NCBI GenBank assembly: GCA_001899685.1
Contig: MKWG01000011.1
Location: forward strand, 124,001-188,000
Source of the DNA: Sphingobacteriales bacterium 44-15
Lineage (GTDB): Bacteria; Bacteroidota; Bacteroidia; Chitinophagales; Chitinophagaceae
Direction of reading: 5' to 3'
Length of the DNA stretch: 64,000 nucleotides
Shown: positions 1 through 64,000 of the stretch, piece by piece
Position numbering within the stretch: position 1 is the first letter of the stretch
Layout of the letters: each line of letters starts with the position of its first letter
The notes under the pieces: generated by a model
The model's database searches: none
Seen by the model: only the letters and a program-made list of their open reading frames with translations
What the model was told of the DNA's origin: nothing
Translations under genes and position numbers: made by a program

Positions 1-657
1 TGTGGTTGGGTGGCTAATGAAAATAAAGAAGTAGAACTTAGAAAAGCCTCTGTCCAGTATCAGGATACTATTGTAGTTAAAGCATTTGTTGTCGAGCATG
101 TCATGGATAAGTGTAAATTCTGATTTTTCCGTAGTGCCCATTTTGGCATCTACTACATAATTGCTCAGCACATCGTATATCATACATGCATTGGCTATTA
201 TCGTTTTTGTGCCAGCGGCTGTTTGGGCAAAAATGCCAAAGTGCTCAACAGTGTTTTTGCTGACCGGCAGGCTTATGGTAGTATCATCGCCGGCATAGAG
301 CCGATAACCTTTTCAGTATTTTGGGGTAATACCCGGCGTAGCTCATGTATTGCCTTACTGCACAGCTCTTCAAAAAACGATGGTTTGATCTTGTACCGGG
401 CTATTGAGAAAGCACCCGGTTACGGGTTTACAGTTAAGCAGGGGTAAAAATGCAGATAGCTCGTACCTCACAAAATCGGTAAACCCATGAAGGGCCTTCA
501 GAACAACGGATGAAAAATCCAGTTTATTGTTACGGGTAAAGTCCTCCTCACGGCTGAAGTACTCGTTTTTTATTAAGGCAGCATCAACAAAGGGAAAGAT
601 TTTTTTTAGAGATTCCGCTATTGCGTTCTCCTGAAGATTTTGATACTTTTGACATAC
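1..657 (-). pseudogene. IS4-family-like transposase remnant, frameshifted, cut by window edge
   Basis: Reading the minus strand gives a DDE transposase split over three frames. The first segment (about 657 to 420) contains ESLKKIFPFVDAALIK. The second (about 420 to 312) contains AFSIARYKIKPSFFEEL. The third (about 312 to 1) contains YAGDDTTISLPVSK, YDVLSNYVVDAKMG and ILDRGFSKFYFF. The DDTT-x-x-LP and LDRGF blocks fit the first and second acidic regions of IS4-type transposases; the third acidic residue would lie beyond position 1. Two single-base-type frameshifts, near 420 and near 312, destroy the reading frame, so this is a dead copy. No terminal inverted repeat or target duplication could be identified, and the exact N-terminus is uncertain. 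Family assignment is by recognition of motifs only. Confidence 0.75.
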
Positions 658-697
658 TTTATATTTTACAAAACAAAATATGGCGATTTTTACCAGC

Positions 698-731
698 TTT
701 GGTAATTATTCGCCTTGTTTTAATAGCATTG
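698..731 (+). promoter_or_regulatory. Possible promoter of amn
   Basis: TTTG at 698-701 and TAGCATTG at 724-731 resemble the Bacteroidota -33 (TTTG) and -7 (TAnnTTTG, one mismatch) elements with 22 nt between them, about 45 nt upstream of the amn ATG. The site lies just beyond the 5' end of the transposase remnant. It is a weak match and is offered as a candidate only. Confidence 0.3.
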
Positions 732-773
732 GTGTCGCCACCTGCCTGCGAAAAATTGAAATACGCCCATTGT

Positions 774-1544
774 ATGCATACGAAAGAAGATATTGTTCAG
801 AACTGGCTGCCGCGGTATACAGGAGAAAAGCTGAAGAATTTTGGTAAATACATTTTGCTTACCAATTTCAGCCACTATGTGGATCTGTTTGCAAAATGGC
901 ATAAGGTTCCTGTTGTGGGAAAAGACAAGCCTATGCCATGCGCTACTGCCGATGGGATCACCATTATTAATTTTGGAATGGGAAGTCCCGGCGCTGCGAC
1001 TATCATGGACCTGCTTACTGCGGTGGAGCCCAAAGCTGTTCTGTTTCTCGGCAAATGCGGCGGGCTTAAGAAAAGAAATAAAATAGGGGATCTTATCCTT
1101 CCTATAGCTGCGATAAGAGGAGAAGGTACTTCCAACGATTATTTTCCCGTTGAAGTGCCGGCGCTTCCCGCTTTCGCACTTCAGAAAGCAACGTCAACCA
1201 CCATACGGGATTACAAGGTAGATTACTGGACAGGAACAGTATACACTACCAACAGAAGAGTTTGGGAGCATGATGAATCGTTTAAAGAATACCTGCAAAA
1301 GATAAGGGCTTATGCGATTGACATGGAGACTGCTACTATTTTTTCCGTTGGTTTTTATAATAAGATCCCTACAGGCGCTCTTTTGCTGGTAAGCGATCAG
1401 CCTATGATACCGGAGGGCGTCAAAACAGCTTCCAGCGATAAAAGCGTCACGGCAAAATATGTGGAAAATCATATAAGAATAGGCATTGACTCACTGAAGC
1501 AACTGATCAATAACGGGCTTACTGTCCGCCACCTGAGGTTTTAA
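774..1544 (+). CDS. amn: AMP nucleosidase
   Basis: A 256-residue cytosolic enzyme expected to hydrolyse AMP to adenine and ribose 5-phosphate, in purine salvage and adenylate balance. The start at the ATG giving MHTKEDIVQNWLPRYTG matches the short Bacteroidota AMP nucleosidases. An in-frame TTG at 621 would add 51 residues of unrelated sequence overlapping the transposase wreck, so it is rejected. Family blocks visible are FGMGSPGAATIMDLL, LFLGKCGG (phosphorylase-type nucleoside binding), RGEGTSNDY and the AIDMETATIF stretch that carries the ribose-binding Met-Glu pair. The C-terminus GIDSLKQLINNGLTV is also typical. It stands alone, followed 85 bp later by the sigma-factor gene. Confidence 0.92.
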   Translation: MHTKEDIVQNWLPRYTGEKLKNFGKYILLTNFSHYVDLFAKWHKVPVVGKDKPMPCATADGITIINFGMGSPGAATIMDLLTAVEPKAVLFLGKCGGLKKRNKIGDLILPIAAIRGEGTSNDYFPVEVPALPAFALQKATSTTIRDYKVDYWTGTVYTTNRRVWEHDESFKEYLQKIRAYAIDMETATIFSVGFYNKIPTGALLLVSDQPMIPEGVKTASSDKSVTAKYVENHIRIGIDSLKQLINNGLTVRHLRF

Positions 1545-1629
1545 TTGTGGGCAGATTATGGAGGGAGTAAAGCATTGAAATGCGCCGGCGCTTTTTGCGG
1601 TTTCAGGAAAAATAGTAATTTGTCGCCCG

Positions 1630-2193
1630 ATGCAAGACGAGCTGCAGTTACAATATTGGACCGAACGCGTGGCATTATTCAACGATGAGGCCGCGTATGA
1701 AAAATTGTTTTTTCATTTCAATGATGCATTGTTCAATCTTGCTGTTTGTTTTGTGAAGGATGAAGCAGTAGCCGAAGAAATCGTATCCGATGCCTTTATA
1801 AATCTCTGGCGTAACCGGAGCCGTTTGCCGGAGATAGAAAACCTGAAAGTATACCTCTATGTTTCTGTAAAGAATCTTTGCATAAAGCATCTTACCCGCA
1901 ATAAGCAACTGGCAGACTTTAACCTGAACGATCTTCATCTTGAGAAAGTAGCCGCTACGTCAAGAAGTCCCGAGGAAATGATGGTATCGAAAGAAATGCT
2001 GAAATATATACAGGAAGCCATAGAAAATCTTCCTCCCAGGTGCAGGCTGATCTTTAAACTGGTGAGGGAAGACGGGTTAAAATACAGGGAAATAGCACAG
2101 ATACTGAATATCTCCGTTAAAACCATAGACGCCCAGATGGCTATAGCTGCAAAAAAGATCATGCAATCGCTTTCGTTCCTGCTGAAAAAATAA
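1630..2193 (+). CDS. ECF (FecI-type) RNA polymerase sigma factor
   Basis: A 187-residue extracytoplasmic-function sigma factor. The region-2 helix is seen at about residues 25-90 (LFFHFNDALFNLAVCFVKD, then AEEIVSDAFINLWRNR). Region 4 is at about 130-180 (ENLPPRCRLIFKLVREDGL, then YREIAQILNISVKTID), ending in a Lys-rich tail. No other sigma domains are present, as expected for this class. It sits directly upstream of an anti-sigma FecR and a SusC/SusD pair, the usual trans-envelope signalling arrangement in which the STN domain of SusC talks to FecR. The gap to fecR is 79 bp. The predicted role is to activate the 3.5-8.9 kb transporter genes. Confidence 0.93.
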   Translation: MQDELQLQYWTERVALFNDEAAYEKLFFHFNDALFNLAVCFVKDEAVAEEIVSDAFINLWRNRSRLPEIENLKVYLYVSVKNLCIKHLTRNKQLADFNLNDLHLEKVAATSRSPEEMMVSKEMLKYIQEAIENLPPRCRLIFKLVREDGLKYREIAQILNISVKTIDAQMAIAAKKIMQSLSFLLKK

Positions 2194-2272
2194 TTCCTGA
2201 TTTTTTTTGGGAACCCTTTAGGGGATTTTGTTTGTTCCCGGTTCCTTAGTATAATCCTTATAGTATTTATAC

Positions 2273-3394
2273 ATGATGGATAACCATATCTGGCATTTGA
2301 TCTCAAGAAAGCTTTCAGGTGAAGCAAGCCTGGAGGAACTGCGGGAATTGCAGCAGTTGCTGAACGATGATCCGGAAATGGCCTATAAAGCGGAATTGTA
2401 TACCGGTTTTTTTGAACATCCGCCGCTGCAACAGCGGGGCGGTGAGCAGAAAGCCGCTTCCTGGGGCAGGCTTCAATCTAAACTTGCCGAAGCGTTCCCG
2501 GAAAATTCCGGGAATAATATTATCCCTGATGAACCTGCACAGCCAGTATCTGCGGTATATAAAAAATGGATCGCTATCGCGGCAAGCCTTGTGCTCATCA
2601 CAGTGACCTGCATATACTTTCTGCAGCACGATAAACAGGAAAAGCAGCTTGCCGGGACTGCAACCAACACCAACGAAATGAATACGATGCCCGGCACCCG
2701 GTCTAAAACCGTGTTGCCCGATGGTACTGTTGTCTGGCTGAACAGTGACAGCCGCATCACCTATAATGCAGATTTCGGACAAACCCAAAGAGAGGTAACT
2801 CTTACCGGCGAAGCTTTTTTTGACGTGGCGCATAATGCGGAAGTGCCGATGACCGTACATGCCAAAAACGTAAATATCCGGGTGAAAGGCACTGCTTTTA
2901 ATGTAAGAAGCTACCCGGAAAGCCGGCAGGTGGAAACCTCTCTTATCCGCGGAGCTGTGGAGCTCACCACCAACGCCGATCCTGAAAGAAAGATACTGCT
3001 GAAGCCCAATGAGAAAATAGTGGTGGATGTGCCTGAACCGGATAGCATAATTGCTGCTGCCGGCATATCTAAAAAAGCTCCTGTGCGAGTGAGCACTACG
3101 GCAAATAAAAACCTGTATCATATAGAACAGCTAAAGGAGAGTCGCTTTAATATCATACCTGAAATTTCCTGGGTGCAAAACAGGCTGGTGTTTGACAATG
3201 AAGTGTTTGCCGAGGTTATCAGTAAAATGGAAAAGTGGTATAACGTGAAGATCATCCTTGAGAACAATGCACTGGCGGTAAAAAGTTTTTCAGGCGCATT
3301 TGAGAAAGAAGATATTACAACCGCACTGCAGGCACTCCAGCTTATCAATGATTTTCATTTTGAAATAAAAGATCGTACGGTATATATTAAATAA
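2273..3394 (+). CDS. FecR family anti-sigma factor
   Basis: A 373-residue inner-membrane regulator. The N-terminal cytosolic part (about 1-100) should bind the sigma factor. A single membrane segment at about 103-118 (WIAIAASLVLITVTCIYFL) follows. The periplasmic FecR domain (about 135-240) includes GTRSKTVLPDGTVVWLNS and GEAFFDVAHNAEVPMTVH. The C-terminal domain (about 295-373), containing VQNRLVFDNEVFAEVISKME, matches DUF4974. The start has two adjacent ATGs; the first is used here. A hairpin with a T-tract lies just downstream, so the sigma/fecR message probably ends before susC. Confidence 0.92.
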   Translation: MMDNHIWHLISRKLSGEASLEELRELQQLLNDDPEMAYKAELYTGFFEHPPLQQRGGEQKAASWGRLQSKLAEAFPENSGNNIIPDEPAQPVSAVYKKWIAIAASLVLITVTCIYFLQHDKQEKQLAGTATNTNEMNTMPGTRSKTVLPDGTVVWLNSDSRITYNADFGQTQREVTLTGEAFFDVAHNAEVPMTVHAKNVNIRVKGTAFNVRSYPESRQVETSLIRGAVELTTNADPERKILLKPNEKIVVDVPEPDSIIAAAGISKKAPVRVSTTANKNLYHIEQLKESRFNIIPEISWVQNRLVFDNEVFAEVISKMEKWYNVKIILENNALAVKSFSGAFEKEDITTALQALQLINDFHFEIKDRTVYIK

Positions 3395-3445
3395 CCCTAA
3401 ACCTGCATTGCGTATGGTATAATATAACTATCACTTATTTCAATT

Positions 3446-3477
3446 AAAAAGAGAGATGCGGTCACATCTCCCTTTTA
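3446..3477 (+). terminator. Hairpin with T-run between fecR and susC
   Basis: AAAAGAGAGATG pairs with CATCTCCCTTTT, with one mismatched pair inside the stem and a 6-nt loop, and ends in a short T-run. It lies 50 bp after the fecR stop and about 80 bp before the susC start. It probably terminates or attenuates the sigma/fecR transcript. A hairpin in the same place is seen in the second sigma/FecR/SusC locus. Confidence 0.55.
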
Positions 3478-3554
3478 GTACTTAGCGTAAAAACGGTAGA
3501 GGTTTCCTCGCGGGATAGCTCCTACCTATTTTTAAAACTTAAGAAAGTAAAATT

Positions 3555-6500
3555 ATGAAAAAACTGATTGTATCCCAATCAGGAGGGGATACTTATCCAA
3601 AATTTCTCAAACTGCTTATTATCATGAAATTAACTGCAATCTTCTTAATTGTAGTATGTCTCCAGGCTTCCGCAAACGGTTTTGGGCAGAGTGATATAAG
3701 CATTTCTGTAAAAAATGTTGAGCTGAAAAAACTGTTCAATATGATACAGAAGCAAACCACTTACCGTTTTTTATATGAAGACGGGCAGCTTCCTAAAAAT
3801 ACAAAAGTTGACCTGGATGTTACAAAGGCTTCCATACAGTCGGTGTTGAACCGGGCACTTATCAATACTTCATTACGGTACCGCATTCTCAATGATAACC
3901 TTATTGTGGTAAGCACTGCCGCAAAGGAGATCAGCAGCCAGACGGTAAGGGGTAAGATTACCGATGAAAAGGGACAGCCGCTGCAGGGAGTAAGCATCCG
4001 CGTCAAAGGGAGTACTGCCGGAGTGTCCACAGACGCCAACGGGAATTTTTCTGTTGAAGTGCCTGAGAACAGCGTGCTGGAAATATCTTTCATCGGGTAT
4101 ATCACACAGGAGTATACCGTAAAAAAAGATGAAACGATCAGTATCCAACTGGTACCCGGCGACAAAAATCTTGATGAAGTAGTGATCGTAGGTTTTGGCG
4201 TTCAGAAAAAAGTGAACCTTACGGGCGCAGTGGATATGGTTACCGCAAAACAACTGGAAAGCAGGCCAATAGCTAATGTAGGATCAGGGTTGCAGGGGCT
4301 GATCCCCAACCTGAACATCACTACGTCCAATGGAAGAGCTACCACCAACCCGGCCTTTAATATCCGCGGTTTTACAAGCATCAATGGCGGCGATCCCCTT
4401 ATCATTGTGGACAATGTGCCATACTCCATGGATGAAGTGGCACGCATCAATCCCAATGATATTGAAACCGTTTCGGTATTGAAAGATGCCGCAGCTGCTG
4501 CAATTTACGGGGCACGCGCTTCTTTCGGCGTAGTGCTGATCACCACTAAAAAAGCCAAGGGCAATAAATTAAATGTTGCCGTAAATGGAATGGTGGGTTA
4601 CCGCACTATCGGCAAAATGCCGGATTATATTACAGACCCTTATGAGGTAATGGATATAAAAAATGAAGCCGGAAAGCCTTTGTATAATTTGTATCCCGAT
4701 GCGGTACGCGATTATGCAAAACAGCGTTCTGAAGACCCTTCTCTTCCGGCGGTAACCCTTGATCCTAATAACAGCAACAACTACGTATACACCGGCGCTA
4801 CCAACTGGATCAAAGAAGCTTATAATAAATCAGCGCCTACTTATAATACCAATATCAGTATTTCCAAACGTACAGATAAGCTGAGCTACTATTTATCGGG
4901 CGATTACTATCAGCAGGATGGATTGCTGAGATATGGTAATGATGTATATAAGCGTTATAACGTAAGAGGCAAGGTAGATTTTGAGGTGACCAACTGGCTG
5001 AAGATCTCCAATAATACACAGCTTACCAGCACAGACTATGAAGCGCCTGTATTTCTTGACGGCGATTTCTTCTGGAATGTAAACCGTACCAATTCGCTGG
5101 ATGTGCCTAAAAACCCCGACGGGAGCTGGACCAGGGCAGGGGCGCCTGTACTGGGAGCATTGCAGGAGGGCGGAAGACGCAGGGATAAGCTGAATGAATA
5201 TGTAACCACTTTTTCTGCAAAAGCTGCTTTGATAAAGGATGTATGGGATTTCAATGCCGAAGCTACTTTCCGGCGCGGTTCTGATCTTATACGTTCTTAT
5301 GATATCCCGGTGCCCTATAAAACAGGGCCTAACACCCCGGCGCAATACACTTTCTCCAACACCTGGGCCAAGAACGAAAACGCTACCGCGCAGTATAATG
5401 TATACAATGTATATACCGATTTTCATAAAGACCTCGGAGATCATTTCCTCCAGGCATTGGTAGGATTCAACAGTGAGTATAATAATTACGCTTATTTTTC
5501 CGCCAGGAAAGACGGGCTGATATCTGCTTCCTTACCTTCCATTGACCTGAGCACCGGTACAATGACGGAAACCGAGCTGGTAAAAGACTGGGCCGTGCAG
5601 GGGCTTTTCTACCGCCTGGCATATAATTATCAGGAAAAGTACCTGCTGGAATTGAACGGTCGTTATGACGGCTCCTCCCGTTTCCCTTCAGGCAACAGGT
5701 GGGGTTTCTTCCCTTCTGCGTCTGCAGGATGGGTAGTGTCTGATGAGGCGTTCTTCAAAGACATTAAGAAGGCGCTTTCACTCAACCTGTTCAAGGTTAG
5801 GGCGTCGTATGGAAGCCTGGGTAACCAGACATTTGCTTATAATAACACTTATCCTTATTTCGATGCTTATCCTTACCTGCCGCTTTTACCTAAAGGGATA
5901 GGCAATATCATATTAGGTTCCGACAGGCCAACTACCGTAGGCAGTCCCAAACCCGTATCAGATAATTTCAGCTGGGAAAATATTTCTACCGTGAATTTTG
6001 GCGTAGATCTTTCTCTTCTTGAAAACAGGCTGGGCGTGAATTTTGATAAATATACCCGCTATACCAAAGACATGCTGATCCCGGGTAAGCAGCTTCCTGC
6101 CGTATATGGCGCGGATGTGCCTACGGAAAACAGCGGCGACCTTAAAACCAAAGGCTGGGAACTGCGCCTGAACTGGAGGGACAAAGGAACCTTGGCCGGA
6201 TCGCCGTTCTGGTACAACCTCGCCTTTACACTCGCCGACAATCGTTCCCGGATCACCCGCTATGATAATCCCACCAAATCGCTGGGCGGCGATTTCAGCA
6301 GGTATTATGTAGGAAGAGAGATCGGTGAAATATGGGGAGCTGATATTACCGGCTTCTTTAAAGATGACGCCGATGTGGCCAACCATCCCAATCAAACCGC
6401 TATGGGAACTGATGACCAGTCGTATAAGTTTTATGGCGGTGACCCCATATTCGCAGACCGCAATAAAGACGGGAAAGTGGATATGGGCAGCAAAACCGTG

Positions 6501-7046
6501 GATGATCCGGGTGATATGTACATAATAGGGAATAAAAGCCCGCGCCTGCCTTACAGTATAGACCTTTCAGGTGGCTGGAGAGGCTTTGACCTGCGCATCT
6601 TTATGCAGGGCATTGGTAAGAGAGACTGGTATCCCGGCGCTTCCAATATTTATTTCTGGGGCGTATATGCGCAGCCGTGGACCAATCCCACCGTACAGAA
6701 TCTGGATCACTGGACCCCGGACAACCCTGATGCCTATTTCCCGGCGGTTCGTGCTTACTCTGCCGAAGATAATTACCAGCAACTGGGCATCCCCAACAAA
6801 CGTTACCTGCAAAACGGCGCTTATATGCGGGTAAAGAATATTACACTGGGTTATACCCTGCCTCAGTCTGTATTGAACAGGTTAAAGCTGGATAAGGTAC
6901 GCTTCTATTTCAGTGCAGAAAATATTTTTGAGATTTCCCACATCAAGGTAAAGCTTGATCCGGAGTCGCTGGGTGATGGCAACAGGCCTCAGGCCGCTTA
7001 TCCGTTTCAGCGTACCTATTCTTTTGGTCTGAACCTGAATTTTTAA
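3555..7046 (+). CDS. SusC/RagA-type TonB-dependent outer-membrane transporter with STN domain
   Basis: A 1163-residue outer-membrane barrel expected to import a large ligand with its SusD partner. A long leader ends in a signal peptide (MKLTAIFLIVVCLQASA at about residues 24-40). The STN domain at about 50-115 contains NVELKKLFNMIQKQT. A carboxypeptidase-like beta domain follows at about 128-210 (GKITDEKGQPLQGVSIRVKG). The SusC signature and plug (DEVVIVGFGVQKKVNLTGAV) start near 208. The rest is barrel, ending in a hydrophobic aromatic-terminated strand (TYSFGLNLNF). The leader followed by IMKLTAIFL is shared with the second SusC in this window. No carbohydrate enzyme follows, so the substrate cannot be inferred. 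The SusD gene starts 18 bp downstream. Confidence 0.95.
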   Translation: MKKLIVSQSGGDTYPKFLKLLIIMKLTAIFLIVVCLQASANGFGQSDISISVKNVELKKLFNMIQKQTTYRFLYEDGQLPKNTKVDLDVTKASIQSVLNRALINTSLRYRILNDNLIVVSTAAKEISSQTVRGKITDEKGQPLQGVSIRVKGSTAGVSTDANGNFSVEVPENSVLEISFIGYITQEYTVKKDETISIQLVPGDKNLDEVVIVGFGVQKKVNLTGAVDMVTAKQLESRPIANVGSGLQGLIPNLNITTSNGRATTNPAFNIRGFTSINGGDPLIIVDNVPYSMDEVARINPNDIETVSVLKDAAAAAIYGARASFGVVLITTKKAKGNKLNVAVNGMVGYRTIGKMPDYITDPYEVMDIKNEAGKPLYNLYPDAVRDYAKQRSEDPSLPAVTLDPNNSNNYVYTGATNWIKEAYNKSAPTYNTNISISKRTDKLSYYLSGDYYQQDGLLRYGNDVYKRYNVRGKVDFEVTNWLKISNNTQLTSTDYEAPVFLDGDFFWNVNRTNSLDVPKNPDGSWTRAGAPVLGALQEGGRRRDKLNEYVTTFSAKAALIKDVWDFNAEATFRRGSDLIRSYDIPVPYKTGPNTPAQYTFSNTWAKNENATAQYNVYNVYTDFHKDLGDHFLQALVGFNSEYNNYAYFSARKDGLISASLPSIDLSTGTMTETELVKDWAVQGLFYRLAYNYQEKYLLELNGRYDGSSRFPSGNRWGFFPSASAGWVVSDEAFFKDIKKALSLNLFKVRASYGSLGNQTFAYNNTYPYFDAYPYLPLLPKGIGNIILGSDRPTTVGSPKPVSDNFSWENISTVNFGVDLSLLENRLGVNFDKYTRYTKDMLIPGKQLPAVYGADVPTENSGDLKTKGWELRLNWRDKGTLAGSPFWYNLAFTLADNRSRITRYDNPTKSLGGDFSRYYVGREIGEIWGADITGFFKDDADVANHPNQTAMGTDDQSYKFYGGDPIFADRNKDGKVDMGSKTVDDPGDMYIIGNKSPRLPYSIDLSGGWRGFDLRIFMQGIGKRDWYPGASNIYFWGVYAQPWTNPTVQNLDHWTPDNPDAYFPAVRAYSAEDNYQQLGIPNKRYLQNGAYMRVKNITLGYTLPQSVLNRLKLDKVRFYFSAENIFEISHIKVKLDPESLGDGNRPQAAYPFQRTYSFGLNLNF

Positions 7047-7064
7047 TGCACTAAACCTTTTACA

Positions 7065-8909
7065 ATGAAACGAGTTTCATATATATTTTTAGCATCCGTG
7101 ATATTAGGCGTTTCGTGTACAAAAGATTATTTACAACGTACACCGTCTTCAGCGATCACCAATGCAGATTTTTTTAATACCCCTGCTGACCTGCAAACCT
7201 ATACCAACGGTTTGTATCTTCAGCAACTGGGCGCCACGTGGGCAGATGTATATTATAAGCTGCGTGATAATTATTTTACTCTCGATAAGTTCTCGGATAA
7301 TATTTCCATTTATACCGGAGGCAGTGAAGTGGACAATCTTCTTCGCGGAAGCATTACGCCGGGAACCGTAGGCGGATGGGATCAGAAAGATACATGGGCT
7401 GTTTTGCGCAACATCAATTACATGCTCGATAACGTGGGCAAAACCACGGGCGATCAGGAAGCCATCAACCATTATATTGGTGTGGCAAGATTTTTCAGGG
7501 CCAATTTTTATTTTAATATGGTAAAAAGGTATGGCGATGTGCCCTGGTATTCACATGCGCTGGGCAACAAGGAAGATGATATGTTGTATAAACCCAAAGA
7601 TCCCCGCGCTGCAGTAGTGGATTCTATTATGGCCGACCTGGAATATGCCGCTGCTAATGTAAAAAACGGATACCCGGCTAATGCCAACCCCGCAAACACT
7701 TATGTAACCCGGTGGGCGGCGCTTACCCTGCTGGCGCGCGTGGCGCTGCATGAAGGCACTTACCGCAAATATCATAATGAGCTGGGGCTCGGGTCTTCTG
7801 CTCAAACCTTTCTTCAACGTGCAGCATCTGCTTCCCAGGAGATCATGGATAACGGCGGTTTTGAAATTTCAGGCTCGGGACCGGAAGGCTACAGGGCGCT
7901 TTTTTCGAGCAATAATCTTTCCGGGAATAAAGAAGTGATCTTCCTTCAGAAAAATGACCAGAAGCAGGGTGTGGCCAACAATACGCATGTGGTATTGGAC
8001 TGGCAGTGGGCTTTAAGCTCAAGCCTGGCAGATGAGTTTTTAATGAAGGATGGCACACCGTTCACTTCCCAGGCAAATCATGATAAAAAGGGTTTTGTGG
8101 AGATGTTCACCAATCGTGACCCCCGTTTGGCAGAAACAGTCATGCCGCCGGGCTTTAAAACAGATCCTAACGGCAATCCCTATATCACCCGTCCTGATTT
8201 CGGAGGTTACCTGCAGGTGAAATTCTATCCCCGCGATCCTTCATTGAGAGGCGGCTGGGAGCTTAATTATACTGATCTTCCTATTTTCAGGTATGCCGAG
8301 GTGTTATTGATCAATGCGGAAGCTAAAGCAGAATTAGGAACCCTTACCCAGGGTGATGTGGATGCGACCATGAACAGGATCCGCGCCCGCGTAGGAATGC
8401 CTGCATTGAATATGGCGTCGGCAAACGCGGCGCCTGATGCCTACCTGGCTGCTAAATTCCCATTGGTTGCCGGTGCTAACCAGGGCGTTATTCTTGAAAT
8501 ACGCCGCGAACGCAGGGTTGAGCTGGCCTGCGAAGGATTCCGCCTGGACGACCTGTACCGTTGGAAAGCAGGTGCACTGCTGGCGCAAAGCCCCGGCGGT
8601 ATGTATGTACCTGCCCTCGGCGGGATAGACGTGACCGGCGATGGCGTTGCTGATATCGCAATTCTTCAATCCAAAGATGATGAGAGCCCGATAGCGGGAT
8701 TGCCGGCAGATGTAAAATCAAAAATTGTAAAATACTATCTTTCCGATGGAAATTTTATTTTGTCTGGCGGAACATCAGGTCATGTAATGTTCACTAAAGA
8801 CGTAGTGCAGCCCCGTAATTTTGTTGACCCGAAATATTATTACTTCCCCATACCTCTTGAACAAACCGTGCTGAATGATAAGCTGACACAGCCTGAAGGC
8901 TGGCAGTAA
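7065..8909 (+). CDS. SusD/RagB family substrate-binding lipoprotein
   Basis: A 614-residue surface lipoprotein that caps the upstream SusC barrel. The signal peptide is ended by the lipobox cysteine at residue 17 (LGVSC, then TKDYLQRTPSSAI). Helical TPR-like repeats characteristic of SusD follow, for example RFFRANFYFNMVKRYGDVPW at about 143-162. The late RagB block contains IFRYAEVLLINAEAKAELG and EIRRERRVELACEGFRLDD. The C-terminus FPIPLEQTVLN is typical. It is somewhat longer than average for the family. A strong hairpin terminator follows within 20 bp, so the unit contains no enzyme gene. Confidence 0.95.
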   Translation: MKRVSYIFLASVILGVSCTKDYLQRTPSSAITNADFFNTPADLQTYTNGLYLQQLGATWADVYYKLRDNYFTLDKFSDNISIYTGGSEVDNLLRGSITPGTVGGWDQKDTWAVLRNINYMLDNVGKTTGDQEAINHYIGVARFFRANFYFNMVKRYGDVPWYSHALGNKEDDMLYKPKDPRAAVVDSIMADLEYAAANVKNGYPANANPANTYVTRWAALTLLARVALHEGTYRKYHNELGLGSSAQTFLQRAASASQEIMDNGGFEISGSGPEGYRALFSSNNLSGNKEVIFLQKNDQKQGVANNTHVVLDWQWALSSSLADEFLMKDGTPFTSQANHDKKGFVEMFTNRDPRLAETVMPPGFKTDPNGNPYITRPDFGGYLQVKFYPRDPSLRGGWELNYTDLPIFRYAEVLLINAEAKAELGTLTQGDVDATMNRIRARVGMPALNMASANAAPDAYLAAKFPLVAGANQGVILEIRRERRVELACEGFRLDDLYRWKAGALLAQSPGGMYVPALGGIDVTGDGVADIAILQSKDDESPIAGLPADVKSKIVKYYLSDGNFILSGGTSGHVMFTKDVVQPRNFVDPKYYYFPIPLEQTVLNDKLTQPEGWQ

Positions 8910-8924
8910 AACAGGATGTGTTTA

Positions 8925-8974
8925 CAATAAAAAACAGGGGATAAGCTGATATACTTATCCCCTGTTTTTTATTG
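8925..8974. terminator. Bidirectional terminator with 21-bp perfect stem
   Basis: Positions 8925-8945 pair perfectly with 8954-8974 around an 8-nt loop (CTGATATA). The stem core is CAGGGGATAAG, with A-runs on one side and T-runs on the other, so it can terminate both converging units (susD on the plus strand and the lipoprotein gene on the minus strand). Confidence 0.9.
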
Positions 8975-8983
8975 TCAGCGATC

Positions 8984-9946
8984 TTAGCGCCTTCTGTTAT
9001 CTCTTCTAAAGCCCCCCAAAGCCCCGGCCGGCACTGTATGTACCGGTAAGCGGTTTATATTGTCCATTTGCTCTTTGCGCTGCCCCACAGGATTTTCTCC
9101 CGCGGATTGCACCGGGTGTAGGGTTGTTGCATTATCAATCCTGCGAAACTCACGGGGTTGTGCATGCTGCACCTGTGGTCTGTATACATTCAGCCGGTTG
9201 TTTTCCTGTTTGGCAAGTGTGCTGTTGGGCACATTGTGAAGCGGGGTTATAACAATCTGCCGGTTGGTATATTTTTCCACTTCATTTACCTGCGGTCCTC
9301 TTGAATAAAACTGGTTATGTATAGCCGTATTACTGAAGTTGTTGATCACGGTAATATGATTTTGAATATTATTTACTACTTCAGGCCGTTGCAGCAATGT
9401 GCCGATATTATGATCATATATATGAGATCTTTCCACTACATTCCAGTAAATAGGATGGGGTATCCAACTGCCAAAAGCCACTCCAACGTTTACCCCCGGC
9501 ATCAAAGGCGCCCAGCAATAATAGTTATCAACATATCCCCATGTTACCCAGGCGGGAGACCATTCATATCCCGGTATCCACAACCAGCCATAGGTGTCGT
9601 CATATATCCATCTTCCGTAGTGGAAAGGCGCCCAGCCCCAGCCATAATCTGATGCCCATGCCCAGCCTTCATTTGAATACAGCCAGTGCCCGTTGGTAGC
9701 ATAGGGTCTGAAGTCCGCACCAAGCCTGGGACTCCACACGTGCCCGTAGCCGGGATAATCAATCCATGTACCGTAAGGAGATAATCCGTCATAAAAATCC
9801 TGGTAAGTGATCATGTTGTCACCTTCTGTTGGAACTGCCGGTATCGCTTGTGTCATATTTTTGCTGCTGCTGCAGGCTGTCAATGCTGCCATTGCAAAAA
9901 ATGCAGCGATTGCCGATGCTATTATATTGTTTTTCATTGTGATCAT
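8984..9946 (-). CDS. Trp/Tyr-rich lipoprotein with DUF6600-like repeats
   Basis: A 320-residue predicted lipoprotein. The signal peptide ends in LTAC at about residues 22-25. Residues about 45-170 hold repeated aromatic units with the pattern W-x-x-x-x-x-GWGWAP-x-HYGRW, for example YGTWIDYPGYGHVW, GHWLYSNEGWAWASDYGWGW and RWIYDDTYGWLWIPGYEW. This matches my memory of DUF6600 proteins. The C-terminal half is low-complexity, Asn/Gln-rich and basic, with no catalytic motif. An internal ATG three codons in is an equally good start. Function is unknown; an envelope structural role is a guess. It converges on susD. Confidence 0.8.
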   Translation of the reverse strand: MITMKNNIIASAIAAFFAMAALTACSSSKNMTQAIPAVPTEGDNMITYQDFYDGLSPYGTWIDYPGYGHVWSPRLGADFRPYATNGHWLYSNEGWAWASDYGWGWAPFHYGRWIYDDTYGWLWIPGYEWSPAWVTWGYVDNYYCWAPLMPGVNVGVAFGSWIPHPIYWNVVERSHIYDHNIGTLLQRPEVVNNIQNHITVINNFSNTAIHNQFYSRGPQVNEVEKYTNRQIVITPLHNVPNSTLAKQENNRLNVYRPQVQHAQPREFRRIDNATTLHPVQSAGENPVGQRKEQMDNINRLPVHTVPAGALGGFRRDNRRR

Positions 9947-10062
9947 TTTAGTGTTTTATGAAAAAGCAATACAAAGTTGCTGTTCTTCTCAGTAAAGGAG
10001 ATAAGGGATTCTTTGAAGAGGCAAAATCAGTCGCCGGGCAGCAATGCCGTAACAGGATATTA

Positions 10063-10097
10063 ATAAAAAAGGGAACTGATGATCATCAATTCCCTTT
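10063..10097 (-). terminator. Terminator of the DUF2911 gene
   Basis: AAAGGGAA at 10068-10075 pairs with TTCCCTTT at 10090-10097. The inner TGATGATCATCA can extend the stem. On the minus strand the hairpin is followed by a run of six T residues. It lies 40 bp after the stop of the DUF2911 gene. Confidence 0.75.
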
Positions 10098-10137
10098 ACA
10101 ATTTTATATTGAAATACTTAAGCCGCCAATCCAAACA

Positions 10138-10656
10138 TTATTTTACCGTGAAGTCAGTTTCAGTATCGCCCCACAACAGGCTTACTGTACCGCTCTTGTC
10201 AATTTTTATAGTAAATGTCTCTGTAAAGGATGGCGCTTTTGCCGTAGTCGCCTTTACCCGGAGCACATCATCACTTTCTTTATAATTGAAAGCGCCCCAC
10301 TGTTTCCAGGTTTTATTAAATATTACTGTCCACTCCCCGTTATCACTCACCAGTGTAAACAACCCGTATTTTCCGGCAGCAAGCGGTTGTCCCTGTACGG
10401 TAATATCCTTGTCTGTTTGAAAAACAGTGGCTTCGTTAGCTCCGGTGCGCCATACTTTTCCGGGTAGAGGTTCCAGGTTTTTCCCGATACTGCGTCCTTT
10501 AACGGAAGGCTGGCTATAGTTGATAGTGATGGTTGCACCGCTCTCAATTTTTTCAGAAGCAGTAGCCGGAGGGCTGACCGGTTTATTTTGCGCACCGGCA
10601 ACGCCGGCGAAAAGTACTGCTGCTGCAAGCAATGGAAGCGCTAAGATTTTTTTCAT
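10138..10656 (-). CDS. DUF2911 domain protein, secreted
   Basis: A 172-residue protein with a clear signal peptide (LPLLAAAVLFAGVAGAQ at about residues 7-23). The rest is a compact beta-rich domain with the family's hallmark blocks: TINYSQPSVKGR, GKVWRTGANEATVFQTDKDI, LAAGKYGLFTL, WTVIFNKTWKQWGAF. These match DUF2911, a Bacteroidota periplasmic family without a known activity. It is followed by its own terminator and probably forms its own transcript; pdxJ ends 47 bp upstream on the same strand. Confidence 0.88.
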   Translation of the reverse strand: MKKILALPLLAAAVLFAGVAGAQNKPVSPPATASEKIESGATITINYSQPSVKGRSIGKNLEPLPGKVWRTGANEATVFQTDKDITVQGQPLAAGKYGLFTLVSDNGEWTVIFNKTWKQWGAFNYKESDDVLRVKATTAKAPSFTETFTIKIDKSGTVSLLWGDTETDFTVK

Positions 10657-10703
10657 AATTGTAATGTTTTGATGATTAGTGAAACAATATTCATGCCATG
10701 GGG

Positions 10704-11429
10704 TTATAACAGCTGTCGCTTATATAATTGCACCGTGTTTTCAAGACCGAGATATAATGCATCACAGATCAATGCATGCCCGATAGATACTTCATCCGTC
10801 CATGGTATCTGTTCCTTAAAGAAGGAGAGGTTCTGCAAGTCAAGATCATGCCCGGCATTAAGCCCCAGCCCCAGCTCTTTTGCTTTACGGGATGCGGCAA
10901 TGTACGGTCCGATAGCGCTTGACTTATCTTCGTGGAACAACCTGGCGTATCCCTCGGTATAAAGCTCAATCCTGTCGGCGCCTGTAGCGGCAGCGCCTTC
11001 CACCATTGTTACATCAGGATCAACAAAGATGGAAACCCTGATGCCGGCAGATTTGAACAGCTTTATCATCTCTGTTAAATAATCTTTATGTTTCAGGGTG
11101 TCCCAGCCATGATCGCTGGTCACCTGGCCTAATGCATCAGGCACCAAAGTAACCTGATCCGGGCGGGTCTCCAGCACGAGGTCAATAAATTTTTGTTCCC
11201 GGCAATTGCCTTCAATATTGAACTCCGTAGTGATAAGTTTTTTTAAGGCACGCACATCCGCATAGCGGATATGACGTTCATCCGGACGGGGATGCACGGT
11301 AATGCCGTCGGCGCCAAAGCGCTGAATATCGGTTGCAGATTTGAGTACATCCGGGTTGTTTCCTCCTCTGCTGTTACGAAGCGTAGCTATTTTATTTATG
11401 TTTACGGAAAGTTTGGTAGAATAATGCAT
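10704..11429 (-). CDS. pdxJ: Pyridoxine 5'-phosphate synthase
   Basis: A 241-residue cytosolic TIM-barrel enzyme that condenses 1-deoxyxylulose 5-phosphate with 3-amino-2-oxopropyl phosphate in de novo vitamin B6 synthesis. The start at [19 protein letters not shown] fits the family; the longer upstream frame reads into the AT-rich promoter region and is dropped. Motifs present: [25 protein letters not shown], the Glu-containing [34 protein letters not shown] and [13 protein letters not shown]. It is divergent from the DUF5690 gene, with about 150 bp of AT-rich sequence between them. Confidence 0.96.
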
Positions 11430-11580
11430 ACGCAAAATTACCACGTATCGCGGTAATTTTTTTTCGAAAAGCAGAATTTGAAAGAATTTTATATATTTAC
11501 AAAGGCTAAACAAAGTTTAATAATTATATAACTTTTTGATAGGCGCCTTTGAAGATATGAGCAGCTAAAAAGTACACTAC

Positions 11581-12888
11581 ATGAAATCATTAAAACATCT
11601 TCTCGGCACGTCAAAGTCTTTTTTTATCGTTTGGTGCATGGTCGCCGCCTTCGGCACTTATTTTTGCATGTATGCTTTCCGGAAGCCCTTCAATGCAGGT
11701 ATTTATGAAGGACTTACCTTGTGGGGACTCAATTACAAAATAGTACTGATCATCTCCCAGGTATTTGGATATATGCTGTCTAAATTTATCGGGATAAAAG
11801 TAATTTCAGAATTAAAAGCTGCCAGCCGCACACAACTGATCATAGGGTTGATCCTCTTTGCCGAGATAGCATTGCTGCTTTTTGGCCTGGTGCCCCATCC
11901 TTATAATTTTGTATGCCTTTTCCTTAACGGGTTGCCACTGGGCATGATATGGGGCATTGTGTTCAGCTATCTGGAAGGCAGAAGATTTACCGAGATCCTT
12001 GCAATAGGACTGAGCATAAGCCTTATTGTTTCTTCGGGCATGTTAAAGACCATTTATTTTGATGTGCATGGCTTTTTTCCAAACATTTCAGAGTTTTGGA
12101 TGCCCTTTGTAATGGGACTGCTGTTCCTTCCTTTGTTCTTTTTATTTGTGTGGATGCTTTCCGTTATTCCTGCCCCCAGCGAGGATGATATCCGTTCCCG
12201 CGCTCCAAGGCTGCCTATGACGAATGAAGATAAAAAAAATGTTTTCAGGAAATACGGCATGGGTGTGATCGCATTTGTTATTCTTTATACATTTCTTGCC
12301 ACACTCCGCGATTTCAGGGACAATTTCGCAGTAGAAATATGGCAGGAAATTGATCCGTCGTGGAATAAAAATGTATTTACCCAAACGGAAGCCATTGTAA
12401 GCGTAATAGTTTTAGCTGTCATTGGCAGTTTATCTGCCATAAAAAATAATTGGAAAGGATTCTGGGCTGTCAACGGGATATTAGCGCTTGGGTTCATTAT
12501 CAGCGGAGGCGCTACGTTGCTTTTCCAGCGGCATATCATTTCTCCTTTTATGTGGATGCTGCTTTTAGGAACGGGGCTTTTCCTTGCCTATATGCCCATG
12601 CAGATAGCATTGTTTGAACGGATGATCGCTTTTTACAGGATAAAAGCAAATGCAGGTTTTTTTGTGTATATCTGTGATTCGATCGGCTATTCCGGCAGCG
12701 TGATCCTGATGCTGTACAAAGAATTTTTCATGAAAGACCTGAAATGGTCGCAGGTAATGATTGATTTCACTTACCTGCAATCTGTGCTGTCGCTGCTGCT
12801 GCTTGCGGGCGCATGTATATTTTTTTATAGGCATTCCCGCCGGATCAAAGCGCAGCATATTGACACGGCATCCCTTCAAAGTGCATAA
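11581..12888 (+). CDS. DUF5690 family multi-pass membrane protein, candidate phosphonate transporter
   Basis: A 435-residue integral membrane protein with about twelve hydrophobic segments and an MFS-like layout. Visible blocks are WCMVAAFGTYFCMYAFRKPF near the N-terminus, NGLPLGMIWGIVFSYLEGR in the first half and YMPMQIALFERMIA in the second. A hydrophilic central loop (about 195-220) separates the halves. The sequence fits the Bacteroidota family DUF5690, which has no assigned substrate. phnW starts 26 bp downstream on the same strand, so co-transcription is likely and 2-aminoethylphosphonate uptake is a reasonable inference. Sequence alone does not prove it. Confidence 0.8.
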   Translation: MKSLKHLLGTSKSFFIVWCMVAAFGTYFCMYAFRKPFNAGIYEGLTLWGLNYKIVLIISQVFGYMLSKFIGIKVISELKAASRTQLIIGLILFAEIALLLFGLVPHPYNFVCLFLNGLPLGMIWGIVFSYLEGRRFTEILAIGLSISLIVSSGMLKTIYFDVHGFFPNISEFWMPFVMGLLFLPLFFLFVWMLSVIPAPSEDDIRSRAPRLPMTNEDKKNVFRKYGMGVIAFVILYTFLATLRDFRDNFAVEIWQEIDPSWNKNVFTQTEAIVSVIVLAVIGSLSAIKNNWKGFWAVNGILALGFIISGGATLLFQRHIISPFMWMLLLGTGLFLAYMPMQIALFERMIAFYRIKANAGFFVYICDSIGYSGSVILMLYKEFFMKDLKWSQVMIDFTYLQSVLSLLLLAGACIFFYRHSRRIKAQHIDTASLQSA

Positions 12889-12914
12889 ATTCTAAATAAT
12901 AAAACCGGCAAAAT

Positions 12915-14018
12915 ATGTCTCGTCAACCGTTATTGTTTACTCCAGGTCCTTTGTCTACCTCTCTTACCGTAAAAGAAGCCATGCTGAAAGATATGGGCTC
13001 AAGGGATTTTGCCTTTATAAATGCGGTAAAGGATATCAGGAGCGGGCTGCTCCGGCTGGCGCATGTTTCAAAAGAAGAAGGATATGAATGTGTGATCATA
13101 CAGGGCTCCGGTACTTTTGGGGTGGAAAGTGTGATCAGTAGCGTGATTGGTGAAAAAGACAAACTGCTGGTGCTCGCTAACGGGGCGTACGGAGAGCGTA
13201 TTGCCAAAATGGCTAAGATACACCGCCTGAACCATGAGGTGCTTCGCTTTGATGAAGATACTATTGTAGCTCCTGAAGCAGTTGAAAAATTCCTGTCAGC
13301 CAATAAAGACATTACCCATGTTGCATGCATACACAGTGAAACCACCACAGGATTATTCAACCCTGTTGAAGCGGTAGGAGAGGTTTGTAAAAAATACGGG
13401 GCAGTATATATTGTGGATGCTATGAGCAGCTTTGGTGGTGTGGTAATGGATATGGCTGCGCTGCATATTGATTTTCTTGTATCCTCTTCCAATAAATGCA
13501 TTGAAGGCGTTCCGGGCTTCGCTTTTGCATTATGTAAAAGAGCTTCGCTTGAAAAAGCAAAAGGGCAGGCGAGAAGCCTCAGCCTTGATCTGTATGACCA
13601 GTGGGCCGGGCTGGAAGCCAGTGGGCAATTCCGTTTTACCCCGCCTACCTTGAGCATCATGGCTTTTCAGCAGGCTATGCAGGAATTAGCGCTTGAAGGA
13701 GGTGTTGCAGCCCGCGAGCAACGGTATAAGACCAATAAGAAGATCCTTGATGAAGGAATGCGCCGGCTGGGCTTTAAACAATATCTGCAACCGGAGATCC
13801 AGGGACATATTATCACTTCTTTTTTATATCCCGATTCACCCAATTTCAGGTTCGATGAGTTTTACCGTAAGCTTAATGACCGGGGATTTGTAATATATCC
13901 CGGCAAGCTCAGTAAAGCAGACGCCTTCAGGATAGGAAATATAGGCCAGATCTTCCCGGATGATGTAAAAGCGCTACTTGAAGCTATAACAGAAGTAATG
14001 AAGGAATTTGAAATTTGA
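12915..14018 (+). CDS. phnW: 2-aminoethylphosphonate--pyruvate transaminase
   Basis: A 367-residue PLP aminotransferase of class V fold. It is predicted to convert 2-aminoethylphosphonate and pyruvate to phosphonoacetaldehyde and alanine. The N-terminal LLFTPGPLSTSLTVKEAML, the early GSRDFAFI block and QGSGTFGVESVI are PhnW hallmarks. The PLP lysine sits in SSSNKCIEGVPGFAFAL; VDAMSSFGG supplies the ring-stacking Asp. Length fits the family. It lies just after a DUF5690 transporter-like gene. The other two enzymes of the PhnW-PhnY-PhnA route are encoded 7-10 kb away in this window. A perfect 32-bp palindrome covers the last codons and the stop. Confidence 0.93.
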   Translation: MSRQPLLFTPGPLSTSLTVKEAMLKDMGSRDFAFINAVKDIRSGLLRLAHVSKEEGYECVIIQGSGTFGVESVISSVIGEKDKLLVLANGAYGERIAKMAKIHRLNHEVLRFDEDTIVAPEAVEKFLSANKDITHVACIHSETTTGLFNPVEAVGEVCKKYGAVYIVDAMSSFGGVVMDMAALHIDFLVSSSNKCIEGVPGFAFALCKRASLEKAKGQARSLSLDLYDQWAGLEASGQFRFTPPTLSIMAFQQAMQELALEGGVAAREQRYKTNKKILDEGMRRLGFKQYLQPEIQGHIITSFLYPDSPNFRFDEFYRKLNDRGFVIYPGKLSKADAFRIGNIGQIFPDDVKALLEAITEVMKEFEI

Positions 14019-14036
14019 GATCTCAAATTTCAAATT
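14005..14036. repeat. Perfect 32-bp palindrome of heptamer units across the phnW stop
   Basis: The 16 bases 14005-14020 (AATTTGAAATTTGAGA) are followed directly by their exact reverse complement at 14021-14036. The sequence has a 7-nt period (units such as AAATTTG, AAATTTC) and runs through the last codons and stop of phnW. A related ATCTCAATTTTTCAA-type stretch occurs in the loop of the array near 45190. I count this as the shortest member of the heptamer-array family. Confidence 0.85.
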
Positions 14037-14053
14037 TGCCTACCTTTAGCAGC

Positions 14054-15766
14054 ATGGACAAGAAATTCCGCAGCAGCAACTGGTTTGGTAAGACAGGCAA
14101 AGATGGATTCATATACCGCGCCTGGATGAAAAACCAGGGGATCCCTTCTTATGAATTTGATGGCAGGCCCGTTATTGGCATTTGTAATACATGGTCGGAG
14201 CTTACACCCTGCAATGCTCATTTCAGGGAGCTGGCGGAATCTGTAAAAAGAGGCATTTCCGAAGCCGGAGGTTTCCCTGTGGAATTTCCGGTAATGTCGC
14301 TGGGCGAAACGCTGATCAAGCCTACGGCTATGCTTTACCGTAACCTGGTAAGCATGGACGTGGAAGAATCCATAAGGGCGAATCCTATGGATGGGGTGGT
14401 GCTGCTTTGCGGATGCGACAAAACCACACCGGCATTGGTAATGGGTGCCTGCAGCGTAAATATTCCCGCTATCGTAGTCTCAGGCGGTTCCATGCTTACA
14501 GGCAAATACAGGGGAACAAATATTGGCACAAGTGATATATGGCGTTTCAGTGAGGCGGTACGCGCCGGTAAAATGACCAACGAAGAGCTGGTTGTTACAG
14601 AAGCCTGTATGGGCAGGAGCCGCGGGCATTGTGCCGTAATGGGTACTGCGTCCACCATGGCATGTATGGTGGAGTCGCTGGGGTTATCATTGCCTGAGAA
14701 TGCAGCCATACCTGCGCCAGATGCGCGCCGCAAAGTGCTTGCACAACTGTCGGGCAGGCGTATTGTGGAGATGGTAAAAGAAAACCTCCGTCCTTCCGAT
14801 ATTCTTACACGCAAGGCTTTTGAAAATGCCATTAAAGTGAATGCGGCTATTGGCGGCTCTACCAATTTTGTTTTGCACCTTTTAGCTATCGCCGGGAGGA
14901 TAGGAGTAGACCTTTCTATTACCGACTTTGATAAGTTTTCACAGGATATACCGCTTATTGCCAACCTGCAGCCATCGGGAGTGCATTTTATGGAAGACCT
15001 GTATTATGCAGGAGGCTTACCTGCGGTAATGAAAGAGATAGATGCATTCCTGCACAGGGATTGTATCACGGTGAATGGTAAAACCATTTCCGAAAATTAT
15101 GCGCCGGCGGAATGCTTCAACAGGGAAGTCATTGCTACTGCAGAAGCGCCGTTCAATACCATCTCCGGCATTGTGGTGCTGAAAGGAAATATTTGTGAAG
15201 AAGGCGCGGTGCTCAAGCCCTCTGCCGCCAGCAGCCATCTTTTAAAACATACAGGCAGGGCAATCGTATTTGAAGATATAGAAGACTATAAAAAACGTAT
15301 TGATGATCCAGATCTTGATGTGGATGAAAACAGTGTAATGGTGTTGAAAAACGTTGGGCCGAAAGGATATCCCGGTATGCCGGAAGTAGGAAATATGGGG
15401 CTGCCCAAAAAGCTGTTGGAAAAAGGAGTTACAGATATGGTGCGCATATCCGACGGGCGCATGAGCGGTACCGGTTTCGGTACTGTTGTACTGCATGTTT
15501 CCCCCGAAGCGGCCGCGGGCGGTACCCTGTCGGTAATAGAAGATGGCGACATTATTACATTAGATGTGGAGCAGCGTTTGCTGCATGTAGAGATTGCCGG
15601 CGAAGTGCTGGAAAAACGGAAACAACAAAAAGCGCTGTCACAAAATATTTATGCAAGAGGCTATGTAAGTCTCTATATTGATCATGTGCAGCAGGCTCAC
15701 CAGGGTGCTGATTTTGATTTTCTCAGGGGGGCTTCAGGCAGTGAGGTTACGAGAGACTCTCATTGA
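14054..15766 (+). CDS. IlvD/Edd family dehydratase, probably sugar-acid type
   Basis: A 570-residue iron-sulfur dehydratase. The cluster cysteines are visible in GICNTWSELTPCN (about residue 50), LLCGCDKTTPALVMG and GHCAVMGTASTMACM. The ICNTWSE form of the first motif is the one found in aldonate dehydratases (arabonate/xylonate/gluconate type) rather than in dihydroxyacid dehydratase, so removal of water from a sugar acid to give a 2-keto-3-deoxy acid is favoured; the exact substrate is unknown. The ATG at 14054 (MDKKFRSSNWFG) is preferred over the TTG at 14015, which would overlap phnW and translate the palindrome. It ends at a CAGCAGCATGCTGCTG palindrome (15767-15782) facing a convergent gene. 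Confidence 0.88.
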   Translation: MDKKFRSSNWFGKTGKDGFIYRAWMKNQGIPSYEFDGRPVIGICNTWSELTPCNAHFRELAESVKRGISEAGGFPVEFPVMSLGETLIKPTAMLYRNLVSMDVEESIRANPMDGVVLLCGCDKTTPALVMGACSVNIPAIVVSGGSMLTGKYRGTNIGTSDIWRFSEAVRAGKMTNEELVVTEACMGRSRGHCAVMGTASTMACMVESLGLSLPENAAIPAPDARRKVLAQLSGRRIVEMVKENLRPSDILTRKAFENAIKVNAAIGGSTNFVLHLLAIAGRIGVDLSITDFDKFSQDIPLIANLQPSGVHFMEDLYYAGGLPAVMKEIDAFLHRDCITVNGKTISENYAPAECFNREVIATAEAPFNTISGIVVLKGNICEEGAVLKPSAASSHLLKHTGRAIVFEDIEDYKKRIDDPDLDVDENSVMVLKNVGPKGYPGMPEVGNMGLPKKLLEKGVTDMVRISDGRMSGTGFGTVVLHVSPEAAAGGTLSVIEDGDIITLDVEQRLLHVEIAGEVLEKRKQQKALSQNIYARGYVSLYIDHVQQAHQGADFDFLRGASGSEVTRDSH

Positions 15767-15801
15767 CAGCAGCAGCATGCTGCTAATGCACGAGTATTTA
15801 G

Positions 15802-17190
15802 TTATGATAAAACGGCTTCCAGCAGTTTTTTATCTTCCTTGTTTTTAAAAAAGGAATTGTGCCACAGCAATATGAAATTCCCATTATAAAGATGACATTG
15901 TTGCCTGAGATGCCTGAACATGTCAAGGGATGCTTCTGAATATCCCAGTCCCATAGTTTCTTTGGAAATAATGGTATGCTCCATAGCAATAAGCGGGCGC
16001 TCCCTGATTTTCAGTTTTGCACGGTTATGCAGGTCATACATTGAAAATTCATAGCAGGATCCTGTTCTGAACCCGGCATGATCAGCGTACAACAAAGTGG
16101 AGTCATAGTCTAGGCCTGCATTGTTGAGGTATATAATGGTATCCGGAGTCTGGTATCTCAGGTAATGTTGCCTTGCGCCCAGCTCCTCCTGGTGTATGTT
16201 CAGCTCTTTCAATGTATTTCTCAGGATGCCTGCTTCTTTATTAATCTGTGTAGCATCAAGGTAGGTATTGTAGCTTGTATGAAGCCCGATCCGGTGGCCC
16301 CTACCGTGTATTTCCTGCATCAATCCTTTTATCAAAGGGTCGCTTACAGCATAATTGCCGTCAATGGCTCCTGCGGAGTGATCGCAGATAAAGTAAAACA
16401 CCATTGTAATGGAATGCTGTTCTGCCAGCGTCATCAGGTAATCAAAAGTATTGAATGAATCTGCTTTCCACCCCCTGCGTCTTACCCTGATGTTTTCTTT
16501 AAAGATTTCCACAGCTTTTTTTACCTCTCCCAGCTTTAGGATCTTACTGGCCATGCTTTTCATCATTTTAATATAGCTTTGATTATCCGGGTTAAACGGC
16601 CAGTCCACATCACAGGTCAGCGTAGTTTGTGGCGCCCTTTTTTTTCTTGTGAGTCCCGGAGCCAACATCAAAAATATTTGCCACAATAATTCGAGATATT
16701 CATTTACTACCGGTCGTAATAATAACCCGCTTTTATAGCACACAGAGGATAAACCGGAAAACCTGTTTTGCCTGTCCCTGTCTTTTATCACTGCTTCTTC
16801 ATAACGGCTCAGCATAAAAAAAATACTTCCGAAAATATCAATGCCGCAGTCAATAGAGCTTTCATCATTCCATTTACAAAAAGGCGCCCCAAAGAAAACG
16901 GGAATATGGGTATATGGAACATCGCATTGCATCGTATCATCACCGATATGTAAGACCGGCAGCGGAAGACCCGGAAGAGTTTCTTCTGACAGCCATTTCT
17001 TTTCCGCCTTTGTAAAGAAAATATCCGGTAAGGTCAGCCGGGCAGACGGAGCCGGAATGACTATAAACTGCTCTTTTAATCCATCGTCAATTTCTATAGA
17101 ATGATCAAGCCCGAGAAATTCGGAAAAGATGATATCAAACACATATTTTTTTTCCCTGATACAGTTATTGTTAGTTAGTATAGTTATCAT
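15802..17190 (-). CDS. Polysaccharide deacetylase-like protein with extra N-terminal domain
   Basis: A 462-residue protein without a signal peptide. The C-terminal half (about 200-460) is a NodB-type barrel, with TLTCDVDWPF supplying the acidic pair, HRIGLHTSYNTY the metal histidines, and later RQHYLRYQ and LLWHNSFF. The N-terminal half (about 1-170, including IPVFFGAPF and FFMLSRYEEA) resembles the DUF7033 module I recall in surface-glycan deacetylase genes. The stop of the flippase gene lies 12 bp upstream, so the two form an operon on the minus strand. Predicted role: modification of an exported surface polysaccharide. The start codon is the only good ATG. Confidence 0.8.
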   Translation of the reverse strand: MITILTNNNCIREKKYVFDIIFSEFLGLDHSIEIDDGLKEQFIVIPAPSARLTLPDIFFTKAEKKWLSEETLPGLPLPVLHIGDDTMQCDVPYTHIPVFFGAPFCKWNDESSIDCGIDIFGSIFFMLSRYEEAVIKDRDRQNRFSGLSSVCYKSGLLLRPVVNEYLELLWQIFLMLAPGLTRKKRAPQTTLTCDVDWPFNPDNQSYIKMMKSMASKILKLGEVKKAVEIFKENIRVRRRGWKADSFNTFDYLMTLAEQHSITMVFYFICDHSAGAIDGNYAVSDPLIKGLMQEIHGRGHRIGLHTSYNTYLDATQINKEAGILRNTLKELNIHQEELGARQHYLRYQTPDTIIYLNNAGLDYDSTLLYADHAGFRTGSCYEFSMYDLHNRAKLKIRERPLIAMEHTIISKETMGLGYSEASLDMFRHLRQQCHLYNGNFILLWHNSFFKNKEDKKLLEAVLS

Positions 17191-17202
17191 CCCTGTTAAG
17201 CT

Positions 17203-18483
17203 TTATTTTATTTTCCTGGAGGCGACTAAAAATAAGACATAACCCAAAATAATATATACAACAGACCCTATGACACAATATATCATCAGAAAAGCAGTGA
17301 TACTGCATTGAAAGATATAAGCAATGATAAAAGACACTATATTGCCGGCGAAAATGGCTATGTGTATCCATAAGTCCAACTCCTGCTTTTCAAATGCGCT
17401 TGTAACCTGGCAAAGCGGCACATACAGGGTGCGTATAAAAAAAAAGGGAAGGAGTATTTTTGAGTAATATCCTGCAATTCTCCATTGTTCGCCAAATGCA
17501 AATGCCGAAATATCTTCTATAGTAAAGAATAATACAAAAAAAATGGGAAACCCGATAATTGCCAGTTTTTTTAAAGTGGAAAGAAATTCTTTGGTAGCAG
17601 GCTGGTTTTTCTTGTGACAATCGGCGCAGACCTGGTAAAATAACTGTCCCATATTATTCCCTATCAGCGTTAGAGGGATACCAAGATAACGGGTCCCGTA
17701 AGAGTATAGCCCTAATTGTCCCAGTCCATATAAGGTTGAAATAAAGAAGCTATTGATATTGGCCGATAAACTATACAGGAAAATTCCCCAAATAGAAAAA
17801 AGAGGAAATTTTTTATACCGGATAGCATTTCTCCGGAGCGAATCCTTGGTCACATCCTTGAAAAAATGTTTGAATTTTAAAAACAACTTTGCCATTCCGG
17901 CATTGCCGGAAAGATAGGAAAACAGGTTTCCCAGGATAAGCCCGCCCTGGGCAAACCCCATAAAGCCAAAACCCAGTTGTAATCCGGCTCCCGATGATGA
18001 CCTGAGGATATTGGATGTAGCAATTACTTTATATTTTTTGAACCGCAGGGCAAAAAAGTTTAAAGGAGTATATATTCCCACAAATATTACTGCCAGGGGT
18101 ACTACATATATCCAGTTGCCAAGCTGTTCCCCCCCGATAAGTTTGAGAATGGGGGTCTTAAAAAATAAGGCGATAATAAATAAAACAATTGCAAACCCAA
18201 TTGCTGCTATTGCTGATAGAAACGTTAAGATAACAGCGTCTTTATCTTCTGTAGGGAGCGGAATGGCGTATTGATACTGAAGGTTGTTTACAGTGGTAAA
18301 TATTGCAACAAGCGATGTGAATATTGCAAATATGCCAAAATCTTCAGGAGAATATATCCGCGCTAAAATCACGCTTGCGGCCAGGGGCACTAATTGGGAG
18401 ATGGATGTTCCGGAGATCAAAACAAAAAAATGCCTGTTAAAGTCTGATTTCAGTATCCCCCTGATTCTATTACGTAATGTCAT
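17203..18483 (-). CDS. Wzx-like oligosaccharide flippase
   Basis: A 426-residue membrane protein with about twelve hydrophobic segments. The N-terminal block FVLISGTSISQLVPLAASVI is followed by LARIYSPEDFGIFAIFTSL, the signature opening of the polysaccharide-transporter (RfbX/Wzx) family. Mid-protein GLYSYGTRYLGIPLTLIGN is also typical. It should flip undecaprenyl-linked glycan units across the inner membrane. It is the first gene of a two-gene minus-strand unit with a deacetylase-like gene, and no glycosyltransferases are nearby. The sequence is more AT-rich than its neighbours, as often seen for surface-glycan genes. Confidence 0.88.
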   Translation of the reverse strand: MTLRNRIRGILKSDFNRHFFVLISGTSISQLVPLAASVILARIYSPEDFGIFAIFTSLVAIFTTVNNLQYQYAIPLPTEDKDAVILTFLSAIAAIGFAIVLFIIALFFKTPILKLIGGEQLGNWIYVVPLAVIFVGIYTPLNFFALRFKKYKVIATSNILRSSSGAGLQLGFGFMGFAQGGLILGNLFSYLSGNAGMAKLFLKFKHFFKDVTKDSLRRNAIRYKKFPLFSIWGIFLYSLSANINSFFISTLYGLGQLGLYSYGTRYLGIPLTLIGNNMGQLFYQVCADCHKKNQPATKEFLSTLKKLAIIGFPIFFVLFFTIEDISAFAFGEQWRIAGYYSKILLPFFFIRTLYVPLCQVTSAFEKQELDLWIHIAIFAGNIVSFIIAYIFQCSITAFLMIYCVIGSVVYIILGYVLFLVASRKIK

Positions 18484-18702
18484 TCCTGGTTATCTTTATA
18501 TCTCCCTGTATAAACCCATTATTTTGAAAATGTAAATGTACTCGTTTCGCCTAAATGTGGTTTTATTCTGCTGAAGATTTTGAGCCTGAATATATTGATG
18601 TATATTGAAACGATGCTTTAAAATTTTTATTCTTTTAAATGGCGTGAAAAATATAGTGGGTTGAAAATGTAAAAACTGTAAGTTGCAGAACAAACGACAT
18701 CC

Positions 18703-19476
18703 ATGAATAATAATTCCGGGAGATTTACGGGACAGGTGGCTATAGTAACAGGAGCGGGGCAGGGCATTGGTTTTGAAATTGCAAAAGAGCTCTGCAGGCA
18801 GGGGGCAGGCGTAATATTGAATGATATTGATGCAGCACTGACAGCAAAGGCAGCTGCGGCAATTTCCGGAGAGGGATTTTCCTGTAAAGGATGTGCCGGG
18901 GATGTATCTGATCCTCTCTTTATTGATACAATGGTGCAGGAAGCTATCGGGCAGTTTGGAAAGCTTACCATTGCCGTAGCCAATGCCGGTATAACTTTAT
19001 TCGGAGAATTCCTGAGCTATAAGCCTGAGGCACTGCGGCAGGTGATGCAGCTTAATCTTGGCGGCAGCTTCTTTCTGGCGCAGGCTACAGCTAAAGCCAT
19101 TATCAGTCAGCAATCCGGCGGTAGCATATTGTTCATGTCTTCCGTTACCGGTCACCAGGCGCATAAAAACCTGGCGGCGTATGGCATGACAAAAGCTGCG
19201 CTTGAGATGCTTGCCAAAACGCTGGTCGTGGAATTGTCTGAACATAATATTAATGTAAACGCGATTGCTCCCGGGGCAACAAGTACCGAGCGTACACTGG
19301 ATGACCCGGATTATGTTGGCACCTGGAGCCGCATAACGCCGATGGGGCGGCCGGCAACGGTAGCTGATATAGCCAATGCGGCGCTTTTTCTCATATCGCC
19401 GGGTTCCCGTCATATTACCGGGCAGAGCCTCGTGGTGGACGGTGGCTGGACTTCTGTAAGCCCTTCTCCTTATTAA
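18703..19476 (+). CDS. SDR family oxidoreductase (classical)
   Basis: A 257-residue NAD(P)-dependent short-chain dehydrogenase. The Rossmann motif TGAGQGIGFEIA is at about residue 15, NAGITLFGEF near 92, and the catalytic Ser and Tyr-x-x-x-Lys in FMSSVTG and AAYGMTKAALE. The C-terminal GQSLVVDGGWTS is typical of the FabG-like group. The substrate cannot be read from sequence. It faces, and ends 8 bp from, a second SDR on the opposite strand. It may serve sugar or lactone chemistry, but it is 40 kb from the deoxy-sugar genes. Confidence 0.9.
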   Translation: MNNNSGRFTGQVAIVTGAGQGIGFEIAKELCRQGAGVILNDIDAALTAKAAAAISGEGFSCKGCAGDVSDPLFIDTMVQEAIGQFGKLTIAVANAGITLFGEFLSYKPEALRQVMQLNLGGSFFLAQATAKAIISQQSGGSILFMSSVTGHQAHKNLAAYGMTKAALEMLAKTLVVELSEHNINVNAIAPGATSTERTLDDPDYVGTWSRITPMGRPATVADIANAALFLISPGSRHITGQSLVVDGGWTSVSPSPY

Positions 19477-19484
19477 TAATAAGC

Positions 19485-20270
19485 TTATATACTTCCTGTT
19501 CTTCCCCCGTCTACCGGAATGCTTGCCCCATTTACATAGGAGGCTGCCGGGGATGCGAGAAATGCCACCACGCTCGCTATTTCTTCAGGCAGCCCAAACC
19601 GTTTGAGCGGGATGGCTTCCATCATGGACTTTTTTGTTGCTTCAAATTCCACCCCGTTTTTCCGTGATATGTCTTTTATAAGGTTTTCAAGCCTCCTGGT
19701 GCCGGTAGAGCCGGGCAATACATTATTTACGGTGATCCCGTATTGCCCGGTTTCATACGACAGGGTTTTTGCCCAGGCGGCAACAGCGCCGCGTATGGTA
19801 TTGGATACTCCCAACCCCGGGATCGGGATCTTAACGGAAGAAGATATGATATTAATGATCCTCCCATAGCCGGCCTGCTGCATACCGGGCAGCACTGCCT
19901 GTGAAAGTATCTGGTTGCAGACAACATGCTGGCGAAAGGCTGCTTCAAAATCTTCCGGAGCAGCCCCGGTTATGGGCCCGCTTTTCGGTCCCCCCGAATT
20001 ATTGACAAGGATATGAATAGGATAAGCGGAAACGATCTCCCGGATAGTCTCTTTTACCTGCTCCGGCTCAAAAAAGTCTGTCACGTAATACCGGTGTTGC
20101 TGCGAAGCATTCCCGGGTAACATATTAACAGCAAGCTTCAGATCCGTTTCATTCCTTGCCAGCAAAAAACAATTGCATCCGAGCGTAGCCAGTTCCATTG
20201 CTACTGCTAAACCTATTCCCCCGGAACTCCCGCATACTACTGCATTCCTGTCCTGTAGTGCTATATTCAT
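19485..20270 (-). CDS. SDR family protein lacking the YxxxK motif
   Basis: A 261-residue protein with a good SDR fold: CGSSGGIGLAVAMEL at the N-terminus, LVNNSGGPKSGP in place of NNAG, INIISSSVKIPIPG with the serine, and VNGASIPVDGGRTGS at the end. Where the catalytic Tyr-x-x-x-Lys is expected the sequence reads GVSNTIRGAVAAWAKT, that is Ser-Asn-Thr-Ile-Arg. This is a recurring SDR subgroup as far as I remember, annotated as 3-oxoacyl-ACP reductase-like, so the loss may be ancestral rather than decay. Either it uses other residues or it is not a classical dehydrogenase. Confidence 0.85.
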   Translation of the reverse strand: MNIALQDRNAVVCGSSGGIGLAVAMELATLGCNCFLLARNETDLKLAVNMLPGNASQQHRYYVTDFFEPEQVKETIREIVSAYPIHILVNNSGGPKSGPITGAAPEDFEAAFRQHVVCNQILSQAVLPGMQQAGYGRIINIISSSVKIPIPGLGVSNTIRGAVAAWAKTLSYETGQYGITVNNVLPGSTGTRRLENLIKDISRKNGVEFEATKKSMMEAIPLKRFGLPEEIASVVAFLASPAASYVNGASIPVDGGRTGSI

Positions 20271-20385
20271 TGATAACTATTTTTTCACAAAATTATCATT
20301 ACCGGCTTACGTGGCCGATCAAAAAATTATGCAGCTTTGCATTTACTTTTTATACTTTCCTGATGTGAATACCGTTATGATACGC

Positions 20386-21243
20386 ATGAAAAACCTACTT
20401 CTTTTTTTGCCCTTCACCCTTTCTGTGTTCTCAATTTCATGCCAGTCTTCTACCGGTAAGGTTGAAGCCGGAACTGTGCCGGTAACAGATACAGTACGTC
20501 AGAAAGTAATTGCTCCGGCATTGGCTGATACCCTGATAGATGCTCCTGCTATATTAGCAAAGGCACAGATCCCGGTGTTATGTTATCACCAGATCAGGGA
20601 TTGGCGACCGGGCGATTCGAAATCCGCAAAAGATTTTATTGTACCGCCTGCAATATTCAGGAGCCAGATAAAGCTGCTGGCCGACAGTGGCTATCATACC
20701 ATCCTGCCGGATGACCTGTATGCATATCTCACCAAAGGTATGCCGCTTCCTTCCAGGCCAGTTATGCTTACTTACGATGACGGCGATGCGGATCAATATA
20801 ATATTGCTGCATCTGAAATGGCAAAATACGGCTTCAAAGGAGTTTATTTTGTAATGACAGTATCTTTAGGGCGTTCTATATACATGACCAAAGAACAGGT
20901 GAAAAAGCTTTCTGATGAGGGTAATGTTATTGGCTCTCATACCTGGAATCACCAGGATGTGCGCCACTATACTGACGCCGACTGGGACAAACAGCTTACA
21001 GCGTCTGTCAGGCAGCTCGAAGAGATCACCGGGAAACCGGTAAAATATTTTGCATATCCTTTCGGCGCCTGGAATAAAGATGCTTTGGCGGCGCTGAAAA
21101 AACGAAATATTACCGCAGCTTTTCAACTATCAACCAAAATGGATCCTGATGATCCTTTATATACTATCCGTCGTATGATCGTTCCAGGTAGCTGGAGTGC
21201 CCCTGTCATGCTGAATGCAATGAAGCGGACTTTTAAGGGGTAG
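20386..21243 (+). CDS. Polysaccharide deacetylase lipoprotein
   Basis: A 285-residue exported protein starting MKNLLLFLPFTLSVFSISC, giving a lipobox cysteine at residue 19. The ATG at 20377, three codons earlier, is an equal alternative; the much longer upstream frame overlaps the opposite-strand SDR and is rejected. The NodB domain spans about 95-280: IPVLCYHQIRDW, the metal Asp pair in MLTYDDGDADQYN, the histidines in VIGSHTWNHQDVRHY, and YFAYPFGAWN. It should remove N- or O-acetyl groups from an envelope or extracellular glycan. A heptamer array starts 10 bp after the stop. Confidence 0.9.
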   Translation: MKNLLLFLPFTLSVFSISCQSSTGKVEAGTVPVTDTVRQKVIAPALADTLIDAPAILAKAQIPVLCYHQIRDWRPGDSKSAKDFIVPPAIFRSQIKLLADSGYHTILPDDLYAYLTKGMPLPSRPVMLTYDDGDADQYNIAASEMAKYGFKGVYFVMTVSLGRSIYMTKEQVKKLSDEGNVIGSHTWNHQDVRHYTDADWDKQLTASVRQLEEITGKPVKYFAYPFGAWNKDALAALKKRNITAAFQLSTKMDPDDPLYTIRRMIVPGSWSAPVMLNAMKRTFKG

Positions 21244-21252
21244 GGATTAAGA

Positions 21253-21378
21253 GTGGTAAGTGATAAGTGGTAAGTGATATCACGCAAGTTACAGATTGCA
21301 AGTCACAAGGTTCAGGTTACGAGTGATAAGACCCGGGACGTGAAATGTGACAGGCGAACCTGTAACCTGAAACCTCCC
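21253..21378. repeat. Heptamer array, locus 2
   Basis: About seventeen consecutive 7-nt units fill the gap between convergent genes. Units include GTGGTAA, GTGATAA, GTTACAG, GACGTGA, ACCTGTA and ACCTGAA. TTCAGGTTAC (21311-21320) is the exact complement of GTAACCTGAA (21362-21371), so the right part can fold on itself. The vocabulary changes along the array from GTGGTAA-type to GTTACAG-type to ACCTGTA-type. Confidence 0.85.
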
Positions 21379-21382
21379 TCTC

Positions 21383-22795
21383 TCACCACGGCAGCGAGAA
21401 TGTCTTTACAAAAGTGAAGCATTTCATGGCTTCTATCACGCCTTCTTTAATGCCAAGCCCCGAATCTTTGATACCGCCAAAAGGAGAGCTCTCGATACGA
21501 TACCCGGGCACTTCGTTAATATTAACAGTGCCTACTTTCAATTCTTTGATAAAACGGAGGGCATAGCTCATGTTGTTGGTTACGATACCGGACGATAATC
21601 CGTATGCAGTAGAGTTAGACAAGGCAATCGCATCATCGATATCTTTAAACGTCAGTATCGGCGCCAGGGGCCCAAAGGATTCGTATACCACCATATCGGC
21701 ATTTCTCGGCACATTGCTGATCACGGTTGGTTCCATCAAAGCGCCTTTGCGGTTGCCGCCCAGTAATACTCTAGCGCCCTGTTCCACGGATCTTTTTACT
21801 ACATTTTCCAGGTATATAGCTGCTGCTTCATCAATAACGGTACCCACGCGGGTTTCAGGATCGGAGGGATCACCGCAGGTATATTCTTTTGCTTTTTCAA
21901 CCAGTCTTTTAGTGAATTCGTCGGCAATTTTCTCGTGTACGAGGATCCGCTTTACTGCCGTGCAGCGTTGGCCGCTGTTGCGGAAAGAGCCTTCCGCTGC
22001 AAGGTATACGGCGAGATCCATATCGGCGTCTTCCATAATGATCACCGGGTCGTTACCACCTAATTCGAGGATAACTTTTTTATATCCTGCCATGCCCGCT
22101 ATCTTTTTGCCCACTGCCACACTGCCGGTAAAAGATACAATATCCACACGGGGATCTTTGATCAATGGCTCGGCAATTTCCGCTGTGGGCCCCAGTAAGG
22201 TGCTAAGCATATAGTGCGGTAACCCTGCTTCATACAGCAGTTCTGTCAGCATGATCGCAGTGAGCGGTGTTTTTTCCGAAGGCTTCAATATCACGGGAGT
22301 ACCTACGGCAAGCGCGGGGGCCAGCTTATGGATTACCTGGTTGAGCGGGTGGTTGAAGGGGGTGATGCATAATGCAAGCGACAGCGGCTCACGCGTGGTA
22401 AATATCTTTCTTGCCTTGCCTGATGGCGAAATATCACATGAAAAGATCTGCCCGTCGTCTTTCAGGCTTTCCATTGCAGCAAACATCAGCACATCGTGCG
22501 CCCTGCCGGTTTCATACAGCGCTTCACGTATGGCAAGACCAGATTCGGTGCTGATAGTATGGGCAAAAGCTTCCTTTCTTTGCACCAGGAGTTGTCTTGC
22601 TTTATCGAGGATAGAAAACCTGTCGTAGCGGGTGAGCTTTTTCCCGCCTTTTAAAGCGGCTTCCACTGCAGCAGATGCATGAGAGGCATTGGCGAGCGTA
22701 ACAGTGCCTGCTATGCTGTTATCATAAGGATTTTTTACTTCAAAAACATTAGTCCCGGTAACCGGAACGCCGGCAACGTAAGAGGTATATTGCAT
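21383..22795 (-). CDS. phnY: Phosphonoacetaldehyde dehydrogenase (aldehyde dehydrogenase superfamily)
   Basis: A 470-residue NAD(P)-dependent aldehyde dehydrogenase. The catalytic Cys is in FRNSGQRCTAVKRI (about residue 290) and the general-base Glu in KVILELGGNDPVI (about 252). The block CITPFNHPLNQVIHKLAPAL carries a histidine of the kind used by phosphonoacetaldehyde dehydrogenases to hold the phosphonate. The call rests mostly on the neighbour: phnA lies 20 bp upstream on the same strand, and the pair matches the known PhnY-PhnA unit. Predicted reaction: phosphonoacetaldehyde to phosphonoacetate. As an isolated sequence it could also be a glyceraldehyde-phosphate or lactaldehyde-type ALDH. 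Confidence 0.85.
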   Translation of the reverse strand: MQYTSYVAGVPVTGTNVFEVKNPYDNSIAGTVTLANASHASAAVEAALKGGKKLTRYDRFSILDKARQLLVQRKEAFAHTISTESGLAIREALYETGRAHDVLMFAAMESLKDDGQIFSCDISPSGKARKIFTTREPLSLALCITPFNHPLNQVIHKLAPALAVGTPVILKPSEKTPLTAIMLTELLYEAGLPHYMLSTLLGPTAEIAEPLIKDPRVDIVSFTGSVAVGKKIAGMAGYKKVILELGGNDPVIIMEDADMDLAVYLAAEGSFRNSGQRCTAVKRILVHEKIADEFTKRLVEKAKEYTCGDPSDPETRVGTVIDEAAAIYLENVVKRSVEQGARVLLGGNRKGALMEPTVISNVPRNADMVVYESFGPLAPILTFKDIDDAIALSNSTAYGLSSGIVTNNMSYALRFIKELKVGTVNINEVPGYRIESSPFGGIKDSGLGIKEGVIEAMKCFTFVKTFSLPW

Positions 22796-22815
22796 TGTAG
22801 TATATGTTTGGAGAG

Positions 22816-24063
22816 TTATTCGGCAATGGCGCCATTGATGGTAAAGTCAAAAACATTGAAATTGCGGGGATCCCCGCAGGCCTTCATGATATATTTTTTA
22901 TTTAACGGATGAGAAAGGATCAGGGGCACCATCTCTTCATACCTGCCTCCATGCGATCGAAGGGTACCGTCGAGCGCCGATATATCATGATCTTTCGGGC
23001 GTCGCCCAACCACTACATCTCTTGCAGACATTACTACCAGGTCGCCTATGCGGTCTTCCGGCTGCTCCAGCAGGCGAACCGCAGTTTTCCTGTCATGTAC
23101 TTCGGTTATGCCCGGCTGCAGGGACAGCCATTCTTTTATCTCAGGCAGCTTCTCTTTGTGCTGTACGTGCACTACCACGTAAGAGCCCAAAGCACCATGA
23201 TGCTTCACATAAGGATCCGTAATAGGGCATATCACCCTGAACCCTTCTCCAAACTGCGCTTCCAGTATTTCTTCCACAAAGATCACATTAGGAGTGCCAT
23301 CTGCTTTCACCTTGGCATTCATCCCATGGTCGGCAGTGGCGCCTACTACAGCCCCGGCTTCCACCAACCTGCCGATCTCGGTATCCATGGCTTCATAAAA
23401 AGCCAGCGATGCTTCCGCTTCAGGTGCGTAGGTATGCTGCATATAATCCGTGAGCGATAAATATAAAAAATCAGCAAGCCCCGCTTTGATCAGCGCTACT
23501 CCTGCGCGCAGTACAAAAAGGCTGGCATCCGCGCTGTATATAGCGGGCGTAGGATATCCCACGATCTGTTCAACATTATCTATGCCATGGGTAGCTTTCT
23601 GCGCCAGGTTTGCTTTTTCTGCTGAAAAAGCGATGCCATCTAATTTATATGATAGGATGTCCCTGAGCTTTTCTTTAGCGGTCACTACAGCCACTTTCCT
23701 GCCTGCATTTGCCGCTGCTGCCAGTATGGTATCGGCGCGGAGGTATTCAGATGAATTCATCATTACTTCCTGGTCGCGTGCAGCATCATAAAAAAAGTTG
23801 CCGCTGATGCCATGTATCGCCGGCGATACGCCAGTGACGATGGAAGCATTATTTACGTTGGTGAAAGAAGGAAGCGCTCCCCGCACCATACCACGATAAC
23901 CTTTTTTGCTCATTTGCTGTAAATGAGGCAACCTTCCGTTGGCGGCAGTGATATCAAGATATTCATCCGCCGAACCATCTATGCAGATCACTACAACAGG
24001 TTTGGACGGAGGGGCATATGTAATACCATTTGCGCTGAAAGGCTTGACAGAGATGGAAGACAT
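22816..24063 (-). CDS. phnA: Phosphonoacetate hydrolase
   Basis: A 415-residue member of the alkaline phosphatase superfamily predicted to cleave the C-P bond of phosphonoacetate to acetate and phosphate. Metal and nucleophile residues are visible in VVICIDGSADEYLD, PSFTNVNNASIVTGV (nucleophile Thr), LTDYMQHTYAPEA, GATADHGMN and LRSHGGRYEEMVP. The HTYAPEA and HGG-RYEE blocks fit PhnA rather than general nucleotide pyrophosphatases. No signal peptide is seen, so it acts in the cytosol. It precedes phnY by 20 bp and follows an XRE-cupin regulator gene on the same strand, with a heptamer array between. Confidence 0.92.
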   Translation of the reverse strand: MSSISVKPFSANGITYAPPSKPVVVICIDGSADEYLDITAANGRLPHLQQMSKKGYRGMVRGALPSFTNVNNASIVTGVSPAIHGISGNFFYDAARDQEVMMNSSEYLRADTILAAAANAGRKVAVVTAKEKLRDILSYKLDGIAFSAEKANLAQKATHGIDNVEQIVGYPTPAIYSADASLFVLRAGVALIKAGLADFLYLSLTDYMQHTYAPEAEASLAFYEAMDTEIGRLVEAGAVVGATADHGMNAKVKADGTPNVIFVEEILEAQFGEGFRVICPITDPYVKHHGALGSYVVVHVQHKEKLPEIKEWLSLQPGITEVHDRKTAVRLLEQPEDRIGDLVVMSARDVVVGRRPKDHDISALDGTLRSHGGRYEEMVPLILSHPLNKKYIMKACGDPRNFNVFDFTINGAIAE

Positions 24064-24140
24064 GATGTGATTATGTTTATAAATACTAAATTAAATATAG
24101 CAAATGTAAACATTTTCACGAAACCGGGAGGTTAAAAAAA

Positions 24141-24245
24141 GTGGTAAGGGGTAAGGGGTAAGTGGTAAGACGTGAAAGGTGAGACGTGAACCTGCAATCT
24201 GAAACATCTTATCACTTACCACTTACCTCTTATTGCTTCCCTCCC
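24141..24245. repeat. Heptamer array, locus 3
   Basis: Fifteen contiguous 7-nt units lie between the regulator stop and the phnA promoter region, abutting the regulator stop exactly. Units include GTGGTAA, GGGGTAA, GACGTGA, ATCTGAA, ATCACTT and ACCACTT. GGTAAGTGGTAAG (24157-24169) is exactly complementary to CTTACCACTTACC (24215-24227), giving a 13-bp stem. Confidence 0.9.
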
Positions 24246-24830
24246 TTACCGCTCTGTGATAAAGAAATATACCACGAGCATAAGGGCGTCAGTATCGCCG
24301 ATATTAGCAGGCTTATGGGGAAGCCGGCCGTCAAAAAAGAGGGAATCACCTTCTTCTATTACATATTTCTCGTTTTCAATATGGTACTCTACTTTTCCCC
24401 GGATCACATATTTATATTCGTAGGCATCTGTTTTGATCATATGGGCGCGCTTAGCCCCCTTTTTTAATTCGAGCAGCACGGTATCTACCGGACCTCCGTC
24501 CATATTGCGCGTCAGTATCCTTTTGTATTTAAAGCCTTTGGCAACCTCTTTTTCAAAGGGCAGGTAATCTTTTTTCGACTTGATAATGATCTTCTGCTTG
24601 CTTTCCCGGTTATGGCTGATATCCTCAAAAAAATCCTTGAGGTCTATGCTCAGCGCCAGCACAATATTCATGAGCACGGGAAGAGAGGGTACCGTACGGT
24701 TATTTTCAATTTGCGAGATAAGCCCCTTGCTTACCTGCGCCTCAGTGGCCAATTCCTGAACGGTCTTTTTCTGGGCTTTGCGGGTTTCTTTTATTTTATT
24801 GCTTATTTGTATAAGGATGTCTTCCTGCAT
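24246..24830 (-). CDS. XRE-cupin transcriptional regulator
   Basis: A 194-residue two-domain regulator. Residues about 8-65 form an XRE helix-turn-helix (KTVQELATEAQVSKGLISQI, then ENNRTVPSLPVL). Residues about 110-190 form a small cupin with KRAHMIKTDAYEYKYVIRG and EEGDSLFFDGRLPHKPANI, the usual ligand-sensing barrel. It is first in the minus-strand run regulator-phnA-phnY and so probably controls phosphonoacetate or aminoethylphosphonate use. The cupin ligand is unknown. The promoter region upstream contains another heptamer array and is shared with the divergent tetR gene. Confidence 0.9.
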   Translation of the reverse strand: MQEDILIQISNKIKETRKAQKKTVQELATEAQVSKGLISQIENNRTVPSLPVLMNIVLALSIDLKDFFEDISHNRESKQKIIIKSKKDYLPFEKEVAKGFKYKRILTRNMDGGPVDTVLLELKKGAKRAHMIKTDAYEYKYVIRGKVEYHIENEKYVIEEGDSLFFDGRLPHKPANIGDTDALMLVVYFFITER

Positions 24831-24907
24831 GTTGAAAAGATTTCCGGTCTAAATTAGTCGTTACGGCAATAATCATCAAAAGTTTTAATGGGAATAGAGA
24901 GAGGGAA

Positions 24908-25037
24908 GACGATAAACGTGAGATGTCAAACGATAAACGTGGGATGTCAAACGACAGACGTGAGACGACAAATGTGAAAACCTCTCGCATTTCACGTTTA
25001 TCGTCTCATGTCTCACGCATTCACATTGCCCATTCAC
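24908..25037. repeat. Heptamer array, locus 4, in a divergent promoter region
   Basis: Ten units on the left (GACGATA, AACGTGA, GATGTCA and variants) are followed by an 11-nt break and seven units on the right (ATTTCAC, GTTTATC, GTCTCAT, CATTGCC, CATTCAC). GACGATAAACGTGA (24908-24921) is exactly complementary to TCACGTTTATCGTC (24992-25005). This is the only array placed between two divergent genes rather than behind a stop codon. Confidence 0.9.
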
Positions 25038-25049
25038 TCATACGACAGT

Positions 25050-25078
25050 TTTAGACTAAAACTAAAGATTGGTCTAAA
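25050..25078. promoter_or_regulatory. TetR operator upstream of tetR
   Basis: TTTAGAC at 25050-25056 and GTCTAAA at 25072-25078 form an inverted repeat with a 15-nt spacer; extended arms match at 9 of 10 positions. A TACCTTTA -7-like box follows at 25086-25093, so binding would block RNA polymerase. The same sequence and spacing recurs before the efflux gene at 25721-25749. Confidence 0.8.
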
Positions 25079-25109
25079 AATTTATTACCTTTATGCCTGA
25101 AAATAAACT

Positions 25110-25706
25110 ATGGCGGGCGATACATTCAGAGAACAGGTTTTAGAGGCGGCACAAAAGCTCTTTCGTGAGAAAGGACTTGGCGCGGTAACTATGGAAGATG
25201 TGGCAAAGGCAGTAGGCAAAGGCAAAAGTACCCTGTACTATTATTTTAAAAGCAAAGAAGAGATATTTAATGCGGTGCTTGAAACGGAAATGAATGGCGT
25301 TATCCTTGAGAGCATCAGGCAGGTAAGCCTTAAAAAAGGATTATTAGCCCAACTGACTGCTTTTGCGAGAACAAAATTTGAAATGACCCGCAAGCGCAGG
25401 TCTTTATATAAAGCTATGGAAATAGGTATGGATGCGGAGGCATTTTCAAAGTATAATGAAGCAAAAAAGCTGGTGCATCAAAAATACCTGCAAAAAGAAA
25501 AACAGGTGCTGCAACAGGTATTGGTAGCTGCGATGGAACATGCTGAAATCAGGCGCCTGGATAATGCCAGGCTTGATGAAATCATTTTTATTTTCCTCTC
25601 ATCGCTTCGCGGTATTAACCGTGAGATCTTTGTTCACGGCAGTACTGAAGACGGCATGCAGATGACAACGGCGGTCTGCAAACTGTTTTATGACGGTCTG
25701 CAATAA
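25110..25706 (+). CDS. TetR family transcriptional repressor
   Basis: A 198-residue repressor. The N-terminal helix-turn-helix (about 1-50) reads EKGLGAVTMEDVAKAVGKGK followed by STLYYYFKSKEEIF, a textbook TetR signature. The C-terminal helical ligand domain is not conserved enough to name the inducer. It precedes an MFS efflux gene by 50 bp. Both genes carry the same 29-bp inverted repeat in their upstream region, so autorepression and control of the pump are strongly suggested. Confidence 0.93.
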   Translation: MAGDTFREQVLEAAQKLFREKGLGAVTMEDVAKAVGKGKSTLYYYFKSKEEIFNAVLETEMNGVILESIRQVSLKKGLLAQLTAFARTKFEMTRKRRSLYKAMEIGMDAEAFSKYNEAKKLVHQKYLQKEKQVLQQVLVAAMEHAEIRRLDNARLDEIIFIFLSSLRGINREIFVHGSTEDGMQMTTAVCKLFYDGLQ

Positions 25707-25720
25707 TTTTTTTAACATTT

Positions 25721-25749
25721 TTTAGACTAAATATAAAAATTGGTCTAAA
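25721..25749. promoter_or_regulatory. TetR operator upstream of the MFS efflux gene
   Basis: TTTAGAC at 25721-25727 and GTCTAAA at 25743-25749 repeat the geometry of the tetR operator exactly (29 bp, 15-nt spacer, right arm preceded by ATTG). The second arm ends 7 bp before the ATG, so a bound repressor would block expression directly. Confidence 0.8.
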
Positions 25750-25756
25750 TAAAGAT

Positions 25757-27034
25757 ATGAGATTTTCGAATGCTTTCAGGGTTTTTGCTTCGCGCAGCTA
25801 CAGCCTGTTCTTTGCGGGGCAACTGATCTCCCGGCTGGGAATGTGGATGCAGCGTACTGCGGTTATCTGGGTGGTATATACTATAACGAATTCCGTGTTG
25901 ATGGTGGGCCTGGCTACTTTTGCGGAACAGTTTCCTTCCTTTATCCTTTCACCGGCAGGAGGTATCACGGCAGACCGTTATGACCGCTACAGGATATTAA
26001 TGGCAACACAAATTGCTTCGGCGCTGCAGGCGGTGCTGCTGACAATGCTGTATTATTCCGGGTATCGTGAAATATGGGTGCTGCTTACGCTAAGTGTTAT
26101 TCTCGGCATAGCCAATGCCTACGATATACCCGCCCGGCAGGCAATGGTGAACGACCTGGTGAAAAGCAGGGACGATCTGCCCGCTGCCATTGCCATGAAT
26201 TCTTCCTTAAACAATTTTACACGGCTGGCAGGTCCGGCGCTGGCCGGGATAATGCTGGCCAAATATGGCGCTACTATTTGTTTCGGGCTCAATGCCGTTA
26301 GCTTTGTGGCAGTTATCCTTTGTCTTAACCTGATACGCTTCCCTGTGTATCTGGCGCCCCCGGAAAGAAAGGCTCCCTGGACAGACTTCAGGGAGGGACT
26401 AAATTATACACGAAAACAACCTGAGATCAGCAGGATATTGATGTTATGCGCATTGGTCAGCCTGCTGATAATTACCTATAATACTTTACAACCCTATTTT
26501 GCAAAAGATGTTTTTAAAGGCGATGCAGCTATTTATGGTTATATAACTGCAGCTACGGGGCTGGGCGCATTTATCAGCACGCTGCTGGTGGCTTCACAAA
26601 AAAAAGGGAGCCGGCTGAAATTATTGCTTTTTTATAATCTCCTGTTGCTGGGTGGAGGGCTGATCATTATGTCTTTTGTGAAGGTATTGCCTGTGTTCCT
26701 GGTGATGTGCTTTATCTGCGGTTTCGGTACAATGTCGGTGATGCCTATATGCAATACCATTATACAGACAGTTTCTTCGGAGCAGATGCGGGGGCGGGTG
26801 GTTGGTTTTTTTGCCATGGCTACTTTGGGCACCATACCATTAGGCAGCCTGTTTGTAGGCTGGCTCTCAAAAATAATAGATGCCCGTTATTGCCAGTTGG
26901 CACAGGGAGTGATCTGCCTCATTATTGCCGGTTCGTTTTACCGGTTTCTAAAAGCTGATACTACCGAGGAGGAAGAATCTACTCATATAGAAGCTACCCA
27001 TACTGAACGGGAAATATTAAAACATGCTGTTTAA
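25757..27034 (+). CDS. MFS transporter, EntS-like efflux family
   Basis: A 425-residue twelve-helix transporter. The opening FRVFASRSYSLFFAGQLISR and LGMWMQRTAVIWVVYTIT, the first cytoplasmic loop GGITADRYDRYRIL, and NAYDIPARQAMVNDLV are characteristic of the MFS_3 (EntS-type exporter) group. The mid and late region (QMRGRVVGFFAMATLGTIPL) is also typical. The hydrophilic C-tail is Glu/Thr-rich. It is controlled by the adjacent TetR through a dedicated operator. The substrate is unknown; export of a toxic small molecule or siderophore is the usual role. Confidence 0.9.
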   Translation: MRFSNAFRVFASRSYSLFFAGQLISRLGMWMQRTAVIWVVYTITNSVLMVGLATFAEQFPSFILSPAGGITADRYDRYRILMATQIASALQAVLLTMLYYSGYREIWVLLTLSVILGIANAYDIPARQAMVNDLVKSRDDLPAAIAMNSSLNNFTRLAGPALAGIMLAKYGATICFGLNAVSFVAVILCLNLIRFPVYLAPPERKAPWTDFREGLNYTRKQPEISRILMLCALVSLLIITYNTLQPYFAKDVFKGDAAIYGYITAATGLGAFISTLLVASQKKGSRLKLLLFYNLLLLGGGLIIMSFVKVLPVFLVMCFICGFGTMSVMPICNTIIQTVSSEQMRGRVVGFFAMATLGTIPLGSLFVGWLSKIIDARYCQLAQGVICLIIAGSFYRFLKADTTEEEESTHIEATHTEREILKHAV

Positions 27035-27434
27035 ATCAGGATGTATTTCAATTTTTTTGCAAGCGGGGTATTAATCATGGAAAGAAGTGACACTGAATTT
27101 GTGGTATATACCAGCCAAATGCCAGCCGGCTTCATCTCCCGGCTGAGATACAAATTGTTCATGTAGAGAAATATCCAGCGGATTAAATTTTGCTGAAACA
27201 ATATGTAACCAAGCCGATGACTCCTGGAGCTTTGCGTTCCAGAACCGTAGTCCCGGTACAATATTGCTCACTGAGATTTTTATCACAGCATAGCGCTTTG
27301 CACTTTGCATTTCAAGATTTCAATCCAATGCGAAAAATTGAAATGCATCCTTTAAACCGTGAAGCAATTGCTGTATTTGCTATCTTCATGTGCTTTAAAA
27401 ACCAGGCCGGTTTATTTTTTGCCAAAATCGGAAA
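27035..27434. other. 400-bp gap with one unconvincing small ORF
   Basis: No recognisable gene. A 79-codon minus-strand frame (27071-27310) reads GLRFWNAKLQESSAWLHI and DEAGWHLAGIYHKF; it has a plausible protein-like composition but matches nothing I know and has no clear leader. It could be a remnant. CATTTCAA near 27306 and TTGAAATG near 27337 form a small inverted repeat upstream of lacI. The right end presumably holds the lacI promoter; no operator matching the one at 28524 is seen here. Confidence 0.4.
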
Positions 27435-28463
27435 ATGAAACAACAGCGACAGACTACCATCAAAGATATTGCAAGGGAGCTAAAAGTATCGGTAGCCACG
27501 GTTTCGAGGGCTTTAAGGGACACCCATGATGTAAGCAAGGAAACCAGGGAAAAGGTTTTAAGGAAAGTTGAGGAATTACATTATCGTCCCAACTTTAATG
27601 CCACAGGCCTGGTTACCCATAAATCTCACAACATAGCCATTATATTACCAACTATTACCAATTATTATTTTTCAACGGTGATTACAGGCATCCAGGAAAT
27701 AGCTTATCAAAATAACTATAATATTATTCTGTATGTTACCGGAGAATCGCCTGCCAGGGAAATTGAAATTGCAAGAGACCTGCCACTGAGCTCCATTGAT
27801 GGCTTACTGGTATGTGTAACTTCAGAATCGGATAAATCCAATCACCTGAAGGCGATCATAGATAAAGGTATTCCAATAGTTTTTTTCGACAGGGCGGCTG
27901 AAATTAAAAATACTTCAAAAGTTACGCAAAATGACTTTGGAGGAGCATTTATGGCAGTGGAGCACCTGATTAAAAATGGTTACAGGAAAATAGCCCATAT
28001 CGGGGGACCGCTTACGCTTTCTTTTACAAAAGAAAGATTAAGAGGTTACCTTGCTGCGTTAAAAAAGTATAATTTACCGGTATATCATAAAAGGATCATA
28101 CACTCGGGGTTTACCCAGCAGAGCGGAACTGAGGATACTATGAAATTATGGGCATCATTATCCATCAAACCCGACGCCATTTTTGCGGCAAATGACCGCA
28201 AAGCGGTAGGCGCTATGCTGGCATTAAAAGAGATGGGCATCAACATTGGTAAAGAAGTAGGCGTTGCCGGTTTTACCAATGATCCCGTTGCCGCGATTAT
28301 TACTCCTTCGCTTACAACTATAGAAGAGCCGGCTCTGGAAGTAGGAAAGAAATCCTGTGAGCTGCTCCTTAAGCATATTTCCAAGAAGAATTTTATCCCG
28401 GAAGAAGTGGTATTGAACGGTAAGCTGATCGTACGTCATTCAACTATCATGGGAGAGGATTAG
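27435..28463 (+). CDS. LacI family transcriptional regulator
   Basis: A 342-residue regulator. The helix-turn-helix and hinge are at about 1-60 (TTIKDIARELKVSVATVSRA, then DTHDVSKETREKV). A periplasmic-binding-like ligand domain follows: SHNIAIILPTITNYYFSTV, GIPIVFFDRAAE, YRKIAHIGGPLTLSFTKERL, FAANDRKAVGAMLALKEMG and PSLTTIEEPALEVGKKSCEL. It precedes an amino-sugar utilisation unit on the same strand. A perfect CGATAACGTTATCG operator lies between it and the first structural gene, so it is the likely local repressor with a sugar or sugar phosphate as effector. Confidence 0.94.
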   Translation: MKQQRQTTIKDIARELKVSVATVSRALRDTHDVSKETREKVLRKVEELHYRPNFNATGLVTHKSHNIAIILPTITNYYFSTVITGIQEIAYQNNYNIILYVTGESPAREIEIARDLPLSSIDGLLVCVTSESDKSNHLKAIIDKGIPIVFFDRAAEIKNTSKVTQNDFGGAFMAVEHLIKNGYRKIAHIGGPLTLSFTKERLRGYLAALKKYNLPVYHKRIIHSGFTQQSGTEDTMKLWASLSIKPDAIFAANDRKAVGAMLALKEMGINIGKEVGVAGFTNDPVAAIITPSLTTIEEPALEVGKKSCELLLKHISKKNFIPEEVVLNGKLIVRHSTIMGED

Positions 28464-28523
28464 CATCATTTCAATTTTTTGTATAGCAAAGAATATTTTC
28501 CGCCATCCTGTTGTCCTGCATTT

Positions 28524-28537
28524 CGATAACGTTATCG
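28524..28537. promoter_or_regulatory. LacI-family operator
   Basis: CGATAACGTTATCG is a perfect 14-bp palindrome with the central CG step characteristic of LacI/GalR operators. It lies 60 bp after the lacI stop and about 70 bp before the ATG of the esterase gene that opens the amino-sugar unit. Confidence 0.8.
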
Positions 28538-28605
28538 GTGTTTTTCTTGAAAGACTTCATAAGCCTTGTTAAATTTAATTGCTGCTTGCATATAAAAACA
28601 GGTAT

Positions 28606-30810
28606 ATGACACAACCATTTTCCTTATTAAACCCTAAATGTCATGGTATTCTCAAAGCTGTCTGCTCTATATTATTCGTCATTATGGTTACCGGGAGAAA
28701 TGCTGCAGCGCAGGATAAATTTAATGTGATTGATAAGTGGCTGCAATTTAAAAATGCATCTAATTCTTTGTACAATGATCTGGCAGAGCAGGCCTTTGTT
28801 ATGCTTGGCAGGCGGGACAGTGCTATAGCTAAGATTCAATCGCTGGAAAGCTGGAAACAGCGTCAGCAAAATACCCGGAAGGTATTAATGGATGTTGTAG
28901 GACCGTTCCCCGAAAAGACTCCGTTGAATCCCAGGATAACCAGGCGGATAAAAAAAGAAGGTTTTACCATTGAAAATATCGTCTATGGATCGCAGCCCGG
29001 GTACTATGTTACCTCTTCCCTGTTTATCCCTGATGGTATAAAAGGCAAAGCTCCTGCTATCATTGATTGTATCGGCCATACGGATATATCCTACCAGGCG
29101 CCCAACTACCAGCATGTAATTCTTAACCTGGTAAAGAAAGGGTTCATTGTATTTGCTTTAGATCCTGTGGGCCAGGGTGAAAGGGTAGGATATTATGATA
29201 CCGCTACCGGTAAATCGGCGCTTGGCGGTTCAACTTATGAGCATTCCTATCCGGGGGTACAGGCTTTTATTACCGGCAGTTCCCTTGCCAGGTATATGAT
29301 ATGGGACGGCATCAGGGCTGTGGATTATCTTCTTGCCAGGAGAGAAGTAGATCCTGAGAGGATAGGGATTACCGGCATTTCAGGAGGTGGTACCCAATCT
29401 TCTTATATTGCTGCATTCGACGATCGCATCTATGCCGCTGCGCCTGAAAATTATATCACCAGCTTCACAAGACTGTTGCAATCCATCGGCCCCCAGGATG
29501 CAGAGCAGAATATGTTGCACGCGATCGTACGCGGACTGGATCATGCAGACCTGTTGGAAGTAAGGGCGCCTAAGCCGGCTCTGATGATAACTACTACCCG
29601 TGACTTCTTTTCTATCCAGGGGTCCAGGGAAACCGCTGCGGAAATATCCCGCATATACAAAGCTTATGGAAAGGCAGGCAATTTTAATATGGTGGAGGAT
29701 GATACCACGCATGCATTTTCCAAAAAGAACTGTGAAGCGATATACGCTTTTTTTCAGAAACACCTCCGTAACCCCGGTAATCCTGCCGACCTGGACATAC
29801 CCCCGCTGCCTAAGGAAGAGCTGTACGCAACTTCTACCGGCCAGCTCGCCACTTCTCTGAAAGGTGAAACGGTGTTCAGCATCAACAGGAGGGAGGCAGA
29901 AAGGCTGGTCAGTAAATTACAGAACAGCAGAAAGAATATTGCTGCACATCTTCCTGCAGTATTAACGGCGGCCAGGCAATTGTCGGGCTACCGGGAACCT
30001 GCGGTGTATCATGAGCCGGTGTTTACGGGCCGCTACCGGGAAAATGGTTATGCGCTCGAAAAATATTTTGTACAGGGCGAAGGCGATTATGTGATCCCTT
30101 ATTTGCTCATGGTGCCGGATAATCCTAATGGCAAAGCTGTTATTTGTCTTGATCCTTCCGGGAAATCAGCAGAAGCTTCAGGAGATAATATACAATGGCT
30201 TATCGGGAAAGGCTTTATTGTTATGGCACCGGATATGATCGGTCTTGGAGAACTGGGACCGGGTTATTTCCATGGCGATTCTTTCTTTGATAATACTTCT
30301 TACGGGGTGTGGTATCTCTCCATGCTTACCGGAAGGAGTATTGTAGGCATACGCGCAGGGGATGTGGCCAGGCTTGCCCATATACTCAGGAAAAATATTC
30401 ATGACGGTGAAATATACGGAATAGCAAAAAAGGAAATAGCGCCTGTTTTAATATATGCTGCAGCTTTTGACCGGTCAATCAGCCGTGTAGCATTGATTGA
30501 CACCTATTCGTCTTACCGTTCCATTGTAATGAACCGCATATATAAGCCGGGATTTGTTTTTAGTGCTGTTCCCGGAGCCTTAAAAGCTTTTGACCTGCCT
30601 GACGTAGCCGCGGCTCTTGCACCGGGAAAACTGCTGATAGCCGGTATAACAGACGGGAACGGACAACCGCTTTCTTCTGAAAACGCAGAGACAGATATTT
30701 CTGTCATCAGGACAGCTTATCATTACAAAAATGCTGATCAGAATTTTAATATCAGATACGGAGATGCCGGCAACAAGCTGTATGACCTGCTGGAGGAATG
30801 GATAAAATGA
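28606..30810 (+). CDS. Secreted tandem alpha/beta-hydrolase (esterase-like)
   Basis: A 734-residue exported protein (signal peptide with VCSILFVIMVTGRNAAAQ). The start at the ATG is chosen over a TTG nine codons upstream. The first hydrolase domain (about 90-390) has the nucleophile elbow in RIGITGISGGGTQSSYIAAF, the acid in TTRDFFSIQG and the histidine in DTTHAFSK, as in acetyl-xylan-esterase-like enzymes. A second similar fold (about 480-730: GKAVICLDPSGKS, GFIVMAPDMIGLGELGPG) has GIAKKE where a nucleophile elbow would be, so it looks inactive. It opens the GH109-nagB-nagA-permease unit behind a LacI operator, pointing to removal of acyl groups from an amino-sugar glycan. Confidence 0.82.
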   Translation: MTQPFSLLNPKCHGILKAVCSILFVIMVTGRNAAAQDKFNVIDKWLQFKNASNSLYNDLAEQAFVMLGRRDSAIAKIQSLESWKQRQQNTRKVLMDVVGPFPEKTPLNPRITRRIKKEGFTIENIVYGSQPGYYVTSSLFIPDGIKGKAPAIIDCIGHTDISYQAPNYQHVILNLVKKGFIVFALDPVGQGERVGYYDTATGKSALGGSTYEHSYPGVQAFITGSSLARYMIWDGIRAVDYLLARREVDPERIGITGISGGGTQSSYIAAFDDRIYAAAPENYITSFTRLLQSIGPQDAEQNMLHAIVRGLDHADLLEVRAPKPALMITTTRDFFSIQGSRETAAEISRIYKAYGKAGNFNMVEDDTTHAFSKKNCEAIYAFFQKHLRNPGNPADLDIPPLPKEELYATSTGQLATSLKGETVFSINRREAERLVSKLQNSRKNIAAHLPAVLTAARQLSGYREPAVYHEPVFTGRYRENGYALEKYFVQGEGDYVIPYLLMVPDNPNGKAVICLDPSGKSAEASGDNIQWLIGKGFIVMAPDMIGLGELGPGYFHGDSFFDNTSYGVWYLSMLTGRSIVGIRAGDVARLAHILRKNIHDGEIYGIAKKEIAPVLIYAAAFDRSISRVALIDTYSSYRSIVMNRIYKPGFVFSAVPGALKAFDLPDVAAALAPGKLLIAGITDGNGQPLSSENAETDISVIRTAYHYKNADQNFNIRYGDAGNKLYDLLEEWIK

Positions 30811-30835
30811 AAAAATTCTTTAAATATAAAATAGT

Positions 30836-32254
30836 ATGAATAATAACCGAAGGAGCTTTTTAAAGATGGCGGGGCTATTGAGCACAGGAATGGCATCCGG
30901 TCCTTTGCATGGTTTTTCAAAAAACAGTGATCATAATGCTGTATCCGGCGCCGGAACTAATGACGCGCAGCTATTTAATATGTGCGGGTACCGTGCTCCA
31001 AAGATTGATACGGTGCGTATTGGTTTTGCAGGGCTTGGAAACAGGGGGAGCGCTGCTGTAAAACGTATCAGCCATATTGATGGGATTTCTATTAACGGTC
31101 TTTGTGATATCCGGCCCGAAAGAGTGCAGCAATCGCAGGCAGCTATTAAAAGCCTGCCTTATAAGCCTGCATTGTATTCAGCAAGCGGCGACGATTATAA
31201 AAAAATGTGTGAGCGGGAAGATATTGATGTGGTTTATATAGCCACTCCCTGGAACCTGCATGTGCCTATCGCGGTATATGCCATGAATCATGGCAAGCAT
31301 GTATGCATTGAAGTGGGTAATGCCGAATCTATTGAGGAATGCTGGCAACTGGTCAATGCTTCTGAAAAAAATAAAAAGCATTGCATCTTTCTCGAAAATT
31401 GCTGCTATGATTTCTTTGAGCTGCTTACGCTTAACATGGCGCGACAGGGATATTTCGGTGACATTGTACATTGTGAAGGGGCTTATATTCATACCATTGA
31501 GGAAAGCCTCTTTGATGTAAATGCACGCTATAATTTATGGCGGCTGAGGGAAAATGCAAAAGGCAGCGGCAATCTTTATCCCACTCATGGGTTGGGTCCT
31601 ATATGCCAGGTGATGAATATCAACAGGGGCGACCAATTGGACTACCTGGTATCTGTGAGCGGTAATGATTTTACCCTGCATCATCTTGAAGAAGAAGCAT
31701 ATAAAAAAGATCCTGCAACCTTCAAGCCATTTTTGAATGCCGGCTTCAGGGGGAATATGAATACTTCTGTGATAAAAACCATGAAAGGCAAGACCATTAT
31801 GTTGCAACATGATGTGAGCAGCCCGCGTGTGTATTCACGTATTCACCTGATAAGCGGTACAAAAGGGAGCGCTTTAAAATATCCCCTGCCGGGAAAGATT
31901 GCGAACAGCCATGAAGGCTGGCTTTCGGAAGATGATATGAAGAAGCTGGAGGATACTTACACTCTCCCTATCGTAAAGCGGTTAGGGGAGATGGCAAAAC
32001 AGGTTGGAGGGCACGGCGGAATGGACTTTTTAATGGACTGGCGATGGATAGATTGCCTGCGTAACGGCTTACCGGTTGATAACGATGTATATGATGCGGC
32101 GTTATGGACTTCCATCGGTCCTTTAAGCAAGTGGTCGGCAGCACACCGTTCTGCTTCCATCGATGTGCCGGATTTCACGCGGGGAGCCTGGAAAAAAAAT
32201 AAACCGGTTGAACTTTCTATTGATCACGAAAACCTTACCGGGGTGAAAGCGTAG
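30836..32254 (+). CDS. GH109 family glycosidase (alpha-N-acetylgalactosaminidase type), Tat-exported
   Basis: A 472-residue Gfo/Idh/MocA-fold protein. The N-terminus NNRRSFLKMAGLLSTGMA is a Tat signal. The Rossmann motif IGFAGLGNRGSAAVKRI is at about residue 60, followed by VYIATPWNLHVPIAVYAMN and KHVCIEVGNA. The C-terminal blocks GHGGMDFLMDWRWIDCLRNG, DVYDAALWTSIGPLS and VPDFTRGAW are those of GH109, which hydrolyse alpha-GalNAc by an NAD-dependent mechanism. It sits 25 bp after the esterase gene and before nagB/nagA. The substrate is probably terminal GalNAc or a related sugar. A heptamer array begins on the last base of the stop codon. Confidence 0.85.
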   Translation: MNNNRRSFLKMAGLLSTGMASGPLHGFSKNSDHNAVSGAGTNDAQLFNMCGYRAPKIDTVRIGFAGLGNRGSAAVKRISHIDGISINGLCDIRPERVQQSQAAIKSLPYKPALYSASGDDYKKMCEREDIDVVYIATPWNLHVPIAVYAMNHGKHVCIEVGNAESIEECWQLVNASEKNKKHCIFLENCCYDFFELLTLNMARQGYFGDIVHCEGAYIHTIEESLFDVNARYNLWRLRENAKGSGNLYPTHGLGPICQVMNINRGDQLDYLVSVSGNDFTLHHLEEEAYKKDPATFKPFLNAGFRGNMNTSVIKTMKGKTIMLQHDVSSPRVYSRIHLISGTKGSALKYPLPGKIANSHEGWLSEDDMKKLEDTYTLPIVKRLGEMAKQVGGHGGMDFLMDWRWIDCLRNGLPVDNDVYDAALWTSIGPLSKWSAAHRSASIDVPDFTRGAWKKNKPVELSIDHENLTGVKA

Positions 32255-32310
32255 TGAATGGTGAATGGGCAATGGTGAATTTATTCACTATTCACCATTG
32301 CCCATTCACC
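32254..32310. repeat. Heptamer array, locus 5, a 20-bp perfect hairpin
   Basis: Eight 7-nt units start on the last base of the GH109 stop. 32260-32279 (GGTGAATGGGCAATGGTGAA) pairs perfectly with 32291-32310 around an 11-nt loop. The arm is one base different from the arm of locus 8 at 45127. No T-run follows. Confidence 0.92.
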
Positions 32311-32378
32311 TTGGGAATACAGCATACTATAATTAACTCATAACCATCTTATCTTTCATAAAATAATAAACACATAAA

Positions 32379-33128
32379 ATGAATGTATATGTTTTGCCTG
32401 ATCAAAAACAATTAGGCATAGAAGCGGGAAAAAAAACGGCTGAGCTCATCCGGAAAGCAATTAAAGAAAAAGGGAATGCAATTATTATTCTTGCAACAGG
32501 ATCGAGCCAGTTTGAAACTTTAAAGCAATTGATAGATGAACCTGGAATAGCATGGGATAAAGTAACTATGTTTCACCTGGATGAATATATCGGTTTGCCG
32601 GTATCTCACAAGGCAAGCTTTAGAAAATACCTGAAAGAAAGATTTCTGGATAAGGTTCCACCGCTGCAATCAGTTAACCTGATCAACGGGGAGACCAACC
32701 CCGGGGAAGAACTAAGACGCCTGAATGATCTTATCAGCAGCGGTCCGGTTGATGTGGCGCTAGTAGGTATAGGGGAAAACGGGCATCTTGCATTCAATGA
32801 TCCTCCCGCTGATTTTGAAACATCGCAGCCTTATATCATTGCCAGTTTAGACCAGGCATGCAGGCAGCAGCAGGTAAATGAGCAGTGGTTTGGATCGGTT
32901 GAAGAGGTTCCTGCGCAGGCTATCAGCATGTCGGTAAGGCAGATCATGCAATCGGAATATATTATCTGCTCCGTACCCGGCGCCCGTAAGGCCCGTGCGG
33001 TAAAGGATTGCCTGGAGCAACCCGTCAGCAACCTGCACCCCGCCAGCATTTTACAGGATCATCCTAACTGCTGTTTATTCCTGGATAAAGATTCAGCATC
33101 TTTATTGAAAACTGCGGAGCATGCATAA
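32379..33128 (+). CDS. nagB: Glucosamine-6-phosphate deaminase
   Basis: A 249-residue cytosolic enzyme converting glucosamine 6-phosphate to fructose 6-phosphate and ammonia. ILATGSSQFETLKQLI, VTMFHLDEYIGLPVSHKASF (catalytic Asp) and VALVGIGENGHLAFNDPPAD (Asp/His/Glu catalytic group) are diagnostic. It is shorter than the 266-residue E. coli enzyme, as in many Bacteroidota. It overlaps nagA by 8 bp, so the two are translationally coupled. Confidence 0.94.
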   Translation: MNVYVLPDQKQLGIEAGKKTAELIRKAIKEKGNAIIILATGSSQFETLKQLIDEPGIAWDKVTMFHLDEYIGLPVSHKASFRKYLKERFLDKVPPLQSVNLINGETNPGEELRRLNDLISSGPVDVALVGIGENGHLAFNDPPADFETSQPYIIASLDQACRQQQVNEQWFGSVEEVPAQAISMSVRQIMQSEYIICSVPGARKARAVKDCLEQPVSNLHPASILQDHPNCCLFLDKDSASLLKTAEHA

Positions 33129-34308
33129 AAAACTGAAGATCATCAACGGGAGGGTCATCACAGCTTACCGGATCATCGAAAATGCCAGCCTGCTGATATC
33201 AGACGGCATCATTACGGAGATCAGTGATAAGCATATAGCCGAAGCGGCAGACAGGGTACTTGACGCAGGAGGGAATTATATAAGCCCGGGGTTTATAGAC
33301 ATTCATGTGCATGGCGGTGGCGGAAGCGATTTTATGGATGCAACGGTGCATGATTTTCTTACTATAGCAGCAACGCATTTGCAGTACGGAACTACAGCTA
33401 TGGTACCCACTACGCTTACGGCAGAAAAAGAAGACCTGATGCATACGCTCGATGTATATTCAAAAGCAAATGCCGTAAATAAAACGGGGGCGCGGTTTAT
33501 GGGGATGCATATTGAGGGTCCTTACCTGGCAATGAGCCAGAGGGGGGCGCAGGATCCCAAGTATATCCGTAATCCTGATAAAAAAGAATACAGTGAAATT
33601 ATTGACAGGTTCGGAGGGATCATCGCAAGGTGGAGCGCTGCTCCCGAACTGGATGGCGCTATTGAATTTGGCCGCTGTTTGCAGGCGCATGATATTTTAC
33701 CGGCAATAGCTCATACCGATGCAGTGTATGATGACGTAATAAATGCTTTTCAGAACGGGTATACGCTTGCAACTCATTTTTATTCTGCCATGTCGGGGGT
33801 TACCAGGCGAAATGCATTCCGGTATGCCGGTGTAATAGAAAGCGTTTACCTGATGGATGAAATAGATGTGGAGATCATTGCCGATGGCGTGCATCTTCCT
33901 GCCCCTTTATTAAAACTTATTTATAAGGTTAAGGGCGTGGATCGTATTGCATTGATCACCGATGCAATGCGGGCGGCAGGAACAGCGCCGGGAGAAAGCA
34001 TTTTAGGCTCCAAAATCAATGGACTGAAAGTGATCGTAGAAGACGGAGTGGCCAAGCTTCCTGATCGCAGTTCATTTGCAGGCAGCGTAGCCACAACCGA
34101 CAGGCTGGTAAGAACAATGATACATACTGCCGGTGTTCCTTTAGTAGAGACCATCAGAATGATGACTTTAAACCCGGCAAGAATTATGAAAGCAGATAAG
34201 CACAAAGGATCTGTTGCGATAGGAAAGGATGCTGATATCGTTATTTTTGATGAAAACATTGCTATTCAGTCTTCCATTGTTGGCGGAGAAATATTATATA
34301 GCAAATAA
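33121..34308 (+). CDS. nagA: N-acetylglucosamine-6-phosphate deacetylase
   Basis: A 395-residue metal-dependent amidohydrolase. ISPGFIDIHVHGGGGSDFMD carries the first metal histidines; GMHIEGPYLAMSQRGAQDP supplies the metal Glu; IAHTDAVYDD and ATHFYSAMSGV carry further histidines; ALITDAMRAAG the catalytic Asp. The C-terminal GSVAIGKDADIVIFDE closes the composite domain. Its start lies inside the last codons of nagB. It supplies glucosamine 6-phosphate to NagB. In a GalNAc-based pathway the AgaA function is a possible alternative. Confidence 0.94.
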   Translation: MHKKLKIINGRVITAYRIIENASLLISDGIITEISDKHIAEAADRVLDAGGNYISPGFIDIHVHGGGGSDFMDATVHDFLTIAATHLQYGTTAMVPTTLTAEKEDLMHTLDVYSKANAVNKTGARFMGMHIEGPYLAMSQRGAQDPKYIRNPDKKEYSEIIDRFGGIIARWSAAPELDGAIEFGRCLQAHDILPAIAHTDAVYDDVINAFQNGYTLATHFYSAMSGVTRRNAFRYAGVIESVYLMDEIDVEIIADGVHLPAPLLKLIYKVKGVDRIALITDAMRAAGTAPGESILGSKINGLKVIVEDGVAKLPDRSSFAGSVATTDRLVRTMIHTAGVPLVETIRMMTLNPARIMKADKHKGSVAIGKDADIVIFDENIAIQSSIVGGEILYSK

Positions 34309-34372
34309 TAACATACAATAAGACCATATTATACTATTCTAAACCAAATACTACTGACGAAAAGTTTCCTGT

Positions 34373-35695
34373 ATGAAAGAAAAAGATCTTATTGTAAAGG
34401 CTGATACCCTTACTAAAAGAGATACGGTTGTTTCAATTATGATCATCGGTTTTCTCTTTTTTACGTTTGGATTTGTTTCATGGATCAATGCGATCCTGAT
34501 CCCTTTTTTTAAAATTGCCTGTGAGCTGGATCATTTTGAATCCTATTTTGTAACATTTGCTTTTTATATTTCTTACCTGATTTTTTCGGTACCTTCTGCC
34601 TACCTGCTCAAAAAGTCGGGGTTCAAGAACGGTATAATGATCGGCTTCTGGATAATAGCGCTGGGTGCGTTTATCTTTATTCCGGCCGCGTTATCAAGGA
34701 CTTATTATCTGTTTCTTTTGGGGCTCTTTATCATAGGAGCAGGGCTTGCCCTGCTCCAAACTACTGCCAACCCCTATATAACTATTCTGGGACCCAAAGA
34801 AAGAGCTGCCCAGCGGATCAGTATCATGGGTATCTGCAATAAAGGTGCAGGCATCCTGGCCCCTCTTATTTTGGCTTCGTTAATATTACGGGCTACTGAC
34901 AGCAGCCTGTTTGCACAGATCCCGGTAATGCCGGCGGCTGAAAAGAGTGCAGCTCTTGATGAATTGATCAGGAGAGTGATCCCGCCTTATACCTTTTTAG
35001 GCATATTCCTTTTCATTATGGGCATATTGATCAGGAAGTCTCCGCTGCCGGATATTGATACCGAACATGAAAGCGAAGGAGTAGCCAAAGCTAATGTGGA
35101 TAAAAAAAATATATTCCAGTTTCCGCATCTGGTATTAGGAGCAATCGCTATTTTTTTACACGTAGGTACGCAGGTGATCTCCATTGATACTATAATCGGG
35201 TATGCAGGTTCTATGAATATTGATTTATTGGAGGCCAGGGTCTTTCCATCTTATACCCTTACGGTAACCATAGCAGGGTATATACTGGGGATCATTTGCA
35301 TTCCCCGGTTTATAAGCCAGACCAATGCCTTAAAAGCCTGTACATTTCTCGGGTTCATTTTGGTAATGCTTATTCTGTTTACCAGGGGACAGGTTGCACT
35401 TCTCGGACATAAAGCTGATATTTCAATATGGTTTTTAGTGTTGCTCGGATTGCCCAATTCTTTAACCTGGGCAGGGATATGGCCACTTGCACTGGACGGG
35501 TTGGGACGATTCACCAAGCTGGGCGCTTCTCTTTTGATCATGGGATTATGTGGTAACGCCATTCTTCCCTCTGTGTACGGGTATTTTGCAGACAAGATCG
35601 GTGTCCACTATGCTTACTGGGTATTGCTGCCCTGCTATCTTTACCTGATTTACTATGCTTTCTATGGGCATAAAGTAAAGAGGTGGAAAATATGA
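34373..35695 (+). CDS. MFS sugar permease, FucP/NagP type
   Basis: A 440-residue twelve-helix permease. MIIGFLFFTFGFVSWINAIL, SVPSAYLLKKSGFKNGIMIG, GAGLALLQTTANPYITILGP and RISIMGICNKGAGILAPL are typical of the FucP/GluP family that imports fucose, glucose, galactose or GlcNAc with protons. Being last in the esterase-GH109-nagB-nagA run makes N-acetylhexosamine the likely substrate, as for NagP. Phosphorylation would need a kinase (NagK-like) encoded elsewhere, since none is in this unit. Confidence 0.9.
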   Translation: MKEKDLIVKADTLTKRDTVVSIMIIGFLFFTFGFVSWINAILIPFFKIACELDHFESYFVTFAFYISYLIFSVPSAYLLKKSGFKNGIMIGFWIIALGAFIFIPAALSRTYYLFLLGLFIIGAGLALLQTTANPYITILGPKERAAQRISIMGICNKGAGILAPLILASLILRATDSSLFAQIPVMPAAEKSAALDELIRRVIPPYTFLGIFLFIMGILIRKSPLPDIDTEHESEGVAKANVDKKNIFQFPHLVLGAIAIFLHVGTQVISIDTIIGYAGSMNIDLLEARVFPSYTLTVTIAGYILGIICIPRFISQTNALKACTFLGFILVMLILFTRGQVALLGHKADISIWFLVLLGLPNSLTWAGIWPLALDGLGRFTKLGASLLIMGLCGNAILPSVYGYFADKIGVHYAYWVLLPCYLYLIYYAFYGHKVKRWKI

Positions 35696-35831
35696 TTACT
35701 AATATACCAGGTAATATGCGGAAATTAGTCTTTTGCTGCTTTATCCATATTCTCCTGTTTCACGAACCTTACCCGGACTAAACCAGTGCGCTATGGGAGG
35801 CTAATTTTTATAATTTGCATAAAAAAGTGTT

Positions 35832-36761
35832 ATGAGATCCCGCTGTTTTTTTTCAATAAAATGGAAGACCAGTATAAATATTTGTATTTGTTTATGCGGA
35901 CTTTTTCAGATTACTAACGGACAGTCGCAGGCTTCAGGCAAGCTGTATAAGTCTTCTGTTTTTACGCCTGCTTATGGATTTACTCAGGGAATTGAGGGGC
36001 CCGCGGTTGACAGAGATGGAATGATATATGCCGTAAACTATGAGAAACAAGGTACGATAGGACAGGTGACCCCTTCTGGCGAATCGAGTATATTTATTGA
36101 GCTCCCTATGGGAAGCATTGGGAACGGTATACGGTTCAACTCAAAAGGGGATATGCTCATTGCAGATTATACCAATCACAATATCTTAAAAGTTGAAATG
36201 TCTTCCAGGAAATTAAGTGTGTTTACAAATGAGCCGGAAATGAGCCAGCCAAATGACATTGCAATTGATAAAAAGGATCGTTTATATGCCAGTGATCCTG
36301 ACTGGAAAGCCGGAACGGGAAGGATATGGAGAATTGATCCCGATGGTAAAGTGTCCTTATTATTAGATAATTTGGGAACTACCAACGGAATAGAAGTAAG
36401 CCCCAATGGGAAAACGCTTTATGTAAATGAGAGTGTGCAACGAAAGGTTTGGGCTTATGATTTATCCCGGGATGGACAGATCAGCAATAAGCGATTGCTT
36501 ATTGAATTTTCTGACTTCGGTATGGATGGGATGCGTTGCGACATAAAAGGCAATTTATTTATTACACGCCATGGCAAAGGCACCGTGGTGGAAGTTTCTC
36601 CTCTGGGAAAAATGATAAGAGAGATTGTAATGACAGGAAAAAATCCCAGTAATCTGACTTTTGGCGGAGAGGATGGACGAACGGTATATGTAACACTCGC
36701 AGACCAGGGAAACCTTGAAAGCTTCAATGTGGAATTTCCGGGCAGAGAGTGGAAGAAATGA
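35832..36761 (+). CDS. Secreted SMP-30/gluconolactonase/LRE-family protein
   Basis: A 309-residue six-bladed propeller with an N-terminal signal peptide (about 1-31, ending TNGQSQA). Metal-ligand positions of the family are present: Glu in GIEGPAVDRDGMIY, Asn in QPNDIAIDKKDRLY, and Asp in GMDGMRCDIKGNLF. Sugar lactone hydrolysis in the periplasm is the family's usual role. It stands alone, about 140 bp after the permease and 220 bp before a sigma-factor gene. It may serve either neighbouring sugar locus. Confidence 0.85.
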   Translation: MRSRCFFSIKWKTSINICICLCGLFQITNGQSQASGKLYKSSVFTPAYGFTQGIEGPAVDRDGMIYAVNYEKQGTIGQVTPSGESSIFIELPMGSIGNGIRFNSKGDMLIADYTNHNILKVEMSSRKLSVFTNEPEMSQPNDIAIDKKDRLYASDPDWKAGTGRIWRIDPDGKVSLLLDNLGTTNGIEVSPNGKTLYVNESVQRKVWAYDLSRDGQISNKRLLIEFSDFGMDGMRCDIKGNLFITRHGKGTVVEVSPLGKMIREIVMTGKNPSNLTFGGEDGRTVYVTLADQGNLESFNVEFPGREWKK

Positions 36762-36895
36762 ATATGTGCTTTAGTCTTTGCAAGCAAACGAGTATCGCAT
36801 GCCCAAATCAGGTAACTTTCAGGTTATTACAAAAAGTATTATCTTCGAAATCATAAACCAGTGTTAAGTTAAAGGACGATACATCGTACTATTTG

Positions 36896-36923
36896 GTGAA
36901 TAGACAGTAGTGAATAGTGAATG
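36896..36923. repeat. Heptamer array, locus 6 (single arm)
   Basis: Four 7-nt units (GTGAATA, GACAGTA, GTGAATA, GTGAATG) lie in the leader of the second sigma-factor gene. No complementary arm follows, unlike most other loci. The vocabulary is the GTGAATG class shared with loci 5, 8, 11 and 13. Confidence 0.75.
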
Positions 36924-36981
36924 CTCTGTTCATCTTAATATATTACGATTAGCTTAGCACTAATATACCATATTACTGCTT

Positions 36982-37575
36982 ATGTCATGCCGGGATCCAT
37001 ATGAGATTATAACAGCATGTTTTCAGTCCCTTGCCAAAGGCGACCTTGGTGCGTTTGAGGCATTTTTTGAAGCCTATAAGAAAAGAGTATTTGGCGTAGC
37101 GCTTAAAATGCTGAAGTCTTCTGTGGAAGCCGAGGATATCGTGCAGGAAGTATTTCTTTCCATCTGGCAGTCAAGAGCAAGATTAGACAAGATCAACGAC
37201 CCGGAAGCCTATTTGTTTACCATTACCCATAATGCCATTTTTACCCGTTTAAAAAAAGCATCCCGCGATCAGAAGCTTTTAAATACGGTCTTACATCATA
37301 TCGCGCTGAAACAAAATATCACTGAAGAAACCATTGCGGCGCATGAAACGGACAAACTGATCAGCGAAACCATACAGCAGCTTCCGCCACAACAACGGAC
37401 AGTTTACGAATTAAGCAAGCTGGAAGGATTAAGCTATAACGAGATCGCCGAACGGATGCATCTCTCCCCCAATACGGTACGCAATCACCTGGCAGAGTCT
37501 ATGAAAACGATCCGGATAGTTTTAAAAAAGTGGTCTGTATTCATCGTCGCTGCTACAGGATTGCTGCTTAAATAA
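36982..37575 (+). CDS. ECF (FecI-type) RNA polymerase sigma factor
   Basis: A 197-residue sigma factor with region 2 at about 25-90 (FEAFFEAYKKRVFGVALKML, then EDIVQEVFLSIWQSR) and region 4 at about 130-185 (QQLPPQQRTVYELSKLEGLS, then EIAERMHLSPNTVRNHLAES). The C-terminal tail is hydrophobic (VFIVAATGLLL), a feature of several Bacteroidota FecI-type factors. It starts the sigma/FecR/SusC/SusD cassette of the large glycan locus. A heptamer hairpin lies between it and fecR. Confidence 0.93.
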   Translation: MSCRDPYEIITACFQSLAKGDLGAFEAFFEAYKKRVFGVALKMLKSSVEAEDIVQEVFLSIWQSRARLDKINDPEAYLFTITHNAIFTRLKKASRDQKLLNTVLHHIALKQNITEETIAAHETDKLISETIQQLPPQQRTVYELSKLEGLSYNEIAERMHLSPNTVRNHLAESMKTIRIVLKKWSVFIVAATGLLLK

Positions 37576-37647
37576 AAATATTTTTCTTCCTGCTGGTACT
37601 TTCGTTTTGTTTCTTACTCCCTGATAGCGTAGAGTCAAACATGTTAT

Positions 37648-37692
37648 CGTGAAAAGTGAGACGATAAATAGCTTCACGTCTCTCATTTCACG
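37648..37692. repeat. Heptamer array, locus 7
   Basis: A 16-nt arm (37648-37663, CGTGAAAAGTGAGACG) pairs at 13 of 16 positions with 37677-37692 around a 13-nt loop. Units are AGTGAGA, CGATAAA, ACGTCTC and TCATTTC, the same vocabulary as loci 4 and 13. It is 20 bp before the fecR start, within the sigma/anti-sigma operon. Confidence 0.8.
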
Positions 37693-37711
37693 TTTGACAC
37701 AGTAATATAAT

Positions 37712-38905
37712 ATGAGTAACGACCGATTAAAATATCTGCTGGAGCGGTATGCTGCAGATGCTTCCACACCGGAAGAGACCACGGAATTGTTTGAGTGGAT
37801 CAAAAATCTGAAAGATGACGTACTGTTTAAAGAGAAGGTAAAAGAGCTTTGGACAGATCATAATCTTAATGAACCATTGCCTCAAACAGACTGGAATACG
37901 ATCTATACAAAGATCACAAATGTGCCTGTGATAGGACGGCGGCGGATTTGGCCCCGTATTTGGGCGGCGGCAGCTATTATTGCCTCATTGAGTGCAGGCA
38001 GCTATTTTATGTTGAATCAACAGACTAATGAGCAACCCATTGCGGTAACCAAAAAGCCGGGTTCGGAGTATAAGCTGCTACCGGGTACAGACAGAGCGGT
38101 ACTTACTCTGGCAAACGGGAATCAAATCATACTCGACAGCGCCGGCAACGGAGCCTTAACCCAAGAGGGTAATATAAAGATCATCAAATTGGATGATGGG
38201 CGGCTTTCTTATAATTCATTGAAAGATAAACCGCAGGAAGTATTATATAATACTATTTCGACCCCGCGTGGCGGGCAGTACCAGATTGTACTGTCCGACG
38301 GCAGTAAAGTATGGCTCAATGCTGCATCATCCCTGCGCTTTCCTGTTTCATTTACAGGCGATAAAAGAGCTGTAGTGCTCAGCGGTGAAGGATATTTTGA
38401 GGTGGCGCATGATGCGGGGAAGCCTTTTACTGTTTCTGTAAACGGGACTGAAGTACATGTTCTTGGAACGCATTTTAATATCAATGCCTATGCTGATGAG
38501 GCAACTGTAAAGACTACATTACTGGAAGGATCAGTAAAAGTAAGCAAAGGTAATACCGATAAAATGATCAGCCCGGGTGAGCAGGCGGTAACAGGAAATA
38601 ATGATAATGTTGTAGACCCGGAAATAAGTATACAGCAGGTAGACGTAGATGCGGTGACAGCCTGGAAAAACGGACGGTTTGTTTTCAAGGGAGATAATAT
38701 TCAATCGGTGATGCGGCAACTGGCGAGATGGTATAATGCAGAAGTAAGCTATGAGAAAAATGTGACCAACGAAGAGTTTGTAGGGGTGATCAACCGCTCC
38801 CGCTATGATAATATAGCGGATATACTGGAGATGATGGGAAAGACAGGCACCGTCAGCTTCGCTATTAACGGACGTCATATTACGGTGATGCCTTTTAAAA
38901 AATGA
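37712..38905 (+). CDS. FecR family anti-sigma factor
   Basis: A 397-residue regulator. The N-terminal cytosolic part is followed by a membrane segment at about 75-95 (IWAAAAIIASLSAGSYFML). The FecR domain (about 180-285) contains STPRGGQYQIVLSDGSKVWL, VLSGEGYFEVAHDAGKPFTV and LLEGSVKVSKG. The C-terminal DUF4974 domain (about 315-397) includes VTAWKNGRFVFKGDNIQSVM. It would relay substrate signals from the STN domain of the downstream SusC to the upstream sigma factor. Confidence 0.93.
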   Translation: MSNDRLKYLLERYAADASTPEETTELFEWIKNLKDDVLFKEKVKELWTDHNLNEPLPQTDWNTIYTKITNVPVIGRRRIWPRIWAAAAIIASLSAGSYFMLNQQTNEQPIAVTKKPGSEYKLLPGTDRAVLTLANGNQIILDSAGNGALTQEGNIKIIKLDDGRLSYNSLKDKPQEVLYNTISTPRGGQYQIVLSDGSKVWLNAASSLRFPVSFTGDKRAVVLSGEGYFEVAHDAGKPFTVSVNGTEVHVLGTHFNINAYADEATVKTTLLEGSVKVSKGNTDKMISPGEQAVTGNNDNVVDPEISIQQVDVDAVTAWKNGRFVFKGDNIQSVMRQLARWYNAEVSYEKNVTNEEFVGVINRSRYDNIADILEMMGKTGTVSFAINGRHITVMPFKK

Positions 38906-38914
38906 TCTATGTAT

Positions 38915-38990
38915 CCTGCCGCAGGCAGGAAGAAGATAGGATTACCTGAAAAAGCCACCCCGACGGCTATCGGGATGGCGAAAATTTTTG
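38915..38990 (+). terminator. Two hairpins between fecR and susC
   Basis: CCTGCC/GGCAGG (38915-38929, 3-nt loop) lies 10 bp after the fecR stop. A second hairpin pairs GCCACCCCGA (38954-38963) with TCGGGATGGC (38970-38979) with one mismatch, and is followed by AAAATTTTT. Together they look like the end of the sigma/fecR transcript, leaving susC to its own promoter. Similar short GC palindromes are common between Bacteroidota genes. Confidence 0.6.
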
Positions 38991-39049
38991 AGTAGTCCAA
39001 TAAGTAAAACAGTTACGTTCATTTATTCTAAAACCCAAAACACAAAACT

Positions 39050-42000
39050 ATGATTTTTTCTGTTAGTGACAAGGCGCCGCTCATGCACCGGCTGTCGCCT
39101 CAATTCCTGAAAATCATGAAACTTACTGCTATTCTCCTGACCATCACCTTTTTGCAGGTACATGCAAAAAGTTTTCCTCAAATTACACTTTCCCTCAAAA
39201 ATGTACCGGTAGAAAAAGTGTTTTATGAAATAGAGCGCCAGGCGGGCTATGGCTTTCTGTATACCAAGACCATGCTTTCGGGATTACCTGCCGTGACGAT
39301 AAGAGTGAAGAATGCGCCGGTAAGTGAGGTGCTGAACGAATGTTTCAAAGGACAGCCTATGGAATATTCTATTGAGAATAATATGATCGTGGTCACCCGA
39401 AAAGCAGTTACTGATCTTGCCCCGCTGGCTGATCCTGCTCTTATACCACCTGTGCAGATCCGGGGACGTGTGCTCAACTCAGGCGGGGAACCATTACAGA
39501 ACGTATCCGTGATTATTGTAGGCTCACAGGCGGGAACCACCACGAACAATGATGGGCGTTTTACCCTGACGGCGCCCGACAACAAGAATATTGTACTTGA
39601 ATTTTCAAGCGTGGGTTATCAAACCAGGAGAATAAATGCAGGAAATCAAACGGAAGTGAATGTTGTTCTGGAGGTGGAGATCGCAGGATTGAGTGATGTG
39701 GTGGTGGTAGGGTACGGCACGCAGAAAAAAGCTAATCTCACGGGAGCAGTTGCCACCGTAAGCAGTAAGCAATTAGAAAAAAGAACGGTTACAAAATCTT
39801 CTCTTGCGCTGCAGGGGCAGATGAGTGGTATTTCAGTAAGGCAGGGTTCGGGAAATCCGGGAAACAACCAGGCTTCTGTCCTGATCCGGGGACAGGGCAC
39901 TTTTAGTGGCGCCGGATCTGCTCCTCTTGTACTCGTGGACGGTATAGAATCTTCTTTAGATATTGTTGACCCTGCTGATATAGCGAATATTTCAGTTTTA
40001 AAGGATGCCGCATCAGCAGCAATCTTTGGTTCGAAAGCAGCGAACGGTGTTATATTGGTAGAAACAAAAACTGGTGCCGCCGGAAAGCCGGTAATCAGGT
40101 ACAGCAGCTATGTCGGGAAAAACAGGCCAACCTTCCTGCCTGAAATGATAAACTCCTGGGAATACGCGACTGTTATTAACTCTATCAACCCGGGCACTTA
40201 TTCTGATGCAGACATTCAAAAGTTCAAATCAGGAACAGATCCCAATTTTCCCAATTTTGACCATATTCATTATTTGTTTGATTCCGGGAACGGTATTGAA
40301 ACAAAACAAAACGTATCCGTGAGTGGCGGTACAGCAGCAACCCGTTATCTATTTTCTTTCGGTTATTTTAATGATCAGGCAATTATTATGAAAAATAGTG
40401 CCAACCGCTATGATCTCCGGCTGAATGTGGATAGCAAAATAAGTGAAAAACTCAGGTTCAGTGTTAAGCTTGCCGGATTAACGGATAATAGTAAGGAGCC
40501 TTCCTATGGCTATAGCGCAGGGGTGGGAGGTATAGTGCTTGCAGCAATGAGAAATGCCAACACCATACCGGGACCAACAGCCGATGGTTACTGGGGAAGG
40601 AATGAGACAATGCACCCGGAAGCAGATCTGAACAGCAAATCCTTCTTAAAAAATCAAAGCTATAATTTCTACGGTAATGCGCAACTGGTATGGGATGTTG
40701 CCAGGGGATTAAAATTAACCGGTCAGACAGGATATACTATAACCAATGGAAGAAGCCTTTATTTTGCCGCCAAATATCCCGTTACCGCGAACTATGCCAT
40801 CAATGTCAACAGCCTGACTGATGCATGGACACAAAATCAGGGGTTAACGCTCCGGGCGCTGGCTGATTATGATAAGAAAATCCAAAACCACTCCTTCCAC
40901 CTGTTGGGTGGTGTGGAAAGCATATCTAATGATTCTAAAAATATTTCTGCTTACAGAGATGGTTTTCCCAACAATGAGATTTATGTGATAGATGCAGGAG
41001 CCACTGTTAACGGAAAACAGGGAGGTAGTGCAGCAAAAAATACATTACGCTCTTATTTCGGGCGATTTAATTATAATTATAGCGGGAAATATTTATTTGA
41101 AGCAAATCTCCGCTACGACGGATCATCCCGGTTTCCCTCAGATAACAGGTGGGGTGCATTCCCTTCTTTTTCTGCAGGCTGGAGAATATCGGAAGAGAAC
41201 TTCTTCCAGAATGCTTTGCCCTGGATCAACGAGCTGAAGATCCGTGGCTCGTGGGGAAAACTGGGTAATCAGTCCATAGGAAATTATTCTTACCAGGATC
41301 TTTTAACGCTTGGACAAAATTATCCTTTTGGAAACCAATTGTCGGCAGGTGCGGCAATTACCAGCATCGCCAATAAGAATATCACATGGGAGGCTACTGC
41401 TATTACAGATATTGGAATGGATATATCGCTGTTAGCTAACAGGCTGAATATTTCAGTGGACTATTATGATAAGGTTACTTCAGATATTTTATATAATATT
41501 TCCGCATCAACTATTTTGGGCGCTACTCCTTCTGCAACCAATGCGGGTAAGGTAGGAAATAAGGGATGGGATTTTAATCTTTCCTATCAGAAGACTTCGG
41601 GGGCGTTTACTTACGGTGCTTCTACAATATTTTCAATAGTTAATAACAAAGTACTGGCACTGGCTAATGTAACTAAAGATATTGCGAAAGGGTTATTTAT
41701 CGGATATCCCATTGGAAGCAAATATGGGTATGTAAGCGATGGGTTGTTCGCCAGTGACCAGGAAGTTGCAGGTTATGCCACCCAGCCCTTTGCAAACATA
41801 GCGAAAGGCGGAGGTATAAAATTTGTGGATTTAAGTGGTCCCAATGGCAAACCCGATGGAAAGGTGGATGCTACTTATGACAGGCAGATCATTGGCAGGC
41901 CGCTCCCTAATACAACTTATGCGCTTACATTGAATGCAGGCTACAAAAATTTTGATCTGTATGTAATGATGCAGGGAGAAGGTGGCAGAAAGGCGCCGGT

Positions 42001-42394
42001 AACAATAGGACAGTTTTTTTATCCCCTGGAGAACAATAGTAATGTGCAAAGGATCTTCTACGAAAACTCCTGGACAGCAGAGAATCCCAATCCTAATGCT
42101 GAATTTCCTAAAATAATCCCAACAGCTTCCGGCTTCTGGGATGCAAACCCTGTTGATTTCTGGTACAGGAATGCTACTTTTTTAAGAGTAAAAAGTGTTC
42201 AATTGGGATACAGCATACCTGAAAGGATTTTAAGCAGGTCTTTTTTGAGCAGGGTAAGAGTGTATGTAAGCGGTGAGAACTTAATGACATTTACTAATTA
42301 CTATAAGGGATGGGATCCTGAGATGACGACCGGAACCGCAACCTTCTACCCCTTGTTAAGGACATTCGCAGCAGGTGTTGATATCAGATTTTAA
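39050..42394 (+). CDS. SusC/RagA-type TonB-dependent transporter with STN domain
   Basis: An 1114-residue outer-membrane transporter. The leader ends in a signal peptide (IMKLTAILLTITFLQVHA). The STN domain at about 45-110 contains LKNVPVEKVFYEIERQAGY. The carboxypeptidase-like domain spans about 135-215 (IRGRVLNSGGEPLQNVSVI). The SusC signature SDVVVVGYGTQKKANLTGAV opens the plug near 217. The barrel ends in an aromatic strand (LRTFAAGVDIRF). It is the importer of the large glycan locus, signals through FecR, and its SusD starts 25 bp downstream. Confidence 0.95.
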   Translation: MIFSVSDKAPLMHRLSPQFLKIMKLTAILLTITFLQVHAKSFPQITLSLKNVPVEKVFYEIERQAGYGFLYTKTMLSGLPAVTIRVKNAPVSEVLNECFKGQPMEYSIENNMIVVTRKAVTDLAPLADPALIPPVQIRGRVLNSGGEPLQNVSVIIVGSQAGTTTNNDGRFTLTAPDNKNIVLEFSSVGYQTRRINAGNQTEVNVVLEVEIAGLSDVVVVGYGTQKKANLTGAVATVSSKQLEKRTVTKSSLALQGQMSGISVRQGSGNPGNNQASVLIRGQGTFSGAGSAPLVLVDGIESSLDIVDPADIANISVLKDAASAAIFGSKAANGVILVETKTGAAGKPVIRYSSYVGKNRPTFLPEMINSWEYATVINSINPGTYSDADIQKFKSGTDPNFPNFDHIHYLFDSGNGIETKQNVSVSGGTAATRYLFSFGYFNDQAIIMKNSANRYDLRLNVDSKISEKLRFSVKLAGLTDNSKEPSYGYSAGVGGIVLAAMRNANTIPGPTADGYWGRNETMHPEADLNSKSFLKNQSYNFYGNAQLVWDVARGLKLTGQTGYTITNGRSLYFAAKYPVTANYAINVNSLTDAWTQNQGLTLRALADYDKKIQNHSFHLLGGVESISNDSKNISAYRDGFPNNEIYVIDAGATVNGKQGGSAAKNTLRSYFGRFNYNYSGKYLFEANLRYDGSSRFPSDNRWGAFPSFSAGWRISEENFFQNALPWINELKIRGSWGKLGNQSIGNYSYQDLLTLGQNYPFGNQLSAGAAITSIANKNITWEATAITDIGMDISLLANRLNISVDYYDKVTSDILYNISASTILGATPSATNAGKVGNKGWDFNLSYQKTSGAFTYGASTIFSIVNNKVLALANVTKDIAKGLFIGYPIGSKYGYVSDGLFASDQEVAGYATQPFANIAKGGGIKFVDLSGPNGKPDGKVDATYDRQIIGRPLPNTTYALTLNAGYKNFDLYVMMQGEGGRKAPVTIGQFFYPLENNSNVQRIFYENSWTAENPNPNAEFPKIIPTASGFWDANPVDFWYRNATFLRVKSVQLGYSIPERILSRSFLSRVRVYVSGENLMTFTNYYKGWDPEMTTGTATFYPLLRTFAAGVDIRF

Positions 42395-42419
42395 TTTACC
42401 ATTAATAAATGCATTTATT

Positions 42420-44048
42420 ATGAAACTCATATATAAATCATATTTTGTTCAATTTGTTTTATTGATCATAGTATTCGGACAGGTTGGTTGTAATAAAGAT
42501 TTTTTGAACCAGCAGCCATTGGCGCAGTTATCCCAGGCCACTTTTTGGAATTCTTCATCAGATGCTTTGCTGGCATTGACAGGCATATATCAGGGTAGTG
42601 ATGTTGGTGATGCTTCTTACACCAATGATGACCTCATTTTGGGCAGTGATACCGATGATTCAGGGTATAAGAACGGAGCTGTAGGACTGATTTATAGCGG
42701 TTATTTTCAGGCCAGCGATGCACAGGTAGTAGGCGCTGTATGGACAAGGGCTTACAAAGCTATTTACAGGGCCAATTATTTTCTGGAAAATATTGACAAG
42801 GTACAGATGGATGCAACGCTCAAGGCGCAATATATTGCAGAGGCCAGGTTTTTGAGGGCTTATGAGTATTTTTATATGTCGGTGCTTTATGGCGGAGTAC
42901 CATTGGTTACCAAAACACTTACCATAGCTGAAGCCAACAGTCAAACCCGCAATACATTAAAAGAGGTGCAGGATTATGCTATCAGTGAATGTACTGCCGC
43001 TGCTGCCGATTTACCTGCCGCAAGGCCTGATGGTGAAAAGGGAAGGATATTAAAGGGCGCTGCATTGGGAATTGCAGGAAGATTATTGATGATCCAGCAA
43101 AAATGGCCTGAAGCAGCCGCTGTCTATAAGCAGATTATAGATCTGAATACCTATATTATTGATCCCCGCTACAAGGAAATATTCGAAGAAGCAGGTGAAG
43201 GCAGTAAAGAAATTCTTCTCTCCGTGAATTGTGTAGCGAGCCTTTACGGTAATACACACAATCAAAGGAATTATCATCCCGACTTTTATGGGGGATACCA
43301 GGAAGATAATATATACCAGGGCCTCGTAGATGCTTATGAGTGCACTGATGGATTACCTATCGGAGAGTCTCCCCTTTATGATCCCCAACATCCTTTTGAG
43401 CATCGCGATCCCAGGATGTATGCTACAATATTTTTGCCCGGGTATACCGTATTCAGGGGTAAATTATTTCCCGCAGATCCTGCTTCCACCAAGATAGCTA
43501 CGCTGATAGGTGCAACAGGGTATGGCTGGAAAAAATTTGTAACTGAAACCTATGCCGGAGATAATGGATCTTCGGGCGACGATATTATTCTCATGCGCTA
43601 TGCAGAAGTGCTTCTCGGCTATTTGGAATCCACATTGGAAAGTGGAGGCGCAATTACTCAGTCCCTGCTGGATGCAACTATAAACAAAGTCAGAGGACGG
43701 GCAGCGGTTAACATGCCTGCTGTTACCGAAACTGATCCTGATAAATTAAGAGCCCTTGTCCGGAATGAATACAGGGTTGAATTTGCTACAGAACGACTGA
43801 TCAGGTATATGAGTATCCGCCGGTGGGGAATTTATCAGCAGGTTATAAATACGGTATTCTACGGGATGAAGCTTACGGATGATCCTGCAAACTATACCGA
43901 TTATAAGGTTGCAAAGACCGGCCCTTATGCAGGTCATCTTATAAGTCTTGATAAAACAGGGACCGTGAAGCAAGGATGGGATCTTATACCTATTCCCCAA
44001 AGCGAGAGAGATATTAACAGCGCATTGACCCAGAACCCGGATTATTAA
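42420..44048 (+). CDS. SusD/RagB family substrate-binding lipoprotein
   Basis: A 542-residue lipoprotein. The start is at MKLIYKSYFVQFVLL, giving a signal peptide with the lipid cysteine in GQVGCNKDFLNQQPLAQLS; an upstream TTG overlapping susC is not needed. The helical core includes AEARFLRAYEYFYMSVLYGG and the late RagB block DDIILMRYAEVLLGYLES and NEYRVEFATERLIRYMSIRR. It ends DLIPIPQSERDINSALTQNP. It partners with the upstream SusC for capture of the glycan handled by this locus. Confidence 0.95.
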   Translation: MKLIYKSYFVQFVLLIIVFGQVGCNKDFLNQQPLAQLSQATFWNSSSDALLALTGIYQGSDVGDASYTNDDLILGSDTDDSGYKNGAVGLIYSGYFQASDAQVVGAVWTRAYKAIYRANYFLENIDKVQMDATLKAQYIAEARFLRAYEYFYMSVLYGGVPLVTKTLTIAEANSQTRNTLKEVQDYAISECTAAAADLPAARPDGEKGRILKGAALGIAGRLLMIQQKWPEAAAVYKQIIDLNTYIIDPRYKEIFEEAGEGSKEILLSVNCVASLYGNTHNQRNYHPDFYGGYQEDNIYQGLVDAYECTDGLPIGESPLYDPQHPFEHRDPRMYATIFLPGYTVFRGKLFPADPASTKIATLIGATGYGWKKFVTETYAGDNGSSGDDIILMRYAEVLLGYLESTLESGGAITQSLLDATINKVRGRAAVNMPAVTETDPDKLRALVRNEYRVEFATERLIRYMSIRRWGIYQQVINTVFYGMKLTDDPANYTDYKVAKTGPYAGHLISLDKTGTVKQGWDLIPIPQSERDINSALTQNPDY

Positions 44049-44065
44049 TAATTAAAAGAGACATA

Positions 44066-45142
44066 ATGGTTACAAAAAATATTGTAATACTTATTTTTCT
44101 TTTGGGTATCTATACTCAGGGATCCGGTCAGAGGGCTGTAAAAAAAATCGATCTTGGGAATGGTGTTTCTATTGAAATGGTTGCTGTCGCCCCCGGTAAA
44201 TTTATGATGGGCAGCACGCTTAAGGAGAAGATATGGGCTACCGGTTGGGAAGGAGGCGCGGAGCCCGGAGCCGGGCTCCCCGGCACCGGGGTACGGGAGT
44301 CGTATGAAGGAGAAGCAAAGCTGGTACATGTGAAAGAGGCTTTCTGGATCGGCCGTACGGAAGTTACAGTGGGTGAGTTCAGGCGTTTTGTTGAGGAAAC
44401 CGGATACATCACAGATGCAGAAAGACCAGGTGGCGAGACACAGGTGTTTGACGCCAACTGGAAGACAAAGGGTACCTGGCCGCCTTACCCATGGGTTTCA
44501 ATGAAAGGAAAGAGCTGGCGCGATCCGAATTTTGGTTTTCTTTTAAGGGACTCCTACCCGGTGGTTTGTGTAAGTTATAATGATGATAAAGCATTTTGCG
44601 AATGGCTGACAAAAAAGGAAAGAGCAGCCGGCAGGTTACCCGAAGGGTTGGTATATCGCTTACCCACCGAAGCGGAGTGGGAATATGCATGCCGGGGAGG
44701 ACAAGAAGGCAGTACTTATTTCTGGTGGGGAAATGATCTGAGTGAAGGAGAAGGGCGATTGAATATTTCAGGGATGGACATATTGCCCGGACGGAATAAG
44801 GCCTGGCCCTATAATAAAGTGCCATGGAGCGATGGTTTTGCATTTGTTTCCCCTGTGGATTTTTATGGAGAAAAAGGCCGCAACGGGTTTGGCCTGGCAG
44901 ATATGCTGGGGAACGTATGGGAATTTGTGCTGGATGATTTTGATCCCTCGGGCGGCCATGAAAAAGCCTATTTGGGTAAAGATGGCAAAGTTGTTCATAA
45001 TGTCTGTAAAGGTGGTAACTACTATGATGTTCCCGGTAATGCACGCTGTGCAGTACGCCTGGGTATAAAGAGCACAAGCTATTCTGATTCACGCGACGGT
45101 TTCAGGATATGCCTTGGTGTGCCTGTGGTGAATGGGCAATAG
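44066..45142 (+). CDS. Secreted sulfatase-modifying-factor (FGE-sulfatase) domain protein
   Basis: A 358-residue exported protein (signal peptide about 1-20). The domain blocks are MVAVAPGKFMMGSTLKEK, FWIGRTEVTVGEFRRFVEET, YRLPTEAEWEYACRGG, GLADMLGNVWEFVLDDFDP and SDSRDGFRICLG. The pair of catalytic cysteines of true formylglycine-generating enzymes is not present at the GGNYYDVPGNARCAVRLG position, so it probably does not mature sulfatases. No sulfatase gene is in the window. A GC-rich insertion at 44260-44291 encodes a Gly/Pro-rich loop. The last codons and the stop lie inside a heptamer array, so the C-terminus VVNGQ is repeat-encoded. Confidence 0.87.
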   Translation: MVTKNIVILIFLLGIYTQGSGQRAVKKIDLGNGVSIEMVAVAPGKFMMGSTLKEKIWATGWEGGAEPGAGLPGTGVRESYEGEAKLVHVKEAFWIGRTEVTVGEFRRFVEETGYITDAERPGGETQVFDANWKTKGTWPPYPWVSMKGKSWRDPNFGFLLRDSYPVVCVSYNDDKAFCEWLTKKERAAGRLPEGLVYRLPTEAEWEYACRGGQEGSTYFWWGNDLSEGEGRLNISGMDILPGRNKAWPYNKVPWSDGFAFVSPVDFYGEKGRNGFGLADMLGNVWEFVLDDFDPSGGHEKAYLGKDGKVVHNVCKGGNYYDVPGNARCAVRLGIKSTSYSDSRDGFRICLGVPVVNGQ

Positions 45143-45232
45143 TGAATAGTGAATGCTGAACAGGCAATGATGCATGTAAGAGATCTCAATTTTTCAATTT
45201 GACATTTCACTATTCACTATTGCCCATTCACC
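45127..45232. repeat. Heptamer array, locus 8, 27-bp perfect inverted repeat
   Basis: 45127-45153 pairs with 45206-45232 over 27 bp without mismatch, with a 52-nt loop. Units are GTGAATG, GGCAATA, GTGAATA and their complements TATTCAC, ATTGCCC. The loop contains ATCTCAATTTTTCAATT, related to the palindrome at 14005. The left arm overlaps the 3' end and stop codon of the preceding gene. Confidence 0.93.
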
Positions 45233-45267
45233 ATCAATGATCCTGTTAATCTTTAAACAATATAATT

Positions 45268-47613
45268 ATGTCTGAAAATAATTTTACCCGTAGGGATTTT
45301 GTGCTCAAATCAGCAGCCGGAATAGGAGGGCTTGCTGTGGCAGGATACGCAGCACGCGCTACCACTATAGAAAAAAAGATCAGCAATGTTGCTCCGGGGA
45401 AAGACGGGGCGCCTCAGCCGGCTAATCTTGCAGCAGCAGATGATGTGGTCATTGAAAACGACCAGATGAAATTAGTGATAGGATCCGATGCGATAGTCAA
45501 GAGCCTGCTGTTTAAACCTACCGGTGAAGAATGCCTGGTAAGTGGTAAAAATATCCCGATAAGCACCATGATCCAGGATAGGCCTTATCAAAATGAAGTA
45601 AAGCTTGCTTATCCAAATGCGGAAATGAGTTTTAAAGCTAACTCAGCCCGGAAAGATGGGAACAAGCTCACTATCGGCTACGAATTAATTCCTGATAGCA
45701 TCACCGTTAGTATAAATATAAAGCCACAATATATTGAGTTCAGGATAGAAGACCTTATTGCTGATCAGAAAGGCTATGGCGGTGTGCTCATTGCTTCACC
45801 TCCTGCCACTAAAATATGGTTCCTGCAATTACCTGTTCGTGAGCGGAGCTATTACGGCGATCTCTTACAGGTTGTTTGGGACGAAAAAGTTGCCACTAAC
45901 CTGTTATCCACTGACCCGTATGCAAGAATAGTTGCTGAAAAGACAGACGGCTGCTACATTCTGAAAGCCGGAGCCGAAAGAGAGGTGAAGCTGAAAGGAA
46001 CAAGCGTTGCGCTGATAACCTGCGCTACAGATAAACTATTGGATAATATTGGCCGACTGGAAGATGATTTTAATTTATCTCCCGGTGTGAAAAGCCGCAG
46101 GAGTAAAGAATACAGGTATTCTTACTATTGGACGGCGGATATCAATCCCGGCAATATGGACAGGCACCTGAAATATGCAAAGATGGGAGGATTCCGGGCC
46201 ATGAGTATCTATTACCCTGCCTTTTTAAAGAGCAGGGGATACCGTCTCATAGGTGATTATGAATGGAACCGGTCGCTCTATCCAAACGGCAAAGAAGATC
46301 TCCGGAAGCTATTGAATACAGTTAAGGCGCAAGGCATTACCCCCGGATTTCATTTTCTTCATTCCTTTATCGGGCTCGACAGCAAATATGTAACGCCTGT
46401 TCCGGATCACCGGTTAAATATGGTAAAGCTGTTTACGCTAGCCTCTCCCCTGAGAAAAGATGCTGTTACTATTCACGTTGACCAGGATCCCGCTACCATA
46501 GAAATGGCGAAAGGTCGCCGTGTTTTAAAGATCGGCACAGAGCTGATCACTTATGAAGGCTTTACGGATACCAGGCCGTACCAGATCACCGGCTGCACCC
46601 GCGGTGCATTTCAGACAAAGGCGGATGAGCATCCTGCAGGCTTTATGCTGGGTGTGCTTGACGTAAGTGAATTTGGCGCGCAAAGTGTTTATATCAACCA
46701 GGACAATGATCTGCAGGATGAGATGGCGGAAAAGCTGGCAGATATTTACGATGCGGGATTTCAATTCTGCTATTACGACGGCTCTGAAGGGGTGAATGCT
46801 CCTTTCTGGGTTAACGTATCCCTGGCGCAGTGGCGGGTACATAAAAGATTAAACCCGCAGCCTTTATTTGCGGAAGGAGCGGCTAAAACGCATTTCAGCT
46901 GGCATATGCTGAGCCGCGGAAATGCTTTTGATATTTTCAGGCCGGAAGTGCTGAAAGAAGAGATCAGAAGACATCCCGCGGCTGAAGCGCCCAGGATGAA
47001 AGAAAATTTCACGCATATTAATTTTGGATGGTTAGGCTATTGGGTTCCCGATGAAAAGACGGTAGGAACGCAACCCGATATGCTTGAGTATGTCAGCAGC
47101 AGGGCTGCGGCATGGGATTGTCCTATCAGCATTCAATCCAGCCTGAAGAAATTTGATGACCATCCCAGGACTGCCGATAACTTTGAAGTAATGAGAAGGT
47201 GGGAAGAAGTCAGGAACAACGACCTGCTCACCGCAGCGCAGAAATTATCTCTTCAGCAATTAGAGCAGGAACATATTTTATTGATCAATGAGAAGAATGA
47301 ATTTGAATTGCAGCCTTACGACCAGATAACAAATGTAGCCGGTAACAGCAGGGAAGTACGTGCATTTATCTTTGAACGGGGTGGCAGTTTGTATGTTGTT
47401 TACTGGCATATATCAGGCGCTAAACAATTAGAGCTGCCCTTAAATCATAAAAATGTTACGGTAATGGAGGATTTACAAAAGAGATCTTCGGTGAAGTTTT
47501 CTAAGCAGTCCGGTAGCATTACAATACCTGTCAGCAATCGCAGGTATATTAAAATCGGGGGAGCAACAAAAGATCAGGTAAGGATTGCTTTCCAAAATGC
47601 AAAAATTTCCTGA
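45268..47613 (+). CDS. Tat-exported glycosidase-like protein, family not recognised
   Basis: A 781-residue protein. NFTRRDFVLKSAAGIGGLAV is a Tat signal. Residues about 55-270 look like a beta-sandwich or mutarotase-like domain. From about 285 the pattern is that of a TIM barrel: YYWTADINPGNMDRHLKYAK, MGGFRAMSIYYPAF, VKAQGITPGFHFLHSFIG and FCYYDGSEGVNAPFW. The acidic YYDGSE after a strand is a candidate catalytic site. A small beta domain ends the protein. The layout recalls GH31/36/97-type enzymes but I cannot assign a family. It shares its Tat leader pattern with the next gene, suggesting the leader was duplicated. Confidence 0.7.
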   Translation: MSENNFTRRDFVLKSAAGIGGLAVAGYAARATTIEKKISNVAPGKDGAPQPANLAAADDVVIENDQMKLVIGSDAIVKSLLFKPTGEECLVSGKNIPISTMIQDRPYQNEVKLAYPNAEMSFKANSARKDGNKLTIGYELIPDSITVSINIKPQYIEFRIEDLIADQKGYGGVLIASPPATKIWFLQLPVRERSYYGDLLQVVWDEKVATNLLSTDPYARIVAEKTDGCYILKAGAEREVKLKGTSVALITCATDKLLDNIGRLEDDFNLSPGVKSRRSKEYRYSYYWTADINPGNMDRHLKYAKMGGFRAMSIYYPAFLKSRGYRLIGDYEWNRSLYPNGKEDLRKLLNTVKAQGITPGFHFLHSFIGLDSKYVTPVPDHRLNMVKLFTLASPLRKDAVTIHVDQDPATIEMAKGRRVLKIGTELITYEGFTDTRPYQITGCTRGAFQTKADEHPAGFMLGVLDVSEFGAQSVYINQDNDLQDEMAEKLADIYDAGFQFCYYDGSEGVNAPFWVNVSLAQWRVHKRLNPQPLFAEGAAKTHFSWHMLSRGNAFDIFRPEVLKEEIRRHPAAEAPRMKENFTHINFGWLGYWVPDEKTVGTQPDMLEYVSSRAAAWDCPISIQSSLKKFDDHPRTADNFEVMRRWEEVRNNDLLTAAQKLSLQQLEQEHILLINEKNEFELQPYDQITNVAGNSREVRAFIFERGGSLYVVYWHISGAKQLELPLNHKNVTVMEDLQKRSSVKFSKQSGSITIPVSNRRYIKIGGATKDQVRIAFQNAKIS

Positions 47614-47626
47614 CCCCGGATTGTGG

Positions 47627-47695
47627 GAGGTGAGATGACAGATGTGAATGGACAGTGGTGATTTTTTTTCACGTCTCACGTCTCACATTTCATGA
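47627..47695. repeat. Heptamer array, locus 9
   Basis: Left units (ATGACAG, ATGTGAA, TGGACAG) are followed by an eight-T run and right units TCACGTC (twice), TCACATT and TCATGAT. It starts 14 bp after the previous stop and reaches to within about 30 bp of the next start codon (47722). Confidence 0.8.
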
Positions 47696-47721
47696 TCACA
47701 GCTTCTCATTCATTTAAGGAT

Positions 47722-50106
47722 ATGTCGTCAAAGAACAAATTTTCAAGAAGGGATTTTGTTGTAAAATCAGCTACAGGCTTTGCGGGAATTGCCGCGGCAA
47801 AATATATTTCAGGCTCAGATACAGCCCGGGCAAAAACAACAGCAGGATATATTCCTGTTGTTGCCCAACCCGGGTCATTTAATGCTGAAGTGGAGCGCCT
47901 GCCGGAAGAAAAACCGTATGCCTATCACAAAAAGCTGACCGGAGATGCTATCCATACCTGGAAACGAAATGTTGCATACCGGGCAGCTTCAACCGAAATG
48001 ACAATAGCCGATAAGGGCTGGAGCTTAGTATATAAGCCAGGACTGTCAGAAGCGCTTTCGACCGCCGTTGAAGATGTAAAAATTTATTTTGAGAAAGTGA
48101 TGGGGGTTTCTCTTGGTATTAAGCAACAGGATTCACTTGATAACTGGAAGAAACAGAAATCCTGCATCATAGCGGGTACCCGCGAGCAGCTCCCGGGTTG
48201 CGGAACTACATTGAAACGCTCAAAAGATTATGAGATAACAGCTAATGATCAGCACATTATTATATGTGGCTATGATGAGGCCGGAACCATGTTTGGCATT
48301 TATAATCTTGAAGCCAGGATAAGCCTGAGAGGAGCTCCTTTTTTACCTAAAAATTTAAAGACCGTACGCCATAGTTTATACGATACCCGTATGGCATTAT
48401 CCTGGATGGGGTGGATGGACTGGCCGGATCAACTGCTGTCTCATATGGTGCACGACGGGTTTGACGGCATCTTTGCTTCCGTGTATGCAAACCCCAACGG
48501 AGACCGGACTACCGCATCAACATCTACTGATTTTTATGCCCGGTTACTTTACCAGGTGCGTGAGCAGAACCCGACTGTAATAAAAGACCTGATACAACGG
48601 TCGGCGCGTTTCGGCATTAAAGTGTATACGCCGATCATCTGGCAATACCTGGGAACTCCTGAAAGTGAAGCAGGGCTTCGCAAGCTGGTACAGGAGATCG
48701 TTCACCAGTTCCCCGGGATCAGGGGCTATATTTTACTGACTGAAGGATTCTGGTATAAAAAATGGGGTGGTGGTCATGGCGCCGGCAAAGCATACTTGCA
48801 GGAGTGGGCAGAGCAGTGGGCAAAAGCAGTAGCTATTGTTGAAGAGGAATGCCACCGTATAGATCCTTCTATTGAGGTACTCCCATGGGAATACAATATT
48901 GATTTCAGACCACAAAGCAGTGATATAAAGCAATACTTTATCCGGCAGCTCCCGGACAGGACAATACCTCTGCTCACCTGGGAAAACGGGAAAAGCTTTA
49001 CCATTGACAATATGCAGGGATACCTCAGGGATTATTCCCTGAGCCAGGTGGGTCCTGCCGAAGTGACCAGTGCGCAGATTGAAGAAGCCAATAAGCGGAA
49101 GATGAAAGTGTATTCAAAAGTAGACACTTTCACCAGCTGGCAGTATGGTACTATACCTTATCTGCCCTGTCCTTATCAATGGTTCGAAAGATATGAGGCG
49201 TTGGAAAAGTATGGCGTGAAAGGTACATTGGAAAGCTGGAGCAGCGGTTATAAGCCCAATTTTATAAGCAGGCTCCGCGCCTGGACCTGCTGGAGCGATG
49301 CTCCTTCCAAAAACGAGCTGCTGGCGACTGCGGCGTCCGCTATATTTGGAGAACAGCAAAAGGAACTGGTGATTAGTGCCTGGGACCATTTTAGCAGGGC
49401 TATACGGCTCGTGCCGGATACAGGACCTAATATGGGTACCAACAATGCCATCGGCAACCCGCTTTTTTTTGAAGAGCCTCCTTTAAGAACACTCACATAT
49501 CACCATTCGTGGGAAGACCAGTCGAAAGTCCTGCATGTTAATCCGTATTGGCCTTTTACAGTATCCCGGATGGTTTTCTACCCCGATTTCAGCAATAATA
49601 CCAACAAAGCGGAATTATATGCCCGGAGCGCAACCGGCGTGGAAAACCGCAATGATGCTGCCGTTTTACCTGTTTTTCTGAAATATCTTCAGCAGGCAGC
49701 CGATGAGATGGAAGAAGGGCTAAAGCTATACCGGAAGGCAGCGCTGGAGAGCCCTGAGGCTAATCGGGCGGAAGCAGTGAAAGAAGTTATAGTGGCAGAA
49801 CAGATGCAACGGATGATGTTGAGCGATCATGCGGTCCTTCAGTTTGAAGACCTTCGCCTTCAGTGGACGAAGGAGCAAAATGATACGGGAAAGAAAGCCG
49901 TGTTGGATAAAATGGAAGTTATTGCCCGGGAAGAGCTTGCGCGTACTGAACTTTCATTACTGGCAGCTACACGCGATTCCCGCCTGGGATTCCAGTTTGA
50001 GCAGGATTATGTATATACGCCTTATTCATTGAAAGAGAAAATTAATGTTTTAAAAGAGACCTTGAATATTCAAATACCTGCCGCAAGAAATAACCCCACA
50101 CTATGA
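47722..50106 (+). CDS. Tat-exported glycosidase-like protein with GH20/GH67-type N-domain
   Basis: A 794-residue protein. The ATG giving MSSKNKFSRRDFVVKS is used; the one ten codons earlier lies in the repeat array. After the Tat leader, residues about 90-200 resemble the small alpha/beta domain before GH20, GH67 and GH84 barrels: AVEDVKIYFEKVMGVSLGIK, then IICGYDEAGTMFGIYNLEAR. The barrel begins near 215 (DTRMALSWMGWMDWPDQLL) and includes IRGYILLTEGFWYKKWGGG. The C-terminal helical part ends with TRDSRLGFQFEQDYVYTPYS, a block also found in the protein encoded at 52198. It overlaps the next gene by ATGA. The substrate is unknown. Confidence 0.75.
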   Translation: MSSKNKFSRRDFVVKSATGFAGIAAAKYISGSDTARAKTTAGYIPVVAQPGSFNAEVERLPEEKPYAYHKKLTGDAIHTWKRNVAYRAASTEMTIADKGWSLVYKPGLSEALSTAVEDVKIYFEKVMGVSLGIKQQDSLDNWKKQKSCIIAGTREQLPGCGTTLKRSKDYEITANDQHIIICGYDEAGTMFGIYNLEARISLRGAPFLPKNLKTVRHSLYDTRMALSWMGWMDWPDQLLSHMVHDGFDGIFASVYANPNGDRTTASTSTDFYARLLYQVREQNPTVIKDLIQRSARFGIKVYTPIIWQYLGTPESEAGLRKLVQEIVHQFPGIRGYILLTEGFWYKKWGGGHGAGKAYLQEWAEQWAKAVAIVEEECHRIDPSIEVLPWEYNIDFRPQSSDIKQYFIRQLPDRTIPLLTWENGKSFTIDNMQGYLRDYSLSQVGPAEVTSAQIEEANKRKMKVYSKVDTFTSWQYGTIPYLPCPYQWFERYEALEKYGVKGTLESWSSGYKPNFISRLRAWTCWSDAPSKNELLATAASAIFGEQQKELVISAWDHFSRAIRLVPDTGPNMGTNNAIGNPLFFEEPPLRTLTYHHSWEDQSKVLHVNPYWPFTVSRMVFYPDFSNNTNKAELYARSATGVENRNDAAVLPVFLKYLQQAADEMEEGLKLYRKAALESPEANRAEAVKEVIVAEQMQRMMLSDHAVLQFEDLRLQWTKEQNDTGKKAVLDKMEVIAREELARTELSLLAATRDSRLGFQFEQDYVYTPYSLKEKINVLKETLNIQIPAARNNPTL

Positions 50107-52142
50107 TAAAAAAAATAATGCTGATCTTTTCGGGTATCGTACTTGCTTTTATGGCGGCATTCGGCCAGCCTGTAAGCTTATCCGTTAATCCCGGGATACA
50201 CCAGCCTAAATACTGCCTTTTTTTTGATAATCATACTATGCCTGCCTGCCCGGATGTGGGAGAAAACTTTGACGTAGAAAAATTTACAGACAGGATCAAG
50301 GATTGCGGTGTTGATTACCTGACCTTTCATGCAAGGGATAATCTCGGGATGGCTTATTATAATACCAGATTAGGTATACGGCATCCATCCCTGACGTATG
50401 ATCTCTTTGGCAGGCTGGCTGAGGCATGCCGCCGCAAAGGCATTGCTTTAACTGCTTATCTTAATGGCGGCATAAGCAGCGCTGAAGGGGTTGCTCACAG
50501 GGAGTGGACTACCGTATCTTTTGATGGCAGGGAATACCGCGACCCCCGCCTTACGCCCTATGTGCGAACGATGTGTTATAATTCTCCTTACAGGGATCAT
50601 CTTATTGCGATGGTGAAGGAAATAGCTTCTAACTACCCGGTATCAGGTTTTTTTATTGACTGCCTTCAGAATTTTTATTGTGTATGTCCTGTTTGTATTA
50701 AAGAAATGAAGGAACGCGGCATTGATTATGCCAATAAAGAGGAGGTAGGAAAGTTTTCTGAATTTTCAGCGCTCAGGTTGGCCAGAGATATTTACGACGC
50801 TGCCACTGCCATTAAACCGGATCTGCTTATTTATCATAACAACCCGGGCTATGAAGAGCAATCGGGTTTCAGCACTTATTCGGAAGTAGAATGCTTACCA
50901 ACAGGAAGCTGGGGCTATGAGTATTTACCGGTACTTGCTCATTATGTACGCACGCTTGGCGACAGACCTGTACTGAATATGACCGGCCGTTTTTATGACT
51001 GGGGAGATTTTGGAGGGTTAAGACCTGAGGCAGCCATCAAATCGGAATTGATATACGGATTGGCTAATGGTATGCGTCCGAATGTGGGAGGGCATTTTCA
51101 TCCGAGAGGCGATCTGCAGACTGCTGTATTCGACAGGATAGAAAAAATATACAGGGAACTGCAAACTATGGAGCCATGGTATGACAACGCTAAAAATCTC
51201 ACGGAGATTGCAATCGTTTATCCCAAAAATATTAATCATATCAGGGGAGATCGCCATCTTAAAAGTGCTGTGCGCATACTCTCCGAGCTGAAACAACAAT
51301 TTGATGTAGTTACCCTGGCGGCTGACTGGAGCAAATATAAGGTCCTTGTTATCCCGGATGATATCATTTTTACTGAAGAAATAACACAACGGGTAAAAGC
51401 GCATATCCTGGCGGGAAAGGCTGTAATCTCCAGCGGGAGCTCCGGTCTTGATGAGGGAAAAAAGCAATTTATGCTTGAAAAAGAATGGGGAGTGAAATAC
51501 ATCGGGGAAAACGATTTTAATCCTGCATATTTTGAAGTTGGCAGCAACTTTAATCAGGGCCTGCCGGATATGCCACTGTCTCTTTATTCATCCGGGGTAA
51601 ATATGGAGCCATTGCCGGGAACGACTATTGCCTCTTACCTTGTTAAACCATATTACAACAAGGGTTGGGATGGAGAGTATGCGTTTTATTATAATCCTCC
51701 CGATAAGATTACAGACAAACCGGCACTTACTATCAATGGTAAAGTAGCGCATTTCAGTCACAGGATATTTTCGGGTTATAACGAAAAGGCGCCGGTGGAA
51801 CTCAGGACTGTATTTGCAAATGTGTTAGGCAAATTTCTGCCGGCACCTTTGGTGAAGTGTGAAAATGTACCATCATTTGGGCGGATATTTCTTACAGAAC
51901 AACCGGGACGGAAAATGGTACATCTTCTTTCGTATGTTCCGGAGCTGAGAGGACAGAGCCAGATGATTGAAGAGCCTGTTGCGCTTTCTAATGTAAAGAT
52001 AGCTTTGCGTCTGGATGGGAAAGCGCCTAAAAAAGTGTACCTCGCACCCGACAGAAAATCTCTGCCATTTAAAACAGCAGATGGATATGTCCATGTGACC
52101 ATACCAGTAAGCAAAGGCTATTCATTGCTGGTTTTTGAATGA
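50103..52142 (+). CDS. Secreted glycosidase-like protein (GHL6-like barrel plus trimerisation-like domain)
   Basis: A 679-residue exported protein (signal peptide IMLIFSGIVLAFMAAFG). The N-terminal barrel (about 35-330) reads FTDRIKDCGVDYLTFHARDN, GIALTAYLNGGISSAEG, SGFFIDCLQNFYCVCPVCIK and LIYHNNPGYEEQSGFSTYSE. This resembles the hypothetical glycosyl hydrolase 6 group. Residues about 365-540 resemble the trimerisation domain of GH42 beta-galactosidases (LVIPDDIIFTEEITQRVKAH, then GKAVISSGSSG). A small beta domain closes it. The CPVC pair sits in a loop after the acidic FFIDC. It is translationally coupled to the previous gene. Confidence 0.72.
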   Translation: MIKKIMLIFSGIVLAFMAAFGQPVSLSVNPGIHQPKYCLFFDNHTMPACPDVGENFDVEKFTDRIKDCGVDYLTFHARDNLGMAYYNTRLGIRHPSLTYDLFGRLAEACRRKGIALTAYLNGGISSAEGVAHREWTTVSFDGREYRDPRLTPYVRTMCYNSPYRDHLIAMVKEIASNYPVSGFFIDCLQNFYCVCPVCIKEMKERGIDYANKEEVGKFSEFSALRLARDIYDAATAIKPDLLIYHNNPGYEEQSGFSTYSEVECLPTGSWGYEYLPVLAHYVRTLGDRPVLNMTGRFYDWGDFGGLRPEAAIKSELIYGLANGMRPNVGGHFHPRGDLQTAVFDRIEKIYRELQTMEPWYDNAKNLTEIAIVYPKNINHIRGDRHLKSAVRILSELKQQFDVVTLAADWSKYKVLVIPDDIIFTEEITQRVKAHILAGKAVISSGSSGLDEGKKQFMLEKEWGVKYIGENDFNPAYFEVGSNFNQGLPDMPLSLYSSGVNMEPLPGTTIASYLVKPYYNKGWDGEYAFYYNPPDKITDKPALTINGKVAHFSHRIFSGYNEKAPVELRTVFANVLGKFLPAPLVKCENVPSFGRIFLTEQPGRKMVHLLSYVPELRGQSQMIEEPVALSNVKIALRLDGKAPKKVYLAPDRKSLPFKTADGYVHVTIPVSKGYSLLVFE

Positions 52143-52197
52143 TCCTTTAATTAAAGATATTAATTTGGAATGTACCCCTTTGACTGAAACAAGAAGA

Positions 52198-55173
52198 ATG
52201 AAGATGCCCCGGAAAATTATCAGCTGTTGCGAAATATTTACCATCCTGTTTTTGACTTTTAACAGCGCTCAGTCACAGGATAAGCCCGGTTTATTCCATA
52301 CAAAGGACTATGATTATCTTGACCCGGAAAACATGCCTTCCCAACCGGTTAAGGAGAGCATGTATTTTATTGACGATCTGAAAGCACCCATGTGGATCCG
52401 TCAGCCCTGGGATGGTACACGTGCAGGTGACCGGGAAGCAGATATGTCGGCCGGGGTGACTATCAGAGCCTCTTTCAGTGATCCGGATAACAGGCTTGAA
52501 ACCGCTTATAAAGACCTGGAAGATTTTCTTGCTGCCGGAAATGTAAATACGAAAGACGGTAATTACAGTATTGAGACTGCATATATAGCAGGTATGGAAG
52601 ATGAGGCGTTTACACTGGATGTCAGCCGGCAGTCCTGCCGTATCCTTGCATCAGGAGTGAACGGCATCCGGAAGGGCATTTTTCATATTGAAGATGAAAT
52701 GCTCAGACGAAGGGGCGCTTTCCTCAAATTAGGAAATACAAAACACTTTCCTGCTGTAAAGAGGCGCATCATACGGGGCTATTTCAGTCCCACCAAACGT
52801 CGTGGCAGCCTGCCCCGCACAGGAGATAACCAGCCGTTGGTAATAGATGAACTGATGAATGATATTGATTATTACCCGGAGGGATATCTTAACAGGCTGG
52901 CACACCAGGGTGTTAATGGTTTGTGGTTAAGTGTTAGTGGTAATAACAATGAAGGCAGGATGGTAGGATTTGGTGATCTTGTTTCAACAACGGTTACTCC
53001 CGGAGAGGGGATAGGTGGAGAAAAACGATTGTCAAAATTGCGTGCGGTTGTTGAAAAATGCCTGCGCTACGGTATCAAAATATATATATTCACCATAGAA
53101 CCCTGTGTCCGCCTTGAAGAGGGCAATCCGATATTCAAACAATACCCTGAGCCGGCAGTAATAGGAGATAAGAAAGTGCGTAATCTGTGCGCAGGCAGCG
53201 AAGCAGGACAACAGTATCTGTATCAGGCTACTCATAAAATATTCAAGGCAGTGCCGGGGTTAGGCGGTATCATAAATATTTCGCACGGCGAACGCTATAC
53301 TACCTGCCTGAGTGCTCTTTCGGCCACTGGTGAAGGACATATAACCTGCCCGCGATGCTCAAAAATACCACCGTGGGAGATATTGCATCAATCGCTGTCG
53401 GCAATGGAAAAGGGAATGCATGATGCAGCCCCTGAGGCAGAGCTGATCAGCTGGCTGTATATGCCCCAGCCTCAATCACAATCGCCCACCTCTGTTAACA
53501 CCTTAGCTGATTGGGTGTATGAGCTTCCTGCCCATACGCCTAAGGGAGTAATACTTCAGTTCAATTTTACTTCCGGAGTAGAGAAGGAAGTGTTTGGCAA
53601 AAAACTCATTGGAGGTGACTATTGGCTGATGCCTGCCGGACCCAGCGCAAGATTTGAAAAGATTGCAAATATTGCCCGTGAACACGGGACGCCTACATCA
53701 TCCAAGATACAGACAGGAACTTCACATGAGATCACTACCGTGCCTTACGTGCCGGTACCATCTGCTTTATACCAAAAGTTTGCTGCCATGCGGCGTTTGG
53801 GCGTTTCCCATACTATGTTATCCTGGTATTTCGGAAATGCCCCCGGCTTAATGGTGAAAGCCACAGACCTGTTGTCATTTGATTCCCTGCCCGACCGGGA
53901 AACTTTTTTACAACAGCTTGCCTCTATCTACTGGAAGGAAACCGATGTTCCCGGGGTGGTAAGGGCATGGAAGTATTTCGCAGAAGGCTATGAGCAATAT
54001 CCGCTGACCAATTTGTTTCAATACTATAGCCCTATGCACGACGGGCCGGTATGGCCCCTGCTTCTTAAACCCGCAGACGCTCCTTTATCTCCTACCTGGT
54101 TGTTAGGGTCTACCCAAACAACATTGCCATGGCCTCCCAGTGGCGACCGTGTGGGCGATGCTTTTACCAGCCTGTTATCGCTGGAAGAAGTAGTGGCGCT
54201 TTGTGGTAAAATGAGCGCAAGCTGGGACAGCGGCGTTGCTATATTGAACCGGTTAGCCCCGGATTACAGTAATGAGCCTGATCGTATCCTTGATATCGGC
54301 GTTGCCAAAGCTATCGGCATACAATTCCGGAGCGGGTATAATATTTTACAGTTTTACCTGCTCCGTGAAAAAATGCTTAGAATGACGGGAATGGAACGGC
54401 TGCATATGCTTAAAGCGCTTAAAGAAATTGTTTACCGGGAGCTGGAATCAGACAACGAACTGCTCCTGTTATCAAAGCAGGACAGCAGGCTTGGTTATCA
54501 TCCTGAAGCGGAGGGATACAAATATTATCCTTCCAGGATCCGGTGGCGTATGGAACAGTTGCATAGGGTGCTGTCCGAAGATTTTCCGGAGACCGAAAAA
54601 CAGATCCGTGAGGGCAGGATGCTGTTTCCCGAATACACCGGAGAAGCTCCTGCCGGTCTTGTTGCCAGAAGTGTTTGGTCTGCCGGTAATATAGGGACAG
54701 ATCGCGCTTCCGGTGTCAAAATTCTTCCCATGCTTAACTGGAAAGCATTCAACAATGGCAGTAGCAGTAAACAGTTTCTGTGGGCTTCCTGTCATGATAA
54801 AAATAGCTTGTATATATTTATTAAAGGATCGGAAAAAAAAGCAGATATTGCTTCCCTGGTTTCAGATATAATAATAAGAGTGCAACCCCGCCGCTTATGG
54901 CCGGATAAACAATTCCGTTTTAAGGACAAAACATCGGGCCGGGATGGGAATATAAAAAGGATAATTTCAAAAGGTACCCTCTTGGTATGTGTGCAAATTC
55001 CTTGGAATAACATGGGGGTTGACAGGGATCCGGACCGCATCCGGATAGATGTGCAGGTGATGGAAAAGAGTGATAGTATAGCCGGCTGGTGTGAGCTCAA
55101 ACCGCTAACTCCAAGATTGGAACATGGCACGGATAATCCCAACGACTTAGGATGGCTGATACTTGAAAAATGA
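52198..55173 (+). CDS. Secreted glycosidase-like protein with C-terminal CBM9-like domain
   Basis: A 991-residue exported protein. The ATG at 52198 (MKMPRKIISCCEIFTILFL) is preferred to a TTG at 52135 that overlaps the previous gene. The N-terminal small domain (about 75-200) resembles those before GH20-like barrels (DVSRQSCRILASGVNGIRKG, then FHIEDEMLRRRGAF). The barrel follows (RGYFSPTKRRG, GVNGLWLSVSGN, IKIYIFTIEPCVR, GGIINISHGERYTTCLS). A helical region ends with KQDSRLGYHPEAEGYKYYPS, the counterpart of the block in the gene at 47722. The last 180 residues (QIPWNNMGVDRDPDRIRIDV, then ELKPLTPRLEHG) resemble CBM9-type carbohydrate binding. Family and substrate are unknown. Confidence 0.72.
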   Translation: MKMPRKIISCCEIFTILFLTFNSAQSQDKPGLFHTKDYDYLDPENMPSQPVKESMYFIDDLKAPMWIRQPWDGTRAGDREADMSAGVTIRASFSDPDNRLETAYKDLEDFLAAGNVNTKDGNYSIETAYIAGMEDEAFTLDVSRQSCRILASGVNGIRKGIFHIEDEMLRRRGAFLKLGNTKHFPAVKRRIIRGYFSPTKRRGSLPRTGDNQPLVIDELMNDIDYYPEGYLNRLAHQGVNGLWLSVSGNNNEGRMVGFGDLVSTTVTPGEGIGGEKRLSKLRAVVEKCLRYGIKIYIFTIEPCVRLEEGNPIFKQYPEPAVIGDKKVRNLCAGSEAGQQYLYQATHKIFKAVPGLGGIINISHGERYTTCLSALSATGEGHITCPRCSKIPPWEILHQSLSAMEKGMHDAAPEAELISWLYMPQPQSQSPTSVNTLADWVYELPAHTPKGVILQFNFTSGVEKEVFGKKLIGGDYWLMPAGPSARFEKIANIAREHGTPTSSKIQTGTSHEITTVPYVPVPSALYQKFAAMRRLGVSHTMLSWYFGNAPGLMVKATDLLSFDSLPDRETFLQQLASIYWKETDVPGVVRAWKYFAEGYEQYPLTNLFQYYSPMHDGPVWPLLLKPADAPLSPTWLLGSTQTTLPWPPSGDRVGDAFTSLLSLEEVVALCGKMSASWDSGVAILNRLAPDYSNEPDRILDIGVAKAIGIQFRSGYNILQFYLLREKMLRMTGMERLHMLKALKEIVYRELESDNELLLLSKQDSRLGYHPEAEGYKYYPSRIRWRMEQLHRVLSEDFPETEKQIREGRMLFPEYTGEAPAGLVARSVWSAGNIGTDRASGVKILPMLNWKAFNNGSSSKQFLWASCHDKNSLYIFIKGSEKKADIASLVSDIIIRVQPRRLWPDKQFRFKDKTSGRDGNIKRIISKGTLLVCVQIPWNNMGVDRDPDRIRIDVQVMEKSDSIAGWCELKPLTPRLEHGTDNPNDLGWLILEK

Positions 55174-55209
55174 AGATGAATAATATTTTATTACTATAAC
55201 AAAAAACGT

Positions 55210-56130
55210 ATGAAGAAAAATAATCCGGTAGATGAAACTCTTTTTGATGTGGTATTGGGGTTTGATATGGAGACAGATATAGGATCGTTCACACCATTTT
55301 ATGAAGGTGTTAAAAAAGGTACTCCGCCATTGCTTAAGATATTAAAGAAGCATAATGCTCCTTCTACATTTTACTGGACAGGGCATGCTGCTGAAAATAA
55401 TCCTGAGATGCTGCTGCGGGTGGAGAAAGACGGTCATGAAACAGGCTGTCATGGACTGTTTCATGAAACCCTGGGAGACGCGCTCTTTCCCCTGCCTAAC
55501 AACTGGCCTATTTTACCATCGGAAGTGGAGGGGCGCTTAACTATTGCCACCAATATCATCAGGAAAATTACCGGGAAAAAACCTGTGAGTTTCCGCTGCC
55601 CGCGTTTGTGGGGAAGTACTACGGTGGTGAATGTGCTTGAAAAGCTGGGATATATTTCCGATGCATCCTTTCCCCTGTATTTTTACCAAAGACCATTCAT
55701 GCCTTATCATCCTTCATCAAAAGACTGGACCAAACCGGGAAAAATGAAGCTTGTGGAGATACCCAATTTTTGTGATCTCACTATGGAGAGTAATGATCCT
55801 TACAACCGCGACAGGGATCAATGGCCGTTGTTCCGTACTAAGTCGGCCAAACACCTGATGAAAAAAGTGGATGGCTATATTGAATATGTACAGTCGAAGG
55901 GGCACAGACCTGTGGTATGCTTTTATTTACATCCCTGGGAGTTTTATGAAATGCCCCAGGGCGCTATGGATTTTGGCGAATGCAGCGTCAAACCATTACA
56001 CTTTATTGTGAAGAATTGCGGAGAAAAGGCATTGAAGGAGTTTGATATTTTATGCGAATTACTGAACAAAAAGAAGGCAAGATTTATAACTGCGGGAGCA
56101 TTTGCAAGATCTTTTATCTCTAAAGCTTAA
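55210..56130 (+). CDS. Cytosolic NodB-type polysaccharide deacetylase
   Basis: A 306-residue protein without signal peptide. VVLGFDMETDIGSFTPFYEG carries the metal Asp pair; GHETGCHGLFHETLGDALF the histidines; SFRCPRLWGSTTVVNVLEKL and VVCFYLHPWEFYEMP the remaining family blocks. This is the intracellular group similar to allantoinase-like PuuE proteins, so the substrate is more likely a small acylated sugar or amide than a polymer. It is 36 bp after the previous gene and 6 bp before rhaM. Confidence 0.85.
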   Translation: MKKNNPVDETLFDVVLGFDMETDIGSFTPFYEGVKKGTPPLLKILKKHNAPSTFYWTGHAAENNPEMLLRVEKDGHETGCHGLFHETLGDALFPLPNNWPILPSEVEGRLTIATNIIRKITGKKPVSFRCPRLWGSTTVVNVLEKLGYISDASFPLYFYQRPFMPYHPSSKDWTKPGKMKLVEIPNFCDLTMESNDPYNRDRDQWPLFRTKSAKHLMKKVDGYIEYVQSKGHRPVVCFYLHPWEFYEMPQGAMDFGECSVKPLHFIVKNCGEKALKEFDILCELLNKKKARFITAGAFARSFISKA

Positions 56131-56136
56131 TATATT

Positions 56137-56463
56137 ATGATCCGTAAATCTTTTCTTATCCGGGCAAAAGAAGGAATGGCAGAAGAGTATGAACGCCGGC
56201 ATGACAATATTTGGCCTGCACTTACAGATATTTTTAAACAACATGGCATACATAAATTTTCAATTAATCTTCATAAAGATACAGGCTACCTCTTTGGTTA
56301 TATTGAAATAGAAGATGAAGAAAGATATAACGCCATAGGCAATTATGATGTTTGTAAAAAATGGTGGAAATATATGACCGAGGTGCTGGTATGTGAAAAT
56401 GAAAACAGTGAGAAAGGAAAAGAAGACATTTTACGAGAGGTATTTTATTTTGAAAGGGAGTAA
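56137..56463 (+). CDS. rhaM: L-rhamnose mutarotase
   Basis: A 108-residue ferredoxin-like-fold enzyme interconverting the anomers of L-rhamnose (or a related 6-deoxy sugar). SFLIRAKEGMAEEYERRHDN and IWPALTDIFKQHGIHKFSI carry the catalytic His, and GYLFGYIEIEDEERYNAI and VCKKWWKYMTEV match RhaM. Length is normal. A heptamer array starts on its last codon. It is followed by rhaT, which fits uptake and handling of a rhamnose-like sugar. Confidence 0.92.
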   Translation: MIRKSFLIRAKEGMAEEYERRHDNIWPALTDIFKQHGIHKFSINLHKDTGYLFGYIEIEDEERYNAIGNYDVCKKWWKYMTEVLVCENENSEKGKEDILREVFYFERE

Positions 56464-56570
56464 GGGATAAGGCAAAAAGGAGTAAGGCAATAGAGTGTAG
56501 GGCCCAAGGCATAGGCGTACCTTATACCCTGCACCTTATACCTCATACCTTAGTCCTTGCATTACGGCAC
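56458..56570. repeat. Heptamer array, locus 10
   Basis: Sixteen consecutive 7-nt units from the last rhaM codon to 23 bp before rhaT. The left half uses GAGTAAG, GGATAAG, GGCAATA and AGGCATA; the right half CTTATAC (twice), CTCATAC and CTTAGTC, which are imperfect complements of the left words. Confidence 0.9.
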
Positions 56571-56592
56571 TAAATAATCGAAATTAATCAGC

Positions 56593-57639
56593 ATGGAATA
56601 TTTCTTAGGCATTCTGTTTCATTCTATCGGCGGATTTTCTTCTGCCAGCTTTTACGTTCCTACTTACAAGATAAAAACATGGCACTGGCAGACATACTGG
56701 ATCACCCTCGGCTTTGTTGCCTGGATCATTATGCCTACCATTGGCGGTCTGATCACAACAAACGGTTTGTTCGATATTCTTGCCGGCGTTTCCTCCAATA
56801 CAAAATTGCTTACTTACCTGTATGGCGTGCTGTGGGGCTTTGGCGGGCTGATGGCCGGACTGGGAATAAGATATTTAGGTTTAGCCCTCGGGCAGTCTAT
56901 CTGTCTGGGCGTTTGCGTTATTATCGGCACAATTGTCCCGGCTGCTATAGACCATAAGTTAGGGCTGTTGTTTAATACAACTCCCGGTCTTGTTATCACA
57001 GCCGGGTTCCTGGTGTGCCTGGTGGGTATAGTATTTTGCGGATATGCAGGCGTATTAAAAGACAGGGATGACAGGGGCATTGAACGGAATGTTTCTGTAA
57101 AGGAATTTTCGCCGGTAAAAGGATTGATTATGGCTATTGCCGGCGGAGTAATGAGTTCGTTCATGGCGCTCGCAATAAATGCAGGCGGCCCTATTGCCCA
57201 TCAGGCGCTACAGTCGGGTACGGAAAAGGTGTTTGTTAATATTCCTATTTTCGTTCTTGCGCTTGCCGGAGGTTTTACAACCAATTTTGTGTACGCTGTT
57301 ATTCTGACCGTGAAGAAAAAGACAATTTCAGATTTTCAGCTTCATGATAAAAGACTTCTGACGAAAAATTTTTTATTGTCCATGCTGGCTGGTCTTATGT
57401 GGTACTGCCAGTATTTTTTTTACGGCATGGGCGCCACTAAAATGGGGCAATACGATTTTGCAAGCTGGACACTGCACCTGGCCACTATTATCATATTCAG
57501 TAACCTGTGGGGTGTTTATCTTAAAGAATGGGAAAATATCAACGCCAAAACAAAAATTTACCTGTGGACAGGGATCATACTATTGATAATTTCGGTTGTT
57601 TTAATAGGTGTGGGAAATAAATTAGGCGGAACTTTGTAA
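56593..57639 (+). CDS. rhaT: L-rhamnose/proton symporter
   Basis: A 348-residue ten-helix permease. YFLGILFHSIGGFSSASFYV, TYKIKTWHWQTYWITLGFVA, WGFGGLMAGLGIRYLGLALG and GGVMSSFMALAINAGGPIAH are the RhaT blocks, and WYCQYFFYGMGATKMGQYDF is diagnostic. It imports L-rhamnose or a closely related 6-deoxy sugar. It lies between rhaM and a UxaA-type dehydratase pair, with arrays on both sides, so it is probably in the same transcription unit. Confidence 0.93.
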   Translation: MEYFLGILFHSIGGFSSASFYVPTYKIKTWHWQTYWITLGFVAWIIMPTIGGLITTNGLFDILAGVSSNTKLLTYLYGVLWGFGGLMAGLGIRYLGLALGQSICLGVCVIIGTIVPAAIDHKLGLLFNTTPGLVITAGFLVCLVGIVFCGYAGVLKDRDDRGIERNVSVKEFSPVKGLIMAIAGGVMSSFMALAINAGGPIAHQALQSGTEKVFVNIPIFVLALAGGFTTNFVYAVILTVKKKTISDFQLHDKRLLTKNFLLSMLAGLMWYCQYFFYGMGATKMGQYDFASWTLHLATIIIFSNLWGVYLKEWENINAKTKIYLWTGIILLIISVVLIGVGNKLGGTL

Positions 57640-57641
57640 GG

Positions 57642-57795
57642 GTGAATGGTGAATAGGCAATAGTGAATGGTGAATGAAACGTGAGACGATAAAAGTGAAA
57701 AGTGAGAAGGTGAAACCCGCAACTGACACTGATAGCTGACACTCATAGCCCATAGCTGATAGCTGATAGCTCACACCTGTAACCTCAAAACTCAT
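57642..57795. repeat. Heptamer array, locus 11, composite of four vocabularies
   Basis: Twenty-two 7-nt units run without a break from 3 bp after rhaT to 7 bp before the next start. Four successive vocabularies are seen: GTGAATG/GGCAATA, then AGACGAT/AAAAGTG, then AGCTGAT/AGCCCAT, then ACCTGTA/ACCTCAA. The first part contains the 20-mer shared with loci 5, 8 and 13 (57648-57667). No long perfect stem is present. Confidence 0.92.
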
Positions 57796-57802
57796 TTCGT
57801 AT

Positions 57803-58099
57803 ATGAGCAAGCTGATGAAATTAAACCCGGGAGATAATGTGTACATTGTTCGCGTGCCTTTACAGGCAAACGATAGTGTAGAGATAGATGGAAAAAGTTA
57901 TGTGATCAAACAGTCTTTGGGATTCGGGCATAAGATTGCGGCAACATCATTGCATCCCGGGGATAAAATAATAAAGTTCGGCATCCCGATAGGCTCTGCT
58001 ACTGAGCACATCAGCGCCGGCGAGCACGTACACCTTCACAATATGAAAAGCGATTATTTACCAACTTATACCTTAAATAATGAATTCGTCAACAAATAA
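57803..58099 (+). CDS. uxaA: UxaA-family dehydratase, small (SAF-domain) subunit
   Basis: A 98-residue protein equivalent to the N-terminal SAF domain of altronate dehydratase: LNPGDNVYIVRVPLQANDSV, GFGHKIAATSLHPGDKIIKF, GIPIGSATEHISAGEHVHLH. It overlaps the large-subunit gene by 20 bp. In E. coli both parts are one 495-residue protein; a split arrangement is also known for SuyAB sulfolactate sulfo-lyase and many UxaA-like enzymes. With a rhamnose transporter and a lactonase beside it, an aldonate such as L-rhamnonate, L-fuconate or altronate is the probable substrate. Confidence 0.85.
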   Translation: MSKLMKLNPGDNVYIVRVPLQANDSVEIDGKSYVIKQSLGFGHKIAATSLHPGDKIIKFGIPIGSATEHISAGEHVHLHNMKSDYLPTYTLNNEFVNK

Positions 58100-59288
58100 G
58101 AAGTTGTACGGTTACCTGCGGCCCGATGGGCGAAAAGGCATCCGGAATATTGTTTTGGTAGCATACCTGGTAGAATGTGCGCATCATGTTGCACGCGAAA
58201 TAGCTCATTCTTTCAGGAGCAGAGAAGTTCAGTTGATTGGATTTGGAGGATGTTATCCTAATGCCTATGCTGATAAGATGATGAATGCTTTATGTACTCA
58301 TCCTAATGTGGGAGCTGTATTGCTGGTATCCTTAGGTTGTGAAAGCTTTAATCGCAAAAGGCTGTATCAAACTGTTAAGGAGAGCGGACGCCCGGTACAA
58401 TTACTCGGGATACAGGAGAAAGGCGGCACTAAAAAAACAATTACAGAAGGTATTGAATTTGTTACTGCTGCGCTGGATGAAATTAAAAGAACCCCGGTAG
58501 TGGATCTGGACGTTTCGGATATAGTAGCAGGAGTAGTATCAGGTGGGAGCGACGCTACCAGCGGTATTACTGCAAACCCGGCGGTAGGTAAGGCTTTTGA
58601 TATACTGGTGGAAAAGGGCGGCACTGCAATCTTTGAAAACATTGGGGAAATGATAGGGCTTGACGACCTGATATCCGGCCGGGGAACTACACCTGCCCTG
58701 AGAGATGAGTTGAGAAAAGCGATGGAAAAGTCAGCAAGATATTATACTATCATGGGACATGGCAGCTTCGCACCCGGCAATGCAGATGGAGGTTTGACAA
58801 CACAGGAGGAAAAGGGGATGGGCGCTTATTATAAAGGCGGAACGGCTTCTATTACCGGAATGATCAAGCCGGCAGATATACCTCCCCGCAAAGGACTATA
58901 TCTTATGGATATTGTGCCTGATGGCGAACCGAGATTCGGATTTCCCAATCCGAATGACAGTTCTGAAATTGCTGAGCTGATTGCCTCCGGCGCACTATGC
59001 GTTTTGTTTACAACAGGCAGGGGATCTGTGGTTGGATCTGCAATTGCTCCCATAATAAAAGTATGCGCTAACCCGGATACGTATGCAAGAATGGAGGATG
59101 ATATGGATATTAATGCCGGGAAAATTTTAACGGAAGGGGTTTCCTTAGACGAAATGGGAAATGAAATATTCAATAAAATTATCAGCGTGGCTGGCGGATC
59201 GCAAACCTGTTCCGAGGAACTGGGGCACCAGGAATTTGTGTTAGGCTACAAAACTTTTGAACCTGTCGGTCCATCGTGTTTACCATAA
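58080..59288 (+). CDS. uxaA: UxaA-family dehydratase, large catalytic subunit
   Basis: A 402-residue protein matching the catalytic part of altronate/galactarate dehydratases: GYLRPDGRKGIRNIVLVAYL, LLVSLGCESFNRKRLYQTVK, VVSGGSDATSGITANPAVGK, FENIGEMIGLDDLISGRGTT and CVLFTTGRGSVVGSAIAPII. The late Cys in GGSQTCSEELGHQEFV is also a family feature. It should dehydrate a sugar acid to a 2-keto-3-deoxy acid. The start inside the small-subunit gene implies coupled translation. No aldolase or kinase follows, so the next pathway steps are elsewhere. Confidence 0.88.
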   Translation: MNSSTNKKLYGYLRPDGRKGIRNIVLVAYLVECAHHVAREIAHSFRSREVQLIGFGGCYPNAYADKMMNALCTHPNVGAVLLVSLGCESFNRKRLYQTVKESGRPVQLLGIQEKGGTKKTITEGIEFVTAALDEIKRTPVVDLDVSDIVAGVVSGGSDATSGITANPAVGKAFDILVEKGGTAIFENIGEMIGLDDLISGRGTTPALRDELRKAMEKSARYYTIMGHGSFAPGNADGGLTTQEEKGMGAYYKGGTASITGMIKPADIPPRKGLYLMDIVPDGEPRFGFPNPNDSSEIAELIASGALCVLFTTGRGSVVGSAIAPIIKVCANPDTYARMEDDMDINAGKILTEGVSLDEMGNEIFNKIISVAGGSQTCSEELGHQEFVLGYKTFEPVGPSCLP

Positions 59289-59305
59289 CTTTTAAAAAAA
59301 GGAAT

Positions 59306-60133
59306 ATGCGAATAGACAGTCATCAGCATTATTGGTTTTATCATCCGGTGAAGGATGCGTGGATCACCGATGAAATGAATATGATAAAAAGAGATTTTGC
59401 GCCTGGTGATGTTTGGCCGCTGATGCAGAAAAATAATATAGACGGCTGTGTGGCGGTGCAGGCAGATCAAAGTGAAAATGAAACGAAGTATTTATTATCG
59501 CTTGCCGGGCAGCATCCTTTTATTAAAGGCGTTGTGGGGTGGGTGGATCTCCGTTCGCCGGATATTGCTGACCGGCTGGAATACTTTTCCCGGTTCAGGT
59601 TATTGAAAGGTTTCCGGCATATCGTGCAGGCGGAGAAAGAAGATGATTTTTTGTTGAGAGAAGATTTTTGTAATGGCATAAAATATCTTTCCCGCTATAA
59701 TTATACATATGATATCCTGATACATCCCCGGCATTTGAAATATGCGTTGCAGTTTGTGGAGCGGTTCCCGGGACAGAAATTTGTGATAGACCATTTTGCC
59801 AAGCCCTTTATAAAACACAAAGCAATAGAGCCATGGTTAAGCGATCTTTCAAAATTCAATGCTTATCCGAATGTATATTGCAAAATGGCAGGACTAGTTA
59901 CCGAAGCTGATTGGGAAAACTGGAAGAAAGAAGATTTTGTACCTTATTTCGAAGCCGTTTTAAATATTTTTAGTGCCGACAGGATCATATTTGGCACCGA
60001 TTGGCCGGTATGCCTGACCGGGCAGTCGTACGACCAGGTATGTGAACTTACACAATATCTGGCAGGAGGTCTTTCGGTCGCAGACCAGTTGAAAATATGG
60101 GGAGGGAATGCGGAGACTTTCTATAATCTTTAA
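59306..60133 (+). CDS. Amidohydrolase-2 family sugar lactonase (fuconolactonase/rhamnonolactonase type)
   Basis: A 275-residue cytosolic TIM-barrel hydrolase. MRIDSHQHYWFYHPVKDAWI has the metal HxH motif; VVGWVDLRSPDIADRLEYF, KGFRHIVQAEKEDDFLLRED, HPRHLKYALQFV, FVIDHFAKPFIK (His) and IIFGTDWPVCLTGQSYDQV (metal Asp) match L-fuconolactonase-like enzymes. The ATG is used instead of a GTG ten codons upstream that overlaps uxaA. It would open the 1,4- or 1,5-lactone formed by oxidation of the imported deoxy-sugar, feeding the UxaA pair. Confidence 0.87.
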   Translation: MRIDSHQHYWFYHPVKDAWITDEMNMIKRDFAPGDVWPLMQKNNIDGCVAVQADQSENETKYLLSLAGQHPFIKGVVGWVDLRSPDIADRLEYFSRFRLLKGFRHIVQAEKEDDFLLREDFCNGIKYLSRYNYTYDILIHPRHLKYALQFVERFPGQKFVIDHFAKPFIKHKAIEPWLSDLSKFNAYPNVYCKMAGLVTEADWENWKKEDFVPYFEAVLNIFSADRIIFGTDWPVCLTGQSYDQVCELTQYLAGGLSVADQLKIWGGNAETFYNL

Positions 60134-60142
60134 AGTCCTTTT

Positions 60143-60226
60143 GTATAAGATGTTTCAGGTTACAGGTACCTCAAACCTGTAATGCCCAATCTGAAACCTG
60201 AAACCTGTAACTTGAAACCCGAAACA
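60143..60226. repeat. Heptamer array, locus 12
   Basis: Twelve 7-nt units begin 10 bp after the lactonase stop: AGGTTAC, AGGTACC, TGTAATG, TGAAACC and TGTAACT among them. GTTTCAGGTTACAGGT (60152-60167) pairs with 60203-60218 at 15 of 16 positions. Confidence 0.88.
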
Positions 60227-60318
60227 ATTTCCAGGTCTCTTCTTATCCACCTATTTACCCTTCCGGTGAGTCTGACTTTTCTGGTTTGTTTTTATGTCAT
60301 AAATTCAGGTTGAACCCC

Positions 60319-60326
60319 TATCTTTG
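60319..60326 (+). promoter_or_regulatory. Bacteroidota -7 box before secDF
   Basis: TATCTTTG matches the TAnnTTTG consensus of the principal Bacteroidota sigma factor, 37 bp before the secDF ATG. No convincing -33 TTTG is seen at the expected distance. Confidence 0.5.
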
Positions 60327-60363
60327 CCCCCAATTTTAAATTTTTTTGTAAACGCTTATTAGT

Positions 60364-63300
60364 ATGCAACTGAAAGGTTTGGTCACTGTTTTTGCGATTG
60401 CATTGATTGCTATTTCCCTTTACCAGCTTCATTTTACATGGGTTGTTCACAACCATGAAGGCAAAATGGAGGTTAAAGCCCGCAACTGGGTAAACGCCGG
60501 TTATGCAGGGGCTGACCAGGAAACAAAAGACTCGGCTTATAATCATAAGCTGAAACGGCTATTGGACAGTACCAAAGGTGCGGTCATTACTTACGGCATC
60601 ACCGGCCCGGTAAGCTATGAGAAAGCCAAGGAGCAGGAACTGAGCCTTGGTTTGGATCTCCAGGGTGGAATGAGCGTGACCCTTGAGGTAGAGCTTCAAG
60701 ACCTTTTAAAATCCATTTCCAATAACCCCCAGGATCCGGCGCTTAATAAAGCGCTGCAACAGGCCTACCAGCGTAAGGGAACCACAGATGCAGATTTTAT
60801 CAGCTTGTTTGCACAGGCATATAAAGAAATCAATCCGGGCGCAAAATTGGCAGGCATATTTGCAAATGCCGGTCAGCGGAATATTAAGCTTGAAGATTCT
60901 GACGATCAGGTAGTATCAAAGCTCCGCACTATGGCCGGAGAAGCTTTTCAAAACACTTTCAGAGTATTGACCAAACGTATTGACCAGTTTGGAGTTGCGC
61001 AGCCCAATATTAACCCCGACGCCAACAAGGGGACGATCAGCGTGGAGCTGGCAGGGGTGAAAGATGACCCTGAAAGGGTAAGAAAAATATTGCAGGCAAC
61101 TGCTAATCTCCAGTTCTGGGAAGTTTACCGCGGCAATGAATTATCCGCTTCTTTTACCCAGGCCGAAGACCTGTTGAAAAGATCAAAGTCGGAAACTCCT
61201 GATACTGCAAAAGTACAGGCTGCAAAGCCGGATACAACCACTGCGGCTTCCGCACATGTTGATACAACAAAGACCTTGTCGCTTAATGATATTGCAAAGA
61301 ATGATACCGGCAATAAGACAAAAGATACTGCTGCTGCTGTACAGGCGCCTACCCATACTATAATGGGATTGCTTATGCAGGCGCCGCAGGGAGATGCAGC
61401 GCTTGCTTATGTGCAGGTAAAGGATACCAGCCTGTTAAATCAAAACCTTGAGCAGGTAAAAGATGTATTTCCGTCTGACGCTAAATTTTTGTACGGGATA
61501 ACCCCCAAAACAGAAGCCGGTCGGTCGAATATAGTGCCATTATATGTGGTCAGGACACGTGAAGGAGGCAAAGCCCCGCTGGAAGGCAATGATGTGGAAG
61601 AATCAACCATATCGTATGATGAAAGAGGGCGTCCGGCGGTATCTCTCAGGATGACCAAGCAGGGCACAAAGAAGTGGGGCGATCTTACCACTGATAATGT
61701 AAATAAGCCCATCGCAATTGTGCTGGATAATGTAGTGTATTCTGCGCCTAATGTGGTAAACCCGATTCTTGATGGTAATTCACAGATATCGGGGAGCTTT
61801 ACTGTAGAGGAGGCCTCTGACCTTTCCAATATTTTACAATCCGGTCAGCTGGCGGCTCCTGCCAGGATCGTGGCAGAACAAACAGTAGGACCCACTCTTG
61901 GTGAAGAAGCGATCAAAGGAGGAGCAATGTCTTTCATCATTTCGTTTATTGTAATATTCGCCCTGATGCTTTTATATTATAATACCAGCGGATGGGTTGC
62001 CAATATTACACTGATATTAAACCTGCTCTTTACTATAGGGGTGCTTACAGGGCTGGGCGCTACGCTCACCTCCGCAAGCATTGCGGCGCTGGTGCTTGCT
62101 ATCGGTATGGCTGTAGATACGAATGTGATCATTTTTGAACGTGTCAAGGAAGAAATTTCCTGGGGCAGAAGCTATGCTATGGCGGTGGATCACGGGTATA
62201 ACCGTTCTTTGCCCCCGATCCTCGATGCGCACGTGACAACCCTGCTCACAGCGATAATCCTGTATGTATTTGGTATGGGTCCTATCAAAGGATTCGCTAC
62301 CACCCAGATCATTGCGGTTGTGCTCAACCTGTTTTGCGGTATCCTTATCGCAAGGCTGGTATCCGAATGGTGGACCAATAAACGCGGACGCCACTTTGAA
62401 TACTTTACAAAGCTTTCGAGAGTAATATTCAAAAAGGCACATTTTAAGTTTGTTGAATCAAGAAAGGTAGCTTATATCATTTCGATCTTCGTGTTCATTT
62501 TTGGTGTTGGTTCTTTCTTTTACGGCTTTGATGAAGGCGTGGAATATAAAGGCGGAAGAAGCTATACCGTACAGTTTGAGCATCCCCAGAAAGAAGAAGC
62601 AGTAAGTGATGAGCTGCATAAGGCACTGGGAGAGTATCCCGTTGTAAAGACAGTAGGAGATGCGCGTACCTTAAATATTACAACATCCTTCCAAAAAGAG
62701 AACCCTTCGAAATCTGCGGATTCGCTGGTGGAAATGACTGTATTTGAAGGATTGAAGCCTTTCCTTGCAGAGGGCACTACGCATGCAGATTTCAAAAAGA
62801 AATACCTTCAATTCTCACAGAGTGTCCAGCCGACTATTTCTGAAGATCTGAAACGTGGCGCCGTAACGGCAACGGTTGTTTCAATTATACTTATTTTCCT
62901 TTATATTTTTCTGCGTTTCCGCGACTGGAGGTTCTCACTCGGTACTATTGTATCGCTTGTGCATGACGTATTTGTTACGCTTGCTGTCTTTTCATTCCTG
63001 CGTCATATAATGCCTTTCCCGCTGGAAATTGACCAGCACTTTATTGCGGCTATACTGACGGTAGTTGGTTTCTCAATGAATGATACGGTAATTGTGTTTG
63101 ACAGGATACGTGAATACGGGCGAACCATGAAGGGAGAAAGTAAGACCAAAGTTATCAATGCCGCTATTAATGATACGCTCAGTCGTACCATTATGACTTC
63201 GGTTACGGTGCTGATCGTGGTATTGGTGCTCTTTATATTTGGCGGTGAGGCTACCAGAGGATTTTCCTTTGCCATGCTGATTGGTGTGGTCACAGGTATT

Positions 63301-63444
63301 TATTCGTCCATATTTGTTGCTGCTCCGATATTGGTTGATTTTGCTAAAGACAAGCCTCTGGGTAAGCTAACAAAGGAAGAGATAAGAGCTGCCAGGCAGG
63401 CAAAAGCGAATGTTGCCGCTAAAGCAGCAGGCGCACAACATTGA
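60364..63444 (+). CDS. secDF: Fused SecD-SecF preprotein translocase subunit
   Basis: A 1026-residue inner-membrane protein that uses the proton gradient to pull secreted proteins out of SecYEG. The first helix is followed by the SecD periplasmic P1 domain (LGLDLQGGMSVTLEVELQDL near 95) and the six-helix SecD membrane block from about 515 (TLGEEAIKGGAMSFIISFI; AIGMAVDTNVIIFERVKEE). The SecF half starts near 700 (VEYKGGRSYTVQFE) and ends with GFSMNDTVIVFDRIREYGRT and GGEATRGFSFAMLIGVVTGI. A Thr/Asp/Ala-rich stretch at about 275-330 is a low-complexity insertion in the SecD periplasmic part. The Bacteroidota fusion is of normal length. Confidence 0.96.
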   Translation: MQLKGLVTVFAIALIAISLYQLHFTWVVHNHEGKMEVKARNWVNAGYAGADQETKDSAYNHKLKRLLDSTKGAVITYGITGPVSYEKAKEQELSLGLDLQGGMSVTLEVELQDLLKSISNNPQDPALNKALQQAYQRKGTTDADFISLFAQAYKEINPGAKLAGIFANAGQRNIKLEDSDDQVVSKLRTMAGEAFQNTFRVLTKRIDQFGVAQPNINPDANKGTISVELAGVKDDPERVRKILQATANLQFWEVYRGNELSASFTQAEDLLKRSKSETPDTAKVQAAKPDTTTAASAHVDTTKTLSLNDIAKNDTGNKTKDTAAAVQAPTHTIMGLLMQAPQGDAALAYVQVKDTSLLNQNLEQVKDVFPSDAKFLYGITPKTEAGRSNIVPLYVVRTREGGKAPLEGNDVEESTISYDERGRPAVSLRMTKQGTKKWGDLTTDNVNKPIAIVLDNVVYSAPNVVNPILDGNSQISGSFTVEEASDLSNILQSGQLAAPARIVAEQTVGPTLGEEAIKGGAMSFIISFIVIFALMLLYYNTSGWVANITLILNLLFTIGVLTGLGATLTSASIAALVLAIGMAVDTNVIIFERVKEEISWGRSYAMAVDHGYNRSLPPILDAHVTTLLTAIILYVFGMGPIKGFATTQIIAVVLNLFCGILIARLVSEWWTNKRGRHFEYFTKLSRVIFKKAHFKFVESRKVAYIISIFVFIFGVGSFFYGFDEGVEYKGGRSYTVQFEHPQKEEAVSDELHKALGEYPVVKTVGDARTLNITTSFQKENPSKSADSLVEMTVFEGLKPFLAEGTTHADFKKKYLQFSQSVQPTISEDLKRGAVTATVVSIILIFLYIFLRFRDWRFSLGTIVSLVHDVFVTLAVFSFLRHIMPFPLEIDQHFIAAILTVVGFSMNDTVIVFDRIREYGRTMKGESKTKVINAAINDTLSRTIMTSVTVLIVVLVLFIFGGEATRGFSFAMLIGVVTGIYSSIFVAAPILVDFAKDKPLGKLTKEEIRAARQAKANVAAKAAGAQH

Positions 63445-63451
63445 TGGGGTG

Positions 63452-63590
63452 GTGAATAGGCAATGGTGAGAAAATGCGTGAAAAGAGAAATGATAGACGA
63501 TAAACGTGGAAGTAAATTGTTGTCTCACATTTAACGTCTATCATCTCACAGGTATTCATTTTTCACCATTCACTTCTCACGTCTGACCTT
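63452..63590. repeat. Heptamer array, locus 13
   Basis: About nineteen 7-nt units start 8 bp after the secDF stop: GTGAATA, GGCAATG, TAGACGA, TAAACGT on the left and GTCTCAC, GTCTATC, ATCTCAC, CACCATT on the right. ATGATAGACG (63490-63499) is exactly complementary to CGTCTATCAT (63535-63544). 63451-63470 fits the 20-mer shared with loci 5, 8 and 11. Confidence 0.9.
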
Positions 63591-63611
63591 TCACAACTAA
63601 TATAACAATAT

Positions 63612-63638
63612 CCCCGGGCCACCCGTTCCGGGGTTTTT
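63612..63638 (+). terminator. Intrinsic terminator of secDF
   Basis: CCCCGG (63612-63617) pairs with CCGGGG (63628-63633) around a 10-nt loop and is followed by TTTTT. The presence of a normal GC-stem terminator 20 bp after a heptamer array argues that the arrays themselves are not the main terminators here. Confidence 0.85.
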
Positions 63639-63678
63639 ATTTTGCCTGCGTTAATTTTGAGATCTAAAATACTTTCTG

Positions 63679-64000
63679 TTGCCTGAGCATGAATTATATA
63701 TGGAACGTTGCCTGCAGCTTGCAGCGCTGGGCGCCGGGAATGTAGCCCCTAATCCTATGGTAGGCGCTATACTGGTATATAATGATCGTATTATTGGTGA
63801 AGGATACCATCAGCAATACGGGAAAGCGCATGCTGAAGTGAACTGTATTGCCGCTGTAAAGCCTGAAGACAAACACCTGATCCCTGAAAGTGTCCTGTAT
63901 GTTTCGCTGGAGCCATGCGCACATCACGGCAAAACCCCTCCCTGTGCAGACCTGATCATTGCCCATAAAATACCTGAGGTAGTAATAGGCTGCCGCGATC
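63679..64000 (+). CDS. ribD: Riboflavin biosynthesis deaminase/reductase, N-terminal part
   Basis: The first 107 residues of RibD; the gene continues past the window. The frame starts at TTG 63679 (PEHELYMERCLQLAA), with ATG 63700 as an alternative; homologues usually have the xHExYM leader, favouring the TTG. Deaminase zinc ligands are visible: His in GKAHAEVNCI and the PCAHHGKTPPCAD motif, plus LAALGAGNVAPNPMVGA. It deaminates the pyrimidine intermediate of riboflavin synthesis. A TAATTTTG -7 box lies at 63652-63659, about 20 bp upstream. Confidence 0.92.
   Translation, partial: MPEHELYMERCLQLAALGAGNVAPNPMVGAILVYNDRIIGEGYHQQYGKAHAEVNCIAAVKPEDKHLIPESVLYVSLEPCAHHGKTPPCADLIIAHKIPEVVIGCRD

What the first reader, a model, noticed from the sequence alone, without database searches (positions are those of the whole stretch)
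14005..63590. A dispersed family of strictly 7-nt-periodic intergenic arrays
Thirteen loci (14005, 21253, 24141, 24908, 32254, 36896, 37648, 45127, 47627, 56458, 57642, 60143, 63452) hold runs of 4 to 22 heptamers with no spacer. Units differ in sequence but belong to a few word classes (GTGAATG/GGCAATA; ACGTGAG/ACGATAA; GTGGTAA/GTGATAA; ACCTGTA/ACCTGAA; CTTATAC; AGCTGAT), and the same words recur at loci tens of kb apart. Four loci share GGTGAATRGGCAATRGTGAR. Most have a complementary right arm. Heptameric tandem repeats (STRR) are known from filamentous cyanobacteria, but I know of no description for this lineage. The mechanism that keeps the 7-nt step while the words drift is unknown.
Basis: partly seen in the sequence, partly recalled or inferred. 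Interest (0 to 1): 0.78.

Follow-up and report, generated by a model that had tools for sequence, protein, structure and literature searches.

The report
Seven-base repeat hairpins at gene ends
Between the genes of this bacterium lie many short runs of changing seven-letter DNA words that fold back on themselves, usually with the G-rich side first; they look like the product of a DNA-copying process rather than RNA signals, and resemble repeats known from other bacterial groups.

Summary
Eleven of the 13 loci exceed all 500 shuffles for lag-7 periodicity; 36896 (P=0.022) and 37648 (P=0.072) are weak. The genome is a 6.0-Mb Chitinophagaceae, in a genus that includes Terrimonas sp. NS-102 (inferred from a contig length). 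In 848 kb there are 132 intergenic lag-7 segments against a mean of 5.8 at other lags. They are palindromes of a few word families, frequent after genes and scarce between divergent genes. Two results stand out. First, the 5' arm is the G-rich one in 68 of 71 stems, against 48:50 in array-free intergenic hairpins; looser criteria give weaker figures in the same direction. Second, stem mismatches show no RNA signature (G.T 203, A.C 196), while terminator-like hairpins in the fetched DNA do (63:18). Between related species arrays mostly stay at the same spacer while words and unit numbers change. Best reading: DNA-level slippage in 7-nt steps plus inverted (fold-back) copying with a strand polarity. 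Closest known: Xanthomonas GGGNATC heptads (same geometry, but G-quadruplex-forming) and cyanobacterial STRRs. New variant of a known kind; why 7, and why G first, remain open.

The parts
14003..14037 (.). AATTTGA-family palindrome at the overlap of two ORFs (12915..14018 and 14015..15766)
   Evidence: lag-7 score 13.5, beyond 500 shuffles; perfect 15-bp stem 14005-14019/14022-14036
21234..21375 (.). GTGRTAA array, then GTTACAG/ACCTGNA words; between convergent ORFs ending at 21243(+) and 21383(-)
   Evidence: score 22.5; 10-bp stem, P=0.04
24139..24238 (.). GTGGTAA/GGGGTAA left arm and TTACCAC/TTATCAC right arm, between two minus-strand genes
   Evidence: score 33.5; 29-nt stem 24145-24173/24204-24232, beyond 100 shuffles
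24900..25034 (.). ACGATAA/ACGTGAG/ATGTCAA palindrome in a divergent spacer (cupin/HTH protein minus, TetR-type protein plus)
   Evidence: score 19.8; 30-nt stem beyond 100 shuffles; flanking genes by Pfam
32252..32312 (.). GTGAATG/GGCAATG palindrome directly at the stop codon of ORF 30836..32254
   Evidence: score 16.8; perfect 21-bp stem 32260-32280/32290-32310
36896..36923 (+). short GTGAATA/GACAGTA run, no significant stem; weak
   Evidence: lag-7 P=0.022; stem P=0.16
37648..37698 (.). short GTGAAAA/GTGAGAC hairpin; lag-7 alone not significant
   Evidence: lag-7 P=0.072; stem 37648-37663/37677-37692 beyond 100 shuffles
45126..45242 (.). GTGAATR/GGCAATR palindrome overlapping the end of ORF 44066..45142
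   Evidence: score 22.5; perfect 28-bp stem 45126-45153/45206-45233
47609..47692 (.). GTGAGAT/GTGAATG/GACAGAT left arm, TCACGTC right arm, fills the spacer between two plus-strand ORFs
   Evidence: score 15.2; 19-nt stem beyond 100 shuffles
56455..56558 (.). GGAGTAA/GGATAAG left arm, CTTATACC right arm
   Evidence: score 17.8; 21-nt stem, P=0.05
57638..57794 (.). longest array of the window: GTGAATR words, then ACGTGAG words, then AGCTGAT and ACCTGTA words, with no significant gapless stem
   Evidence: score 40.0; stem P=1.00
60150..60225 (.). GTTTCAG/GTTACAG left arm, CTGAAAC/CTGTAAC right arm
   Evidence: score 20.5; 16-nt stem beyond 100 shuffles
63451..63594 (.). GTGAATA/GGCAATG start, then GTGAAAA/GATAGAC/GATAAAC palindrome after the stop of ORF 60364..63444
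   Evidence: score 17.5 at 63478-63594; 22-nt stem beyond 100 shuffles; shared pattern at 63451

Best explanation
These are mutation-driven minisatellite palindromes built at the DNA level in the weakly constrained DNA around gene ends. SHOWN: strict 7-nt step; few word families; palindromic arms with the G-bearing arm preferentially 5' on both strands; scarcity between divergent genes; an array usually kept at an orthologous spacer while unit number and word family change; stem mismatches without RNA bias. INFERRED: (1) misalignment in whole 7-nt units duplicates, deletes and spreads heptads along an arm; (2) now and then the nascent strand switches template onto itself (fold-back copying), writing the reverse complement of the arm next to it, and later switches partly re-match the arms; (3) fold-back happens mostly when the nascent arm is the G/T/A strand, because G.T wobble lets that strand pair weakly with itself while the C/A/T strand cannot, which would give the G-first order; (4) selection only trims: arrays are lost where they hit coding or promoter DNA. 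Any effect on expression would be a by-product.
For: Lag-7 excess is intergenic: 132 segments against a mean of 5.8 per other lag in 848 kb. Heptads one unit apart in an arm are more alike than those 2, 3, 4 apart (0.65, 0.586, 0.539, 0.458), as local duplication predicts. G003/G007 orthologous spacers with conserved flanks differ by heptad-sized blocks (gaps of 7 and 21 nt in r11-r10 among others of 4, 6, 20 and 32; 7 and 26 nt in r10-r9). One G032 arm is 12 identical GATTCAC units opposite a mixed arm. Arms: stem longer than in any of 10 shuffles in 68 of 103 arrays; an arm pairs with its own partner better than with a median 98.6% of 70 foreign partners (stems had been chosen for pairing); perfect 28- and 21-bp stems in the window. 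No RNA-type mismatch bias: G.T 203 vs A.C 196 in 211 stems of same-direction spacers, duplicates removed, 5 sets, against 63 vs 18 in 131 distinct terminator-like hairpins of the fetched DNA, Fisher P=8e-6 (mismatches are not fully independent). G-first: 68 of 71, 2 reversed, 1 tie; control 48:50, 11 ties; whole-spacer stems of score 12 or more: G000 62:8, G032 36:6, G434 7:0, one tie each.
Against: A gap-size count on orthologous spacers found only 21 of 156 gaps in or next to arrays to be multiples of 7, the chance rate (12 of 86 outside arrays); the alignments are poor, so it is inconclusive, but it does not support the model. A fair test of mirrored word order (permute heptads of the 3' arm, re-optimise) is null in G000 (own 18.0 vs 17.4; above the null mean in 21 of 41), other genus members (17.2 vs 16.6; 9 of 16) and G434 (22.7 vs 21.7; 4 of 7) and positive only in G032 (32.9 vs 25.7; 27 of 33); my first version was biased by register choice. 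Polarity is weaker under looser criteria (same-direction stems of score 9 or more: G000 58:9, genus 31:8, G032 20:6, G434 6:0, named loci 43:16), and a looser array-free control is not perfectly even (90:70, 57:61, 65:43). G032 alone leans to G.T (50:36). The limited vocabulary (0.421 of array pairs share a word vs 0.16-0.18 after column permutation) and weak genome dialects (0.399 vs null 0.296, P=0.002) are not predicted by purely local mutation. The sharp peak at 7 (not 6 or 8) and the wobble idea are unexplained or untested.
Confidence: 0.5

Rival explanations
1. DNA binding sites: the heptads are convergent recognition units for a nucleoid, partition or recombination protein (BIME-like), and selection keeps a palindromic array in gene-end spacers while words drift with the protein's specificity.
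For: Arrays are usually kept at orthologous spacers (3 shared, 1 in one species only, among 12 G005/G002 gene pairs; 6 shared, 1 in one only, among 19 G003/G007 pairs) although words differ; limited vocabulary and genome dialects; head-to-head order (left-type words first in 72 of 76 spacers with both).
Against: Several word families in one genome with little in common; sister species can use different families at the same spacer (G003/G007); array density varies several-fold within the genus (2.4 to 17.9 per 10 kb intergenic, small samples). No candidate protein was looked for beyond PF01797 and PF00078.
Confidence: 0.2
2. RNA hairpins in 3' untranslated regions: transcript 3'-end protection, attenuation or termination, as proposed for STRRs (PMC2670836) and known for REP elements (recalled).
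For: Position next to stop codons (median +2 nt, 83 tandem arrays) and scarcity between divergent genes; presence inside iol operon spacers. In tandem spacers T-tract terminators are somewhat rarer where an array is present (3 of 86 vs 24 of 193, pooled P=0.026).
Against: G.T and A.C mismatches are equal on the sense strand, unlike terminator-like hairpins; left-only and right-only arms are equally common relative to transcription (21 vs 23); in convergent spacers terminators go the other way (9 of 30 with array, 7 of 44 without, P=0.16), and none of the four single tests was significant; no Rfam match in the window at gathering threshold. A constraint acting equally on the RNAs of both strands would escape the mismatch test.
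Confidence: 0.15
3. Dispersed mobile or trans-copied element (MITE, RAYT/REP transposition, or RNA-templated heptad addition by a reverse transcriptase).
For: Same words at many loci and across Chitinophagaceae; a Y1_Tnp match in 20 of 21 genomes.
Against: No match to PF00078 (E<=0.001) in the array-bearing genomes G000, G003, G007, G009, G032, G434 and G307; Y1_Tnp copy number does not follow array density (array-poor G008 has 9, array-rich G000 3), and the one of three G000 copies that I looked at has no array within 1.2 kb. No fixed ends seen; target-site duplications were not tested.
Confidence: 0.08
4. G-quadruplex elements, as argued for the Xanthomonas and Nostoc G-rich heptads.
For: Same geometry: G-rich strand near the stop, convergent pairs, avoidance of divergent spacers (PMC4692102, passages).
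Against: Only 1 of 103 arrays holds a (G3N1-7)x4 motif on either strand.
Confidence: 0.02

Closest known systems
Xanthomonas GGGNATC heptameric repeats (Rehm et al. 2015, PMC4692102; abstract and passages seen)
   Same: 7-nt degenerate units, 186 and 183 sites in two genomes, near stop codons on the coding strand and near starts on the non-coding strand, under-represented between divergent ORFs, 70 and 75 convergent pairs forming inverted repeats, much length variation between related species
   Different: One word family with G-tracts that fold as G-quadruplexes; here several families, 1 of 103 arrays with a G4 motif, long mixed-word stems, Bacteroidota
Cyanobacterial STRR heptanucleotide repeats (passages in PMC2670836 and PMC4692102; Mazel et al. 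1990 not seen)
   Same: 7-bp tandem units between genes, able to form hairpins, e.g. between hupS and hupL
   Different: Different lineage; arm polarity and mismatch type are not mentioned in the passages I saw; in Nostoc 7120 only a few paired repeats were reported; word comparison not done here
TAACTGA heptad repeats (MacGregor 2015, PMC4679880; abstract and passages seen)
   Same: Intergenic heptads, reported also in five Bacteroidetes, some with other heptads beside them; the GCTGATA words here are one substitution from a rotation of TAACTGA (direct string comparison)
   Different: One exact word, in the Beggiatoaceae genome mostly just upstream of start codons, 169 sets of direct repeats against one indirect repeat
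Long simple sequence repeats with 7-nt units (Mrazek et al. 2007; known only through PMC4679880 and PMC4692102)
   Same: [quoted passage not shown] slippage at a polymerase contact length was suggested there
   Different: Nothing on palindromes or polarity in what I saw
REP/BIME elements with RAYT transposases (recalled; PMC2817692 seen in a search listing only)
   Same: Palindromic, intergenic, high copy number
   Different: No conserved REP consensus seen; RAYT association examined at one locus only; 7-nt periodicity instead

Membership tests
Xanthomonas/Nostoc G-rich heptads | unit GGGNATC or GGGGA(C/T)T able to form G-quadruplexes | tested here: not met
   1 of 103 arrays has a G4 motif; word families differ
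Xanthomonas/Nostoc G-rich heptads | convergent pairs, G-rich strand pointing inward from both sides | tested here: met
   68 of 71 stems G-first; left-type words first in 72 of 76 spacers
Xanthomonas/Nostoc G-rich heptads | near stop codons, rare between divergent genes | tested here: met
   0.34 per kb divergent vs 1.53 tandem and 1.87 convergent; median +2 nt from the stop in 83 tandem arrays
Cyanobacterial STRR | tandem 7-nt units dispersed between genes | tested here: met
Cyanobacterial STRR | same heptad words as in filamentous cyanobacteria | not tested
   no cyanobacterial genome was searched; a resemblance of GGCAATR words is recalled only
REP/BIME | one conserved short palindromic consensus (recalled definition) | tested here: not met
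   several drifting word families instead
REP/BIME | association with a RAYT (Y1_Tnp) gene | tested here: inconclusive
   Y1_Tnp present in 20 of 21 genomes but copy number unrelated to density; 1 of 3 copies in G000 examined, no array within 1.2 kb
Intrinsic terminator | RNA hairpin tolerant of G.U | tested here: not met
   G.T 203 vs A.C 196 in arrays, 63 vs 18 in terminator-like controls
Intrinsic terminator | hairpin followed by a T tract | tested here: not met
   a T-tract hairpin of any kind lies in 6 of 82 G000 and 6 of 34 G032 array spacers of 80-400 nt
MITE | conserved terminal inverted repeats and target-site duplication | not tested
   no fixed ends noticed in orthologous spacers; duplications not searched for
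TAACTGA repeats | exact TAACTGA unit upstream of start codons | tested here: not met
   none of 12 modelled families has it as consensus, the nearest being GCTGAWW; arrays follow stop codons

The most novel reading that the evidence does not exclude
A general strand-polar fold-back DNA synthesis process acts on bacterial chromosomes: when a nascent strand carries a G/T/A heptad arm it snaps back and copies itself, building palindromes whose G arm is 5' on both strands. Heptad palindromes in Chitinophagaceae and the convergent G-rich heptads of Xanthomonas would be footprints of the same process, and the G-quadruplex would not be its cause.
Probability: 0.25. Interest if true: 0.75.

Novelty: new variant of a known kind. 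Interest (0 to 1): 0.52.

Why it matters
Heptad repeats have been noticed in several phyla, and the papers I saw give no agreed cause. Here two measurable signatures separate the explanations: a strong arm polarity that array-free hairpins and terminators lack, and stem mismatches that carry no RNA bias. They point away from RNA hairpins and G-quadruplexes and towards a polar DNA-copying process, which can be tested on any genome with heptads and in mutation-accumulation lines. It also warns that long perfect stems at gene ends need not be RNA elements.

Tried and rejected
Reverse-transcriptase or telomerase-like templating: rejected, no PF00078 match in several array-rich genomes. RAYT-driven spread: no relation of copy number to density. 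G-quadruplex: 1 of 103 arrays. RNA hairpin on the sense strand: mismatch test against it (recounted without duplicates). Rfam: no match in the window at gathering threshold. Stop-codon capture as the cause of polarity: dropped, because the ACCTGNA and GCTGATA words, which are right-arm words, carry stop codons too (direct reading). Gap sizes as proof of 7-nt slippage: inconclusive (21 of 156). Mirrored word order: my first test favoured the model because the register had been optimised for the observed stem only; the fair version is null except for G032. The tRNA control for the mismatch test failed (0 tRNAs parsed); only terminator-like hairpins serve as control. Array and terminator co-occurrence: four single tests not significant; pooled, tandem P=0.026 (fewer terminators with arrays) and convergent P=0.16 (more). 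A close relative of G032 was sought and not found (1 other genome of its genus held, without a match). Hits of the shared word outside Bacteroidota (4 of 80 listed named loci: L027, L051, L076, L081): three hold little beyond the searched word and may be chance; L051 (a Caldilineales MAG) holds a true heptad run, not followed up. These four were left out of the named-locus counts, not.
Full report
WHERE IT IS. The window is G000:C11:124001-188000 of a 6.0-Mb, 46-contig genome. One genome of the same genus, G006, has a contig of the same length as one of Terrimonas sp. NS-102 (208,657 bases), and G004 matches isolate SJ21 (69,482 bases). These identifications rest on contig length only.

IS IT REAL. 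In the window's 5.6 kb of intergenic DNA, identity at lag 7 is 0.331, with 14 and 21 also raised, while coding DNA shows nothing at 7. Eleven of the 13 loci exceed 500 shuffles; 36896 and 37648 do not. The scan also marks two weaker segments inside ORFs (39756, 44256; scores 9.8 and 10.0). In 848 kb of the genome lag-7 segments are mostly intergenic and outnumber other lags more than tenfold (132 against a mean of 5.8); scaled to 6 Mb this would be of the order of 900 (extrapolation).

ANATOMY. A 12-component mixture model on 481 G000 and 747 other heptad triplets gives, read from the G-rich strand, GKSAATR, GTGARAC, GTGRTAA, GTTNCAG, GNRTAAG, RTSRGCT, GCTGAWW and several looser AT-rich classes; a GTSARTS class has 68 members in other genomes and 1 in G000. 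Families can sit side by side in one array. Arms are inverted: of 103 arrays with score of at least 12, 68 have a stem longer than in any of 10 shuffles; in the window 9 of 13 exceed 100 shuffles and two more are marginal. 57642, the longest array, has no significant gapless stem.

POLARITY. The G-bearing arm usually comes first. By words: same-family left form before right form in 49 family-by-spacer cases, reversed in 1, mixed in 1; any family, 72 of 76 spacers (49 of 51 tandem, 16 of 17 convergent, 7 of 8 divergent). By composition alone: 68 of 71 stems G-first, 2 C-first, 1 tie, against 48:50 with 11 ties in 109 hairpins of spacers without lag-7 signal. With the best stem of the whole spacer and score of at least 12: G000 62:8, G032 (another genus of the family, stems up to 128 positions) 36:6, G434 7:0, one tie each. 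Small samples elsewhere: G006 5:1 with 2 ties, G307 0:1, G015 1:0, G216 1:0. Looser stems: 85:15, 70:28 and 22:7 with array, and 90:70, 57:61 and 65:43 without array, the latter including spacers with sub-threshold arrays. The asymmetry is in G-C pairs (G000: 372 G-first, 87 C-first) more than in A-T pairs (398:288). Array-free terminator-like hairpins: 48:60, 23 ties.

PLACE. Arrays occur in 28 of 77 convergent, 83 of 307 tandem and 8 of 85 divergent spacers; in tandem spacers they begin at a median of 2 nt after the stop, and 38 of 83 begin before its end. ORFs were called by a simple longest-first rule, so start positions are rough.

DNA OR RNA. If sense-strand RNA pairing were selected, G.T mismatches should outnumber A.C. 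In same-direction spacers they do not: 67:66 (G000), 32:32 (other genus members), 50:36 (G032), 9:12 (G434), 45:50 (named and pattern loci), together 203:196 in 211 stems with duplicate loci removed, or 162:157 in 147 stems of score 12 or more (first counts). In 131 distinct terminator-like hairpins with a T tract the ratio is 63:18. Fisher P=8e-6. This speaks against sense-only RNA selection; a constraint acting equally on both strands' RNAs would not show.

EVOLUTION. The iol region is syntenic in the nine other genomes of the genus that I fetched (12 genomes searched, G000 included; G001 and G011 not fetched). At the same spacers species carry different families or unit numbers: for r8-r7, AAATTTG-type in G000, G002, G005 and G007, GTTTATR-type in G003, G004 and G006, none in G008 and G010, and G009 not comparable there. 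No array was flagged in the iol spacers of G008, G009 and G010, although these genomes have some elsewhere (1, 8 and 2 segments in 40, 80 and 20 kb). In wider syntenic stretches the pair at 90% identity (G005/G002) shares arrays at 3 spacers and has one in one species only, among 12 gene pairs; the pair at 85% (G003/G007) shares 6 and has 1 in one only, among 19. Unit numbers differ with flanks conserved in r11-r10 and r10-r9 of G003/G007. A general count of gap sizes was uninformative. Vocabulary is narrower than chance, and arrays of one genome share words somewhat more than arrays of different genomes; both leave room for inter-locus exchange or a trans-acting factor. Eight genera of the family sampled with 20 kb each show little (3 segments against a mean of 0.9), so abundance is patchy within the family.

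MECHANISM. I favour slippage in 7-nt units plus fold-back copying, with purifying selection clearing promoters and genes. Template switching has been proposed as a way to make and mend hairpin stems (PMC8794818, abstract and passages), and two archaeal polymerases slip in vitro on a hairpin-bearing template (PMC4134008, start of abstract in a search listing). The wobble explanation of polarity is my inference and untested. The sharp preference for 7 is not explained here; a polymerase-contact idea is attributed to earlier work in PMC4679880 and PMC4692102.

KNOWN OR NEW. The Xanthomonas heptads share place, convergence and length variation (PMC4692102, passages), so the geometry is not new; what I add is that it holds without G-quadruplex potential, and an explicit test against RNA pairing. 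None of five literal repeat strings is in any paper of the held library, and three searches for such repeats in Bacteroidetes or Chitinophagaceae gave no description of them (listings seen); the library lacks most subscription journals.

Noticed in passing
L182/L183 (G005/G002), iol spacers r8-r7 and r6-r5: These spacers (211 and 134 nt) are 100% identical between two species whose aligned surroundings are 89-92% identical, while neighbouring spacers differ strongly; recent recombination or local constraint.
   Followed up: partly
L182, spacer r12-r11: An 83-bp insert with a palindromic core (CTCCCTCTCCG...GGAGAGGGAG) present in G005 and absent in G002; similar GAGAAGGA-type palindromes are visible in spacers of G004, G006 and G008, so perhaps a MITE-like element distinct from the heptads.
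   Followed up: no
L051:1751-1909: A Caldilineales (Chloroflexota) MAG holds a heptad run of GGNNAAT words like the GTGAATR/GGCAATR family, inside what my simple caller marks as coding.
   Followed up: no
L224:7953-8274 (G032): Two heptad arms that are near-exact reverse complements of each other over several units, separated by about 150 nt.
   Followed up: no
L223:1950-2210 (G032): A mixed GCGTGAG/ACGTGAG left arm faces a right arm of 12 identical GATTCAC units, apparently a recent one-arm expansion.
   Followed up: partly
G216:C3, L238:10122: A very long TTAATGG/CTAATGG heptad array (score 347) in another family of the order.
   Followed up: no
window 14003-14037: A perfect 15-bp AATTTGA-word palindrome sits on the overlap of two ORFs (stop at 14018, start called at 14015), so the heptads may be part of coding sequence there.
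   Followed up: no
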